Origin: Kappaphycus alvarezii
Taxonomy: Eukaryota; Rhodophyta; Florideophyceae; Gigartinales; Solieriaceae
NCBI GenBank assembly: GCA_002205965.3
Contig: NADL03000513.1
Coordinates: 310,001-374,000, forward strand
Reading direction: 5' to 3'
Length of the DNA: 64,000 nucleotides
Positions 1 to 64,000 of the stretch are shown piece by piece (position 1 is the first letter of the stretch; each line of letters opens with the position of its first letter). The notes under the pieces are model-generated. The model did not search any database, was not told the origin of the DNA, and saw nothing but the letters and a program-made list of their open reading frames with translations. The position numbers were made by a program, and so were the translations under genes.

Positions 1-360
1 AAAATCTGGCTCCATGGGTAGCCAGTGCGCCTTCTAAGCCGAAAGTTAAAAGGACCAACACACTCCGACAAATCGCTCTAGGTGAGACGCTACGTAGATT
101 GGTAGGCAGCTGCCTCACGAGCCGAGCTACTCCGACGGCAGCCGAGTACCTTCACTTTCTCAAAATGAGGATAGAAACTCGAGCTGGAACCGACACAGTT
201 TTTCATGGCGTTCGATGGGTTGATTAAAAGTTTGCAACAGATTCCGCACCCGGCATGCTGCCCGTAGAAAATGTGTTTAATCTGTCCAGTCTCGCTGCTT
301 TCTTGGAAGCCCTGAAGACTCTCCTTCCGGAATTACTACCATTGGTCTCGCAATGCTAAA
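1..360 (+). mobile_element. LINE fragment, reverse transcriptase fingers and start of palm
   Basis: This is a piece of the window's main LINE family, cut by the window edge. One frame from about position 30 reads R-Q-I-A-L-G-E-T-L-R-R-L-V-G-S-C-L, matching R-P-I-A-V-G-E-T-L-L-R-L-T-G-S-C-L at about 24680. A second frame at about 265-355 reads V-E-N-V-F-N-L followed by A-A-F-L-E-A-L and L-P-E-L-L, which aligns with the L-Q-N-A-F-N-L ... F-L-K-E-V palm segment of the copy at 11640-10980. The two parts are in different frames with stops between them, so the copy is dead. The identification rests on alignment by eye to the other copies. Confidence 0.7.
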
Positions 361-679
361 CTCTCGAGCCGGTAACCTGTGGACCGGTTGTCACACTATC
401 AGAAGCACGCAAGTGATGTCCGCGGTGCTACTTTGGGAGACCTACCGTCCATTGTTGGGCTTAACATGTGCCATACGTGTTAAGTTCCTGACCGAGAAAT
501 ATACACGTGTAGGACGTATCAAATTAATATGATGCTCTATCTTAAAATATTATTTTTCTATACGTGGCCGAACTGTTAATTTGACAGTGCTCTATCGGCT
601 ACCACCTACTGTAAGTTTGTAAGATACATGAGTTCAACTTCAGTCTGACGGACAGTGACCACGCATATTTTCTGTAGAT
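361..679. other. No recognisable feature
   Basis: This 320-base stretch lies between the LINE fragment and repeat R1. I see no ORF of note, no repeat and no convincing regulatory signal in it. Confidence 0.5.
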
Positions 680-1760
680 CTCAAAAGTAATAAAAGGGGA
701 GTGCAAAGATGGTAACGACCAGACCACAGTTCCCAAAGAAGTTCATGAGAAAATCAGTATCTTTCACTTTCAAAATGGTAGTTGATAGGATGAAAATAGC
801 GTCACCGGAAAAGGAACCAAGTAACTACCCGAGATGCCTGAGTTGAGAGCCATTTCGAGCGACTAAAGTGGTAGGGTAGACGTTAACGGGCGATAGAGAG
901 GATTGCGCGAAAGATTAGTGATTTTTCTGCAGTAACTAGTCCCAAAGGACAGGCTATAACACCTATGTTCTTCCACTGGTGTAAACACTTTTCTTGGGTC
1001 TGAGGTTGACTCCCAACTTCCTAACTATTTGGGACTAGATCTGAAGCCGTCTGCCAACTTGCTTTTTGTTTCATAGGGGAAGCAACGTACTCATCTTATA
1101 TAGGCTTTTTCCCAAATAAATCTCGATAAAACTAATAAAAGCACCAGAAAAGTAGGAAAAGATTTCATGTGGACGCAAAACGATGGCAGTAGATACTCGA
1201 AAGAAACTAAATGAGTCTACTCCTCAAAATATTCATCCTCTAGATCAGAACCTAGCATTCCCCCAAGACATTGTAATTCCCCATGTACTCCCCAAATATA
1301 CATGCGGATCTCCCAAAATTGTCCTCTCCTTTCTGCAAAGAGTAAAACTCACCTGAATCCCCTAGTCGGGTCCATGGACTGGACCACCTGGCACAACCAG
1401 ATAATTCCTTCCCCTCCCATATGAACGGTTCGGAGTCAACTTATTTGTCTGTGGCCTCCTCATCTTTCTCTCCTTTCTGCCATGCACTTCTTTTTCTTCT
1501 TCCTCTCCTGACTCGTCCTCGGCCTCCCCTTGTTTCATCCGCGGACCAGCTTGGGCCCAGTCATTCCCCGAAATACTCCTCTGCCATACCATCCTCCTCC
1601 CCAGAGATCTCCCTACCTATTTCTGTGCTTTAATCTCCACTTGATGACGACCAACCTGCTCCGTCAAGCGTTTACTGGTTTGGCTACGGAGATACTCCTC
1701 TACGTTGGTTGGGACAGAAGGAATAAAGGAGTGACAGTGATGGGACGGGGGTGAAGGTTT
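680..1760 (-). repeat. Dispersed repeat R1, copy 1, with minus-strand coding remnant
   Basis: The segment is homologous, in direct orientation, to 36540-37720. Matching landmarks in order are the GTTAACGGGCGAT / GTTGACGGGCGAT block (about 883 and 36745), a CCTAACTATTTGGGACT block, an AGCACCAGxAAAAGTAGGAAAAG block, a CTCTAGATCAGAAC block, and CATTCCTTCCCCTCCCATATGA just before a proline/acid-coding stretch. On the minus strand both copies encode an acidic, glutamate-rich region (here about 1592-1440). Upstream of it both carry a related peptide, here T-N-V-E-E-Y-L-R-S-Q-T-S-K at about 1670-1710. I do not recognise the protein. It could be a transposon ORF or a decayed host gene family. Confidence 0.6.
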
Positions 1761-2590
1761 TTGGCATTGGGGCGAGAAGCAGGGAAACGGCTCATGGTGT
1801 CTGTCAATTGTGGGTGTGAATTATCGAGCATATTTTGGTACTAGAAACGAAGATAAATTTTAGGAGGCTCCCGGAGTGTTTAAATAGCGCCAAACGGTTC
1901 AGCTTGATAGGTCCGCTGAATCAAAAAAATGAGGCAAAAATTGGTCATCTAGCGGGATTTAGTGAAAACCGCCTTAAAAGGGTGATTTGTGGTGAAATCA
2001 TGTGTAGAAATATTGATTAAGAAAAAAATACTTAGGGGCGAAGAAGATCAAATAAACGGAGAAAACTAAAAATATAGCATCAATTATCAATAGTAAACCC
2101 AATGTAGACCTGGGGCAAATATTTGTACCTCTTCTACAGAGCGCTGACGGGAAATGATATTGGAGGCGTCAGGTTCGTCAAACTGAACCAACACATGGTT
2201 GTGGAACTTGGGCACTTGGAAAGACGGCGCACGGAGGGCATTATTGCATCGGTACCGTTCTTGAGACGTACCTTCAACCGATGAGGCAAAAAGTATGAGC
2301 TAAGTACGGGAGGAACATTTTTTCATGAGAGGCTTGGGTGTTTTACGTTTGGAAGATAGATTTGATCTTTGTAGCTTTGCGCGGCGAGGGCCTAGGAACT
2401 AGGCGGTGGAAGAAAATACAGACAGCGAGACGACGGATTCCCCCGTTTGGTTTCGCAAGCACAGTGAGACGGTCTCCGCAGAGGTACGGATGGCACTCAA
2501 CCGGCAGTTCGACGTTCAAGCAGAGGTTGAGGAACTTTTGCAAGGCATTAAGTTAGCGTTGCCCAGGCATGATCTCCCTGATGGACGGGG
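1761..2590. other. Mostly unassigned; partial LINE tail; short ORF at the LTR junction
   Basis: No known gene is visible here. At 2327-2370 a minus-strand match to the LINE 3' tail occurs (a GGGTGTTTTAC block followed by a GGAAGAT block, as at 14707). A plus-strand ORF starting at 2406 (ATG-GAA-GAA) runs straight into the copia LTR at 2591. It is rich in E, D and R and I cannot assign it, but its reading stays open across the pre-insertion junction for only a few more codons. It may be a small host ORF interrupted by the insertion, or chance. Confidence 0.35.
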
Positions 2591-3112
2591 TGCAAAATAA
2601 TTGGGGTAGGTAGATACAAAAAATAAAAAGTTCCAACTTTGAATAAATAAACAAATGTCACAATTGGATTTAGAATGAATAATGAATAGAACCAAATTTA
2701 ATGGTAGCTGATCAAGGGGAATATTTCGATGGCCCGAGGATGTAAAAAAATTTATAGCAACCTAGTACTGCTTATACTCTACACCAGGGTACAATAATTT
2801 TGGTAGACATGATTCAGGCTCAGAAATAATTATTGCAGTATTTTCCAGGTAAGCAATCATCCAGATAATAATTTGTTAGTAGTATAAATGCAATAAATAT
2901 AGCCTGCATAATATAAAAACCCAACTGTAGGACATAAAAATTATTACACACTGAATTCAGCATAAAATAGGGCCAGTGCAAAACAGATAAAATTATTCCT
3001 TAATGGTTCACAATAAATATAAATTTTGGGCCTCAATAAATATATTGCTCAACAATTCAGCATCACCGTAGGACACCAGGATAGAGATTAAAATATTCAG
3101 TCAGTTTTCACA
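2591..3112 (-). repeat. 3' LTR of element 1
   Basis: The LTR is 522 bases and, read on the minus strand, begins TGTGAAAA and ends ATTTTGCA. It matches 7565-8088 almost throughout. A purine-rich polypurine tract (AAAGGGGAAGTGG on the minus strand) abuts its right end. Confidence 0.9.
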
Positions 3113-6100
3113 CCACTTCCCCTTTGAAATGTTGACCTAAATTTATCCTGTTGACTGAGATGAATCCCCAGATAAAATATTACTCATATCCAAAGGTATA
3201 GATCCATCAAATAAGAGGAGCTTGAGCATGTCAGATACAGGACTGTCCTTTTTTGTGAGCCGGTCGGAGGGATTAATTGAACCAGGTATCCATAGCATTT
3301 TCTTGATTTTGTTCGTTTCGAGAATATATCGAATTAATTGAACATCCGCTCTAATAGATTTGTCTTCGGGCACACGACAAGTAGATAAAGAGCTGAATAG
3401 ATCTTTTGAAAGAAAATCAACATGAAGAGGAATATTGATATTAGGAATTGTACTGTATGCTGCTGCAATAATTTTTCCTTCCTCGATGGCTTCACCAGCA
3501 GCCAATATTTCAGCAGATGCAATAGATTTAACAGGAAGCCGAGATAGATGTGAATGCCAATAAATTGTATGAAATATTGAATTACAGTTTAAGGAGCCAC
3601 TTAGCAACCCACGAATACATCCAAGTTGCGCATTTGTCGATCCGGCTGGTTATCCTGCATCAGAAAAAAAAGCAACTGATAAATTGAAATTTCCAGAAAC
3701 TTCCGGGCGCCGATACGTGCTTGTAGAACCAAAAGATTTTAAATTCCGAAGCATAGAAGATTGAATAGATAAATCACGAACCAATGGATTTGACCTTTTC
3801 TGTTGTAGATAACTTGCTGTAAAAGCAGACACTGGAGATGAAACCGTGACCAAATAGACAATTGAACCATTTAACGAATTAAAAGCGAAGTTTTGAAAAG
3901 AGTTCATTTCTTCATCAGTTTGTTTTCGGCGATTTCTTGATATTGAGTGAGGTTCCAGTCCATTTAATTTTTCATCCGCTGAGACACTAATTTTATAGTC
4001 ATCAAACTGCATAATTTTAACTCCATTGAAATTAAACGATCTAGGACTATGAACGATTGTACCAAGCTTATATACGTTTCCAAGATCTTGGATAAATTGC
4101 CTCTTAATATTTTTTGGTCCAGTAATAAGTATATCATCGACCAATTTAACGACAAGCAGAATTAATGATCCTTTTGAACTCATAAAAATAATTGGGGTAT
4201 ATAAACGACTGATTTCAATCCGAGGTCAAAGAATGTATTATCCGAGTGTATTTTCCATTTTGCATTCGCCTTGACTAAACCATATGAAGCAGACAGTAAT
4301 AACCAATAAAAGGATTTTTTCCGAGCATTCCCGAAGGGATCTTACATAAACATCTCGTAATGCTGATCCAGATTGTAAAAAAGCAGACGTGACATCAACC
4401 TTTGATAAATTCCATTTAAAATTGTAGCAATTGATAAGAGAATTCTAATTGCCATCGGAGAACAAGATTCCGAATAAGTTCTCAAATTATTTTTCTCCTT
4501 GTCCTCATTTCCATGCGGAGCAATTCGGGCCTTGCAATAATAGTTTACATCATCCAAAAATTTTATTTTGTATAAAAAGTGACTGGATATTACATTAGAG
4601 TCGGGAGGAATTTTTTAAACATGAATTTTTGAACAGGTACTGAGAAAATTATTTTCATCCGTATTGTATGCATTTGAAATAATATGAGATGGAAGTCCAG
4701 ATGCTTGATGAAGTAAAAATTCTTTAGATCCAAACCTTTTATGATAAAAACTCAGATCATTTTGTTCAGATGATTTCAATTCCGTTCCAGGTAACAACTC
4801 AATTTCATGCGCATCAATTTCACCATTTTCATCAATAGGGATATGAATTAAATTTTCAGGGTGTAGGGAACTAAGTTCAGATTCAATCGGAACATGTTCG
4901 AGAGATAATTTTTTTAGATTCTTATAAATTTCCATCACTTTCTGATTCATTATATTTTTCGACACCAGTATTCATATTTGGGTTAAAATTACCATCATCA
5001 GAGTGATCGTCAAAATTGTTCTCGCCCACGTTCTTCGCTTCGTTAATCTTCGTTTCATCAGAAATATCTTCCACAGAGTTTTTAATAGATTGATTCAATA
5101 AATCATTTGCCTTTTGAATTTGGTAAGCTAGTTCATTAGATGAAACGGAATGTCAGACATCTTCAACTGCCGCATGTATAAATTTTCCATTGGATCCAGG
5201 TACTGTGACGATAAGAGATTTTTTGTCGAATTTCAATACTGGTTTGGGCGATGACCAAGATCCTTCTTTCTGATTTGGTAGATGAATAAAAATTTCCACA
5301 ATATCGCCAACATTAATTGGAATATCGGTCACAGACTTTGATTTTAGAATAAGATTTAATTTCCTCTTGGCTATTAGCTCATTGTGACCTTCTCTTAAAT
5401 CATTTGGTAGACTTCGAGGACCAGAATTATCGATGGGCCGAGTGTGACCGGTGGCAAGCTCATATGAAGAAACAATATCATTTCCATATAAATCAATTGA
5501 TATTTGAAACATTCGAGCAATACGAACCGTATTACTTGCAGAAGAATCGGATATTTTAAACGGATATAAATATCTCCCAATATTTTATGTTTCGACACAA
5601 TAGAATTTTTGTTGTGGCGGCGGGAACCAATAGGACAAAATTAAATTCCTCTTTCCTCAAGATGGCCTCTGAAAATATCATTGTCAAACGCCTGATCTCC
5701 CATTAAATTGTTAGGGTCCCAAAATTGTGTTAACCATTTTGTCTCAATACAACTAATGCAATTTTCCATACTTAAGGAGGGCACTATTGAACCATTTGAA
5801 TATCTGGTAACTGAGTCCGTAAAGTGAAAAATATCCAAGTTTTCCACAAAAAAGTGATCCACACCAACCAACTCATTAAATCCGCGATATATAGAGCTTG
5901 ATGATACTGCACGAGGATGAGATGGTTTTTTGTGACATCGCAAAATTTGCAGGAGTCAATTATGCTTGTTGGATATTATTTGCATTCATCGTCCCTTATA
6001 AAATTTCTTTGTAACAATAGTTTTATATCATCATAATTTGAGTGACCACATACATGTTTGTGAACCTTATTAATTATTTTCTTCTTTTCAGCCCAAGATA

Positions 6101-7564
6101 TATTTTTTGATGTATTGATATTGTTGGAACAAATTGCTGACAGAAATGAATTTTCAATAGGGCCGGATGATTGTATAAATATATTTATGGCTACATAACA
6201 ATGATGAACATGATCCACCAATGTTATCGAATCGATTGAGTCATTTGCGGACTTGAACTCGATGCCGTTGTCCGCCATATGAATAATATTTGATTTTCTC
6301 GTGATATTTCTTCCAATAACCCATTGTGATGATCCACTGATTATTAGATGCCTTATTTTAACCTGATTTCCATTGTCTGAAATAGCTGATAAAAATATTG
6401 AACCGACTATTTTTCTTTTTTCGCTTGAGTGAGCGCCATTTCCGTATTGCCAGAAGGGCGTGTCCTTGATACCTTCAGGAAGTTCATCAAGAATTCCATT
6501 CCATTCCGGTAAAATAAATTTCGAAAGTGCTCGTAATTCAACAATCCCCATTCCACTATACTGTGCTCCATCATCAAGTAACGGACCTGGGTATAACGTA
6601 TTTGACGGAGAATCAAGCACCGTTTTTACCATATGAAATGTTACAGAACCAGAATCATTTTCGTCTTTGATATTTTCTGCATTTCCCATTCTAGATGAGG
6701 AACCTTTATGATAGTTTTTAGCACTTTTGTATTTATCTTTTTCATAGGCCCAATGGCCAATTTCTCCACATCGGTCACAAGTTGATTTTGCCTTGAGGAC
6801 AGCAAAGTCTTCAGGAGATAATCTTTGCTTATTATTTTTCTTGAAATTTTTCTTTTCTCCGTATGCAATATTTGATTGACATGAAGAGATATATTTTTGA
6901 GAATTTCCATATGTTTGATTTGTATTTTTTGGTTTGTCACATGCACGAATAATAGATGATATTTCTGAATATTTGATTAATTCTAGGATTTTTCCTTTTC
7001 GAAATCGGCTTCTTCTTCCTGCTTCGGAAAAGCAGCAGCCAAAATAGATACTCGCTGGTTTGAATCAATTTTGGAATTAGCCAGGAGTAAAAGGGATACC
7101 AATGCTTCAGGTAATTTCGATGTACCAGTAGATGAATGAAATCGGGCAATTTGAGCATCAAACTGTGATTCAAAATTTTTGAAAGACTCATTATCACCAC
7201 GAGTAGTGTGCAATAGATCTAAGAATTTTTGAAATGGATCTGATATTGATGATAGAGGATCCACCTAATGAATAGCGTTAGCAATCTCTAATGCACCATT
7301 TTCAGACTGAATTTCTGTGTCTGGAATTTTCTTACAAATATCAAGAGCTCGTCCAAATAATTGTGATTGTAGGACAATACCTTGTACTGCCTTAGGAACC
7401 TTATTAGGATTTGATGCTGGTAGTAAATCATGGACAGATTTCGATTTATGAACAGCATCAAAATATTTTTCTTGAGGTCCTTTACCATCCATCCAAGGAG
7501 CCGGGCGAAGATCCCATGAAAATGCCAGCCTTGAAGGAATTTAGGGGCGATCTGGGCCCATAAC

Positions 7565-8088
7565 TGCAAAAAAACTGTGGTAGGTAGATCCAAAAAGTAA
7601 ATAGTTCCAACTTTGAATAAATAAACAAATGTCACAATTGGATTTAGAATGAATAATGAATAGAACCAAATTTAATGGTAGCTGATCAAGGGGAATATTT
7701 CGATGGCCTGAGGATGTAAAAAAAATTTATAGCAACCTAGTACTACTTATACTCTACACCAGGGTACAATAATTTTGGTAGACATGATTCAGGCTCAGAA
7801 ATAATTATTGCAGTATTTTCCAGGTAAGCAATCATCCAGATAATAATTTGTTAGTAGTATAAATGCAATAAATATAGCCTGCATAATATAAAAACCCAAC
7901 TGTAGGACATAAAAATTATTACACACTGAATTCAGCATAAAATAGGGCCAGTGCAAAACAGATAAAATTATTCCTTAATGGTTCACAATAAATATAAATT
8001 GTGGGCCTCAATAAAAATATTGCTCAACAATTCAGCATCACCATAGGACACCAGGATAGAGATTAAAATATTTGGCCAGTTTTTCACA
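7565..8088 (-). repeat. 5' LTR of element 1
   Basis: The LTR is 524 bases, with the same TGTG start as 2591-3112, and is followed on the minus strand by GTTATGGGCCCAG at 7564-7552. That segment is complementary to the anticodon arm of initiator tRNA-Met, the half-tRNA primer known from Drosophila copia. Confidence 0.9.
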
Positions 8089-9125
8089 CGAGGTAGCATT
8101 CGCAGGAACACTGGGGAAGGAAATCGGGCCCAGGAGCGGTTGAGGAGTCCAAGCTGTTAGTAGCACGGCCGAATCCGAAATAGAGAACATAAGCAGTAGT
8201 GGCAAACGATGAGGGAGCATGGTAGTGATAGGAATGGGCGTCAATGGGTGGAAAGGTAGATTAGCGCGGGAGAGTGGGGGATCAACTTGAAGAAGGGTTG
8301 CGGTGGCCGGAAGGGCTATCCTGGGAAAGGAAATGACGACATCTGCGAAGGGTAGTGTCAAAAAGGGCGGGGTGGGAGGGGTGGAATCGGGAAGGGAAGG
8401 GTGGAGATGAACAAGAAGGTGGCCTCGTTGAAGAAGTCGTCATAGAAGGCGGCGGGAAGTCATGCGGATGTTATCAACAAGGCTGGAGCAATTTTCACGG
8501 CAACGGCGGCCAGAAGCGCAAGGGCGGTTGTGCCGTAAAACCACCTTCGGGATGGCAAGAAGTTCTCGGAAGTATCGAGTCGTGTGCTGTGGCGAGAAAT
8601 GCGGGTAAAACGCCGTGCAAAGCCGCGAGGTATAATTCGTAAGCCGCGGCTTGACCTGGAAGTGGTGATATCAAGAAAGGCGACAGAGGGGAGGGATCGA
8701 AAGGTAATGGATGACAGAGATGGATCAGATAATTGGGAGATGGTTGGCTGGTCGGGGTCGGATAGGGCGCTGGACGAACCTGAAACTTGGTTCACGGCAG
8801 GGAGGTTATTCCGTTAGGATCCATGTCGGCATCGGGGGGGGGTGTGTTCAAAAGGACTGTATGGGTTGATATCGGACGGTGTAGCAGGGAGAGGAGGGTT
8901 GGGAGATGTTGCATTGAGAACGCCAGGGCAGGTCTATCGGCAATCCGGAAATTTCGGTGGGTAACCTTTCTCGAATATAGTGCATTGGTTCGGTTGTGGT
9001 AACGGAGGATCTAGCGGGGATTAAAGGGCGCGAGCGTAACAGTGAGTAGCTGTGTTGAAGAAGATACTCAGTTGGGAGTTGGCCGGAAAAGCACGCAAAA
9101 GATCGAGCACAGACATCTCAGTGAT
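8089..9125. other. GC-rich unassigned segment
   Basis: Purine-rich on the plus strand and clearly richer in G+C than the element to its left. Overlapping ORFs of up to 111 codons exist on both strands (for example the minus-strand ORF 8795-8460). None shows a motif I can name. It is probably decayed LINE or intergenic DNA. Confidence 0.35.
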
Positions 9126-9654
9126 TTATTGACTAAACGGAAAACGGGTAACGAAGTCGCGGAGCTCCTGTTGAGGGGAGGAACCGCGACGGGAAGCAGC
9201 GAAGGAAGCAAGGCGGCGGGAAAAACCCTTGCCGTCGTCGTCCAAGGCGCCATAGATATCAATCCCGACGGGGGAGAGGAGGATATCGTTTTGGTTGCAG
9301 TAAGTGCCGTAATGACGATGTTTCTCGCGCTCTGCGAGTGTTGCGGCAGCGCCTGCGGTAACCGTACTTGGCGAAATGTGGCGGCGTGCGGAGGGGTGGG
9401 CAGCAGTAACGTCGACGGCGATATCGGTACTGTGAAGCCCGTATGCAGCGGGTATGTAAATGTCCATTCGTAGCGCGGGGGACTCCGAATGCCCAGATGG
9501 GTTGGGAACCTGGTAAAGGAGCGGATGTTCGACGAGGGCGACGATCCCAACTTCCTTGCAGTAGCGGGCAAGAACGTTGCGGAGGATGTGATGACGACGA
9601 GTCATTCCGTCTTCGTATTTTCAGGTCAACGCGTGTAGACCACTTGGATTAGTA
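9126..9654 (-). mobile_element. LINE endonuclease-domain fragment (copy C')
   Basis: The sequence is nearly identical to 22036-22550, with only a handful of differences over about 520 bases. It encodes, on the minus strand, the part of the restriction-like endonuclease that starts T-R-R-H-H-I-L and contains M-D-I-Y-I-P followed by I-A-V-D-V-T. This spacing fits the two catalytic acidic positions of PD-(D/E)XK nucleases (PD written as MD). Its coding frame changes inside the copy. The left limit (GACTAAACG) coincides with the limit of the other copy, so it may be the true end of this LINE subtype. A perfect palindrome, GTACAGTACTGTAC, lies just past the right limit at 9652-9665. Confidence 0.65.
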
Positions 9655-9659
9655 CAGTA

Positions 9660-11740
9660 CTGTACAGTACACAAGCGATCCACACACGCAGCGGCCGACG
9701 GTGCCCTACGGTGATTTACTGTGGTTGGTGAGGTCCCGAGCGGTCGGGTGCCGGCCCCCAACGTGGAGAGTGGAAGGGCAATGAAGCGATGCCCAGGACC
9801 CTTGGAACGTATCAATTCGGCAAAGCGAGTGTCCTTGCCAAGTCGAGCATGGTTAAGGGGCTTGAGTGGGCATCGCGCCAGGGAGGGGAGGCGGGCGGGG
9901 ATCAAGGGATGGATGACGGTTTCGTCACAATAGTCCGTGCCCCCTTTCTCTCCAAGCGCTTTGATGTCCGGGTGAACTGCATGGCCAGATTGTGGGGGCT
10001 CGAGGACAGCCTGTCGGGCGGCTTTGGAGAGGTATGCGACAAGCAACCGTGTTGGCGAGTCGTGCCGTCAGCCATGGCTGGATCCATAGCCACAGCACAG
10101 CGCGTCACCTTACTGATCCATGGGTGTCGTACATCCCCCCTTGTGGCATTTTGAAGCTGGATGTAACTGTGGTACCCGGCAATTGACCTGCAACCACGGC
10201 TTGTAATTGCGGTCTGAGATGGAAGTGCCCAGGCCTGGAGCGGATTGGCATGAAAGCCAGTCCTTGCAACCATCCACTGACAAGGAAGCTCGGAATGCCA
10301 TGGGCCTCTCATCCCCCTTACACATGGCCTCAAAGGCCATTTCCTCAACTCCGTTTAGGTTCTCCTCGCTAAAAGTGTCAGAAGACGAAGTAAGCTACCC
10401 CATCACCTTTTTCCTCAGCTGGGCGAGAGAGTTGCCCTTGCCCAAACCGCTGCCTTGAGTCGATAGCCGTGAACTGGACAACCTTCTCGGGTGCCACTTG
10501 TGTCTTTCACTCATCATATGGCCGAACTGCGGATGTGTAAGATTGATGAGCACTGTTCGGTAGCACAGGGAGAAGGGTAGAGCATAGGGCACGCGTGAGG
10601 GATGAGGAGGAAAGGAATTCAGCCGCCGCAGTCAGCTTAGCGGAGCGGAGCCCGATGCGAAATGTTGGCTTGCGGGCCTCAAAGGCCGCAATAGGAATTG
10701 TAATTTCCGAAAAGTGTCGGCATCCAGAACCCCGCCCATCAACCCCCGCAGCGTATCTTCAACAGCCTTGTCAAATTCAGATGCTCCCTTAAGATTGGAA
10801 TGAGGGGGAACTACACATAAGAGGTAGTTGATACGACATACACCAAAGTAGGTCCGCAGTAGGTGGAGAGCCACATGAGTGTTCTCCGTGGTTAACAGGG
10901 ATTTGCGGAAAGGCTGTAACGAAGGGAGGTGCTTTGGGAACTTGCGCTCCATTAATAAGTCCGACACGATGGGTGCGCCTAGCACTGTTGTCCCGGCGTC
11001 ATAGTTCTGGCCGAGCTCAGATGGGAGGAACTGCTGAACAGGTGGGGGAGGGGGGCGGTTGCCCATCGGACGTCACACTTATCCATCCGAAGGTGTAAAC
11101 CCAAACTGCGCACCTTTGGGGACGAGAGGAACTTTAGTGCCATTCCAATCGCTTCGTGGGCGCCAATTATATATCCATCGTCCAAGTACCACAGCTGAAG
11201 GAGTAGAAATGGCTTGCCTGTGGTATCGCCCACACTTTTCAGGCGGGTTTTCGGTTCCCGAGTCACTTTATGCAGCAGAAGAGAGAATAAAAGTGGATCC
11301 AGAGGATCCCCTTGCTGCACGCCTACCACGTTCTGGAGTATATCATCCCCGCACCACAGATGACCCGGGTTTACCTCGTACGTGTAATTGACCCAATGTA
11401 AGAGCTCCGGGAACCTCTGCTCGACCTCCTTCAAAAACGCACTGCGGTTGACGAGGTTGAAGGCGTTTTGAAGGTCAACGGTTAAAATTGCATACTCTGC
11501 CGATTCGCCACGCTCCTCATAAAGTCGGCGTATAGCATGGGCAACTGCCTCAGATCTTCTTGCCATTGCGACTCCCAACTGTATTGGCTGAAAGTATTCG
11601 GAAGTCTTGTCGGAAATCCTGGTCAGCAAAAATCTTCCCACCAAGCGACGTAAGGTCTCGATAACGGCAATCGGTTTGATTCCTCCGTCCGGTTTCAGAA
11701 TTGGTACATACGCCTAGCAGGTTCTAGGTTTGGTTTACTG
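9660..11740 (-). mobile_element. LINE copy A: reverse transcriptase plus restriction-like endonuclease
   Basis: This is a large piece of the window's main LINE, read on the minus strand. The RT palm is at 11644-10979: T-V-D-L-Q-N-A-F-N-L, then G-V-Q-Q-G-D-P-L, then the catalytic Y-L-D-D-G at 11188-11177. The RT thumb and linker run to about 10630. Near 10300 comes a pre-endonuclease block (W-L-S-C-Q-S-A-P-G-L-G-T-S). The nuclease core lies at about 10040-9900: L-E-P-P-Q-S-G-H-A-V-H-P-D-I-K, followed by Y-C-D-E-T-V-I-H-P-L, fitting PD...D-x-T of restriction-like endonucleases. It ends with I-A-L-P-L-S-T-L-G-A near 9775. RT followed by such an endonuclease is the R2-type LINE layout. Several frame changes and stops make it inactive. 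Confidence 0.75.
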
Positions 11741-12043
11741 CATGTAGTGTAATGGCTGGGAGCCCTGCTTAAACGTTGCTCCTGCTCGGTCTACAGTAAG
11801 AGTACAGTTCAGTGAGCTTTCCAACCGACTAAAACGTGGCTGAGAGCCCGCTCGGCAAGCGCGCACGCGGCGTACGGGAGGTAAAGCATAGAATATCAGG
11901 AATTTAAAAATATTGAAATTCCGGCTCAAAGATCGGATTTTAAACAACCGGAGCTTGAAGTCGTTGGGGCTACTACTTGCAGTAATTCTTTTTCCTGTGG
12001 TGCTCTCTGCCAAGACTAAGTAAACTTGCTCTTCCAATACGCA

Positions 12044-13282
12044 ATGAAGGGTTGGCTCAAAACCCGTATGAAGTCGCATTCCCGACGCCGAGAACCATAT
12101 TACTTCCGTCTCCGATGGGGTATTCTCTCTTGCCACCTCAACGAAACTTCAGCCCCCATGGCAAAGTACTTCATCCATGATGCCAACGTCTACTCTTCGA
12201 ACAATTCTCTCGAAATCCATTTCCAACTCGGCCCCCTTGGTATGCTCTACGCCTCAGAGACCAGTTCCACGCAAGCAGGATCCCAACGCATTTTCACCCT
12301 GCTTGCAAACTCGCCAGCAAACTTTCATACGTGGTTTTCTTGTTTACGCCGTGCGATCAATCGAAACTTTTTCGAGTGTTACCGTCTTGGCCCCGTGCTG
12401 AAAAAAGGTTCTGACGTAAATGTTTACTATGCCACGAGTGAGAAACCACCATATAAGTATCCTTTCGCTGTCAAGCGAATTTCATTGCAGCCTACCTCTC
12501 CCGGGGAAGATTCGTCCGCCGCAATCGGACTTAAGCTGCATCGCATCTCGAAAGAAGTTCAAATTCAACACAAAGGTGCATCCCACTCGTCCTACATCGC
12601 CGATGTGTACGATGTGTATTTCGACGAACATTTTTGTCACATCGTCATGCAATACGGGAATAAGCGATCCTTAAGTCATCTGCTCATCGCACGTGAGGGT
12701 ATCCTTCCCGAAATAGTAGTACGAAATATTATTGCGCAAATCGCAATGGCCTTGCTCTCTCTGCATCAGAGTAACATTGTCCATCGAAACATCAAGTGTG
12801 ATAGCATTATTTTACGTCAGTCGATTGATTCGGGGCTGTCAGTGTTATTGTCTGATTTTGGGTATGCTGCAATGTGGCGTCCAGCTACTTCAAACTCCAT
12901 GGACACCTTTTGTCAAGACTTAGTGGACACGGAGCAATATATCGCGCCCGAGATAGCACGTGGTGAAAAGTATGGCGCCCCGGCGGATGTTTTTTCACTA
13001 GGCGTCGTATGCCATGTTTGCTTGACAGGAGAATTACCTTCTGCCAGAAAAGAGCGTCTTGAGGGCAGCGTGTCGCAGGAGACAACATATGACATGTTAG
13101 GAGTGCTGGTCAAGTGTGGTCGTATTTCAGAGGAGGCTGTACGCTTCTGCAAGATGTTGCTGAATGTAGATTGGAGGAAACGGCCGAGTATGGCTGGAGT
13201 TTTGCAGCATCGTTGGTTAAGACCGAATAGAGATGAGTTGGTGATACAAAGGAGAAAGATGGGTGCCGGGAGGAAATGGTGA
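12044..13282 (+). CDS. PH-domain protein kinase-like protein, probable pseudokinase
   Basis: The 412-residue intronless ORF starts at ATG 12044; an in-frame TTG lies 18 bases earlier but is unlikely to be used. Residues about 2-107 look like a pleckstrin-homology domain, beginning M-K-G-W-L-K-T-R and ending in a helix with the typical tryptophan (H-T-W-F-S-C-L). Such domains bind membrane phosphoinositides or proteins. A protein kinase fold follows: F-A-V-K-R-I (ATP lysine 144), H-R-N-I-K-C-D-S (247-254) in place of H-R-D-x-K-x-x-N, S-D-F-G-Y (DFG aspartate 271), I-A-P-E, D-V-F-S-L-G and W-R-K-R-P-S. The catalytic aspartate is asparagine, the metal-binding asparagine is serine, and the glycine loop is weak. 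I infer a regulatory pseudokinase. PH followed by kinase is the Akt-like order, but the family was not established. LINE remnants lie on both sides. Confidence 0.85.
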   Translation: MKGWLKTRMKSHSRRREPYYFRLRWGILSCHLNETSAPMAKYFIHDANVYSSNNSLEIHFQLGPLGMLYASETSSTQAGSQRIFTLLANSPANFHTWFSCLRRAINRNFFECYRLGPVLKKGSDVNVYYATSEKPPYKYPFAVKRISLQPTSPGEDSSAAIGLKLHRISKEVQIQHKGASHSSYIADVYDVYFDEHFCHIVMQYGNKRSLSHLLIAREGILPEIVVRNIIAQIAMALLSLHQSNIVHRNIKCDSIILRQSIDSGLSVLLSDFGYAAMWRPATSNSMDTFCQDLVDTEQYIAPEIARGEKYGAPADVFSLGVVCHVCLTGELPSARKERLEGSVSQETTYDMLGVLVKCGRISEEAVRFCKMLLNVDWRKRPSMAGVLQHRWLRPNRDELVIQRRKMGAGRKW

Positions 13283-13389
13283 GTGGGTTGGTTGTATTTC
13301 GAAGGATTACTTATGCGGTTGTTGCGATAGAAAAGCTGAAGCGGTTTAGACGGAAGGAGAGTATGGAGCAGGAAGCAACTGTCTGCCAT

Positions 13390-13535
13390 CATTCTTCAAA
13401 CGCCCATCCCTATATCCACCCTTGGGGCTGGCACCCAGACGACTACGCAGTGCTATCCGACGTGGGTGATATGCGGAACGTGGCTTTCAGGGCAATTGAG
13501 GCCTACTATGAAAATAGCACAAGGCCGCGCATATT
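13390..13535 (+). mobile_element. LINE endonuclease-tail fragment
   Basis: The plus frame reads W-G-W-H-P-D-D-Y-A-V-L-S-D-V and then A-F-R-A-I-E-A-Y-Y, aligning with G-G-W-H-S-D-A-Y-K-V-L-T-A-I-A and A-R-A-M-E-T-Y in the LINE end at 59190-59270. It is a short isolated match just after the kinase gene, and may belong to the same copy as the end at 13759-13856. Confidence 0.45.
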
Positions 13536-13758
13536 TAGAGCGCTGCACCGTCTCGCACCCCTCCGTCTCCCGCTGACGTTCTTCTTCACTGCCTTCCATT
13601 TTGTGCATGCTCAACGCGCACCGCCCACTTTTTGTCAACACCCCACCTTTTCGCTTTCGCATCTCCACCTCTCTTTGGCTACACTAGAGGCAAATTTGCT
13701 GTAGGCGTCCAAGACTTCCCCCTCCCTCGCTGCCGATCCCCACTTCCCCAGAGCCGAA

Positions 13759-13856
13759 TTCCACCGTCAAGGTCATACAGCGGCACTCCGCATTGACAGT
13801 AAACTCCAATGCCGCTTGTTTGCTGGCTGGCCTCCCTTCCACCTTCTGGTAGATTG
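13759..13856 (+). mobile_element. LINE protein C-terminus and stop
   Basis: The frame reads V-I-Q-R-H-S-A-L-T-V, then N-S-N-A-A-C-L-L-A-G-L-P-S-T-F-W and a stop at 13851-13853. The same last residues end the LINE ORFs at 15138, 32708, 49611, 50803 (minus), 52662 (minus) and 59357. Confidence 0.65.
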
Positions 13857-13858
13857 GA

Positions 13859-14411
13859 GTGCCATCTACAGTTTTCGATGCATTGCCCCCAACCCCGGAA
13901 GGCACAACGTTGCGCCCCATTGCCTGTGACATCACTGTCGTCTCACCGTTTAAGGCCGCAGTTCGCACCAAGGCGACCCAGGTCGCCGGAGGCGCTGCTG
14001 AACTGGCGGCCCGCGATAAGGTCACAACCCTGGAACGCAACATCGCCCGACGCCTCCCCGCTCCCTCAACTGGTCCATCTTCTGCGCCTTACACGCCGAA
14101 CTTCACGTTTCGACCTCTGGCGTTTGATTCCCTAGGTGCCCCTTCCCCTGGAACTATTGCATTTATCGAGGAGTTAGTTCCGCGGATCGCGTCCAAGTGT
14201 TACTCGACAGTTGGCGTTATCCGCCGCCGTATCTACCAGCGACTGAGTTGCACCCTCTGGTCATCCATCGCTGAAGCTATCCTGTCGCGAGCCCCGATGC
14301 GCATGGACGACGAAGCACACCCGGTTAGATCTTAACCGTATAGTTAGGACGTGCGCAGTCCCCAGTAGATACTGAACGCATTAAACTTCTTTCTTTCTTT
14401 CTTTCTTTCTT
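13859..14411 (+). mobile_element. Second LINE lineage: endonuclease C-terminal region with TTTC tail
   Basis: An open frame of about 158 codons (13859-14335) reads L-R-P-I-A-C-D-I-T-V-V, then G-A-A-E-L-A-A-R-D-K, then F-R-P-L-A-F-D-S-L-G-A, and near its end R-I-Y-Q-R-L-S-C-T-L. This matches the final part of restriction-like endonuclease LINE proteins: D-x-T-V, a lysine/arginine helix, then the F-x-P-L-x-x-x-T-L-G block. It has no S-N-A-A-C end, so it belongs to a different lineage from its neighbours. A 3' UTR of only about 50 bases is followed by a (TTTC)n run at 14388-14411, a typical LINE 3' tail. It is 5'-truncated but has no internal stop. Confidence 0.6.
14388..14411 (+). repeat. (TTTC)n microsatellite
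   Basis: About six TTTC units, read here as the 3' tail of the LINE ending at 14335. A stand-alone microsatellite is possible. Confidence 0.8.
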
Positions 14412-14685
14412 GTACGGTTTCGCAAATGGCTTGGCCAATATACGGTATCTACGCTCCGGTACAAATTTACTGGGTACCAACCCACATATCTACCACAGTA
14501 AATTAACCCCCCATTTCAAAAAAGGTCAAATTTTGAAACGGTCAATTTTTTGGTCAACTACACGTGGCCACCTGGAACCCAGGTTTGGTGACAATTGCAC
14601 TGTTGAAAAAGGAGGTCTGAGCTGCATACCGGCGTACAGGATCGAAGTCCCGAGGATTGACGTACATCAGTGTAATAAGTCCAAT
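14412..14685. other. No recognisable feature
   Basis: Unique-looking sequence between two LINE remnants; I see no gene or repeat in it. Confidence 0.4.
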
Positions 14686-14815
14686 CGTTTAGTAGGGAAA
14701 ACGTTTGGGTGTTTTACTGTTGGAAGATATTTCCGACCTATCCCATGGTTTTCCAGACAACCGCAATCGACTCAAAAAGGGTGTACCTACAGCGTAATGG
14801 GGAAGGAACTAGTTT
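14686..14815 (-). repeat. LINE 3' tail (tail A), inverted copy
   Basis: Reading the minus strand gives TTCCTTCCCCATTA, then a GAGTCGATTGCGGTTGTCTGG block, then ATATCTTCCAACAGTAAAAC and ACCCAAAC. The same blocks occur in the same order at 21774-21895 and 60970-61095 on the plus strand. It is a 3'-untranslated tail of the main LINE family, inverted with respect to the copy just beyond the young copia element. Confidence 0.7.
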
Positions 14816-15075
14816 AGTAGGGTGCACTGGTTTAAGACCTCAAGGAAGCGGAAAATTTTCACTAAGCCTCCAGGTCGCCACTTTTGGACATACTGTAATC
14901 TTCAATACAGATGGAGCACGTGTGCCACCAAGAACACAGGCCCCTCGAAGGGAACGACGGAAAATGGCTGTCAAAAAGCCCGACATCAGACATCATCTCG
15001 ACAAGGCTACTACCAAGGCCCGGGTATTGCCCGCTGTACCCATCGCAGAGGCGCGAATACGAACAGCCACTCTAC

Positions 15076-15151
15076 TGGCCAGCAGCCGTCATGTCCAATG
15101 CGGCCTGCTTGATGGCTGGCCTGAAGAAAGCATTTTAGGGAACGTAGTTCC
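15076..15151 (+). mobile_element. LINE C-terminus split from its tail by element 2
   Basis: The frame reads A-A-V-M-S-N-A-A-C-L-M-A-G-L-K-K-A-F and a stop at 15136-15138. Thirteen bases later the copia element begins. The 3' tail of this LINE resumes at 21774 after the duplicated GTTCC. The upstream segment 14816-15075 is open in one frame but cannot be matched confidently. Confidence 0.7.
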
Positions 15152-15591
15152 TGTTGGTACAATTACAGCTTACTGACAATGTATGCGGGGACAGCTACTG
15201 TACTTTACAGTACTTTACTTTTCAACCTAGATCTTGACCGTTACGTTTATGCACTGTACTGTGCTGTGAGCTTGAGCTGATCTTTTTCAGATCAGCTCAG
15301 ATAGGTTTAGGGTTATTCCTTCACCGTCGTCTACATGGCTTCTGGAAACTTCCACAGGTCGTGCCGAAGCATCAAGCGACTCGCCCTGAAGTCTATATAA
15401 GCCATGGTCTCAGCCCACTCTTGGTCGAAGTAAAGTCTCTCACCACTTTCCCTTCTCTCAACTCTTCTCCTTGGTCGCTCACTTTCTCTCTCTCTCTCCT
15501 CTTGCTCTGTCTCTCTCTCCACTCGCTCTGTCTCCCTCTTCTCTCTCTCTCTCTCGTCCGCTCGCGCTCTCTCCCTTCTCCTTGTCCAACA
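15152..15591 (+). repeat. 5' LTR of element 2
   Basis: The 440-base LTR carries a TATATAA box at 15394-15400, followed by a long pyrimidine tract (CT-rich, about 15430-15590) in the likely transcribed part. GGTTATGGGCCCAG follows at 15592-15605, complementary to the anticodon arm of initiator tRNA-Met. Confidence 0.95.
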
Positions 15592-15659
15592 GGTTATGGG
15601 CCCAGAACACTAGCGCTGCTCACGAATCCATCTCGCTTGCTCGCGCACCCCGGACGCTA

Positions 15660-15750
15660 CCTACACTCCGTGTAGGGACAGACTGAACAACTTCGCGGAG
15701 GCTACCCTACACTCCGTGTAGGGAAGAAAAAAAAAAAAAAAAAAAAAAAA
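15660..15750 (+). promoter_or_regulatory. Twin hairpins and A24 run in the leader of element 2
   Basis: CCTACACTCCGTGTAGG (15660-15676) and CCCTACACTCCGTGTAGGG (15705-15723) are perfect inverted repeats with the same TCC loop. The second is followed three bases later by a run of 24 A (15727-15750). They sit in the untranslated leader between the primer site and the first ORF. A role in RNA structure, packaging or translation is only a guess. Confidence 0.6.
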
Positions 15751-16085
15751 GCCCTTAAGGTTTGACCGCACTCTCTTGACGTCTCTGCACTATCTACTGA
15801 CCTCCTGTCTTGTGGCCTGCTTAGCGTCCGTCGTCCCTGCTCTACCTACTCCTGTTGGTTTTGCAGCCCGTCGCCGCTCTTCATCCCCACACCACAGATT
15901 CCAGTACATCTTGCGGCCCGTCTTGCTCTCGTTGCTTCTTGTCTCGCCCCCGTGTTACATACCCCGGTTTGTCTCACGGCCCGTGCCTAGTCGCAACAGT
16001 AAGTCCAAACCATCTTGTGCTTTTCTCATACCATCCCGAAGCATTGCCTTATCCTCCGCCTAACCTCACAAATTTCTGTTACCAG

Positions 16086-16951
16086 TGGTCATCTCACTCT
16101 CCGTATTTCGTCGCGGCATCGACATCCCTCCGAACGATCCCGTGATTCGCCGCCTTACCTTCGACGAATCCTCCGCCAAGCCTCCTGTCCGTCCGAAGTG
16201 CCGTTTCATCGACGATTCCGCTATTGAGTCGGACGGCGAAGGTAACGACATTCCTTCCACCGCGACTACTCCAGAGGTTGTTCACGTCGAAGTCGTCTCC
16301 AAGCCTCCTCCTCCGGAGAAGAAGGACTCCTTCTTAAACCATATCCTTTCCCTTGCCAACCGTCCGAAACTGCCTGCTCGTCCGAAATCTCTAGCTCCGA
16401 AACCTCTACGAAAGAAGTCAAAGCCAACGAACCTTCGCTCCAAGCCGCTTCCTGCCTCATCGAGCAGAGTATCGAAGCAAAGCAAGAAATCAAAGGGAGG
16501 AGAGCCGAAGAAGAAGAAGGATCCGAAACCTCCGACACCTCGACCCATTCAAGTGGTTTCTCTCATCTCCCCTTCTCCGGCTTTGACGTCTCCAGCTCCA
16601 GCTGCTCCCATCCAATCTCCACTCTCTCCTGCTGCCCCTTCTGTTGCATTTGTTCCTTCATCTCCAAGGGTTCCGACTCCTCTTTCAGTCGAACCTCTCT
16701 CTCCGGCTCCATTCGTTCCCCTACCTCCAACTCCTGTTCCTCCTATCTCCAAGCCCAAGTCTTCCCTCCTGATTTGTGACCTTTGCCAACTCAAAGTCTC
16801 GGGTCCAAAGCAGCTCGAGCAGCACAGAGGTGGAAAGAAGTGTCGAAACAGAGTCGAGAGGAGATCAGCCATCACTCCGTGTGTTTGCTGCAATCGCCTC
16901 TTCCAGACGAGACACGATCGCAACAGGCACATTAATCATAGAAATAAGTAA
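16086..16951 (+). CDS. Extra proline-rich zinc-finger ORF upstream of gag in element 2
   Basis: The ORF codes for about 288 residues between the leader and gag. The N-terminal part is acidic and neutral; the middle is very rich in P, S and K (K-K-K-K-D-P-K-P-P then repeated S-P-x-P-A). The last 60 residues hold two zinc-finger-like units: C-D-L-C...H-x5-C and C-V-C-C...R-H-x2-H. This is not part of the usual copia gene set. A GTAAGT at 15999 and a pyrimidine-led CAG ending at 16085 look like splice sites of a leader intron, and Drosophila copia is known to splice. Function is unknown; nucleic-acid binding is the reasonable inference from the fingers and basic charge. Confidence 0.6.
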
Positions 16952-19900
16952 ATCTGTTCTCAACCTCCTGTGCTCCCTCTATCTATAAGCACAGTTTTCT
17001 CTCACTCCATTGCTTTTCTCCATGGACTCTTCAGGACTTCGACTCGACAGTCTCGAGAAGCTCCGTGATGACAACTTCCACATCTGGAAGTCGAGAATTC
17101 AACTATTGCTCTCACTGAGGGAAGTTGACGACCACCTCACTGAAGACCCTCCGGAAACCTCGTCACCTACATACTCCGCATGGAAGAAGGCGGATTGCAA
17201 GGCTAGGGCTACCATCGGACTGACTCTATCTGATACCCATCTCGAACAAGTCCAGCATGCCAATACCGCCAAGGTCATGTGGTCCCTGATTTGTGATATC
17301 TTTGAGAAGCATACTCTTCTCAATAAACTGGCTGCCAGGCGCCGATTCTATACCGCCAAGATGAACCCGAACGAGAAAGTGCTCTCGTTCGCCGCCCGTA
17401 TCCGCCAGCTCGCTGCCACTCTCAAGTCGATGTCCGTCCACATCGAAGACAGCGAAATGGCCATGGCGCTACTTAACGGCCTGCCAGATCGCTTTGATAC
17501 TCTCATCTCGGCCCTTGACGCTGCTCATCTCGATGACGACAAATTCTCCTTCGAGTTCGTTCAAAGCAGATGCCGCCAAGAGGAGCAGCGCCATGCCCAA
17601 CGAGATCAGGACGCTTTGAGGGCTTCGGAATCCGCGGCTCTTCTTGGAAAGCAACGGCCCAAGTTCAAGCGAGACCCTACCGCTGAGATATGCATACACT
17701 GTGGAAAGCATCGTGACAGCAGTCGCTGCTTCAAAAAGTACCCACACCTTGCTCCTGTTGGTCACCCAGCTCGAGCCCACTTGAACAAGGGCCGAGATGG
17801 GGGAAAAGGTCTTGTAGCTTCCCAAGCTTCCCTTGAGAAAGAAGAAGACAGAGACCTCGTCTGCTTGGTATCCATGCCTAACCATCGCGTCGCTGATTGC
17901 GACGCTGCAACTCCGGAGTATGAAACGAGATCGTTGTAAGCAATGTCACCACCGATCACTCGGTTGATGGAAATAATTGTCACATTGAAGCGAATCCCTT
18001 GAACCAAGCCAATGTGGCGCTACAAACTATTGGTAGCTCTGTATCCCTTGCTAATGAATGGGTTATCGATTCGGGCTGTACCTCCCATGTCACGCACGAT
18101 CGCTCGGCCTTTGTTTCATACCAAGAGTCCTCGGCTAACTCAACTCTGGATCTGGGAGCAGATTCTACAGCCTCTATCGAGGGAACAGGTGACGTAGTGC
18201 TGACACTCCGTTATAAAAAGGATACCGTTCAATGCCTACTAAAGAACGTACTTCACGTTCCTACCCTTCGATACCAGCTGCTCTCGGTATCCGAAATGGC
18301 AAATCGCGGCATTAACTCCCAATTCAATCGCAACGCTGTTCTGCTTACAGACAACACCGATGGATCTCTAGTGGCCACCGGCACTCTTGTCAAAGGCCTT
18401 TATATACTAGATACCTGTCAAAGTCCATCAAAGGCTAATGACTCGGAAGTTTCCTTGCTTACATCTCTGAAGACATGGCACGAGCGACTGGCTCACATCA
18501 ATACCGCTGAGATCAAGTCGATGGTTAGTCATGGAGCTGTCACAGGTGTTAAGTACGTCAACTCTGGGACCCCTGACTCTTGTGTGGGATGCATTCTTGG
18601 AAAATCACACCGTGCACCAATCCCAAAGTCAAGAAAAGGGCGGTCTACGAAACCCCTCCAACTGGTTCACTCAGATGTTTTAGGGCCTGTGGAGATTCCA
18701 TCTCTCGGTGGAGCGCGGTACTTAGTGTCTTTCATTGATGACTATTCCAAATGGACAGTCGCCTATCCTATCACTCACAAATCTAAGGTTTTAGAGTGCT
18801 TCAAGAAGTACAAGGCCTTCGCAGAAAAACACACGAGCCAGTCTCTAGAAGCTCTTCACGTCCTTGAGTTCCATGACTCCAGAATCCCGTTCGAGAATGA
18901 TCAGCTTCTGGTAAAGGCTTTACGGTCGGACAACGGAGGCGAATATCTATCTACAGCATTCAAGAACTTCCTGGAGGCACAAGGTATTCAACATCAGCTT
19001 ACAGTGGCTCATACTCCTCAGCAAAATGGAACAGCTGAAAGAATGAACCGAACCCTTCTCAATCTGGTCCGATCAATGCTGCATCACAAGTCCCTTCCAA
19101 AGCACTTCTGGGCTGAAGCGCTTTCTACCGCTGTGTATGTACTAAATCGGGTTACATCCAGTTCCCTGCCCGACAATACTACTCCTCATGAACTTTGGAA
19201 TGGAACACCACCAGATATCTCCCATCTGCGAGTGTTCGGTGCGCAATGTTGGTACGTTATCCCTAAGAAGGATCTCAAGAAGTTGGATCCCAGGTCTCGT
19301 GAGGCACTAATGATGGGGTACTCAACCCAAAGTAAGGGATACAAGCTGTGGGACATTGCGGCTGAGAAAATGGTTGTTTCCAGGGACGTCATATTTGACG
19401 AATCTTCGAATTCTCCGCAAGATCAACACTGTTCAAGCTTTCTCGACGACCAAATGGAAGGGAACACGAATCCCATCGGCAGCAATCGCACTTCCAAGGA
19501 TCTGCTGATTGATTCTCCTTCTGGTAGCATCGCATCTCCTTCTGGTAGCGAACAAGATGAGGGATCACTTGCCGTTAATGAAGATGCGAACCCAGTCCAA
19601 TCCAGCCCGGATACTCCTAGTATTGCTCCTCGTCGTTCATCCCGGATTGCGAAGAAGCTTGGCAGATGGTGGCCCTCCGGGTCGTCTGAAGATGTATCGC
19701 TCATTGCGGAAACCGCTCTTGTCTCTATTGGAATTCCAGCATCATACGAGGAGCTACTTCTTCAGAGAACGTCGACTTTTGGATGCCTGGAATCAAAAAG
19801 GAAGAAGACTCCATACGAGAAAATGGCACGTTCGAGCTTGTCCCGCGAAAGCCAGGGATGCACGTCATCCCTTGCCGGTACGTTTCGTGTGAAACCAGAC

Positions 19901-21334
19901 GTTGGTCCCAAAGTCCGCATAGTCGCCAAAGGATTTCGACAAGTTCCAGGTCTCGAGTATAATGAAACCTATGCTCCTGTAGTTTCTCTCTCTGCCCTAC
20001 GATTGTTTCTCTGCATCACAAACTTCTTTGACCTGGAATGCGACCAGATGGATGTTGTGACCGCGTTTCTTAATGGGGAGTTAGAAGAGGAAATATTCAT
20101 GGAAGTTCCGTCCGGATTTCACGACCCAGCCAGGCCAAATCTCGTATGCCGCCTTCAAAAGGCCCTGTATGGGCTTAAACAGGCTCCACGTCAGTGGTAT
20201 GCCAAGATTCATGAGCTATTAACCGCAGAGCTTCATTATATGAGTAATCCTCATGAGCCCTGTCTTTATGTCTCTCGACAGGGCTCTTCGATCTCCATAA
20301 TTATTCTGTACGTGGATGACCTTCTTATTGCTGGAAACGATCGAGTAACTCTGGAAAACATCAAGACTGAGTTGAAGAGTCGATTCAAGATGAAGGATCT
20401 GGGGCCTGTCAAAGAGTTTCTTGGAATCCAAGTTACTCGCAATCGATCAACAAGGACGTTACATCTCTCTCAGAAATCTTACACTGAGAAAATACTTGAA
20501 AGATTCAACATAGCCACCGCGAAGCCTGTTGATACCCCTATGGTTCTTTCAAACGGGGTCTCGGACAACAGCTCAAAGCTGATCTTTCCCCATCGATACC
20601 GTATCGCTCCGCAATCGGAAGTCTCATGTATTTAATGGTATGTACTCGCCCGGACATTGGTTTTGCTGTCGGTAAACTTTCACAACACTGCGAGAAGCCT
20701 CTGGAAAGCCATTGGAAAGCCGTAAAGCGAGTTTATCGTTATCTCAAGGGTACAAGCGACCTCGGAATCTGTTACAGTCCCTCTGCTGCTCCAACTATCA
20801 TCGGGTACAGCGATTCTGATTGGGCCGGCTGTCGAACAACTCGCAAGTCGACGGAAAGCTATGTTTTCATGATGTCCGGAGGTCCTATTTCGTGGCGTTC
20901 GAAGAAACAAGGATGTGTTGCGCTGTCTTCGTGTGAAGCAGAGTACATTTCCATTTGCACTGCGTCCAAGGAGGCAATATGGTTGTCTAACGTCTTGTCT
21001 GAAATACTGGGCTCAAATCATCCAAATCCGATTTCAATCTTGGTCGATAACTCAGGATCTATCAGCTCTGCCAAAAACCAGTCCATTAACGAGCGCAACA
21101 AACATATTGATATTCGATACCACTTTGTTCGTGAGGCCGTGGCAGCAAATCAGGTCCATTTGTCACATTGCCGAACCGAAGACCAAATCTCTGACATTCT
21201 GACAAAACCTTTGCTTCGAGTGAAATTTGAAAGATTTCGGAATGAGTTGGGCATTGTTTGTTCACATCAAAGTAATGTTTGATTGTTTTAGGTCGAAGGG
21301 GCGTTATCATGGTCAATTCTAGTTTGAGGGGGCG

Positions 21335-21773
21335 TGTTGGTACAATTACAGCTTACTGACAATGTATGCGGGACAGCTACTGTACTTTACAGTACTTTAC
21401 TTTTCAACCTAGATCTTGACCGTTACGTTTATGCACTGTACTGTGCTGTGAGCTTGAGCTGATCTTTTTCAGATCAGCTCAGATAGGTTTAGGGTTATTC
21501 CTTCACCGTCGTCTACATGGCTTCTGGAAACTTCCACAGGTCGTGCCGAAGCATCAAGCGACTCGCCCTGAAGTCTATATAAGCCATGGTCTCAGCCCAC
21601 TCTTGGTCGAAGTAAAGTCTCTCACCACTTTCCCTTCTCTCAACTCTTCTCCTTGGTCGCTCACTTTCTCTCTCTCTCTCCTCTTGCTCTGTCTCTCTCT
21701 CCACTCGCTCTGTCTCCCTCTTCTCTCTCTCTCTCTCGTCCGCTCGCGCTCTCTCCCTTCTCCTTGTCCAACA
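21335..21773 (+). repeat. 3' LTR of element 2
   Basis: This 439-base LTR is the twin of 15152-15591 and is preceded by the polypurine tract GTTTGAGGGGGCG. Confidence 0.95.
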
Positions 21774-21895
21774 GTTCCTTCCCCATTACTGTGTCGATAT
21801 ACCCTTTCTGAGTCGATTGTGGTTGTCTGGAAAACTTTAGGATAGATCGAATATATCTTCCAACAGTAAAAACACTCAAACCTTTTCCCCTCTGC
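21774..21895 (+). repeat. LINE 3' tail (tail A), severed half
   Basis: This continues the LINE that ends at 15138. It reads GTTCCTTCCCCATTACTGTG, then a GAGTCGATTG block, then ATATCTTCCAACAGTAAAA and ACTCAAACC. An uninterrupted paralogue of the same junction lies at 60962-61095. Confidence 0.75.
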
Positions 21896-21985
21896 TGGCC
21901 CACCTTCGTACTACACACTGAGGTGGTAAATCTTTATGGGTTGTACAATGTCGCACAGAAGCGTGCGGAGAGTATTCATAAATTA
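21896..21985 (+). mobile_element. Short fragment related to the Ty3/gypsy fossil
   Basis: About 75 bases match 42105-42180 (a GGTAAATCTTTATGGGTTG block, then GCACAGAAGCGTGC). Translated, both give V-N-L-Y-G-L-Y-N-x-A-Q-K-R-A-E. It is an isolated remnant between two LINE pieces. Confidence 0.55.
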
Positions 21986-21989
21986 ACTA

Positions 21990-23040
21990 CGGATGCGGGC
22001 GGCGGGTAGAAACCTGTCGCGCCTGCATTATTTGGAGACTAAACGCAAAACGGGTAACGAAGTCGCGGAGCTCCTGTTGAGGGGAGGAACCGCGACGGGA
22101 AGCAGCGAAGGAAGCAAGGCGGCGGGAAAAACCCTTGCCGTCGTCGTCCAAGGCGCCATAGATATCAATCCCGACGGGGAGAGGAGGATATCGTTTTGGT
22201 TGCAGTAAGTGCCGTAATGACGATGTTTCTCGCGCTCTGCGAGTGTTGCGGCAGCGCCTGCGGTAACCGTACTTGGCGAAATGTGGCGGCGTGCGGAGGG
22301 GTGGGCAACAGTAACGTCGACGGCGATATCGGTACTGTGAAGCCCGTATGCAGCGGGTATGTAAATGTCCATTCGTAGCGCGGGGACTCCGAATGCCCAG
22401 ATGGGTTGGGAACCTGGTGAAGGAGCGGATGTTCGACGAGGGCGACGATCCCAACTTCCTTGCAGTAGCGGGCAAGAACGTTGCGGAGGATGTGATGACG
22501 ACGAGTCATTCCGTCTTCGTATTTGCAGGTCAACGCGTGTTGACCACTTGGATCCAAGACGGGTGCGATGTCGGCCGAGCGGCGGGAGCAGACCGGACAT
22601 CGAGTAGATCCAGGGAATAGCGCGATGCCGAGACGTAGAGCCAGAGCGACTTTCCACGCAGAAGAGGACATGTACGTACCGCAGTGGGGGTGAGGAAGCG
22701 AAGAGAAAACAGACGAGGCGGAGGACGTGCGCACGGAGAGGAGCCGTGCTCGGTCGTGGGCTGCCGCGGACGTGAACAACCTATCGGACTTCGATAGCAT
22801 GAGTTCAGTTGTGATCGCAGACTGGAGCCTTTCGCCGAGGACCGGCGATGAACAACGCTCGACAAGAGCCGTAGCTGTAAGCGACGAAGACAGCTGCGGG
22901 TGGCGGGAGGATAAGAGCGAGATGGGGGACCGAGGGATCTCTTCCATGTGGCGGTCCTGGGAAAGAGTGAGCAGGTCGGAGATAAGTCCAAACGAATCAA
23001 TTACAGATGCTGTGTAAGCAGCCTCAGTAATGTTTGAAGT
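21990..23040 (-). mobile_element. LINE copy C: pre-endonuclease region and restriction-like endonuclease
   Basis: A long open frame on the minus strand (about 23040-22380) reads G-G-L-D-L-L-Q near its start and then A-L-A-L-R-L-G-I-A-L-F. The endonuclease zinc region follows: C-P-V-C, G-Q-H-A-L-T-C-K, and T-R-R-H-H-I-L. In an overlapping frame come M-D-I-Y-I-P and I-A-V-D-V-T, the likely catalytic acids. C-C...H-C followed by PD...D-x-T is the signature of R2-type LINE endonucleases. Only the C-terminal third of the element is present; the RT is missing, and the frame changes within the nuclease. The part 22036-22550 is almost identical to 9126-9654. Confidence 0.7.
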
Positions 23041-23203
23041 TTGCAGGAGATCCAGACCGCCCGTGGAGAAGGGGAGAGAGGCTCGGAGCCAGGCTACTAC
23101 ACACAGCGTCGGGTCTAAGATGGGACAACCAAAGGCGCATCAAAGCGGCCAGTTAAGGAGCTATCTCGCTCAGGTGGGCTACTTGTACTGTGGTCGTCAC
23201 TGT

Positions 23204-23525
23204 AGGAGAAACACAACGACCACTTAGCCACACCCGCGCTGGCATGTCAAGTGGTGCACTGAGTGAACACACAGCCCATTTCAACAACCCCGCTCACTCA
23301 GGGGACCACGGGGTGCTGTAAGGACTCAGACATCTTACACCTCATTGTTATCACGTATAGGACAGTAAGCAATGCCGAACCCAAATTAAATTTTCACCAG
23401 TGCGACCACGTGCGTGGTTCGAGCTCAGCGATGCTACCATGTGGGAGAAACACACCGACCACTTAGCCACACCCGCGCTGGCATGTCAAGTGTTGCACTG
23501 ACTGAACACACAGCCCATTTTAACA
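23204..23525 (+). repeat. Direct repeat of about 83 bases, two copies
   Basis: The copies at 23204-23286 and 23443-23525 share blocks such as CGACCACTTAGCCACACCCG and GCTGGCATGTCAAGTG with a few differences, and are spaced 239 bases apart. They lie just upstream of the N-terminal coding part of LINE copy B, so they may be 5'-UTR repeat units of that element. Confidence 0.7.
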
Positions 23526-23589
23526 CAATCAGTACATAGGCTCTAAGATTTCCGGTCCGCCAGCAAACGGCCTCTTCGAGTTCTCGTAC

Positions 23590-24801
23590 TCAAAGTGCCC
23601 AAAATGCACAGTCCATACGGCACCGGGGCGGTACCAGCTCTGCACCAGACACAATTATGTAGCCCATTACCGCTGAAAACAGCCTCCCCAGTCCCCTCCC
23701 AGACGACCCAGTCCGTCCGGCGAATTCCGAGAGTACCACACCTTGCATTTCCCCAAAAGCCCCTGCCCCGCTGTTCTTTCATCACCAGCACCCGCGGTAA
23801 ACACTCAAACATTGGCACCAGAGGCAGACGCTAAACCAACGACACCGGAGATACAGCCACTGCTACCTGTCCAAGACATATTTACAATACACACTCCTGT
23901 CAGGGCGCATATCCCAACAAAAATTTAGGGGATTACTTGCCGAGCTGTACGCCAAGACAATGGAGGGAGCACTTTCCGCCTGCACATCTGGACAACCCCA
24001 GGGAGTGCAGATATTCATCGAAGTATTCCTTTTTCCTGTAGTGATGTTTTCGGACATTTCCTCCCTAGCTCCTGTTCTGTCGAGCGCCGCCCGCAATCGA
24101 TCGCAGAAGCATTGAAAGAGCGGGTAGAAATATGGAACCCAAGCCAATACATGACTTTGTCGGAACAGGCTGTCAGTACGTCTCCCCCACGCGCTGCGGC
24201 TACGGCGCCTAACTCCGACCAGCAACAGGTGGACACCCGCAGAGCTACTAAACTGGCTAAACAGGTGGCATATGGAAAGGCAGCACAGGCGCTCGGCTAG
24301 TTGGGCGTCCTACCACCCACCCCAGAGGTCGTCCAGGCACTCCTCGAGAAGCACCCGCGACAAGGCCCCCACGACGAGGCAGCGTACCACACCGCAGTAG
24401 AAAATGCCTCGGATTTTCCGCCACTTCACAGAGAAGGAGGTGCTCGACGCTGTTCATGGGTTTAAACCAGGTTCCTGTGCGGAGAATTCTGGTCTCAAAC
24501 CTTGCCACCTCGTCGAACTTCTGCGATCCCCGTTTTCATCTGGCCCGTCCGGATTTTCGCAGCCTTCCCTAAACTGGTGAGCACCTTAGCAGCCGGCAAG
24601 GCGCGAGCTGCTCTTGCCCCCTCGATAGCTGGCAAACACCTAACCCCTTTGGCAAAGAAAGACCTGACACCCAGGCCAATAGCCGTAGGGGAAACGCTGC
24701 TCAGGTTGACTGGTAGCTGCCTAATGACAAGAGCCTACGCGAGAGTAGCAAAATACCTGCAACGGCTGCAGGTTGGCATTGGTACCCAATCCGGCACTGG
24801 C
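23590..24801 (+). mobile_element. LINE copy B, N-terminal region and RT fingers
   Basis: This is the left part of a LINE that was later split by two LTR insertions. A C-P-K-C motif at 23596-23607, followed by H residues, resembles an N-terminal zinc finger. Downstream, frames read A-T-K-L-A-K-Q-V-A-Y-G-K-A (about 24247), F-T-E-K-E-V-L-D-A-V (about 24428), L-A-P-S-I-A-G-K-H-L-T-P-L (about 24618) and R-P-I-A-V-G-E-T-L-L-R-L (about 24676), the segments that precede the palm in this LINE family. It ends at the duplicated CTGGC in front of the copia element and resumes at 30333. Frame changes and stops show it is inactive. Confidence 0.75.
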
Positions 24802-25354
24802 TGTGAAAATTGACCAAATATTTTAATCTCTATCCCGGTGTCCTACAGTGATGCTGAATTGTGGAGCAATATTTTTTTTGAGGCCCACAATTTATATTTA
24901 TTGTGAATCATCAAGGAATAATTTTATCTGTTTTATACTGGCCCTATTTTATGCTGAATTCAGTGTGAAATAATTTTTATGTACTACAGTTGGGTTTTTA
25001 TATTATACAGGCTATAATTATTGCATTTATGCTACCAAAAATTATTATCTGGATGATTGCTTACCTGGAAAATACTGCAATAATTATTACTGAGCCTGAA
25101 TTATGTCTACCAAAATTATTGAACGGATCACCTGATTTTTGTAGCAGGTTCACCCTGGTGTAGATTATAAGTAGTCTAGGTTGTTGGAAATATTTTTACA
25201 TCCTCGGGCTATCGAAATATTCCCCTCGATCAGATACTATTAAATTTGGTTTTATATTCATTATTCATTCCAAGTCCGATTGTGGCATTTATTTATTTAT
25301 TCAAGTTGGAACTATTTATTGTTATTTGGATCTACCTATCCCAATTATTTTGCA
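24802..25354 (+). repeat. 5' LTR of element 3
   Basis: The LTR is 553 bases, begins TGTGAAAATTG and ends ATTTTGCA. A TATAAGTAGTCT block at 25166 recurs in the 3' LTR and, as TATAAACAGTCT, in the solo LTR at 30772; it is the likely promoter. Confidence 0.9.
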
Positions 25355-28300
25355 GTTGTGGGCCCAGCTCGCCCCGAGATTCCTTCAAGGCCGAAATTTA
25401 CATGGGATCTTCGCACGGCTCCTTGGACGGATGGTAAAGGACCTCAAGAAAAATATTTTGATGCTGTTCAAAAATGGAAATCTGTTCATGATTTATTACC
25501 AGCATCAAATTCTAATAGGTTTTCTAAGGCAGTACAAAGTCTTGTCTTACAATTACAATTATTTGGACGAGCTCTTGATATTTGTAAGAAAATTCCAGAT
25601 ACAGAAACTCAGTCTGAAAATGGTGCATTAGCAATTGCTAACTCTATTCATAAGGTGGATCTTCTATCATCTATATCAGATACATTTCAAAAATTCGTAG
25701 ATCTATTACACACTACTCGTGGTGATATTGAGTTTTTCAAAAATTTTGAATGACGGTTTGATGCTCAAATTGCCCGATTTCATTCATCTACTGGTACTTC
25801 GAAATTACCTGAAGCACTGGTATCATTTTTGCTCGTGGCTAATTCCAAAATTGATTCAAACCAGCGAGTATCTATTTTGGCTGCTGCTTCTCCGAAGCAT
25901 GAAGAAGCCGATTTGGAAAAAGGAAAAATCCTAGAATTAATCAAATATTCAGAAATATAATCTATTATTCGTGCATGTGATAAAACAAAAAATACAAATC
26001 AAATATATGGAAATGCTCAAAAATATATCTCTTCAAGTCAATCAAATATTTCATACGGAGAAAAGAAAATTTTCAAGAAAAATAATAAGCAAAGATTATC
26101 TCCTGAAGACTTTGCTGCGCTCAAGGCAAAATCAACTTGTGACCGATGTGAAGAAATTGGCCATTGGGCCTATGAAAAAGATAAATGCAAGGGTGGTAAA
26201 AATTATCCTAAGATTCATCATCTAGAATGGGAAATGCAGAAAATATCAAAGACAAAAATGATTCTGGTTCTGTAACATTTCATATTGTAAAAACGGTGCT
26301 TGATTCTCCGTCAAATACGTTATACCTAGGTCCGTTACTTGATGATGGAGCACCGTATAGTGGAATGGGGATTGATGAATTACGAGCACTTTCGAAATTT
26401 ATTTTACCGGAATGGAATGGAATTCTTGATGAACTTCCTGAATGTATCAAGAACACGCCCTTCTGGCAATACGGAAATGGCGCCCAATCAAGCGAAAAAA
26501 GAAAAATGACCGGTTCAGTATTTTTATCAGCTATTTCCGACAATGGAAATCAGGTTAAAATAAGGCATCTAATAATCAGTGGATCATCACAATGGATTAT
26601 TGGAAGAAATATCACAAGGAAATCAAATATTATTCATATGACGGACAACCGCATCGCGTTCAAGTCCGCAAATAATTCAATCGATTCGATAGCATTGTTG
26701 GATCATGGTCATCATTGTTATGTACCCGAAATATATTTATACAATCATCCGACTCTATTGAAAACTCATTTCTATCAGCAATTTGTTCCAACAATATCAA
26801 TACGTCAAAAAATATATCTTGGGCTGAAAAGAAGAAAATAATTAATAAGGTTCACAAACATGTATGTGGTCACTCAATTTATGATGATATAAAACTATTG
26901 TTACAAAGAAATTTTATATGGGACGATGAATTCAAAAAATATTTATCAAGCATAATTGACTCCTGCAAATTTTGTGATGTCACAAAAAAACCATCTCATC
27001 CTCGTGCAGTATCTCTAAGCTCTATATTTCGCGGATTTAATGAATTAGTTTGTATGGATCATTTTTTGTGGAAAACTTGGATATTTTTCACATTATGGAC
27101 TCGGTTACCAGGTATTCAACTGGTTCAATAGTGCCCTCTTTAAGATGGAAAATTGCATTAATTGTATTGAGACTCTCTGGTTAACACCATTTTGGGACCC
27201 TAACAATTTAATGGGAGATCAGGCGTTTGACAATGTATTTTCAGAAGCTATCTTGAGGAAAGAGGAATTTCATTTTGTCCTATTGGTTCCCGCCGCCATA
27301 ACAAAAATTATATTGAGTCAAAACATAAAATATTGAGAGACATTTATATCCGTTTAAAAATATCCGATTCTTCTGCAAGTAATACGGTTCGTATTGCTCC
27401 AATGTTTCAAATATCAAATGATTTATATGGAAATGATGTTGTTTCTTCATACGAGCTTGCCACTGGTCACACTCGACCCATCGATAATTCTGGTCCTCGA
27501 AGTCTACCAAATGATTTAAGAGAAGCTCATAATGAGCTAATAGCCAAGAGTAAATTAAATCTTATTCTAAAATCAAAGTCTGTGACCGATATTCCAATTA
27601 ATGTTGGCGATATTGTGGAAATTTTTATTCATCTACCAAATCAGAAAAGAGGATCTTGGTCATCGCCCAAACCAGTATTGAAATTCGACAAAAAATCTCT
27701 TATCGTCACAGTACCTGGATCCAATGGAAAATTTATACATGCTGCAATTGAGGATGACTGACATTCCGTTTCATCTAATGAACTAGCTTACCAAATTCAA
27801 AAGGCAAATGATTTATTGAAAAAGTCTATTGAATATTCTGTATAAGATATTTCTGATGCAACAAATATTACCGAAGTGAAGAATGTGGGCGAAAACAATT
27901 TTGACGATCATTCTGATGATGGTAATTTTAACCCAAATATGAATACTGATGTCGAAAAATATAATGAATCAGAAAGTGATGGAAATTTATCAGAATCTAA
28001 AAAAATTATCTCTCGAACATGTTCCGATTGAATCTGAACTTAGTTCCCTACACCCTGAAAATTTAATTCATATCCCTATCGATGAAAACGATGGAATTGG
28101 TGCGCATGAAATTGAGTTGTTACCTGGAACGGAATTGAAATCATCTGAACAAAAAGATCTGAGTTTTTATCATAAAAGGATTGGATCTAAAGAATTTATA
28201 CTTCATCAAGCATCTGGACTTCATCTCATATTATTTCAAATGCGTACGATACGGAAGAAAATAATTTTCTAACTACCTGTTCAAAAATTCATGTTTCAAA

Positions 28301-29778
28301 AATGTAATATCCAGTCACGTTTTATACAAAAAAAAATTTTTAGATGATGGAAAATATTATTGCAAGGCTCGAATTGCTCCGCATAGGAATGACGACAAGG
28401 AGAAAAATAATTTGAGAACTGATTCGGAATCTTGTTATCTGATAGCAATTAGAATTCTCTTATCAATTGCTACAATTTTTAAATGGAATTTGTCAAAGGT
28501 TGATGTGAAGTCTGCATTTTTACAATCTGGATCAGCATTGCGAGATTTTTATGTGAGACCTCCTCGGGAATGCTCTGAAAAATCCTTCTATTGGTTATTA
28601 CTGTCTGCTTCATATGGGTTAGTCAACGCGAATGCAAAATGGCAAATACACTCTGATAATACTTTCTTTGACCTTGGATTGAAATCAGTCGTTTATATAC
28701 CCCAATTATTTTCCATGAGTTTAAAAGGATCATTAATTCTGCTTGTTGTTAAATTGGTCGATGATATGCTTATTACTGGACAAAAAAAATTAAGAAGCAT
28801 TTTATCCAAGATCCTGGGAAAGTATATAAGCTTGGTACAATCGTACATAGACCTGGATCTTTTAATTTCAATGGAGTTAAAATCATGCAGTTTGATGACT
28901 ATAAAATTAATGTCTCAGCTGATGAAAAGCTAAACGGACTGGAACCCCATCCAATATCAAGAAATCGTCGAAAACAACCTGATGAAGAAATGAACTCATT
29001 TGAAAACTTCGCTTTTAATTCGTTAAATGGTTCAATTATCTATTTGGGTATGGTTGCATCTCCAGTGCCTGCTTTTACAGCAAGTTATTTACAACAGGAA
29101 AGGTCAAATCCATTGGTTCGTGATTTATCTATTCAATCCTTTATGCTTCGGAATTTATAATCTTTTGGTTCTACGAGCACGTCTCGGCGCCCGGAAGTTT
29201 CTGGAAATTTCAACTTATCAGTTGTTGTTTTTTCTGATGCAGGAAAACCAGCCGGTTCGACAAATGCGCAACTTGGATGTATTGATGGACTGCTTATTGG
29301 CTTTTTAATTTGTAATTAAATATTTTATACAACTTATTGGCATTCACATCTATCTCGGCGTCCTGTTAAATCTATTGCATCTGGTGAAATAATGGGTGAA
29401 GCTGTCGAGGAAGGAAAAATTATTGCAGCAGCATACAGTGCACTTCTAAATATAAATATTCCTCTTCGTGTTGCTGTTGACTCAAAAGATCTATTCAGCT
29501 CTCTATCTACTTGTCGTGTGCCTGAAGACAAATCTATTAGAGCGGATGTTCAATTAATTCGATATAATTTCGAAACGAACAAAATCAAGAAAATGCTATG
29601 GATACCTGCTTAAATTAATCCCTCCGACCCGCTCACAAAAAAGGACAGTCCTGTATCTGACATGCTCATGCTCCTTTTATTTGATGGATCTATACCTATG
29701 GATATGAGTAATATTTTATCTCGGGATTCATCTCAGTCAACAGGATAAATTTAGTTCAATATTTCAAAGGGGAAGTGG

Positions 29779-30332
29779 TGTGAAAATTGACCAAATATTT
29801 TAATCTCTATCCCGGTGTCCTACAGTGATGCTGAATCGTGAAGCAATATTTTTATTGAGGCCCACAATTTATATTTATTGTGAATCATCAAGGAATAATT
29901 TTATCTGTTTTATACTGGCCCTATTTTATGCTGAATTCAGTGTGTAATAATTTATATGTACTACAGTTGGGTTTTTATATTACACAGGCTATAATTATTG
30001 CATTTATGCTACCAAAAAATTATTATCTGGATGATTGCTTACCTGGAAAATACTGCAATAATTATTACTGAGCCTGAATTATGTCTACCAAAATTATTGA
30101 ACGGATCACCTGATTTTTGTAGCAGGTTCACCCTGGTGTAGAGTATAAGTAGTCTAGGTTGTTAGAAATATTTTTACATCCTCGGGCTATCGAAATATTA
30201 CCCTCGATCAGATATTATTAAATTTGGTTTTCTATTCATTATTCATTCTAAGTCCGATTGTGGCATTTATTTATTTATTCAAGTTGGAACTATTTATTAT
30301 TATTTGGACCTACGTATCCCAATTATTTTGCA
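29779..30332 (+). repeat. 3' LTR of element 3
   Basis: The LTR is 554 bases and is the partner of 24802-25354. It is preceded by the purine tract CAAAGGGGAAGTGG. Confidence 0.9.
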
Positions 30333-30337
30333 CTGGC

Positions 30338-30449
30338 ACCGTTGTCCACGTAGTCCGAAGGGTCGTAAAGAAGTTCGGGCCCAGCTCCGAATACAGAAGT
30401 ACGCATTGCTGTTGTTGACCTAAAAATTGCATTTAATTTGTGCAGTCGG
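30338..30449 (+). mobile_element. LINE copy B, segment between two LTR insertions
   Basis: The 112 bases continue the RT of copy B. One frame gives V-V-H-V-V-R-R-V-V-K-K-F and the next gives I-A-V-V-D-L-K-N, which aligns with A-I-L-T-V-D-L-Q-N-A-F-N-L in copy A. It ends in GTCGG, duplicated on the far side of the solo LTR. Confidence 0.7.
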
Positions 30450-30948
30450 TGTGAAAATTGAAAAAGTTTCTTAACAAGCATTGGAAAACGATTTAATTGG
30501 TGTTCCATTGATCAAAATATGTGGAACAGTTTTTTATCTATTTTCACTGGCCTATATTCTATACTTTATTACACGTGAAGCAATTTTTATGTCTGTCAGT
30601 TGGCTTTAATATTCTGTAGTTATAATTACTAGAATTATTTTGCCAGAAAGCTATATCTTGGATTAATGTTCACTGGAGATTTATTGTATAATTATTATTG
30701 AGCATGAATTGGTCTACAAATATTGTTATAATTTTGGAATCATCTTTGCAGATTTCTGCCCTGATCTGCAGTATAAACAGTCTTAGACTGTTAGAAAATT
30801 TTAGCAATCCTCGGGCCATCGAACTATTCAGGTCGATCAAGAAATAATTGTTTTCTTTTTATTATTATTCTCAGTCTTATTCAATTATTTTATTTTCATT
30901 TGTTGGAACTATCTAGTTTAATTCTACACATATCATTTAATTTTTACA
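30450..30948 (+). repeat. Solo LTR of the GalEa-like copia family
   Basis: This 499-base sequence begins TGTGAAAATTG and ends TTTTTACA. It is flanked by a perfect GTCGG duplication (30445-30449 and 30949-30953). Blocks such as TTTATGTCTG(T), ATCCTCGGGCCATCGAA and GTATAAACAGTCTTAG are diverged versions of those in the LTRs of elements 1 and 3. No internal region is present, so it is the usual product of LTR-LTR recombination of an older insertion. Confidence 0.85.
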
Positions 30949-30953
30949 GTCGG

Positions 30954-32870
30954 ACAGCTTTCCTAGCAGCTGTCAAACACCAGTTCCCCATTTGTTCCCG
31001 TGGGTTGCGTACTGGTACACACAGGAACCCGCTTTCTTGCGGTTTGGTCGTCATATAATCCGGAGCGTGCAAGGACCGCAAAAAGGGGACAACCTTGGTG
31101 GGCTCCTTTTTGATCTTGCGCTGCACCCCGTTAACCTCAAAATCCAACGGTTATTGAAATCAGGTTATGACGAGGAGCAGCAACTCGGCAACCTGCTGTT
31201 TTAACTATGGTACTGTGATGATGGGTACATCATAGCAAAACACGATCAGCTCCGCAAGGCACTGGACACCTTGTCATCGCCAGAGACCACAGCTCGGGGA
31301 CTGCATCTAGCAGTGCCGAAATGCTGAATCTGGTGGCCAACTCCACCACTGGAGTCAGTGCGACGACTTTATCCAAGAGAACTCGCACATGAGTACAGCC
31401 AGGCACATTGGTGCTGAACGCTCCATTTGACACCAATGGCTTTACCCAGCAGCACTTCACGGGCCATTTGGAGTCCCTAAAGCCGTTAGTCGACACCATC
31501 ATCGCCTCGGAGAACACACAAATCGCGTTCCAGTCCCTGCGCAACTGTTTCGGGGTCTGTAAGCTCGGATACCTGTTACGGGAGGTGCCACCAACTTGCA
31601 CTACGGAAGGCGCTGCAATCTGTGATGCTATGATGGAGAACTGTGTGCGCACACTGGCCGGGGGCGTCCCCGACCACGACGTATTTCGAAAACTGCAGCT
31701 GCCTGTGAAACAGATTACTGCCAAGAAACCATCACTGTGAATTGGATTCACTTCGGCGAAGTTAATTGCACCTGCAGCCTTCCTCGCCTCCAGCGCAGCG
31801 TCCAACAGACTGTACACAGCCCTCCTTCCAGCGAAAATTGCGGATCTCGCAACGTACCGAGACATCGTGGAGGCGCAACAGATTTGGTACCTCTCTTGCT
31901 CCCGATCCAGGATTCTCCCGTTCAGTGCCCTCTGTTCAAACAAAACACCATCACAAAAGACACTATCGGATGCCATCCACGAGCGGGTGCAGGAAGAGAT
32001 CATTGTTAGCGACAAGTGACGGCAGGCCTTTCGTGCCTCTATGGAGCTCCCCGGCGCGAAAGATTGGGTTTACTGCACCCCATGTCCGGGCCTTAAGACA
32101 AGTATTGAAGCAAGGGAATTCTCGATATTTTTCCAATACTACTGCCAAGTCCCGCTTTTCCTCTCGGAAACACCATGCCCCAAGCGGAACCGCTCTGAAA
32201 CTCTCGGCTTTCTCGGCGACCATCTGTTGCACTGCTTACACGGGGGCGAAAGGACGTGAAATTATGACCGTTAGGTTAGTTTATTGGCCAGCGACCCCGG
32301 GAAAGCTGCGTGACATCCCATCATCGAGGCGCGAGAATGGTTCCACTGCACCAGACCTGATATTCGCGAAATGGGACGCACTGGCGGAACAGACTTCTTC
32401 GATGTCACCTCTGTTACCCCCGTAGTGCCCTTGAACAGGAGAGTAAGGGCTTTCAACCCGCTCACCTCGCTCAACGCAGCAAGAACGGCGAAGTACAAAA
32501 GATAAGAGTCCTTCATCGCATCTTCCGCCAGAAGTAGGCTGGTATCCGCCCCCATATCTACCCTCGGAGGATGGCACCCGGATGCCCACGCGTTGCTAGC
32601 CGACGTCGCACGCAACGTCAATACGAGGGCAAGGGAGAACTACGCAAAGGTCAAACAAGTCTTAACACAGCTTCATGTCCAGCGACGGCGATGTCCAATG
32701 AGGAGTGCTTGTTGACTGGCCTCCGGCCAGTTTTCTAGAGTTTTGACGGCTTTCCGCCAATCCTTTACATTGTAAACCTTTAACCTTATCACAACATCCC
32801 TCAAGAAACAGCTGAACACATTTTTCATGGATTTTAAACACCCCACTTATCCCCCCTTCAATGTATCTGA
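30954..32870 (+). mobile_element. LINE copy B, RT palm to 3' end
   Basis: The RT continues with T-A-F-L-A-A-V-K-H-Q-F-P at 30953, G-P-Q-K-G-D-N-L-G-G-L-L-F near 31075, and the catalytic block Y-C-D-D-G-Y-I-I at 31211. The thumb is near 31470-31740. The pre-nuclease block (K-D-W-V-Y-C-T-P-C-P-G-L) lies at 32059 and zinc residues (G-D-H-L-L-H-C) at 32214. The catalytic PD and D-x-T residues are hard to place. The tail reads A-P-I-S-T-L-G-G-W-H-P-D-A-H and ends S-N-E-E-C-L-L-T-G-L-R-P-V-F with a stop at 32736-32738, followed by a 3' UTR to about 32870 ending in ACACCCCACTTATCCCCCC. Many stops and frame changes are present. Confidence 0.75.
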
Positions 32871-33180
32871 TTATTTTATTGGCATAAGGTTGCATTCCAA
32901 GGCTCGATACAGTGGTATCTAGCTCTAGACGAGCAGTCGTTGAGCAAGTAGCATGTAAAACAAAGAAACTGAACGAATCATCATCCGAAGGAACGAACGA
33001 ACGAGCCAGCTCAATTAAAGCTCACCTTTCTGCTTTCGACCCACGCCGTCGCCTACATCACTTACCTACTGGATGGTTTGAGAGTTTTTAACTCAGAGAC
33101 ATGAGGCAGCAGCATTTATGGTCAATGCATCATGCCTGCTGACAGGCTTTGAGCTAGGCCTTTAGGCGCACGAGTGACAC
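32871..33180. other. No recognisable feature
   Basis: Intergenic-looking sequence with a short GAAC-rich stretch near 32990. No gene or repeat boundary is visible. Confidence 0.4.
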
Positions 33181-33612
33181 TACCCATTATCCTGAACACG
33201 CCTAGCATACAATGGGGGATAGCCGAACCGCACCTCTGAAAAAAAAACCGAATCGATTTCCAGTGCCGAGAGAGTGACAGGAGCGGGCGGATGTCTCAGT
33301 GCGGGTGAGATGCTTTGGCACATGGAATAAATGAAGCGCCCTCAAATCAGCCATCTCCACCAAGCATATAAGGTATGAACCTATCCTCGCGGCGGTTGAT
33401 AGAAAAAGGCTTGTTCCTATCCTAATATTCAACCTTAGAGGCTGTCCTCCAGACGCGTACACGTTCCTAACCGATGTTGCGCAGAACATGGCCGTTTGAG
33501 CCATGGAGACCTATGGGAAGGTTAGAGCGGTGCTTGCCCAAAGTCACGCTGCCGCAGCCGTCACTTCTAACGCATACCTGCTCGCAGAAATTGAGCAGGA
33601 CCTGTAAGGAAT
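33181..33612 (+). mobile_element. LINE endonuclease C-terminal fragment (copy E)
   Basis: The plus frames give L-V-P-I-L-I-F-N-L-R-G-C-P-P-D-A-Y-T-F-L-T-D-V-A, then A-M-E-T-Y-G-K-V-R-A-V-L-A-Q, then A-A-V-T-S-N-A-Y-L-L-A-E-I, ending near 33606. These align with the ends at 32430-32740 and 59100-59357. Stops and small changes mark it as dead. I see no clear 3' tail. Confidence 0.6.
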
Positions 33613-33681
33613 GTTGATTAGTGGTACCCATCAGTGAGGAGTTATCCCACACAACGCACTAGCGTCTATTGGACCGTTTTT

Positions 33682-34110
33682 CTCATATGAGGACATTTGT
33701 CCCATTTGTCCTCATATGAGGACTACTTTTAGCACTTCTTTTTCAATACAAGTTTTTTTCCCTTAGCGCATTTATTGTCCCTCCTCATTAGTTCATGAGT
33801 GTAGATGGCCGATCAAAACAAACTTTTCAAGGTTGTTGACCTCGGTTAAGGCTACAGCAATTTTCCCTGACCAACTTCCGATCTTCGTAAGAAGTTGTGA
33901 AAACGACTTCATTTTGGAAATAAATATAGTTCGTATTATCTTAGGGGGTTTCAGAAACGAGGGCGCATGTACAGTAAGAATTACTTTACTGTAACCTAAC
34001 ATAAAAACCCTTTCTTGCAGTAAAAATTTCGGGCTTCCAAAACGTTTACCATTCCAAAATGTAACGTAAACTGTCCTCATATGCTTACAAAGTGTGTCTT
34101 ATATGAGGAC
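33682..34110. repeat. Segment bounded by two related hairpins (possible small non-autonomous element)
   Basis: The left hairpin has arms CTCATATGAGGACA (33682-33695) and TTGTCCTCATATGAG (33706-33720). The right hairpin has arms CTGTCCTCATATG (34071-34083) and CTTATATGAGGAC (34098-34110). The same TCCTCATATGA unit thus occurs four times, inverted, at both ends of a 430-base segment. An ORF of 95 codons on the minus strand (34080-33793) fills the middle and is unrecognised. Confidence 0.5.
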
Positions 34111-36539
34111 GGTGCTATGACGGATAGAAACTAGCGGCGTGGATACTGTTATCGTCAAAATTAGCGAAAAAAATCATCAAAGCGCTGACTGATCTGGCAT
34201 GCTGCCCTAGCTAAGTTGGGGTGCTGCGCTGGGTGCGCTGGAACTGTATTACCAAATTTATTTTGAATTACATTTAGATGGATGTTGTTGCACTGAGCAG
34301 TACAGTACAGTAGCGGTGCTGTGCTGGCATAGATACTGCTTAGTTGCCGAATTTCTGGAGTTTGCAACCGTATATAAGGAAATAAGATGACATGCCCTGG
34401 GCCACCGGTCATTGAGCTAGATAGGGATATTTTGGTGATCTAGATATTGCAGTCGGGGACAAAACAAGCGGTGAAACACTCACGGGAATATTTATGGACT
34501 GTATTGGGGGTATGGTAATTTTGGAGTAATTATTTGGCTTTGATCCCGAGTACTAAGATTGTGAGAAGTAAATATAGATATTTATCCTAAGAGTATCTTC
34601 TGATGGTCTTTCTTGTTCACACAATTCCACTTGATGCATTTTTGTGGTACTTAGCATATTTGTTTGAGACTCTATGGTTAGCGAAAAGTCTATACAAGCT
34701 GAAGAACATTCTTCCACTTGTACAGGTCAAGCAAGTTTCCAGACAACTTTAAGCCAAGTCCCAAGGAGTTCAGAAGGTGAAAGTCAGCTTCAAACCAAAG
34801 AAAAGTTTTTCTTACGCTGGTCACAGAGCATGAGTGGTAGACCTTGCTCCTCCTATACCCACTGGTAGCCCTCTCAACTGTAGTCATTACCTAACTTTTT
34901 TTGTTCGGTTAACTATACCACGGTAGCACTTTTGTAACTTGAAACACCTCTTGTTTAGGGTAATTAGTTCTAATTATCTCTTCACCCGACGATTTACTTC
35001 TATCAGATACAACCAACCACATTTTAAATACATTGAAATAACCCGAAGGTTCCCCCTAAATTCAGGGGCACGCATGTTATAGTTGGAAGTGCGTAATGAC
35101 TTCCCGGCACATGTGACTGAATATTATGCCCCTTGTAACACCCTTAACCTACTGCAGGAGAAAGGGCAGGTTTAGAGTATAATGCTAAATATCGAGATGC
35201 GATTTGACAAAATATTGTTGGGACCTGTAGAAATTATTCTATCAACCGTCTACCATAAAATGGATTCGCTGCACATCACGACGGCTAATAACAACCACAT
35301 TATCTTTTAAAATTAAACTACTTCTCATTCCCTGTCTCGAGGTTTAACAGTCATTTCAGCTATAAACAGGGTCTACACAGCTCTTGGTACAAGTCGCTCA
35401 TGGTATCTCACAGCTTTTTATTTATTGCCATCCGTGTTTCATCCCCAACACAAAAAAAGACACCAAAAATTCTAACAATATCCTTAACGAAAGAGTAGGA
35501 ATTTATAAGGCGTGAACATCCAGGCAACTCACTAATCACCTCTCGTGAGTCAAGTTTAGTTTCCCATATTTCGACGTTGTTCTCAACACGTAAACTACTT
35601 GTCCATTCATCTTTTCTCTGTCCTTATCGGTCCGATTTTGAATTTTTCTTAAACAATTTCGGAAAGACGCTCGCTTTTGGGAATGGATTACAGCAAAAGT
35701 GGAGTAAAATTTGCGCGAAGAGCCTGCGTTTGACCACCCACCCCCCTTACAGGCTGGATAGGGCTGGTTGTAAAAATAAGTGAGATTTCGGCGAAGTGAT
35801 TATACGTAAGAAGCAAGAGAGGGAAGAGGACAAGAACTTTTGCGATGCCTGGAAGGCGTAGGTTTGATCTCGAGTGAGACAATTGTCGGAGTGCTAAAGA
35901 ATGTTTGAGCATTTGAGCTGATTGCTTGGGGCAAAGTGGCTTTTAGGGGCATTGACTAGAGGAAGAAGAAAAATCAAGACGCAATTGAGGGGAGGATGGC
36001 GAAGGGGACAAAGTAGAGGACACACAGGAGGATATTTAGAGTTTTTAAGAGGAAGAGAAAACAGAAGTGAAGTCAGACGTGATTTTTCGGGGAATAGATG
36101 AGAAATGGGGAATAGTACTGTTGGGAAATACTTGCGACTGGCTTAAAGCTGGTAGCAGAACAGCATTCGACGACGATAGGGTGACTTAGAATATATTCAT
36201 TCACCCATTTCAGAGGTGCAGATGCTGATGGCCCAAAAATCGTACTATATGGAAGTTCTGAGCAAGGCTTAGTTTAATGAAATTTATCTGCAATGGTTTG
36301 CAACATAGCAAACTGTAAGTAAAACCATATTCTATAATTCATACCATTAGATAAAAATTATGAAATGGCTGTAAGTTTCTGGTGATGAGGTGAATTTATT
36401 GTAACTTTATTAAAGAATTACTTCTATTTTGATATAATGGCAAACTCGAGCGTGTAATCTAAATTGATATGAAAAATTTGAAAGCTACCCGAAACTACAG
36501 AACCAAAAGGGGTCTTCATTGTAGAGCAAGAAGTGGGGC
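34111..36539. other. No recognisable gene
   Basis: About 2.4 kb of mixed composition without any coding region I can support. A purine-rich stretch lies near 35930-36070. A CAGTACAGTACAGTA run is at about 34299. The ORFs are short and overlap in all frames. Confidence 0.45.
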
Positions 36540-37720
36540 TATGGCTAAGTTTCTTAAACTGGTACTTAAAATTATCTCTGGAGTTGCAAAGATCCAAAAA
36601 GAGGTTTTAATCTGAAGGTTTGGACTTTCTACAAAATGCCTGCATACTTTGTGTACCCTGATAGGAAAAATGGAGCCAACGGAAAAGAGAACCACAAAAT
36701 ACCTGAAGTAAGAGTCGTTGCGATCGACTTAAGTACTTTGGCAGACGTTGACGGGCGATGAGTAGAAGTTTGCGTGAAAGATAAGTGACTTCTCTAGCAA
36801 CCAACTCTAAATGAGCAGGCTCTACCACCTATGCTCTGTGACTGGCGTAAAAAAAATTCTCGGGTCTGAAGTTAGCTCTCAGCATCCTAACTATTTGGGA
36901 CTGGACCAGAGGTTTTCTGCTTACTTGCTTTCCGTCTCATGGAGGAAGGTATTTACTTAGCTTATGTAGACATTTTTTTAAATTTAAATCTCAACGAAAC
37001 TGGTAGAAGCACCAGTAAAAGTAGGAAAAGTATTCATGTAGACGCAATTATTTTTGATAAAACATACTTGAAAGAAACTAAATCCATCTACTCCTCCTAA
37101 TATTCATTCTCTAGATCAGAACGAAGATCTGCCCTTAAGCCATCAAAAGTAGCCATTTAATCCCTATATATACCTGTAGACGACCCAAAGTGTCTGTCTA
37201 TTCCTGAAAAGAACAAGTCTCACCTGAATTCCCACCTGGTCCAACCAGTTCATTCCTTCCCCTCCCATATGACCCGGAAGATGTACCTTCTGGGAGATAT
37301 CTAACCACTACCGATGCTCACATACGGTTCAAGTGTCTGAAACACTTGCACCACACTACCTAGCCCCCGCCCCATCATGCCAAGTTTTCTAGGTGTCCCT
37401 CCCCCTCATCCTCATCGTCTTCCATCTTATCCTACTCCTCATCCTCCTCATCTTTCCTTTTTATCACTCTCGTTAACCAATAACGGTCCCGTAAACTCCT
37501 CAAAAGTCTCCCTAGTTCCATTTTCGACGTCCCCCTTCTGCCCCTTATCTACCTTGTCGGCCATTACCTCAATGCCCAAACGACGAACAAATCCGATCAT
37601 CTCCTTGTTGGTTTGCCGGCGCAGGTATTCAACGCGGTCAGTAGAGCCGAAAGAGAGTAGAAGAATGGCGTCTAGGGGTTGAGGGTGGCTACTTTTGGAA
37701 ATGACGCTGGAGGGGCATTA
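36540..37720 (-). repeat. Dispersed repeat R1, copy 2, with minus-strand coding remnant
   Basis: Direct-orientation homologue of 680-1760. On the minus strand an open frame from about 37715 to 37470 contains A-I-L-L-L-S-F-G-S-T-D, then V-E-Y-L-R-R-Q-T-N-K (37632-37603) and I-G-F-V-R-R-L-G-I-E-V, followed downstream by an acidic stretch (E/D-rich, about 37460-37390). The frame has no early ATG and begins shortly after a stop, so it may be an exon or a remnant. I do not recognise the family. Confidence 0.6.
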
Positions 37721-38099
37721 CGTTTTTCATATTGGTGGAATTTAGGGAGTCTCAGTCCATTGAGGGTATTTCGGATGTGCAATGGTAGCGGATAGTGAGT
37801 GGAGTGATCGGAGAGTTTGAAACTGGGAATAAAAGGGGTTACATAATCTCCTGAGGGCGCATTCTATATATTTGAAATAGATAAAATATATCTAAAAAGG
37901 AATTTTCAGTAGTGCCTTTGCGCCCTTTTTCTCAAAAAATGAATTTGGAGGAGGTGGGCAAAAAGGGAAGAAGAACTTGATTTAGGATCGACCTAGAGGG
38001 ATGGAGGCACTATTCAAATTTCTAGGCAGAGCGGTTGTAAATTTGGAGAGCATTGCAAAATAGTAAGCATTGACAGCGAAGAACAGGCGGTTACTGTTT

Positions 38100-41000
38100 G
38101 TTTGCGGTAGAGCAAATGCCTTACCGCTTCCCCAGCCTCCATGGTGTCTCCCATTCAAAATCTGAGCACCTCCGTCTACCCAGTGACCAGAGAATTAAGC
38201 TGCACAATGACAAGCTGACAGGCAACATCAAATATTTCTTTCGTGAACTCATGAAGGAAGCCAATACTCTGGGCGATCAGGACGCCGTTATTTTAAGGAA
38301 GCAGAATCAGATTCCAACATTGACATGAATCTACTAGAGACTGGTTCAGTTCGACCTACTCGCGGTTTAGCATGCCGCAAGCGAGGACGAAGGGGTTCTG
38401 GAAGCTGGTAAAAGAGGCAAGAAAAAGGTTCGAGTCCCTTTAAAAAGTCCGCAGGCGACCAACATCGAGATGGATCAACCGTTAGATCAAGAAATAGAAG
38501 ATGACCGGAATTCCTGAATCTCATGTAAAAGGAAGGAGAATATTTTTATGCACGATTGGTAGAATACTTACGAAGGATACACGAATAGGGATTTAGGTGC
38601 TTACCGAGGGAATAAATCGTACCTAAATTGTGGCAAAGTTAGCAAATTAACGGATCATAATGTTGAAAACAATTCATCTATGTTCTACTCTAATTTTGCG
38701 ATTGCGCTGTTGTGTGTCAATTTAGATGATCAGGGGGGCGGTAGGAGCAAACTAATGCCGCAATAATTCGATATAACTCATAAAATGGACTCCAAGCTGA
38801 ACAATGAAGACCTGAACTGTCCACAACGGTACAGTATGGTAGGTGATTCCTCTGAACAATTGGATTGTAGTGAAATAATCATTGCTAGTCTCATAAAGAA
38901 TATTTTCCAATGGACTAACCCGATTATATGCAGAATGGAATGTCTGATTAGAAATAACCCTGCGCCAAATTCGATTCTATGCCATTATGTTCTTTAGACC
39001 CTAGGATTGGACAATCAAGTCCTTCTGGCGGCTGAAACTCAAAGATTCAAAGATGACATCGACATTCCTTCGCTTACTTCCAAATTTTCAATTCAGACCG
39101 CCAAACCTGAACAAGGCTCTAGGGCTATCCAAAATCTCCTTAACGACTGCCACTACAGATAAGACAGTAAATTAAAAGCTATGAAGAGAGCGAGAACAGT
39201 TTTGATGACAACTGAGTCGACGTGGATCTAGGGGAAGATAATCCGGATGACCTGATCTCTTCCCTAGCCGGTCATGTTCAACTGGCAGCAGAAAAGGGAC
39301 TTTCAAATTCAGATTGCCGAGTACTCAGTGGTCTCTTTGAATCTTACAAGTCGCTTTTCAGTAAGGCCGAAAAAATCGATACCAACCAAGGTGAATCCAA
39401 TGCGGATGCGATTACAAGCTAATCGAAAATAAAATACGCGTTGAAGCTCAAAGAAACTCTACTTAATAACTTCATTTCTTGGAGAAGTAAGCCCAACAGA
39501 TGCTCAATATGGACTTTGCCATTGTGATTCCTACTATGTCATGGCTAGCAGATCCTCTTATTTTACCGAAAACTTAGTATAAGGCTAAGTTCAGGATGTC
39601 AATCGATCCCCGTCGTGTTAATATTGACACCACCAAGGAGCCAAGGCCCATGCTTCATCTCGAATCTAAGGTCCCAGGCTTCGAAGGAATCACATGGTTC
39701 TCAAGCATCAAACTTATTTCCGGATACTAGTAGCTACCGTTCCATCCTGGTTCTTATGGATCATGCGATGTTATTTACCCTCGTGTGGTGCTACCGTCAA
39801 AAAGCATCTTTCCTGGACTTACGATGGCCGACGCGTACTTTCAACTCACGGTCGAATAACTATTAAGCGACCCATGAAATAAATTGAAGGTTTGGATAGA
39901 TGACTTTAAACTGGACACGAGAACCGAGGACGAGCTGCTTCAAATTTTGGAATGCTTCTTTCAAATTTGTCAGAAATATGGATTTTTTATTTCTGATCCA
40001 AAGTCCTCCTTCTTCGCGCATAGTACTAGTGGTGTGAACGAGTCATTTCTGGAGACAAATAAAAATTTGAGCCCTCGCTTAATGCTGCTATCCGTGACCC
40101 AGACACAATCCCAAACTGCTGTTGAACTCCGAAAAATTATCTAGTGATGCCGATAGATGTTCTATTAAATCCCAGAACGTTCCTGACGGGTTCCCCGCTC
40201 ATCTAGTTCTTGAAGAGGCCTAGAAAAAGATCAGATCGATGTACATGACGCTGTATCAAGAATAATGCGTTGAGTACTCTGACCTAGGGTCCTATGCATA
40301 TCAAGATCTTCAGGAAAATTTGGAACGCGATGCGCGACGCCACGAAGTTGTTACACACTCGTCGTAAATTGGAGATCTGTGTCTAAAACAGCTCCTTGTA
40401 ACAATTTGGGTTCGCGGTAGTGACTCAAACTCAAACCGAACAAGTGGAAAAGCCTGTAGGAGAACAGCGACATGCCTCTTTAGTATTCCTGGGGGCTAAA
40501 CTCAAAGTCGTAGAGATATGCTGGAGCACCTTCGAGAAGGAAGCCTATGCTATATTACAAGCGTTCTAGAAACTACATTACATCCTGATGGGAACGAATA
40601 CGACTCGGGTCTACACTGACCATCGGAACCTACTTTTCTTGTTTGAATTGCTAGCTGTAAAACATGTAATTTTACTTAATATACAGCATAAAGTGCAGCA
40701 TTGAAACAATTTTCTGTCAAAGTTTCCTTATTTGATCAAGCAAATCGCTGTTGGATCGATATCACTCGCTGATACCCTGACTAAATGGAATCAAGGTTAC
40801 AGGGGCGACAAGAAAACCATGAAGGCTCTCTCCAAATTACTTGACACTGCTTTCAGGTCATTCCAACTGCCGATAAAGTCACATGGCCAGAACTGAACAT
40901 CATCGGGAAATACCAAGATGTCGCGAAAACGTGCCGTACTGGCTGCAGCCTTAGTCCTGAAGCTCAGGTGTGGGAAAACCAAGGTCGAATCTTGACCCCA

Positions 41001-42570
41001 GAGAACTGATTGAAGTTGCATTTAAAGATGACAGCTGCTTCCCAATGAGGACTATCGGCTCCAGGGGTATCGAAGCAACGAGTAGTATCCTACACGAGAA
41101 TTTTTTCCGAAGAACATGGATCGAGTAGCCGAAAGACTTGCCTAAGGTTGCTTTTATTGTTTTAATGCGGGATGCAGAGACACCTTAATTCGTCAATTAG
41201 CACACCTTCGGCACGGTAAATGACCCAAAGAGGTGATACAATTCGACTCGCTCTGCATGTAGAAAAATTCATAATGGAATATGCTACGTTTTCATCATTT
41301 ATAATGACATTTCGGGTTACGGTTGTTTATGGCCTATCCTCTCGCTTACCGCAGAGGAAGCTGTGGATTTTCTTATCTGTTGGTGGTTTTGATCGGAAAT
41401 TTAGAATAAAAATTGAGCGACTAAGGCTCCTATTTCATGAACCAGCTTGTCGACAGGCTGTTTTCAGACCTTCGGGTACACCGCTACTTCACCATCTCTT
41501 ACTCACCATGGGTTAATGGTAGTAAGGGATGAGTTTGTAGGGATTCAATTCGCACTAACAGGGTTCTCTATAGAGAATAGAAACTTGCACTGCGAGACTG
41601 GCCTGCTATCTCTGGATATGTACAGAAAGTTCTGAACCATGCCTCACTTAGCAGACCCGGGTTCTGCGACCATAACATACCTGGTGTGTATCGCTTACCT
41701 ACAGAAGTGATCACTTTCTATGCTCCAACTCTCAGTTTGATGCGTTCTTGCCCTGTTCAGAGGTGTAAAGGTGCTTGCTCTACCGACGAAGTTAGATTAC
41801 AACAAGTCCTGAGCACCGATTCGATGCAGTCTGCTCTGAAAGCAATGCACAAATGAATTGCTGACCGTTCAGAACGATGAACTTAGAGACAAACAGACAT
41901 TCACAGTAGGAATATCAACGTCAAACCTGTCAATTGTCAATCTGTGGATTTTTTCCTGGCGCGACGCGCACGGGATCAGGCCAAAAAATTAAATTCCACA
42001 GGGCAAAACCGCGCAAAATTACTTCTATGCAGTCAACGCTAGATTTTAAAGTCAAGAATCTAGTGGATAAAGAAATAGAGCACTTGAGTGCTCAAATGGT
42101 GGTGGTGGTAAATCTTTATGGGTTGTACAATGCTGCACAGAAGCGTGCAGAGGGTATTCATAAATCAAATACTGATTCTTTGGCCCACGGAGTTCGATGG
42201 AGTTCAGATTGACCCGATGCTCCTCTGGGCGGCCTAAAATTCCAAAGCTGTGTACCAGGATGCACCAGAGCTCCGTGACATCTTCGAAAAGAAAAGTCAA
42301 CTCGAATTCTAGGCTGCCTATCGAGCCAGTTGCGAAAAGGCCCCTCGCCTATCGCCCTGGAGTCCACAAACTGTCAGCTCAAAGCGAACAGGATGCTCTT
42401 GTACAGAGTTCCGCTGATATTTCGCAGCACTCCCGTTCTATGCGCACCCTGACAAAAACGTATTGTCTCCAACCCACAAAAAAAACACAGGCAGGCCTCC
42501 GCCGTTTCTCTCCATCCTTCCCCAAGCACATCGGCCGTCTCCTTGGATGAGGCAGATTTACTCTTCTTTT
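38100..42570 (+). mobile_element. Ty3/gypsy-type LTR retrotransposon remnant, heavily broken
   Basis: This old fossil has no LTRs that I can find. Recognisable parts in order are: RT about 39590-40030, with F-R-M-S-I-D-P-R-R-V-N and, at about 39890, W-I-D-D-F-K as the RT active-site block; RNase H about 40480-40800, with T-F-E-K-E-A-Y-A-I-L and Y-T-D-H-R-N-L-L; integrase about 41120-41520, with Y-S-P-W-V-N-G; and a chromodomain-like or linker end at about 42050-42500. RT, RNase H and integrase in that order is the Ty3/gypsy layout. Decay is heavy, with well over ten breaks. The left and right limits are approximate. Confidence 0.75.
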
Positions 42571-45500
42571 GGAAATTAATTGTCATAATGACAGCAAATA
42601 CAGTGCACACGGAGTTGTAGGGGTAATAAATCTCATTTTCTCCTGTTTTTCATTCCCCGGAAATAAATTATGTTGTTAACAGCAACAATAGCGCATGTCA
42701 CACTGCCAGGATGATATCGGGGTGCTCTACTGGCGTACTTCCCAAAAAGCCTCCATCTCAAGACGACCGTCCCAATTTATCATTGTTTTTCTGCTGTTTT
42801 CGTTTGCGTGAGTTTTTTATTGGTAAAGTATACGTCATTTAATACTTATAAGGATGCAACCGATTACTAGTGTCAAGATCCGAAACGTAAGTGCGCGTAA
42901 CTGTTAGTTCACTTCATACTACGGCTTCATATACAAATCCAAAGACATCAAGATGGGAGTGGATACCTTCTTCTTCGTTGACCTCTTCAAATCTCCAAAT
43001 AGTGAAATAGTACATTTGATAACCTAACCCATCCAGAAGATCACGAAAAAAGATTTATACGAGAAAATAGGACAAGCATCAATTAAAATGTGTATTCGTT
43101 TAATAATTTTCTGACGTTTAGCGACAGAGGACATAAAAATATGACCATAAGTTAAATGAGCAGTGATTTGCGCGTTCTTCTCCTCAGATAGATTGCTCAA
43201 CCAGAAATGTTCTACTTTTTAAGACTGTATGCTGTGTACTGTTACGAAGGTAAGTATAGATGAACCACCAATATGTTCTCAGGGTGGACGTTCGTGACCA
43301 TTCCTCGGTGTACTATGGCCAGAAGAATTTCCTCTGACAACTTCCGAAAAATCCTTCTTTTCATTTTATGGTCCCCAGCATCTCTCCTCCTGATGATCAT
43401 CACTGACTAAAGAATATTACATTCCCTTCTTGCATTTCCATTCTATTAAGGTGTAAGAGTAGGCCCCCATACCGGGTGCAACACTAATCGATACCTCAGA
43501 CCTAGAGTTCAGATTCACCCTGCAAGACATACAAATCAATGATTCTACACGAGTAAAAAATTATATTTAAGGTATTAAGGTAGCTATGCGAAACGATTCT
43601 GGTATCTAGGCCCAATATCTTTTGAAGAAATAATGACATTTCAATTTCAAGAATTTTTCGGACCGGATTTTAAAATACCATATTTCGAAACGATAAAAGA
43701 GCTCCTTTTAGGAGTTTAAATCTCCTTACGGTATCAATAGGCCATTAAACGTACGAAATATAGGCAGAGCTAAGCGCAGAAATTATTTTGAAGTACATCT
43801 TCTTAACGTTCTGCGAAAAAATTCTGCGAAAAAACTATTCCATTCCAAATCGCTCTTTCCTCCTATAGGAATCATTCCATATTAATAAATGTGAATATTG
43901 TATGCTTTTTTTTTATTCTGCTTGAGAATATAGTCTTCAATTCTTTGGTGGTAAGGGAAGAGGCGAAATGGTGTATGGCCCTCCTCGATCTCTTACTTGA
44001 TCTCGAAGAGAGATTAGAATGCTAGTGTTTCTCCTCCGTGATAGCGCAATAGTTTGAGTAGTCTCATTAGAACTACGGCTACTTCATGGACAGCTGAAGT
44101 ATTTTTATGTGGACAAACAAAATTTGGAGCCCACTGGAAAGGTTTTAGCTCGCTGGCTCGCACTTCAAATTTGCCCTTTGGTAACTTGTGGTGTGATTTA
44201 CTACTTTCTGGGGCATAACTCGACCTCATTTCTTTCTTCATAAATTTCTTTTCGTCACGCCTACATCTATAGTTCTTGCAGCTTTTCAGTATATTAGCAC
44301 CACCAGAAAACGATAAATTATGGCCTTTTGTCTGTGGTAACAAATAAATACCGCTAGAAAAGTATTTTATCAACTCGATGTCCTCTCATTTCATAATTTT
44401 GGTATTCAATTTTTGATTTTTTTCTACCACTATCTCCACTCTCTTGCTAGACAATGAAGCATCGCCGTGAACTGTTTCCAATTGAGTAACTTTAACTCTC
44501 AAAAAGTACAGAAATGTCGTTGCAGCCAGAACAAATGCGTGATCCAAGATTATTCTCCAATACCCACTGAATGGTTCAATTATTCCTTGTTTTTAAAAAA
44601 CACTTCTGCATTAGACTTCTTAGCTCCTATGGTCGTTGATCAGCTTTCATGATCAACTATTATGAGAATATAGTTGATTCTCGAAGAAGTTTCTTTGAAT
44701 AGATCAGAAATATCCCATAAAAACGCTTCAAAAATGCCCTAAATCGGAAAAGGTAGTGTATTCTTTCAATTTCAGATCGAAGTGAGCTTCTGATAACGAC
44801 AATTCGTATTACCAAATGCTTCAAAAATCGAATTAGATTTTAACTACTAGCCTAAAACGTTTAATTGTCAAATTCTCTCAGCACTGGAGCTCAAGCAATA
44901 TTTTCGGGAAAGATTGTACTTGGATTTGATCCTTTTTCTAGGTAAATAAGTAATCAGCTAGCTGACTGCTGCAACCAGATCTGTACACAATTTCAAGCGG
45001 ACAATTTGCCAAAATGTCGAGCCACCTAGCCGACATGTGATATAAATATTTCGACTAGAGTGTTTCTTTAGTATCTCGTTGGTCAGTGTCTAGAAGGATA
45101 ACGGATAAACAAGAAAATTTTGCAATTAAAATAGACGGCAAGTGCTCATTTTTCGCAGATAAAATATCTCTCTTCTCTTTCATTAAAGTAAGACTTTGAA
45201 ATAGAACACATTATATATTTCCCTTCTTTCCTGGAACAAAACTGCTCCCGAATAATGATAAGATGCTTCTGTTCCTGTAAATTGCATTTTTACGCAAGGT
45301 CGATTAGAAGTAAAGGATTTCATGGCCTTTTTAAAGTTCATTGAGTAAAAAACGCATTTTATTGCTAGAATCGTTTCCATTTTTGCCATTCCAACATGCA
45401 GCAATGCCGGTTTGGTGCTACAATCTTTGATGAGCCCATACTGATACGATGCTGGACCAAGGACGATTCGAAATACCGTCTCCGAAGTAGATCTTGGCGC

Positions 45501-48500
45501 CAGCTCAATTTCTCTCGTTTTACGGATGCTAATGCTAGTTCTTGCATACTTTGTTAACGAAATTATGTCGCTCTTAATAATTTGATTAGTACGCAAGAAA
45601 AAAACAACAAATAATACTTCATTCGCTTCGCTCGTATAATTTTACTTCCTCTTATAGGTTTCAGCCGAGAAAAAATCAGAAAACCGAATAAAAAGTCAAG
45701 CAGTTCCGAAAAACAATCGTTCCAAAAATCATCAAGGCTTTTATCATTATCCGAGATAAGCAACAAAATGTACCTGACCGCTTTCATGTCATAATTAAAC
45801 TTTAATCAAAAAATAGTATCATGTTTTTTCTGAAATAAAAGTAAAAAGATATGGAAAATTGAAAAACTTAGTCAAAAGCTATCGGACATGAGTATATTGG
45901 TGTTCTTGTTCGAATGATTGGATTTATTTGTGTTAAGCGTCTATTTCTGTAATATATTGTTAGAAGAAGGTTACTTAGAGAGAATTATCCAGCTTATACT
46001 CTTTCTTAGTTTTAATCGTCTTATCTGTAAAGTAGAGCTGAAACTGATATGATATACATTTTTTGTTGCGTCCTGAGGTATACTCTGGGTTTTTTGCTGA
46101 AATATTGGAAGGCTATATATTTTCCATTCAATTTTTTTTTTTCTATCTACGAAAAAGTATTTAGTATACGCGGACCCCCAATCTGTTGGTGTTTTTTTCT
46201 AGTTCTCACTGCCATTATCGTTCGCAAATTTGATATGCCGGCGTATTCGGACCTTACAAAACTCAAGTTTGGTTTATAGTACCTGCTGTCCCTAGGTCTA
46301 CTAAAAATATGATTCATCAAATTATTAGTCTCTTTATTCAATAATAGAGATGATTTATTTATTTTTCAAACGCTCTCATGAGACGTTAAGCTTTAAATTA
46401 CTGTAAAAGTAATCAGTTTTAAGGGTATATCCAAACTTTAATCTCTTCTTTTAAGCTCTGTTCAAAGCAGGAGATATATTGGCCAATTTCTCGTTAAAAT
46501 TACCAAAAAAATAGTAATTTGCGCAGAAATATACAAGAAAAGTTTGTTTCAATACATGGCACCAAAAAATGTCCATCAAATACTACTGAAAGGCTGATAA
46601 AACTAATGTCAACCTTTCAGTTTCCAGCTAAGTGCACGTATTTTCCAGATATACTAATTTCTTTTTTGTCACTAAAAGATATCTTTCATGTGGCTAGAAT
46701 GAAGGCTTCCAAAAATTTATTACCAATATTTCCAAAAGCAAGACGTTTGAGTCTTCAGAACAAATTCAATTTTTTACGCCAAGGATTCTACAAGTACCTT
46801 TTTACGTTTTTCTTGTGCAATTGGAAGTAAATGTAGGAACAAATAATTGTATGGGACATACTAAATAGACTTCGAAATTTTGCAGGGCCTTTCCCAAGCC
46901 ATACATTTCATCACCAACAAATAGTACAACCAATGTGTTTCTGGTTTACATTGATGCAAACTAAGCTACTAGATTTTTTTTGTCGAATACCGCGACAGCT
47001 CCTTCGGAACTTGCTTGGTTTTCTTTTGTCCTGCACTGTCAATATTTGAGCGTTTCACAATCCTGGTACATATTATTCAAATTTTTTCTATGAATTCATT
47101 GAAAATTTGAAGCGCATTCCAATATGTCTCACTTACACCAATTATTCTGATACTTTGTCACCTTTTCATTGTATTGTATGTTTTGTATTTTCTTTTTTCT
47201 CCATTCCCGTACAAACAGCTCTGTTGTATTTTTTGTTCCCTAAAAGGTGAGACGTAATCTACAGCTCCTTCTGCATTGATATTTTGTTTGTTTTTCTGTT
47301 GAGAATACTTACAAATTTGCTACACTGGGAGCAGTAAGAGCTATGTCAATTTGCTAATGAGAAACTGGTCTGAAACTTCTCGAGCTGTAAGCTTTACGGT
47401 CCCAATCGATTGAGAAGTTGAGATCCTAGTCGCACTTCAAGGATTTCAATACCATGAATAACGACTTATAGTGATTACAGAACGATTCATAAAACTATTT
47501 CAATGTGTTACATAAGTCAATTTTGGTGACTTCTAAGAAAACAAGCCTCTAACATGTTTCTGGGATTCCAAAAAACTCAAATATTGCTGTTAATCTAGTC
47601 TACCATGTTACCCCTATTTGAGACAAATATGTGGATAAAAGTTTCCCTTGGTTGATCAACGCACAGTATTTCGAAAAGACGCGGATGGTTGAACTTAATT
47701 TTTTTTCTCTAAATTTCAAGTTAAAGCACCTTTATTAGCATTGCGCTAATGCGTAGTTGCGCACGTATAGCGAGGAGGCTTTTCTGTTTTATATACTCCC
47801 GTGAAGGACAACTTCAGTATAAAACGGTTCTATCCCACTTTTACTTAGGTGCTATCTACTTACTAGTTTGGGAGTACAATTGAAAAAGCTTACTAACAAC
47901 TAGATAGAGTGATGTACACAATAAAAACGGTTCTTTCGCAAACTTAAAAGTTACAGGCGAATGTAAAACCCTTAAAATCTAGGAATACTTCGTAGTAATT
48001 TGTATTGAATACTGAAATATAGAATTGGTTTGTTATGGATAAAGATAAAAGCATTTGGTTTTATATTTCTCTTCGACCTTAAAACGTTTACAATTCGAGT
48101 GAGTTAGTCTTGACATAATTACCCTTTGAATGCATACATTACAGCACATGAATGCTTCAATAAAGAATCATAGCAGAAAATAAATTTAAGCGGAATAAAT
48201 TGCTACATCATTATAACAGGTGGAACTCAGGACAGATAAAAATCAATATTAGTGAAGCTATGAAAATATACAGAGAAAAATTCGAAGCAATTCCATTTGA
48301 GTTCTATGGTTATATTTAAATAAACGACTATCGAGACCTCGAGTCTATTTTCAATGTACTTACTACTGGTGAATAAATTGACATTTGTCTTCCGACCGCC
48401 ATACCCTCTTTTGGTGAAAATAGCTTACTTTGCTCGTATAGCTATTTATATAAACCGATAAAGTTTATAAGCCCCAAACAATTGAGGGAAAATAATAGAA

Positions 48501-49519
48501 TTATTATTTCTTATGTGAATAAGTAAAAATATTCAGGAATAATGTCTTACTGCCCTTCCAGTATTCAACGTTTTAGAACGAAATCTTCACCATTAGTCTC
48601 TACATTTTGTAGAAACTAGTGGTGAAGATTCTGAACAACACACATGCTTCAAATGTAGTCAATATAAACTATGTGTAGTAGGACGTTTATGTTGATAGAA
48701 CGTTAAATGTATCACGTATATTGATCGAAAAATATGTGTATAAAACATTTTCTTCTTTTTATTTAGACTAATTTTTGGCTTGATTTAGTGAAGAAGAGAA
48801 TAAGTTGTCGAAAATCTCCTTACATTGAGTTACTAGAGTCATACCTAACTATCTAACGCTATAAAGCCCTGTATCGTCCACAATCATCAATTTTCACTGC
48901 TTGTAAACATCTGAAAAGTATGATAAGTATTTTGAATGCCTAAAATCATTCAAATAACCTAAATTTGAATGACTAGTTCGCCTATTATGCTCGCTGTATT
49001 TCGCGTTGATTATGTGCAGCGTTGATGATTGATTCCAGTTAGACACACTTGTTGACGTGAATATCAGCTACTTTTTAGTCGTTTGGAATGCTTTATTATT
49101 TGTATAGTAGAGCCCCTCTTGTAGTATGAAGGCATATTCATAGGATTCATAATTTTGCACCGTTCTCAGTGAACCAACCGAATTAACCCTTTCAATTAGC
49201 ATAATAATACAAATCGATTATTTTTATATCCTGAAAGTACTGATTGCAGAAAATGTCTGGATATGATTGCTCTTTTTCCTCCCTGACCTCCTGTTGGTTT
49301 GCACGCGGCAGTAACCTAGTAGAACAAAACGGCACTTATGAAGGAATTTTCAAATATATATATAGACTTACAGTTTCTATCTAAGATAACAATATCCTAA
49401 TGTGAGGCACATGTTATCCTGATACGAGAGTAAACTCTTTATCATGCTAATGTTTACTGTAACTGTACCGATACGAAAATTTGGTCATTAAATATTCACT
49501 CATTGTAGGCATTGTTGTA
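42571..49519. other. Long AT-rich stretch without recognisable genes
   Basis: About 7 kb, clearly richer in A+T than the left third of the window. The longest ORFs are 119 codons (44373-44014, minus) and 137 codons (45596-45183, minus). Neither shows a motif I know, and in AT-rich DNA I would not call them genes without homology. A strong hairpin at 48581-48631 is listed separately. No transposon ends were recognised. Confidence 0.5.
48581..48631. repeat. Hairpin with 23-base arms
   Basis: The left arm 48581-48603 (AAATCTTCACCATTAG...) and right arm 48609-48631 (...CTAGTGGTGAAGATTC) pair at about 20 of 23 positions around a 5-base loop. It could be a small-RNA precursor, a cruciform or a tiny inverted repeat element. 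Confidence 0.6.
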
Positions 49520-49750
49520 ATGCGACACTCGGCGTTGGCAGTAACTTCTAACGCTGCTTGCCTGCTGGCTAGCATCCCATCGACTTTCCGGTAGACTGTT
49601 GCTGGTGCTAGCATTCGACAGCAATGATTTGTACATTGCTTCGACCATTGGTAAATGTATTGAATATGACATTCAGATTTACAACTGTAAATGGGTTCTA
49701 GCCAATCCATACATCTTAAAGAAGACACCCCTCTTTTTTAACCATTTTTT
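49520..49750 (+). mobile_element. LINE C-terminus and 3' UTR, plus-strand arm
   Basis: The frame reads V-V-M-R-H-S-A-L-A-V, then T-S-N-A-A-C-L-L-A-S-I-P-S-T-F-R and a stop at 49609-49611, then a 3' UTR (CTGTTGCTGGTGCTAGCATT...). About 220 bases match the minus-strand copy at 52490-52715 at roughly 90 percent by eye. Confidence 0.7.
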
Positions 49751-49997
49751 GGGAACCATACAATTACAGCGAGTAGGTGCTCAGTAGCTTTAACGGTAGA
49801 AAGCTTCGGCTAAAGCATATACCTGCAGTTAATGAATAGATAAATGAGGCAAACTGGCGCTAAACCCGAGTATTATTGGGACGTAAAACCAGGTCCATAC
49901 CCCGCCTAGCATCAGAAATACTGAAAAGGTTTTTCTGGATTGAGCTTCATTACTTTCTCTTATACATGCTAGGACAAAAAATTACGGGAGTTTTATT

Positions 49998-50062
49998 TAA
50001 ATAATATTCCGGGCCACAACCGACTTTATCTTTCAAATATTAAAGCACCCCACATTCCCCCA
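49998..50062 (+). repeat. LINE 3' tail (tail B)
   Basis: ATATTCCGGGCCACAACCGA, then TTTATCTTTCAAATATTAAA and GCACCCCACATTCCCCC. The same order of blocks follows the LINE stop at 59385-59445. Confidence 0.6.
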
Positions 50063-50669
50063 TTTGCCCTAAACTCTGTTAGCATATGAGAACAATGGTG
50101 CAGTAGACACCAAGTGATGAACATGGTTTCATATTTTAAATTCAATGGGAGTAACCAACTTATATAAATTCCGCTGAATGCTACGGAGGAGTCCAGTGCC
50201 TCTCGCAGAAGATTGAGGCACTCTGTTACTAAACCGCGGAACTGGTCTAGTATCACCACGATCAGCGTTGGCCGCCACGGCAAGTCGGAAGATTTGGGGT
50301 ATTTCAAAATTTTAAAGACGTAGTCAGCTGCTTCAAATGCTATATGAAGCAGTCGCAGATTGGTCAAGGAGTAATTTGGTAGTATAGTAAGCCACGGAAG
50401 AGGGCTTATGCAAGGTTGATGACATGTACCGTCCTGCACGTGTTCATTAGTACACCCTTTGAAACTGCAAAAGAGAGCGATGATGTGATGCCGCCAAAGG
50501 AAAAAGATGCGGATACTGTATCTAGCTTGCGTTGGAAATTAGTTTCCAGAGAATGCCTGAGAAAACTCTGCATAAAGCTGAAACTTTTTCGAATGCCAGA
50601 ACAACGGACAGTAGTCCTGTACAGTAAAGCAAGATAGAATTTGTGAATAACTTTACGGCATGATTATCA
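50063..50669. other. Possible LINE linker remnant, unassigned
   Basis: A minus-strand ORF of 137 codons (50439-50026) includes L-T-N-L-R-L-L-H and A-A-D-Y-V-F-K, loosely like the linker before the LINE endonuclease, but the match is too weak to claim. A plus ORF at 50416-50637 contains D-A-D-T-V-S-S-L. Nothing firm can be called here. Confidence 0.25.
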
Positions 50670-50965
50670 CAAGGGAGGGAAATTTAGGGTGTTTTTAATC
50701 CATGAAAAATAAGGTCAGCTGTTCCCTGAGGGATGTCGTGATATGGAAAAAAGCTTACAATGTAAAGGATTGGCGGAAGCCGTCAAAACTCTAGAAAACT
50801 GGCTGGATGCCAGCCAACAGGCACGCCGAATTCGACATCGCTGCCGGTGCGGTATGACGTTGTGTTAGGACTAATTTGACCTTTGCGAAGGTCTCCCTTG
50901 CCCTCGTCGCGACGTTGCGTGCGACGTCGGTCAACAACGCGTGGCTGTCCAAAAGTCTAGAGCAA
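50670..50965 (-). mobile_element. LINE C-terminus and 3' UTR, minus strand
   Basis: The minus strand reads H-A-L-L-T-D-V-A-R-N-V, then A-K-V-K-L-V-L-T-Q-R, then M-S-N-S-A-C-L-L-A-G-I-Q-P-V-F and a stop near 50800. The 3' UTR contains an ACTCTAGAAAACTGG-type junction and a TTTACATTGTAAGC block and ends in ACACCCTAAATTTCCCTCC near 50672. It is the inverted homologue of 32580-32870. Confidence 0.7.
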
Positions 50966-51245
50966 ATTGGTGAATAACTTTACGGCATATTTATGGAGAA
51001 AGCATTTTGGACTAGTTGAGCAAAGGGAACAATATTTTTCAGTATTCGCTCCAATTCCCCTAAAGCTATAGGCGGAGCGGTGGCTTGGCGGTCTTGGACA
51101 GTTCTGTCAGGTGCTATTTTGATTTTTCCCGACTGTTAATCGATTATAAATTCTTGTACAGATCAATACTGTTATGACGGAAAAAGATTTATCACACCTT
51201 TCCCACAAACTTAGGAGATTTTGCCCTTTCAAGCCGACAGAATTG

Positions 51246-51255
51246 TATATAAATA
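51246..51255 (+). promoter_or_regulatory. TATA-like box upstream of the ORF at 51390
   Basis: TATATAAATA lies about 135 bases before the ATG at 51390, in a locally plausible promoter position. Chance occurrence is possible in this AT-rich stretch. Confidence 0.35.
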
Positions 51256-51389
51256 AGAGCATAATGTAGGAAAAGTAAATCCCACTGACTCTTCACCGAA
51301 ATCAAGAGCCTTTGCTGCGAAACTTGTCATCATTCTGACAGTGTTGCCTGAAATCCACACGCCATACCCCAAATGGACAATCGAGTCAT

Positions 51390-52004
51390 ATGCAAAATGC
51401 AGCACGACATGTTCCGGCGCGTCTTCACGCTGCTCGACGGTCCCCACTGCCCTCCATTCCTCGTTCCTTTTACTCCCCCCGACTTTGTCGCGTCTTTATC
51501 TCTATTGCACAATGTTGCGACTTTAACGACGTCACCAACGCCTCACATCTTCGTGTCACTCTCTGGAACAAGAGCACTGGTTTGAAGCTCTCTGGCGCCT
51601 CCGCACCGCACTTTCATGCCCTGCACGCCTATCTCTCTGCACATCCAACTTATGTACCTTACATGCTACAAGACTGGTTCTGTACGCCACACCGTTCGAG
51701 CAAGCAGAAAGGCATCATGTTCGAAATGATACGTGTCGCATATGTCGCTTGGCGCGCATTCTGTGATGCACTTTGTAGCCTGACCATAGTTCCTGTCCAT
51801 GCACCTTCCGTTGAGACTACTCTTCCCGTTGTTTCTGCTCTGACTGCATCTTCCAAGCCACTTGTACAGCCGGGGCCAGAGTGTTGCAAAGTGGAACCAA
51901 ATTGCCACCTCGAGGATATCGACAGCGACCCCGCGCTGGAGGATTTCCCAAAAGTATTTACAGACCTTTCGGAAGAGGACTTGCGATTTTTTGACTCCAA
52001 ATAG
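51390..52004 (+). CDS. Hypothetical protein, possible host gene
   Basis: The 204-codon ORF starts at ATG 51390 and ends at TAG 52002-52004. It is more GC-rich and codon-like than its AT-rich surroundings. The N-terminal 30 residues are arginine- and proline-rich. The middle has a helical, aromatic-rich stretch (Y-V-P-Y-M-L-Q-D-W-F, then F-E-M-I-R-V-A-Y-V-A-W-R-A-F). The end is acidic (E-D-I-D-S-D-P, then L-S-E-E-D-L-R-F-F). No domain is recognised. An overlapping frame from ATG 51373 reads M-Q-H-D-M-F-R-R-V-F-T-L-L-D-G and looks equally protein-like until about 51500. The true protein may therefore start there, with a frame change or a small intron between the two. It lies between two inverted LINE ends. 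Confidence 0.4.
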   Translation: MQNAARHVPARLHAARRSPLPSIPRSFYSPRLCRVFISIAQCCDFNDVTNASHLRVTLWNKSTGLKLSGASAPHFHALHAYLSAHPTYVPYMLQDWFCTPHRSSKQKGIMFEMIRVAYVAWRAFCDALCSLTIVPVHAPSVETTLPVVSALTASSKPLVQPGPECCKVEPNCHLEDIDSDPALEDFPKVFTDLSEEDLRFFDSK

Positions 52005-52489
52005 AATTGAATTGCTGCATTCACTACGTTGCAATGTCTACACGCGGTGCAGTGGAGTAATTATTGCATGGACAGAGATACTGTATAAATAGCAATAGAA
52101 AGGACCACGTTTGAAGATTTCATTCGAGGTATGTAAGTTACCGGTTGATCTGCTCACTAACCTGTCATCCCATTATTCTACATAATTGAAAAGCGAATGC
52201 ATTCAGTCACAGGAGACATGTGACCAGCAGGAATGTAATGGTTGGTTCAAGCTTGAACCACCGCATGCAATGTGAATAAGACCTACCAATTACGAAACAA
52301 TGTATACTTGTAACAAGCTTTCAACTGACTCAATTATCGCGACAAGAAAAATATTACTAGTCTTTCGCCTCTGCACATTGCCTTCTATTCAGGGACTTGT
52401 TCAAGCTCTCGCGTAACACTGTGTTATAACCTAGAGATGCAGTTATAGTCAGGATAGCACATACTTTGCTTCCTTCATTGCGTGCAATC
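52005..52489. other. No recognisable feature
   Basis: Intergenic sequence downstream of the hypothetical ORF. No polyadenylation signal or repeat is clear. Confidence 0.4.
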
Positions 52490-52715
52490 CCAGAATGTGT
52501 ACAAGGGGAAAAAGGGGGGTGTCTTTATTGAGATGTACGGATTGGCTGGGTCCCTTTTTGAGTTGCAAATCTGCATGTCATATTCAATACATTTACCGAT
52601 GGTCGAAGCAATGTACAAATCATTGCTGTCGAATGCTAGCACCAGCAACAGTCTACCGGAAAGTCGATGGGATGCCAGCCAGCAGACAAGCAGCGTTAGA
52701 AGTTACTACCAACGC
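52490..52715 (-). mobile_element. LINE C-terminus and 3' UTR, minus-strand arm
   Basis: The minus strand reads V-T-S-N-A-A-C-L-L-A-G-I-P-S-T-F-R and a stop, then CTGTTGCTGGTGCTAGCATT, as at 49612, and ends in CACCCCCCTTTTTCCCC near 52505. With 49520-49750 it forms an inverted repeat of about 220 bases around the 51390 ORF. Confidence 0.7.
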
Positions 52716-53227
52716 CGATGTGTACAATAAAGATCGAAAGATTCGAAGGGGTCATCAATTTTCCCAATTCGGCCTCCCATTTCCTGGTGCGTATCTACTC
52801 TTCCTACCAAAACCGATTTGTGGAACATTACTCCATGATTATGTCGGAATGCCCTTTTGCGTCGATTGCGCATGTCTGTAGTACTTTAGGGTTGAGTTGC
52901 GTATATCTTGCAAAAATAAAACACACGCAAACCCTTTCCCCTAAATCGTTGAAAGATCAAGATTCGCAGTGCAATAGCATATTACCAGGGTACCTGTGCA
53001 GTTTCAATTCGCCACAGTCAGGACCTTGGGAGAGTTAAGGAGGTTGCGGTACTGTGAATGGTGCAAACGTTATGAGTCTATTAATTTGAATTTACACCAT
53101 GTGGCAGGATCTACAATACAAAAAGTGGAGCGCATCCAGCAAGCAGAAAGTGGCTAATGGCTCAGTCAACAAATAGGCCGGGTTGGCCCAGCCTTGTGAT
53201 GTGCCTCCTGGAAAAAAGAAACAAAAA
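52716..53227. other. No recognisable feature
   Basis: A plus-strand ORF at 52718-53038 exists (106 codons) but has no motif that I recognise. It is probably chance. Confidence 0.35.
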
Positions 53228-53290
53228 ACATAAAAAGGGGGGAAATTGGGGTGCTTTACTGATTAGGGATGCAGGACGGCAATTTTCCGA
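53228..53290 (-). repeat. LINE 3' tail remnant
   Basis: The minus strand reads AGTAAAGCACCCCAATTTCC then CCCCTTTTT. It is matched by 61486-61545 (also minus) over about 60 bases, including the adjacent AGGGATG block. It carries the shared C-rich end box of the LINE tails. Confidence 0.5.
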
Positions 53291-53854
53291 GGACTAGGTG
53301 GGGACAGGTATGTGTAATGGACTTTCTGAAAATAAGGCTGAGTCACACTTGGTCCACGACGTTTGAGTGCGATCTCTCCATGACTACTCGAAGGGAAGAT
53401 CCAGAACGAGACCCATAGGGCCTCTGTTTGATATGCCTTGAAGGAGAAGTTCTGTGTAATGTTAGGCTGGATGCCTCATCCGATAAGCCATAGCATTGAG
53501 TTAGGTGACTATTATGGTCTTACAGGTTGTCAAGGTTAGCATGGATGAATCGCTCCCTCCATTGCTTGTGGGGCATTCGTACCTTCCAGTGATTTAGAAT
53601 TATGTGTGTATATTTTGTTCTTGATAATGACGTTGCTGTTGATTGGTTCTGGCCCTTACGACGGAATGGTCTAGCCGTGAGATACTTGAGAGTTTAGAGT
53701 ATCTTGATTGGAACTTCTGTTTAGTGTGCGAGATCAGTGATCCTGTGCTGTTGGGTTCGTGAAATTTTATAAGTACCTAGATTTTCTTCGTAATCTTGCA
53801 GAAACGTTCGGCAGAGCAGCAATCAGTAAAACTACATCGTTCTGTCTCAATTTT
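53291..53854. other. No recognisable feature
   Basis: Unassigned intergenic sequence with only short ORFs and no repeats that I can match. Confidence 0.4.
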
Positions 53855-53930
53855 CACGAGGTACTAACTCACAGGGCTGGTGTGAGGCCAGCCGTAAGGC
53901 ATGCTGCGTTGGACGAAACCGTCGCCTCAG
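53855..53930 (-). mobile_element. LINE protein C-terminus fragment
   Basis: The minus strand reads E-A-T-V-S-S-N-A-A-C-L-T-A-G-L-T-P-A-L and a stop near 53870, the conserved end of the main LINE family. It abuts the copia LTR at 53942. Confidence 0.55.
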
Positions 53931-53941
53931 CGTTTTTGTAT

Positions 53942-56900
53942 TGAAAAGATTACCTTGTGTTTCGTATCTTTGCTCTACGTTGTGTTTTAGTTCTTTGACG
54001 CCAGTTTATGTCATTCTCTGTTCTTGGACAACCGCTCACCCAATGTTTTCGATTGATGCACTATGAAGATTTCGTGTACAAGTTGGTGCATCTTATTCAT
54101 GTTCTGTTTACTCACTATAGACCTTCTTTTCTACTATAAATAGGGGACTTTGTTGCTTGTCTTTAAAAATTCGGAACTGGAAGGTTCTAAAAAGGGTTCT
54201 TTTTCCGTTTGAAAGCATCCCCACATATCGGATATTCAATTTCTGTGTGATTGTTGAAACTATGATTAGTTATGGCTCCAGCGCCTGGCGCTCCAAACTC
54301 TCTTCCGACGCGCCCGCGTTTCTCATGGGATGCGAAAAGTCCACCATGGACTGACGGGAAAGGAAATCAAGAAAAGCACAAAAATGCTGTAATGGCCTAG
54401 AAAGAGTTTCATGACCCTTGACCTGACTATAGTCCCAACAAGGTGGTTACTGCTGTGCGAGGCATTGTACTGAAGTCTCAGTTGTATGGCGAAGCTGCTG
54501 ATTGTGTTTTCAGAGCTCTCGAATGATCAGCTGAAAGGCGAAAATGGCTTTCAAATATTCGTTGATGTTTTTTACCAACGAGACGTTTTTTCTGTCATCA
54601 GTGGGGCGTATGGAGGCTTTCATCGCCTGCTAAAAACACGCCACAAAAACAGTGAGTCCTTAAAGTTTTTTGAGATTCGATTCTCTGCTGATGTAGCAAA
54701 GTTTAACTCGATTTCTACTACCACTAAGTTACCGCAATGTATTACACCTCTCATGTTTTTAAGAAATGCTGCTATTGAGCACTTGCAACTTGTATCTTTT
54801 CTGAATGCTGCTGCACCCATTGGTATTGTGTTTCGTGACCAACCGTTAAACGATGACTTTCTGAAACTGGTGACGTACAAGCAACTGGCATCTGTTGTGA
54901 AGCAATGGGAAAAGGCTCCGATTATGCCTCTCTCTCTAAATGATGCTCTAGCAGATAGCTATGCTTGCGCTTGCCCTGAAAAATCTTACTCTGGGCGCGG
55001 CAAAAACATGCACCGCCCGTCCAATGCCGCATTGAAGAAACATCCGTGCCATGTGTGCTCCGAATATGGGCACTGGAAGGATATCCATGATTCTGATGGC
55101 TCTCTTAAAGAAGGAAAAAAGTCCATCGACACTGCAGAGGAATTTTCTACTGCTGCTAGTGGCAGCTCCTCCGGATATGGCGGTGAGAATTGCTCAGTGA
55201 AAAAGAAACTCGTTTTTTTTAACAATGCTGTGTTGACGAGCTTGCACTGTGGAAACTATACAATGGATAAAAATTAAGGTACACAAAATAAAGGTTCCCT
55301 AGTCGATGATGGTGCTCCTTATTCTGCTATTGTTCATGTCGAGCTTATGCTGCTCCGCAATCATCTTGACCTTGATGAGCAAGTTTATATTGAGCCTGTT
55401 CCCAGCTGCCTCAACGGATATAAACACTTCCAGTATGGGGTAGGTAAACATTGCAGTGACGCTCGCCCAGCTATTGACTCTGTTTCTATCATAGCTCGCA
55501 CGGACATTGGCTTTGAGGTCACGGTCAGACACTTAGTTCTGGATGGATCTAGCCAGTGGATGATTGGCTAGAATGTGACGCGCCATTATGACATTTTGCA
55601 TTCCGATCGAAAAGCCTCCAGAATATTTGTCACTTTTGGAGAGCAATTTCCCAAGTTACCTGCCTATTTCCGCCTTTGAGCTCCAACCCACCACCAAATC
55701 AGTGCTTTTCTGCCTAAATGGCATCATGCAAAACTATTAGCTTTGGGCACGGTAAAGGTACATCGTCATGTTTGTGGACACGCGTCTCTCACGGATATTC
55801 GCCTATTTCTTGATCGGAACAATCTTTGGTCTGAGAAAGTTGCTGATTATGTGCATCAGCTGCTTGAGAACTGTTTCTCATGCAGAGCTACTGCCCCCCT
55901 CAACACAGCCGCAAAGTGTCCATATCATCTCTGTCTCGGAATTTTAATGAGGTTGTCTGTGTAGACCACCTCTATCTCGATGAAGTGATGCTCCTGCATT
56001 GCATGTACATGGCGGCAAGGTTTCTACTGCTTATGTGGTAAATTATAGAGCAATTTATGAGGTAATATTTGGGTTTGAAGCTTGTTGGCTACATCAGTTT
56101 TGATTACCGGAGTCTATTTAAGGGGGCAAAGCAATTGCCACTCCTCGCTTCAAAAAAGTATATGGATGAACGCTACATCTCCTTCAGGCTTGTACCTCCC
56201 AATAGGCATAGCAAGAGTCGCATGGTATTATCAGGGGTATTTTCTAAAGCTCCGAAATGCCGAACCCTATACTTCTGCTAAAATATATGCCTGTCTCGCT
56301 GTGGCTTTTTCGAATAACCTCTACGGAAATGATGTTATGTGATCGTATGAGCTTCGCAAAGGATTCACGAAGCCACTGACCGATTCTGATTTGAAGGCCA
56401 CTCCCGATAATGTTATAGAAGCTCATGAAAAACTCCAAGCCAAGCGAAAGCTCGCACTGATTCTCAAATCGATGTCCACATGAGAAATCAGTGTGGCTCC
56501 TGGAGATATGATTAAAGTCTTCTCCGAGACTGGAATGGATAGAACTAAAACTTGGTCCATGCCGAATATTGTCCTTTCTGTGGACTCTAACGAACGCACT
56601 GTAGTAGTGCCAGCCAAAGGTGGCAAGCGTCCCACTGTAGCCCTGGAAAATATTCTTCTTGCTCTGCCTACTGAATCCTTTGCCAGCGCATTTCAGACTG
56701 CTATTGATGAGGTCGAAAACAAAATAGAAGGTGGCCTGGTCACTGAGAAAAGGGAGGAAGGTATGGATGAAGTAAGTGCATCTCAGACGAAGCATGATGA
56801 TGCAGACTTCAGTGATGAGATAAACATTACCTGTGTACCTAACAAACACACTGTTAGACGTGGCGATCGTGTGCTCGTATACAGGAATGATGACCAAAAA

Positions 56901-59050
56901 AAATATGCTGAAACCGTTAAACATTTGCACCGTGATGGCTGCGTTACTGTGAATTATGACGACGGAGATCAGGAGCGCCTAAACCTTTCTGAGGAGAATT
57001 GGCACTTTGATAGTACGACTATATCTGCCAGTGCTTCACGGACAGTATCTGAACATTCAGGTGTATCACATGTCTATGACGAGGAGCTGAATCAACTGAA
57101 GTTCATGAATGAGCACTTTGAAAACAAGAGATTCATGAAGCATCAAGCTCAGGGGTTCGAGCAGTACACCCTCAACAAGTCATACAATAAAGAAGAGACT
57201 AGCTCTCTAGAAACTCAAAGTTGTCCCCTATTCGGACGTGCCGAGTAATGCCAATATAATGAACAGCTATGTATTGTATAAGGTTAAGAAAAAAGATGAT
57301 GGTTCTTTAAAGCTTAATGCTCGTATAGCACCCCATGGCAACGAAGATGACTTAAAAGATAATTTGACCTCAGATTGCACTACGTGTCCACCGACCGGAC
57401 TCAGGATTGTGGAATCAATTTCTTCATTGTTTTTTTGGAAATTGTTTAAAGCTGATGTTAAAACAGCCTTTCTTCAAACTTTAAGTGCTGCTAGTGATGT
57501 GTATGTCAAGCCTCCTCATGAGAGCAAGATTCGATCCACGCATTTGTCGCTACTGCTTACCGCGGCATACGCGCTTGTAAATTCGAATGCCAAATTGCAG
57601 GTGAAGTCAGGCGAGTGCTTTCTAGGTCTTGGCTTGGGACAGTGCCAGCAGATCCCACAGCTCTTCTACAAGCATGCTAATGGAAAGCTTTTACTTGTCG
57701 TTGTAAAGATTGTTGACGACATTTTAGCTGCTAGCGAGAATGGAAATGCGAAGTCTTTTCTTGAAAGATTCAACAATTCAATCAAGTTTGGTACTATATC
57801 AAGTGGTCCTGGTGCTTTACGACTCTTTGGTATCAATACAGTTCAAGATGAAGACTTTGCTATTCGGACTGATGCTGATGATAAGCTCGATGCCCTGACC
57901 GAGCATGCCCTGGCATGACAACGGCGTAAGCTGTCCAATGAATATTTGAATGAAATAGAAAGATCCTTCTTTGCATCTACGAACAACCCTCTTGGGTCGA
58001 TTTTTACTGCTGCTTCTCACTTCTGTTCACTTTATGCATCACATTTGCAACAGAAAGTTCCTAATACATGTGTATGTGATCTTGTGGAACAGCGCAATGC
58101 TGTGCGCAAGCTATAGAAGCTTGGGACTTCTATTGGATATCCGCGGCCAACTGATAGTCATGAATATGAACTGTCTCTGCTAACAATTGCTGATGCTTCT
58201 CGTTCCGATACGCATGGACATCTCGGTGTAATTACTGGACTACTAGTAGGTGACCTCACTTACAATTCTATATTTCACTGCTTGTCGTGGATTTCTCATC
58301 AGTCTAAGAGACCGGTCTATCCAGTACCTGCTGCGGAAATTCCTGCTTCTTCTGAAGCCGTTGATGAGGCTAAAGGTACTGCTAATGCTCTATCTGAAAT
58401 TTTGATACTGGACATCAAGGTTCATCTTTGCGTGGACAACAAGGATCTTTTTACATCCCTATCAACACATTGAAGCTCTTTAGATAGGTCTACTAGAGGT
58501 GGTGTCGCATGTATAAGATATGAATTTCAATCTGGAAATGTTGCAAGTATCACTTAGATACCTGGCAAAGTGAATCTTACTGATGTACTCACAATGAAAT
58601 ATTCACCATTGACGGAAGCTCTACAATTACCCCTATTCACTGGAAGACTCAATATTTCCTTCGAGGATGTCGCCGAAACCAAGTCTACTGAGAAGTATCT
58701 TGGTTAGAAAAAAGAAGGAGTATTGATAGGATTACCTTGTGTTTCGTGTCTCTGCTCTGCGTTGTGTTTTGGTTCTTTGGCGCCCGTTTATGTCATTCCC
58801 TGTTCTTGGACAACCGCTCACCTAATGTTTTCGATTGATGCACGATGAATATTTCGTATACAAATTGGTGCATCTTATTCATATTCTGTTTACTCACTCT
58901 AGACCTTCTGTTCTAGTATAACTAGGAGACTATGTTACTTGTCTCTATAAATTCGGAACTCGGAGGTTTTAGAAAGGGTTCTTTGTTCTTTTGACAGCAT
59001 CCCCACATATCGTATATTCAATTTCTGTGTGATTTTTGAAACTATTATTA
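53942..59050 (+). mobile_element. Old Ty1/copia-type LTR retrotransposon, GalEa-like lineage (element 4), broken
   Basis: A diverged relative of elements 1 and 3. The LTRs, 53942-54268 and 58724-59050 (327 bases each), differ at roughly 10 percent or more of positions, so it is the oldest of the four. Each has a TATA-type box (TATAAATA at 54135). Parts in order: primer site GTTATGGCTCCAG 54269-54281, gag about 54290-55250 with C-H-V-C near 55050, protease near 55310, integrase about 55745-56700, Tudor-like module about 56847-57010, RT about 57250-57920 with I-V-D-D at about 57710, RNase H about 57950-58660, and purine tract before 58724. Target duplication is not clear. The coding part is broken, with about eight to ten interruptions. 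Confidence 0.88.
56847..57010 (+). other. Tudor-like module in element 4
   Basis: The frame reads R-R-G-D-R-V-L-V-Y, then a gap, then V-T-V-N-Y-D-D-G-D-Q-E-R-L-N-L and an E-E-N-W end. The pattern V-x-V-Y ... Y-x-x-x-V ... V-x-Y-D-D-G-D-x-E-x-L-x-L is that of Tudor-type barrels, which bind methylated histone tails or related ligands. It lies between the integrase C-terminal region and the RT. The same module was not evident in elements 1 and 3. Confidence 0.55.
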
Positions 59051-59052
59051 GT

Positions 59053-59450
59053 CTGTGGATGCAAATTTATCAGACTCGAGCAGTCAAAGGGAAGAATGAA
59101 TACTTTTAAAGCTTTAAAAATTAATGAATATTTGGTTGCAACCTTCATGAGAAGTAATATCGTGGCTGTTCCTCTATCTAATATCGGTGGTTGGCACTCG
59201 GATGCATATAAGGTGCTAACAGCCATCGCGCGAGACGTGGAAGCTAGGGCAATGGAGACATATGGTAAGGTCTGAGCATTACTTACTCAGAGGCAGGCTG
59301 CCGCGACCGTAATGTCCAACGCAGCTTGTCCGCTTGGCGGCCTCCAGCCGGCTTTTTAGGGAAAATTAAGAGGTACCCTGTAGGATATTCCGGGTCAAAA
59401 CCGACCATATCTTTAAAATAATAAAACCCTCCACCCCAATCCTTTTCGAG
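59053..59450 (+). mobile_element. LINE C-terminus and tail B
   Basis: A single open frame reads V-A-V-P-L-S-N-I-G-G-W-H-S-D-A-Y-K-V-L-T-A-I-A (about 59160), then A-R-A-M-E-T-Y-G-K-V, then M-S-N-A-A-C-P-L-G-G-L-Q-P-A-F and a stop at 59357-59359. An internal TGA at 59273 breaks it. The 3' UTR has ATATTCCGGGTCAAAACCGA and ends AAAACCCTCCACCCC near 59437. It begins immediately after the LTR of element 4. Confidence 0.7.
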
Positions 59451-60179
59451 CTGCTGAAGTATAGGTTGCCGGCAATAATAATTGCTAGAAATCTGAAAAT
59501 TCCAAGGCTAAGGACCACGAAAATCCTGCGTGAAAGGCCGGTACTGCACCACCGGAACTTTTCTGATCTCAGAATCTGCAAAATATTCTTGAGAGGCTTT
59601 CCAACTCCGATGAACAGTCTCGAAACGATACTTTTTCAAAGATTAATTCGATCTTTGTGTCAATTAGTGTAATAGTCCCAGTTCTAATTTTCGCAAAATA
59701 GTTAGTAACTGGTAGTATTCGCTGGAAATCATGTGATAGGTTCTAGTGTACAAATAAAATACCATTTCCACCATACGTGGAGGGGATTGTAGGGTAATTT
59801 ACCTCGTCGTCTGTTCATTCAAAGGGGGGGGATAAGAAAAGTGTTGTAATGATACCGAGAAGTGCCGGAGCATAATGCCAGTCTTCAATGTTGCCGTGGG
59901 AGAGCTGCGGATCCCTAGAGTTCTATTCAGGCCCGGAGGGTTCTATTCAGGCCCGGAGGGCTTGTGTACGGCAATCACCTAACAGAAGCTCTTCACAAAC
60001 TCTTTCATGGACTGGTAGAGTCAGTTTCTGTTGCAATGGAGGATTTAAGTAAAAAATACCTAAAGGAAACCTGAAGAAAGGGCGAGAAGATAAGGTCCAA
60101 AGGTTGAATACTATTTCGGTTTTTTGATAAGTTTACAAGTCTTTCAGTGCAAACGTCATACATCGCTCTAGTACCTTTT
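59451..60179. other. Mostly unassigned; perfect 20-base tandem pair
   Basis: At 59921-59960 the 20-base unit TTCTATTCAGGCCCGGAGGG occurs twice without a spacer or mismatch. At 59785-59830 there is a GGGTAATTTACCTCGTCGTC block shared with 61155-61200 and, inverted, with 10357-10405, a further LINE-derived motif. No gene is visible. Confidence 0.5.
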
Positions 60180-60520
60180 TTGTATCGGAGCTGGAAGCGA
60201 GTAAGGTGGCTTCGTAGATACTTCTAGCTGCGTTAAGGCCGATTATGAGTGTTTGATTCTCGCCCCTACTAGATTTGAGAGAGCGTTGTGGTTCCTCCAC
60301 GCCTGCAGTGTCTGTTATTACCTCCTGTAAACGTTTTCATGTATTTTTCTGTCTTTTTACCTGTCATAGTTACTTCGCTACATTGTGTGCGGTAGCAGCA
60401 CGACTCAGAAAAGGTATCCAAACTTGCATCCCCACAAGCAGCTGCACAAAATCTGAAGGCCGCCTGCTCGTCCTTTAGTTCCATAATATACTGTATAAAT
60501 GGCTCAAGAGAGTGCATGTA
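60180..60520 (-). mobile_element. Possible LINE RT-thumb fragment
   Basis: A minus frame from 60517 reads S-L-E-P-F-I-Q-Y-I-M-E-L-K-D-E-Q-A-A-F-R. This aligns in pattern with S-L-Q-P-F-R-K-S-L-L-T-T-E-N in copy A (about 10910) and L-K-P-L-V-D-T-I-I-A-S-E-N in copy B (about 31480). Only this block matches, so the call is tentative. Confidence 0.4.
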
Positions 60521-60559
60521 GCTGGTAAAGTATTGTTACATGAATCTATTTGAGCAATT

Positions 60560-60850
60560 GGGCGCCTTGAGCGAAAGAAGGTTGCGGATACTCCATCTAA
60601 TAATTATATGGCCTAGCAATTTAAAAATGACGGTTCGGCACCTCGTCATTTGGGTCGTTTCGTTTTGATGCAAGTTCATACTGTAGCACCCGTCATGTTT
60701 ACTGTGGCCTGCTTGGTGACTGGCCTTCAGTTGCCCTTTTGAGAATCATTGATCTTCTCCATTATTGTGTCAATATGCCCCTTTGAATCGATTGCGGCTG
60801 CCTAGAGTACTTTAGGATGAATGGAATACATCTTCCAGGAGAAGGACAGC
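60560..60850 (+). mobile_element. LINE C-terminus and diverged tail A
   Basis: Near 60690 the frame reads V-M-F-T-V-A-C-L-V-T-G-L-Q-L-P-F and a stop. A diverged tail A follows at 60755-60850 (CCATTATTGTGTCAATATGC, then a TCGATTGCGGCTG block and ACATCTTCCA). It lies 215 bases before a second tail A. Confidence 0.55.
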
Positions 60851-60954
60851 CAGAATTTCATCCTTCGATTAGCTGCAAGAATGGGTTTAACGCACAAGGC
60901 CCGAAGTTAATGCAGTATCTCGTGGAAGTGGCTCTGGTTTTGAATTCAGTTTCG

Positions 60955-61205
60955 TGAAGGTAGCATTTTAGGGAGCGTAGTTCCTTCCCCATTACTGTGT
61001 CGGTATACCCTTTTTGAGTTGATGGCGGTTGTCTGGAAAATCATGGGATAGACCGTATATATCTTCCAAGAGTAAAACACCCAAACCTTTTTCCTGTTTC
61101 GTCAAATTATTCGAGCACTCCCGCATATAAGTATGCATCTGTTGAAGAAGGCGGTAAATGGTGGGGTAGTTTACTTCGTCGTCTGAAACTTCTAGCGGGG
61201 AGTGA
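60955..61205 (+). repeat. LINE 3' tail A, uninterrupted junction
   Basis: GCATTTTAGGGAGCGTAGTT then CCTTCCCCATTACTGTGTCG. This is the exact junction into which element 2 inserted in its paralogue (15127-15151 plus 21774 onward). It continues to ACACCCAAACCTTTTTCC near 61090, followed by a GGGTAGTTTACTTCGTCGTC block at 61155. Confidence 0.7.
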
Positions 61206-61485
61206 CAAATCCATTCCATGCTCATTAAAATATCGATGACAAATGCAACATGACTAAGATGCAGAAACTACTTTTCTGACGTCCAAAACGGTGTCATTGT
61301 TTTGCACTTGATTGGATTCGTAGGAACGACGTGGCCATTCGTATCTCAGCAACAACTTCATCTATAGCGATTTTTGTCTGAGTTCTTTAACTTCCCATCT
61401 ACACAGAAGTCACCATGTGTAGGTGGCACTGGTCTAATACGGTTCTTCTTTCGTTTTAATTTCTTTTCTCTAATTGAAATGATAT

Positions 61486-61545
61486 AGAAAAAGGGGTGGG
61501 AATTTGGAGTACTTCACTGCTAAGGGATGTATGCCGGCTACTTCC
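61486..61545 (-). repeat. LINE 3' tail remnant
   Basis: Homologous to 53228-53290 over about 60 bases in the same orientation; the minus strand reads AGTACTCCAAATTCCCACCC at the end box. Confidence 0.45.
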
Positions 61546-64000
61546 CTAGACGGGGGCAGATCAACATATATAAAGGTCTATGTATAAAACTCTAGGTGCT
61601 TATATTCATGATGTAAAGTGGTATATTACAAGAGAATCCTTACAGTCATCACTGCCTGTTTTCTATAAGCATTTTGAACCCACTAGTCTCACACATTGCT
61701 ACAAGAAACGCCAAACTGTGAACGTATACTTCATTTATCATTAATTCTGCAAGAAGTTGGACTGGCTACCTCCCTAATACTCACCTCTGGAGGTTGACCT
61801 CCGGAGGCAAAAGGCGCGAAGAACAGATGTAGCTCATAATTTGGCAGCTCAGGGAATAAAGATATTCAAAAAGTTCTTAAAAGCTCTCACTCAAATGCCT
61901 GCCGCAGTGACGTGAATGTCCGATGCTACATACGTGATCACTTTCTTCCACCAGTCTCCTTTGTATGTTACAACTTGTTACTGATTCCCTACTTTGCACC
62001 TTACATCCATGTCGGCTAGTCCATATAGAACAATTGGCCTCATTTCGGGAAAATACCTACAGTTTACGTATTACACTACCAAAAAATTTCTTCAGTTCAA
62101 AACTAAGGAAGCTGATTTTGTAGCTTCCTAGTATGCATGTCGGTGACTTTGAAGTAACGGAGTAATGTTTGCTAGCAGATACGTTCGTTAATCACTGTGT
62201 ACCAATTAATGCAATCAGCACTGGTCAAATCATGTTCCATGACCCGGGATTATAAGATTAAATGGATAATTAATTTGCCCTACAATAATTGAAATAAGTT
62301 CTCCTTTTTGAAATTTTATCTCTAAATTTGCTTCCATTATGGCGAGTTATTCGTCTAGGAAATCAAAATACTGAGGTTTTCGTCATGGTAATTTCTTTGA
62401 GTATTTTCTGGTCCTGCTGAGAGATTTAATGTGGGTAATATCTGCTGTAAAAGATTTATGACTAACGATAAACTAACTATCGTTATGTTTTGTGCCGAAT
62501 TAAGGTATTGACTCTAGAAATAATATCATTTGAAGTCAAGCTGTGGTTAGGGAGGGAATATGGCGGATCATCTAATGATACCATAGTCCGGTCCCTATCA
62601 CTAGCAATATAACATTTTCAATGGCTTAGACTACAAATTTCTGGGCTCAGATAATTGAAATATAGAAAAATTCCGTGATTTTTATACACTCTTCATTTAT
62701 CGAAGACTATACATTCTGGCTATCAATAAAAGTTAACAAAAGTACTTTGATTTACCTCTCTGATTAATTATTCGAAGAAATATTGTCAAACTGCGCCAAT
62801 GGCTAGTTTTCGCATACATTGTATCCCTTTTTCGAAAAGATTTATATTGAAAAGGAGTGACGAAAATATTATTTTGTTCTTAGACTATATAATTTTCATT
62901 TATAGATCTGAAATTGCATACGGACTTACATCTGCTTCTCATTTTAAATTATTTTTTCCCCTGACACATCACAAACATATATTTGTACATTCAAATAAAA
63001 TTCGCGTTTTTCACTATTTTACCATATTTGATTATAGTACAATTATTTAGCGTAGCTTGGGAGTGGATAGCTATGGTACATGGTATGCGGACTAATTCAC
63101 GAAAAATTTAAGAAAATTAATTGTAGAAGTCTGATGAGAAGAACGTATATCGGGGGTCACACGATGTAATTTACATTCAAATGGACCATTGCAAGAAGTT
63201 GAGCCAAAATAGGTGCATTGAGCTTGTTTACTTGGTTAAATTATCTGTATCTGAAGTTAATATTTTGTAATAAGATCATAGCATATGACACTGTGGTAAC
63301 GGCATCCTTTATAAAAGCAGCTCCAAATAATACAAATCTATTAGTAATCCCTACTATCACTTACGGGGCAAATATTATTTGAGATTCCCAAGTCATCATG
63401 TTCATATAAAATTACCTTGAAATTTGAGGAGAATTTACAGAAACAGATCAGGTCGTGGAAAAAACAGCAATACTTTGGTAATATTTTATTCAACCACTAA
63501 CAAGAGATATTCTCCTTAATCCCTATTTAAGATAAATTTAAATGATTCATATTTCGGTGAAGAAAACAAATTGAACGTTGAACAGATATGCACGTACAAG
63601 TTCATCCCCATTCAGTCAGCATATATTTGTCAATCTACTGTCGCTTAATAAATTAACATTATTTTTCAGCACTGAATCACCACCATTTCTTTTTTTCATA
63701 TAATTTAATGAAACTGGAGCTTATTGCAAAGACAATTAGATAATATTCTTTACAGAAAGTCTTTCTCAACATTTTCGCCTAGAAGCATGCGTGCTCCATA
63801 AAAGAATGAAAGAAACGACCCTCTTTTTCTACTACCCATTTGACCTTTTAGTCAAACTATGTAGTATTTTTGCTTTAATAATGGTTCCAAAAACTCGAAA
63901 ATTCTCATTTTAAGTTTCAACACCATGATAAGGCCATATGTTTTGAATGAAAATATTTCTCAAAAATATTCCACGTAGAAAGTTCCCCCTCTGTTGATTA
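61546..64000. other. AT-rich stretch without recognisable genes
   Basis: About 2.4 kb, very AT-rich toward the right end. An ORF of 83 codons (62799-63050) is rich in F, I, K and S, as expected of chance AT-rich sequence. No repeats, transposon ends or RNA genes were recognised. Confidence 0.45.

Follow-up and report, generated by a model that had tools for sequence, protein, structure and literature searches.

A recurring protein ending in a 64-kb window of the Kappaphycus alvarezii genome and its very probable origin in a dispersed R2-like LINE lineage

The window, meaning the whole 64,000-nucleotide stretch of the red alga Kappaphycus alvarezii that was analysed (contig NADL03000513.1, positions 310,001 to 374,000), carries on both strands reading frames that close with variants of SNAACLLAGL (Table 1). 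In a six-frame scan scored as residues matching SNAACLLAGL out of ten, with a stop required within six codons, the matches are 13805+ (10), 15094+, 52671- and 53884- (9 each), 49547+, 50806- and 59315+ (8 each) and 32694+ (7), followed by weaker ones at 33121+ (6, absent from the list of the sequence-only reading) and 60698+ (5). That reading had placed the motif before a stop at named positions, which the scan confirms with coordinates agreeing to about 25 bases; its "weaker" ending at 33570 gives no match of 5/10 or better, a codon being lost (SNAYLLAEI), and 33302-33604, which includes it, aligns over 88-102 residues at 58-62% identity to the full-length parents described below. At seven of ten or better, eight sites stand against none in 20 Markov-shuffled windows; at five of ten, the 13 sites observed are near the shuffle level (expectation 7.75, maximum among shuffles 12), so that low-scoring motif matches require DNA support, which the motif at 60698 has (Table 1). 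The W-H-x-D-A-Y and R-x-M-E-T-Y blocks said to occur often upstream were seen by eye in five of ten copies, variants counted (13800, 32690, 50830, 59310 and 33570), and in none of the other five. Several window tails that lack the motif had been overlooked.

A LINE copy begins at 14526, the 5' start common to the genomic loci L060, L062 and L063, and its tblastn and blastn pieces are collinear with L060 (residues 1-1230 in order), with six stops in 31402-32679. The ending at 32690, previously taken for a truncated insertion, closes this LINE, which is spread over 18.3 kb by nested elements. The copy at 15085 is 5'-truncated as proposed, and it is in addition nested inside the 14526 LINE: the duplication CTCTRCTGGCC flanks it (10/11; shuffle p about 0.05, marginal alone), and the host LINE resumes after 21890 with LLAHLRTTH (7/9 residues as in L060; E 6.8 alone). 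A repeat at 14694-14811, 21773-21889 and 60978-61095, considered as a 118-bp MITE, was rejected as such, since it is the tail-D 3' UTR. The general claim that the endings are 3' ends of 5'-truncated LINE insertions holds for most window copies, which are without the 5' part and in some cases have duplications, but not for 32690.

Table 1. LINE copies and associated features in the window (L numbers are genomic loci).
Position	Strand	Feature	Similarity and remarks	Duplication
13402..13849	+	C-terminal fragment	WHPDDY block 13402-13506, about 265 bp of unrelated sequence, then VIQRHSALTVNSNAACLLAGLPSTFW and stop; motif 13805-13834; exact motif 23-mer 7 times among 100 listed genome places	
14526..32858	+	LINE copy, tail A, 5' end through 3' end	Interrupted by stops and nested insertions; pieces about 14526-14697, 14812-15081, 21891-21921 (weak), 23099-23200, 23524-24798, 30332-30506, 30936-32858	Looked for, not found
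14695..14811	-	Tail-D insertion, 117 bp, 3' UTR only, antisense in host LINE's 5' UTR	98% over 117 bp to L054 and L023	CCCTACTAAAC, 11/11
15081..21890	+	5'-truncated tail-D insertion nested in 14526 LINE	Motif 15094; to L023 and L054, 94% over 71 bp (coding end) and 86% over 116-120 bp (3' UTR)	See text
15143-21774		Copia element	Splits 3' UTR of 15081..21890 copy	Not found by local alignment; GTTCC read by eye
32694..32735	+	C-terminal end of 14526 LINE	Motif SNEECLLTGL; then tail A 3' UTR to about 32858; 83% over 275 bp to 50671-50944	
33064..33261	+	Short copy	Motif VNASCLLTGF at 33121; 62-66% protein identity over 29-33 residues; 79% over 195 bp to L045	Looked for, not found
33302..33650 (3' limit guessed)	+	Truncated copy, RLE end and C-terminus (33570)	102 columns, 62% to L062	Looked for, not found
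49525..49738	+	Short tail-B copy	Motif 49547-49576; 92% over 215 bp to 52509-52723	Looked for, not found
50041..50061	+	Isolated 3'-terminal motif, tail-C type		
50677..50950	-	Truncated tail-A copy	Motif 50806-50835; DNA and protein similarity	24-bp direct repeat, 1 mismatch, both sides, offset 14-15 bases from limits
52505..52715	-	Short tail-B copy	Motif 52671-52700	TTGTACACAT, 10/10
53237..53258	-	Isolated 3'-terminal motif, possibly a further tail type		
53854..53933 (outer limits approximate)	-	C-terminal end, another subfamily	SNAACLTAGLTPAL and stop; motif 53884-53913; 83% over 81 bp to L025; exact 23-mer 5 times among 100 listed genome places	
59124..59434	+	Truncated tail-C copy, L059/L060 subfamily	Motif 59315-59344; in-frame TGA; 77 residues 66% to L059; 78% over 319 bp to L059	Looked for, not found
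60662..60837	+	Decayed tail-D copy	Motif 60698-60727 (5/10); 71% over 178 bp to tail-D copies in L054 and L023	Looked for, not found
60955..61092	+	Tail-D copy cut within last few codons, without motif, overlooked earlier	90% over 136 bp to L054 and L023	7-bp flanking match, not significant

Full-length parents exist in the genome: the stop-to-stop frames of L059, L060 and L062 run to 1,170, 1,230 and 1,052 residues, all three with an RVT_1 reverse transcriptase (Pfam), and full-length elements measure about 3.8 kb. Homology extends past the ten residues, the C-terminal domains of nine genomic sequences being 65-98% identical to the first, with SNAACL invariant in the alignment. Of the two outcomes named by the sequence-only reading as refuting it, a homology confined to the ten residues and the lack of a full-length parent, neither was observed. 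A PDB search with a profile built from five parents gives as its best match the R2 chain 9nl3 ("R2 retrotransposon protein", E 8.8e-8), together with 9dou ("R2Tg retrotransposon ORF", E 1.4e-7), the reverse transcriptases being similar; one unrelated chain is also matched at E 0.035. A second collinear stretch near the R2 C-terminus aligns the end of the restriction-like endonuclease (RLE), the WH-x-D block (G-x-W-H-x-D) and the following residues at only 5.4 bits (independent E 35), SNAACLLAGL lying beyond the aligned part of R2, and a profile limited to the last 311 residues has no PDB match at E 10. Pfam gives no endonuclease match in the parents, and a CCHC and RPD...GTDFFDVT can be read by eye downstream of the reverse transcriptase in sequence A2. 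Of the "RT plus restriction-like endonuclease" proposed earlier, the first half is borne out by RVT_1 and the R2 match and the second is indicated by motif, position and weak alignment; these LINEs are thus supported as encoding a reverse transcriptase and a putative restriction-like endonuclease. The predicted layout is a single protein with an N-terminal zinc-finger-like region, RVT_1, a CCHC knuckle, the putative endonuclease and a C-terminal extension that reads G-W-H-P-D-A-Y ... R-A-M-E-T-Y ... L-T-Q-R-H ... S-N-A-A-C-L-L-A-G-L.

The motif codon pattern occurs at 4,758 places in the 336-Mb genome (2,464 + 2,294; control 0), and tails A, B and C at 1,044, 371 and 1,257 places, respectively (controls 0); the 5'-UTR pattern has 104 places and differs in breadth from the 3' patterns, so a 5'/3' ratio is not like for like. 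The endings do not form the one family envisaged by the sequence-only reading: there are several subfamilies with different 3' UTRs, and at least seven motif-DNA groups among 100 listed genome places. The four 3' UTR types (tails A-D) have in common a 3'-terminal motif, the strict form of which is found at 5,294 genome places (control 9). Among 76 and 100 listed places, there are 24 pairs in which the 3'-terminal motif lies downstream of the protein motif, at most 450 bp away and on the same strand, versus one pair in reverse order and four on opposite strands. The 3' end is fixed, with a C-run and without poly(A), in the copies read.

The 5' ends, by comparison, differ. For tail C, the 5' junction falls within the examined flank in 17 of 30 loci, at positions between 5326 and 6773 in the coordinates of the L059 locus, and is unevenly placed (6/17 between 6666 and 6703); by eye, about seven window copies start 13-54 bases before the motif, for which simple random stopping does not account. 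Target-site duplications of 9-14 bp, as target-primed reverse transcription predicts, flank 12 of 16 copies tested and all differ from each other, the remaining four having no significant duplication. Among the window LINE spans, four of 11 have a duplication (one marginal, one offset) and seven have none that is significant.

Chance or convergence of a protein ending would fit the count at five of ten matching residues, and has next to no probability given the excess at seven of ten, the DNA identity between copies and the thousands of genome places with a control of zero; for the strong sites it is refuted. That some short copies, above all those with tail B, are a SINE, that is, a non-autonomous element that always starts at the same 5' end and has taken its 3' end from a LINE, deserves more weight and is nonetheless improbable. 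Many window copies are shorter than 300 bp, the starts of the two window tail-B copies are, by eye, about 10 bases apart at most, so that a difference in tail-B 5' ends was not borne out, and the 40 scored matches to the query 52380-53000 all have starts that fall in a span of about 20 bases. However, that query contains only a truncated copy and its matches could not begin further upstream; a 218-bp tail-B unit with one common 5' end is accordingly not established. The 52505 tail-B copy also has its duplication right at the start of the coding end, as a truncated insertion would. Tail C has no fixed 5' end, its junctions varying among loci, and the parents bear the same tail, while for tail A the 5' and 3' matches on C59, C48 and C31 are separated by about 3.8 kb (by eye).

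The stretch 14526-15140 invites yet another reading, as an internally deleted 5'+3' composite amplified as such, of which the trypanosome RIME is an example, since a 5' UTR and N-terminus run straight into the C-terminal motif at 15080. This junction is absent from the other 39 best-matching places (best 40 of 2,243 candidates), and it was on the near-perfect duplication around 15081-21890 and on the host LINE, which resumes after 21890 and runs in order to 32735, that the composite was rejected as highly improbable.

We conclude that the motif very probably closes the one protein encoded by an R2-like LINE lineage, whose mostly 5'-cut copies were scattered by target-primed reverse transcription. 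The endonuclease would nick the target, a target 3' end in G would pair with the C-run of the RNA for priming (with a target preference YA|C), and the protein would read the 3'-terminal motif common to the tails; because reverse transcription would start at the 3' end of the RNA and often stop early, the final codons with the 3' UTR would come to be scattered on both strands. It is possible, and we offer it tentatively, that an R2-related lineage dropped its fixed target and multiplied to thousands of copies by means of a 3'-terminal code: the RNAs of several subfamilies would end in TAAA-n-CACCC-n-TTT-CCCC, the protein would recognise that ending while the C-run paired with a nicked target ending in G at YA|C sites, and the rest of the 3' UTR would turn over with the code retained, so that one protein could mobilise several tails. 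The lineage is ordinary in kind, a new family of a well-known kind and not a new biological system; no description of it was found in the literature as judged by titles and the beginnings of abstracts.

Among known systems, the EhLINE/EhSINE elements of Entamoeba are abundant dispersed LINEs of RLE type with low specificity, and are like the Kappaphycus lineage in abundance and dispersal, a likeness by description only. A single repeated target of the CRE or MoTeR type (spliced-leader exons, telomeric repeats) is at odds with 12 duplications that all differ. Nor does any of the 12 show, by eye, the R2 28S site AAGG|TAGC. According to PMC7650587, R2 integrates by target priming with 5' truncation, as here, but has a single target site in 28S rRNA genes, whereas the Kappaphycus lineage has all-different duplications and a C-run at its 3' end. 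BLAG and other non-site-specific R2-like elements, R2-related and randomly distributed in an animal host, are likened to it by description (PMC7650587). The Utopia/NeSL clade comprises RLE-encoding LINEs in three eukaryotic supergroups with 5'-truncated copies, as proposed for Kappaphycus; in contrast, Utopia targets U2 snRNA genes and is of low copy number in oomycetes (PMC4640811), whereas the Kappaphycus lineage is dispersed in thousands of copies. PMC4640811 describes most LINEs with this kind of endonuclease as target-specific.

R2 proteins are being engineered as tools for targeted gene insertion. A dispersed lineage with thousands of copies, some of them recent-looking, offers a natural data set on how target choice is relaxed and on the portion of the RNA 3' end that is read. 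For annotation, LINE tails account for short orphan ORFs in this genome.

The motif SNAACLLAGL, which precedes the stop at the C-terminal end of an R2-like LINE protein, was recovered by a six-frame scan of the window within ~25 bases of the positions given by a sequence-only reading. Eight sites in the window carry at least 7 of the 10 residues and reach a stop within six codons, a combination absent from 20 shuffled windows. At the 5/10 level 13 matches were seen versus 7.75 expected, so such weak matches are no proof alone; two stretches are backed otherwise, 60662-60837 by DNA (71% identity to copies with the 3' UTR of type D, tail D) and 33302-33604 by protein (58-62% identity, 88-102 residues). 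A copy at 33121 (motif 6/10; 79% identity to the genomic locus L045 across 195 bp) had been overlooked. A 57-residue C-terminal query against the genome of the window (336 Mb, 884 contigs) matched all 150 scored places, the best 150 of 11,225 first-look candidates. Homology of the ends past the ten residues is borne out by comparing nine C-terminal sequences: identity to the first ranges over 65-98%, and SNAACL is invariant.

The reading had also called for a full-length parent in the genome, and three were found: three of the 150 scored matches lie in frames of >1,000 residues (stop to stop, L059 1,170, L060 1,230 and L062 1,052 residues), and the reverse transcriptase domain RVT_1 is present in each. 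A five-parent profile searched against the PDB had R2 chains 9nl3 (8.8e-8) and 9dou (1.4e-7) as top matches. A second stretch of the profile weakly aligns the R2 endonuclease end (5.4 bits, independent E 35) with the W-H-x-D and RAMEAYGKV blocks; therefore the two blocks that had been pointed out upstream of the motif, W-H-x-D-A-Y and R-x-M-E-T-Y, probably have counterparts near the R2 C-terminus, while SNAACLLAGL lies beyond the part aligned to R2. The C-terminal 311 residues alone had no PDB match at E 10, and the restriction-like endonuclease (RLE) is a prediction from motif, position and weak alignment.

The parent L060 aligns collinearly with the window, its pieces in order to 32735, and 14526-32858 is on this alignment one LINE copy, broken by nested guests (table). 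The sites at 15085 and 32690, previously taken for separate truncated insertions, are respectively a guest and the end of this host, since L060 is collinear through 32735 with the tail-D insertion nested within. The tail-D insertion and the second-family fragment are separated by nine host residues, LLAHLRTTH, whose match is weak (E 6.8). No flanking duplication was found for the host copy.

Host LINE (residues of L060), its guests and other features of the window
Feature	Coordinates	Strand	Remarks
Host residues 1-50	14554-14703
Host residues 34-163	14778-15089
Host residues 165-198	23099-23200
Host residues 198-599	23524-24798
Host residues 599-654	30332-30506
Host residues 637-785	30956-31402
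Host residues 786-1210	31402-32676		end at 32735
Tail-D insertion, 117 bp		antisense	inside host; duplication CCCTACTAAAC
Truncated tail-D insertion	15081 to 21890		inside host; duplication CTCTRCTGGCC; split by copia element
Copia-type LTR element	15143-21774		LTRs 15152-15592 / 21335-21774, 99.8% identical; integrase and RVT_2 in single 903-residue frame; duplication GTTCC (by eye); looks young
Second RLE-LINE family, fragment	about 21922-23098	minus	inside host; RLE-like C-terminal part
Second RLE-LINE family	9117-9686	minus	RLE-like C-terminal part
LTR element	24793-30333		inside host
LTR-like piece	about 30532-30950		inside host
Inverted copies of one LTR element	2590-8088 and 24802-30333		91% identity over 5.5 kb; LTRs inside each copy 97% identical
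Direct repeat, 86 bp	23201-23286 / 23440-23525		94% identical; at break in host N-terminal region
Direct repeat, 344 bp	53938-54280 / 58720-59063		89% identical
Third LINE lineage (apparent), C-terminus	13853-14335		then CTTT microsatellite
Divergent RT-to-RLE stretch	9756-11707	minus	apparently cut by second family near 9690-9756
PH and protein kinase domains	12020-13282		single-exon frame

The four 3' UTR types end alike: tail A in ...ATTAAAAACACCCCAAATTTCCCCC, tail B in ...AATAAAGACACCCCCCTTTTTCCCC, tail C in ...ATTAAATCACCCCACATTTACCCC and tail D in ...AGTAAAACACCCAAACGTTTCCCCC. The loose form of this 3'-terminal motif occurs seven times in the window versus 0.25 expected (five terminate known copies; 50041 on the plus and 53237 on the minus strand are new), and the strict form 5,294 times in the genome versus 9 for a control. 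The listings of motif places and of 3' ends overlap in one part of the genome, with 76 and 100 entries there; in 24 pairs the motif is followed within 450 bp by a 3' end on the same strand, versus 1 pair in reverse order and 4 on opposite strands; distances in the listed pairs cluster at 113-117, 135-150 and 170-174 bases. Of those 100 ends, 24 have the strict motif close by; the other 76 may belong to other lineages or be diverged or shorter. Genome-wide, the motif codon pattern has 4,758 places (2,464 + 2,294; backwards control 0), and 89 of 100 listed motif places fall within 2 differences of one of nine 23-mers, including those of window copies 13805, 15094, 53884 and 52671; seven distinct groups are the safe count because two pairs among the nine are just 2 bases apart. 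Counted at no more than 3 mismatches, tail A has 1,044 places, B 371 and C 1,257 (controls 0), and tail D is known from the window and from loci L023 and L054. What had been read as a single LINE family is instead several subfamilies within one lineage, with at least seven motif groups and four 3' UTR types.

Among 30 C-terminal loci, including the window's own copy 59315, the 5' junction lies inside the 1.5-kb flank in 17 and beyond it in 13; junctions spread over 5326-6773 of the L059 locus, six of the 17 within 6666-6703, for a query that left out copies below 57 residues plus tail. The 5'-UTR pattern has 104 genomic places; its ratio to the 3' counts is no more than an indication of heavy truncation, the patterns being of unequal breadth. 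About seven window copies (15094, 49547, 52671, 53884, 13805, 33121 and 60698) begin, by eye, 13-54 bases before the motif. This shortness is partly ascertainment, since the copies were chosen by the motif, but a preferred stop of reverse transcription could also contribute, or, less probably, these copies could be a SINE-like short form (for tail B, a SINE). Recent activity of the lineage is suggested by 16 of 29 other loci being 97-99% identical to L059 over the compared stretch, in a search that favoured similar copies.

Target-site duplications of 9-14 bp were found in 12 of 16 copies, namely fifteen of the 17 junction loci (L033 and L034, with disrupted 3' ends, were left out) and window copy 52671. 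The first base is C in nine of the 12 (P about 1e-4) and the preceding base, by eye, A in 10, which suggests a YA|C target; the preference is tentative, as the leading C could be a base of the element's C-run matched by the target. Four of 11 LINE spans tested in the window have flanking repeats beyond chance (14695 and 52505, exact; 15081, marginal, p about 0.05; 50677, 24 bp, offset from the element limits), and the other seven have none.

In the copies read the 3' end is fixed and carries a C-run but no poly(A), and the lineage combines RT-bearing parents, varied 5' ends, duplications and nesting. The predicted endonuclease would nick the target at YA|C, a strand ending in G would prime on the C-run, the 3'-terminal motif would be recognised, and synthesis halting early would leave the 5' truncation. 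Dispersed R2-like LINEs are already on record, BLAG being one (PMC7650587); the Kappaphycus lineage is another, with a C-terminal tail and 3' terminus of its own.

Other LINEs are present in the window. The second family also occurs at loci L064-L068, with frames of up to 955 residues, RVT_1 in L066 and matches at 123 of 123 scored genomic places; its end (FVTRFAFSLQIMQARQV) may, by eye, correspond to the SNAACLLAGL region. The apparent third lineage (IYQRLSCTLWSSIAEAILSRAP) is 67% identical to stretches in L020 and L060, and the divergent RT-to-RLE stretch belongs to the same wider group at about 30-50% identity. The eight closest matches to the kinase frame in the rest of the genome are 57-81% identical over 113 queried residues.
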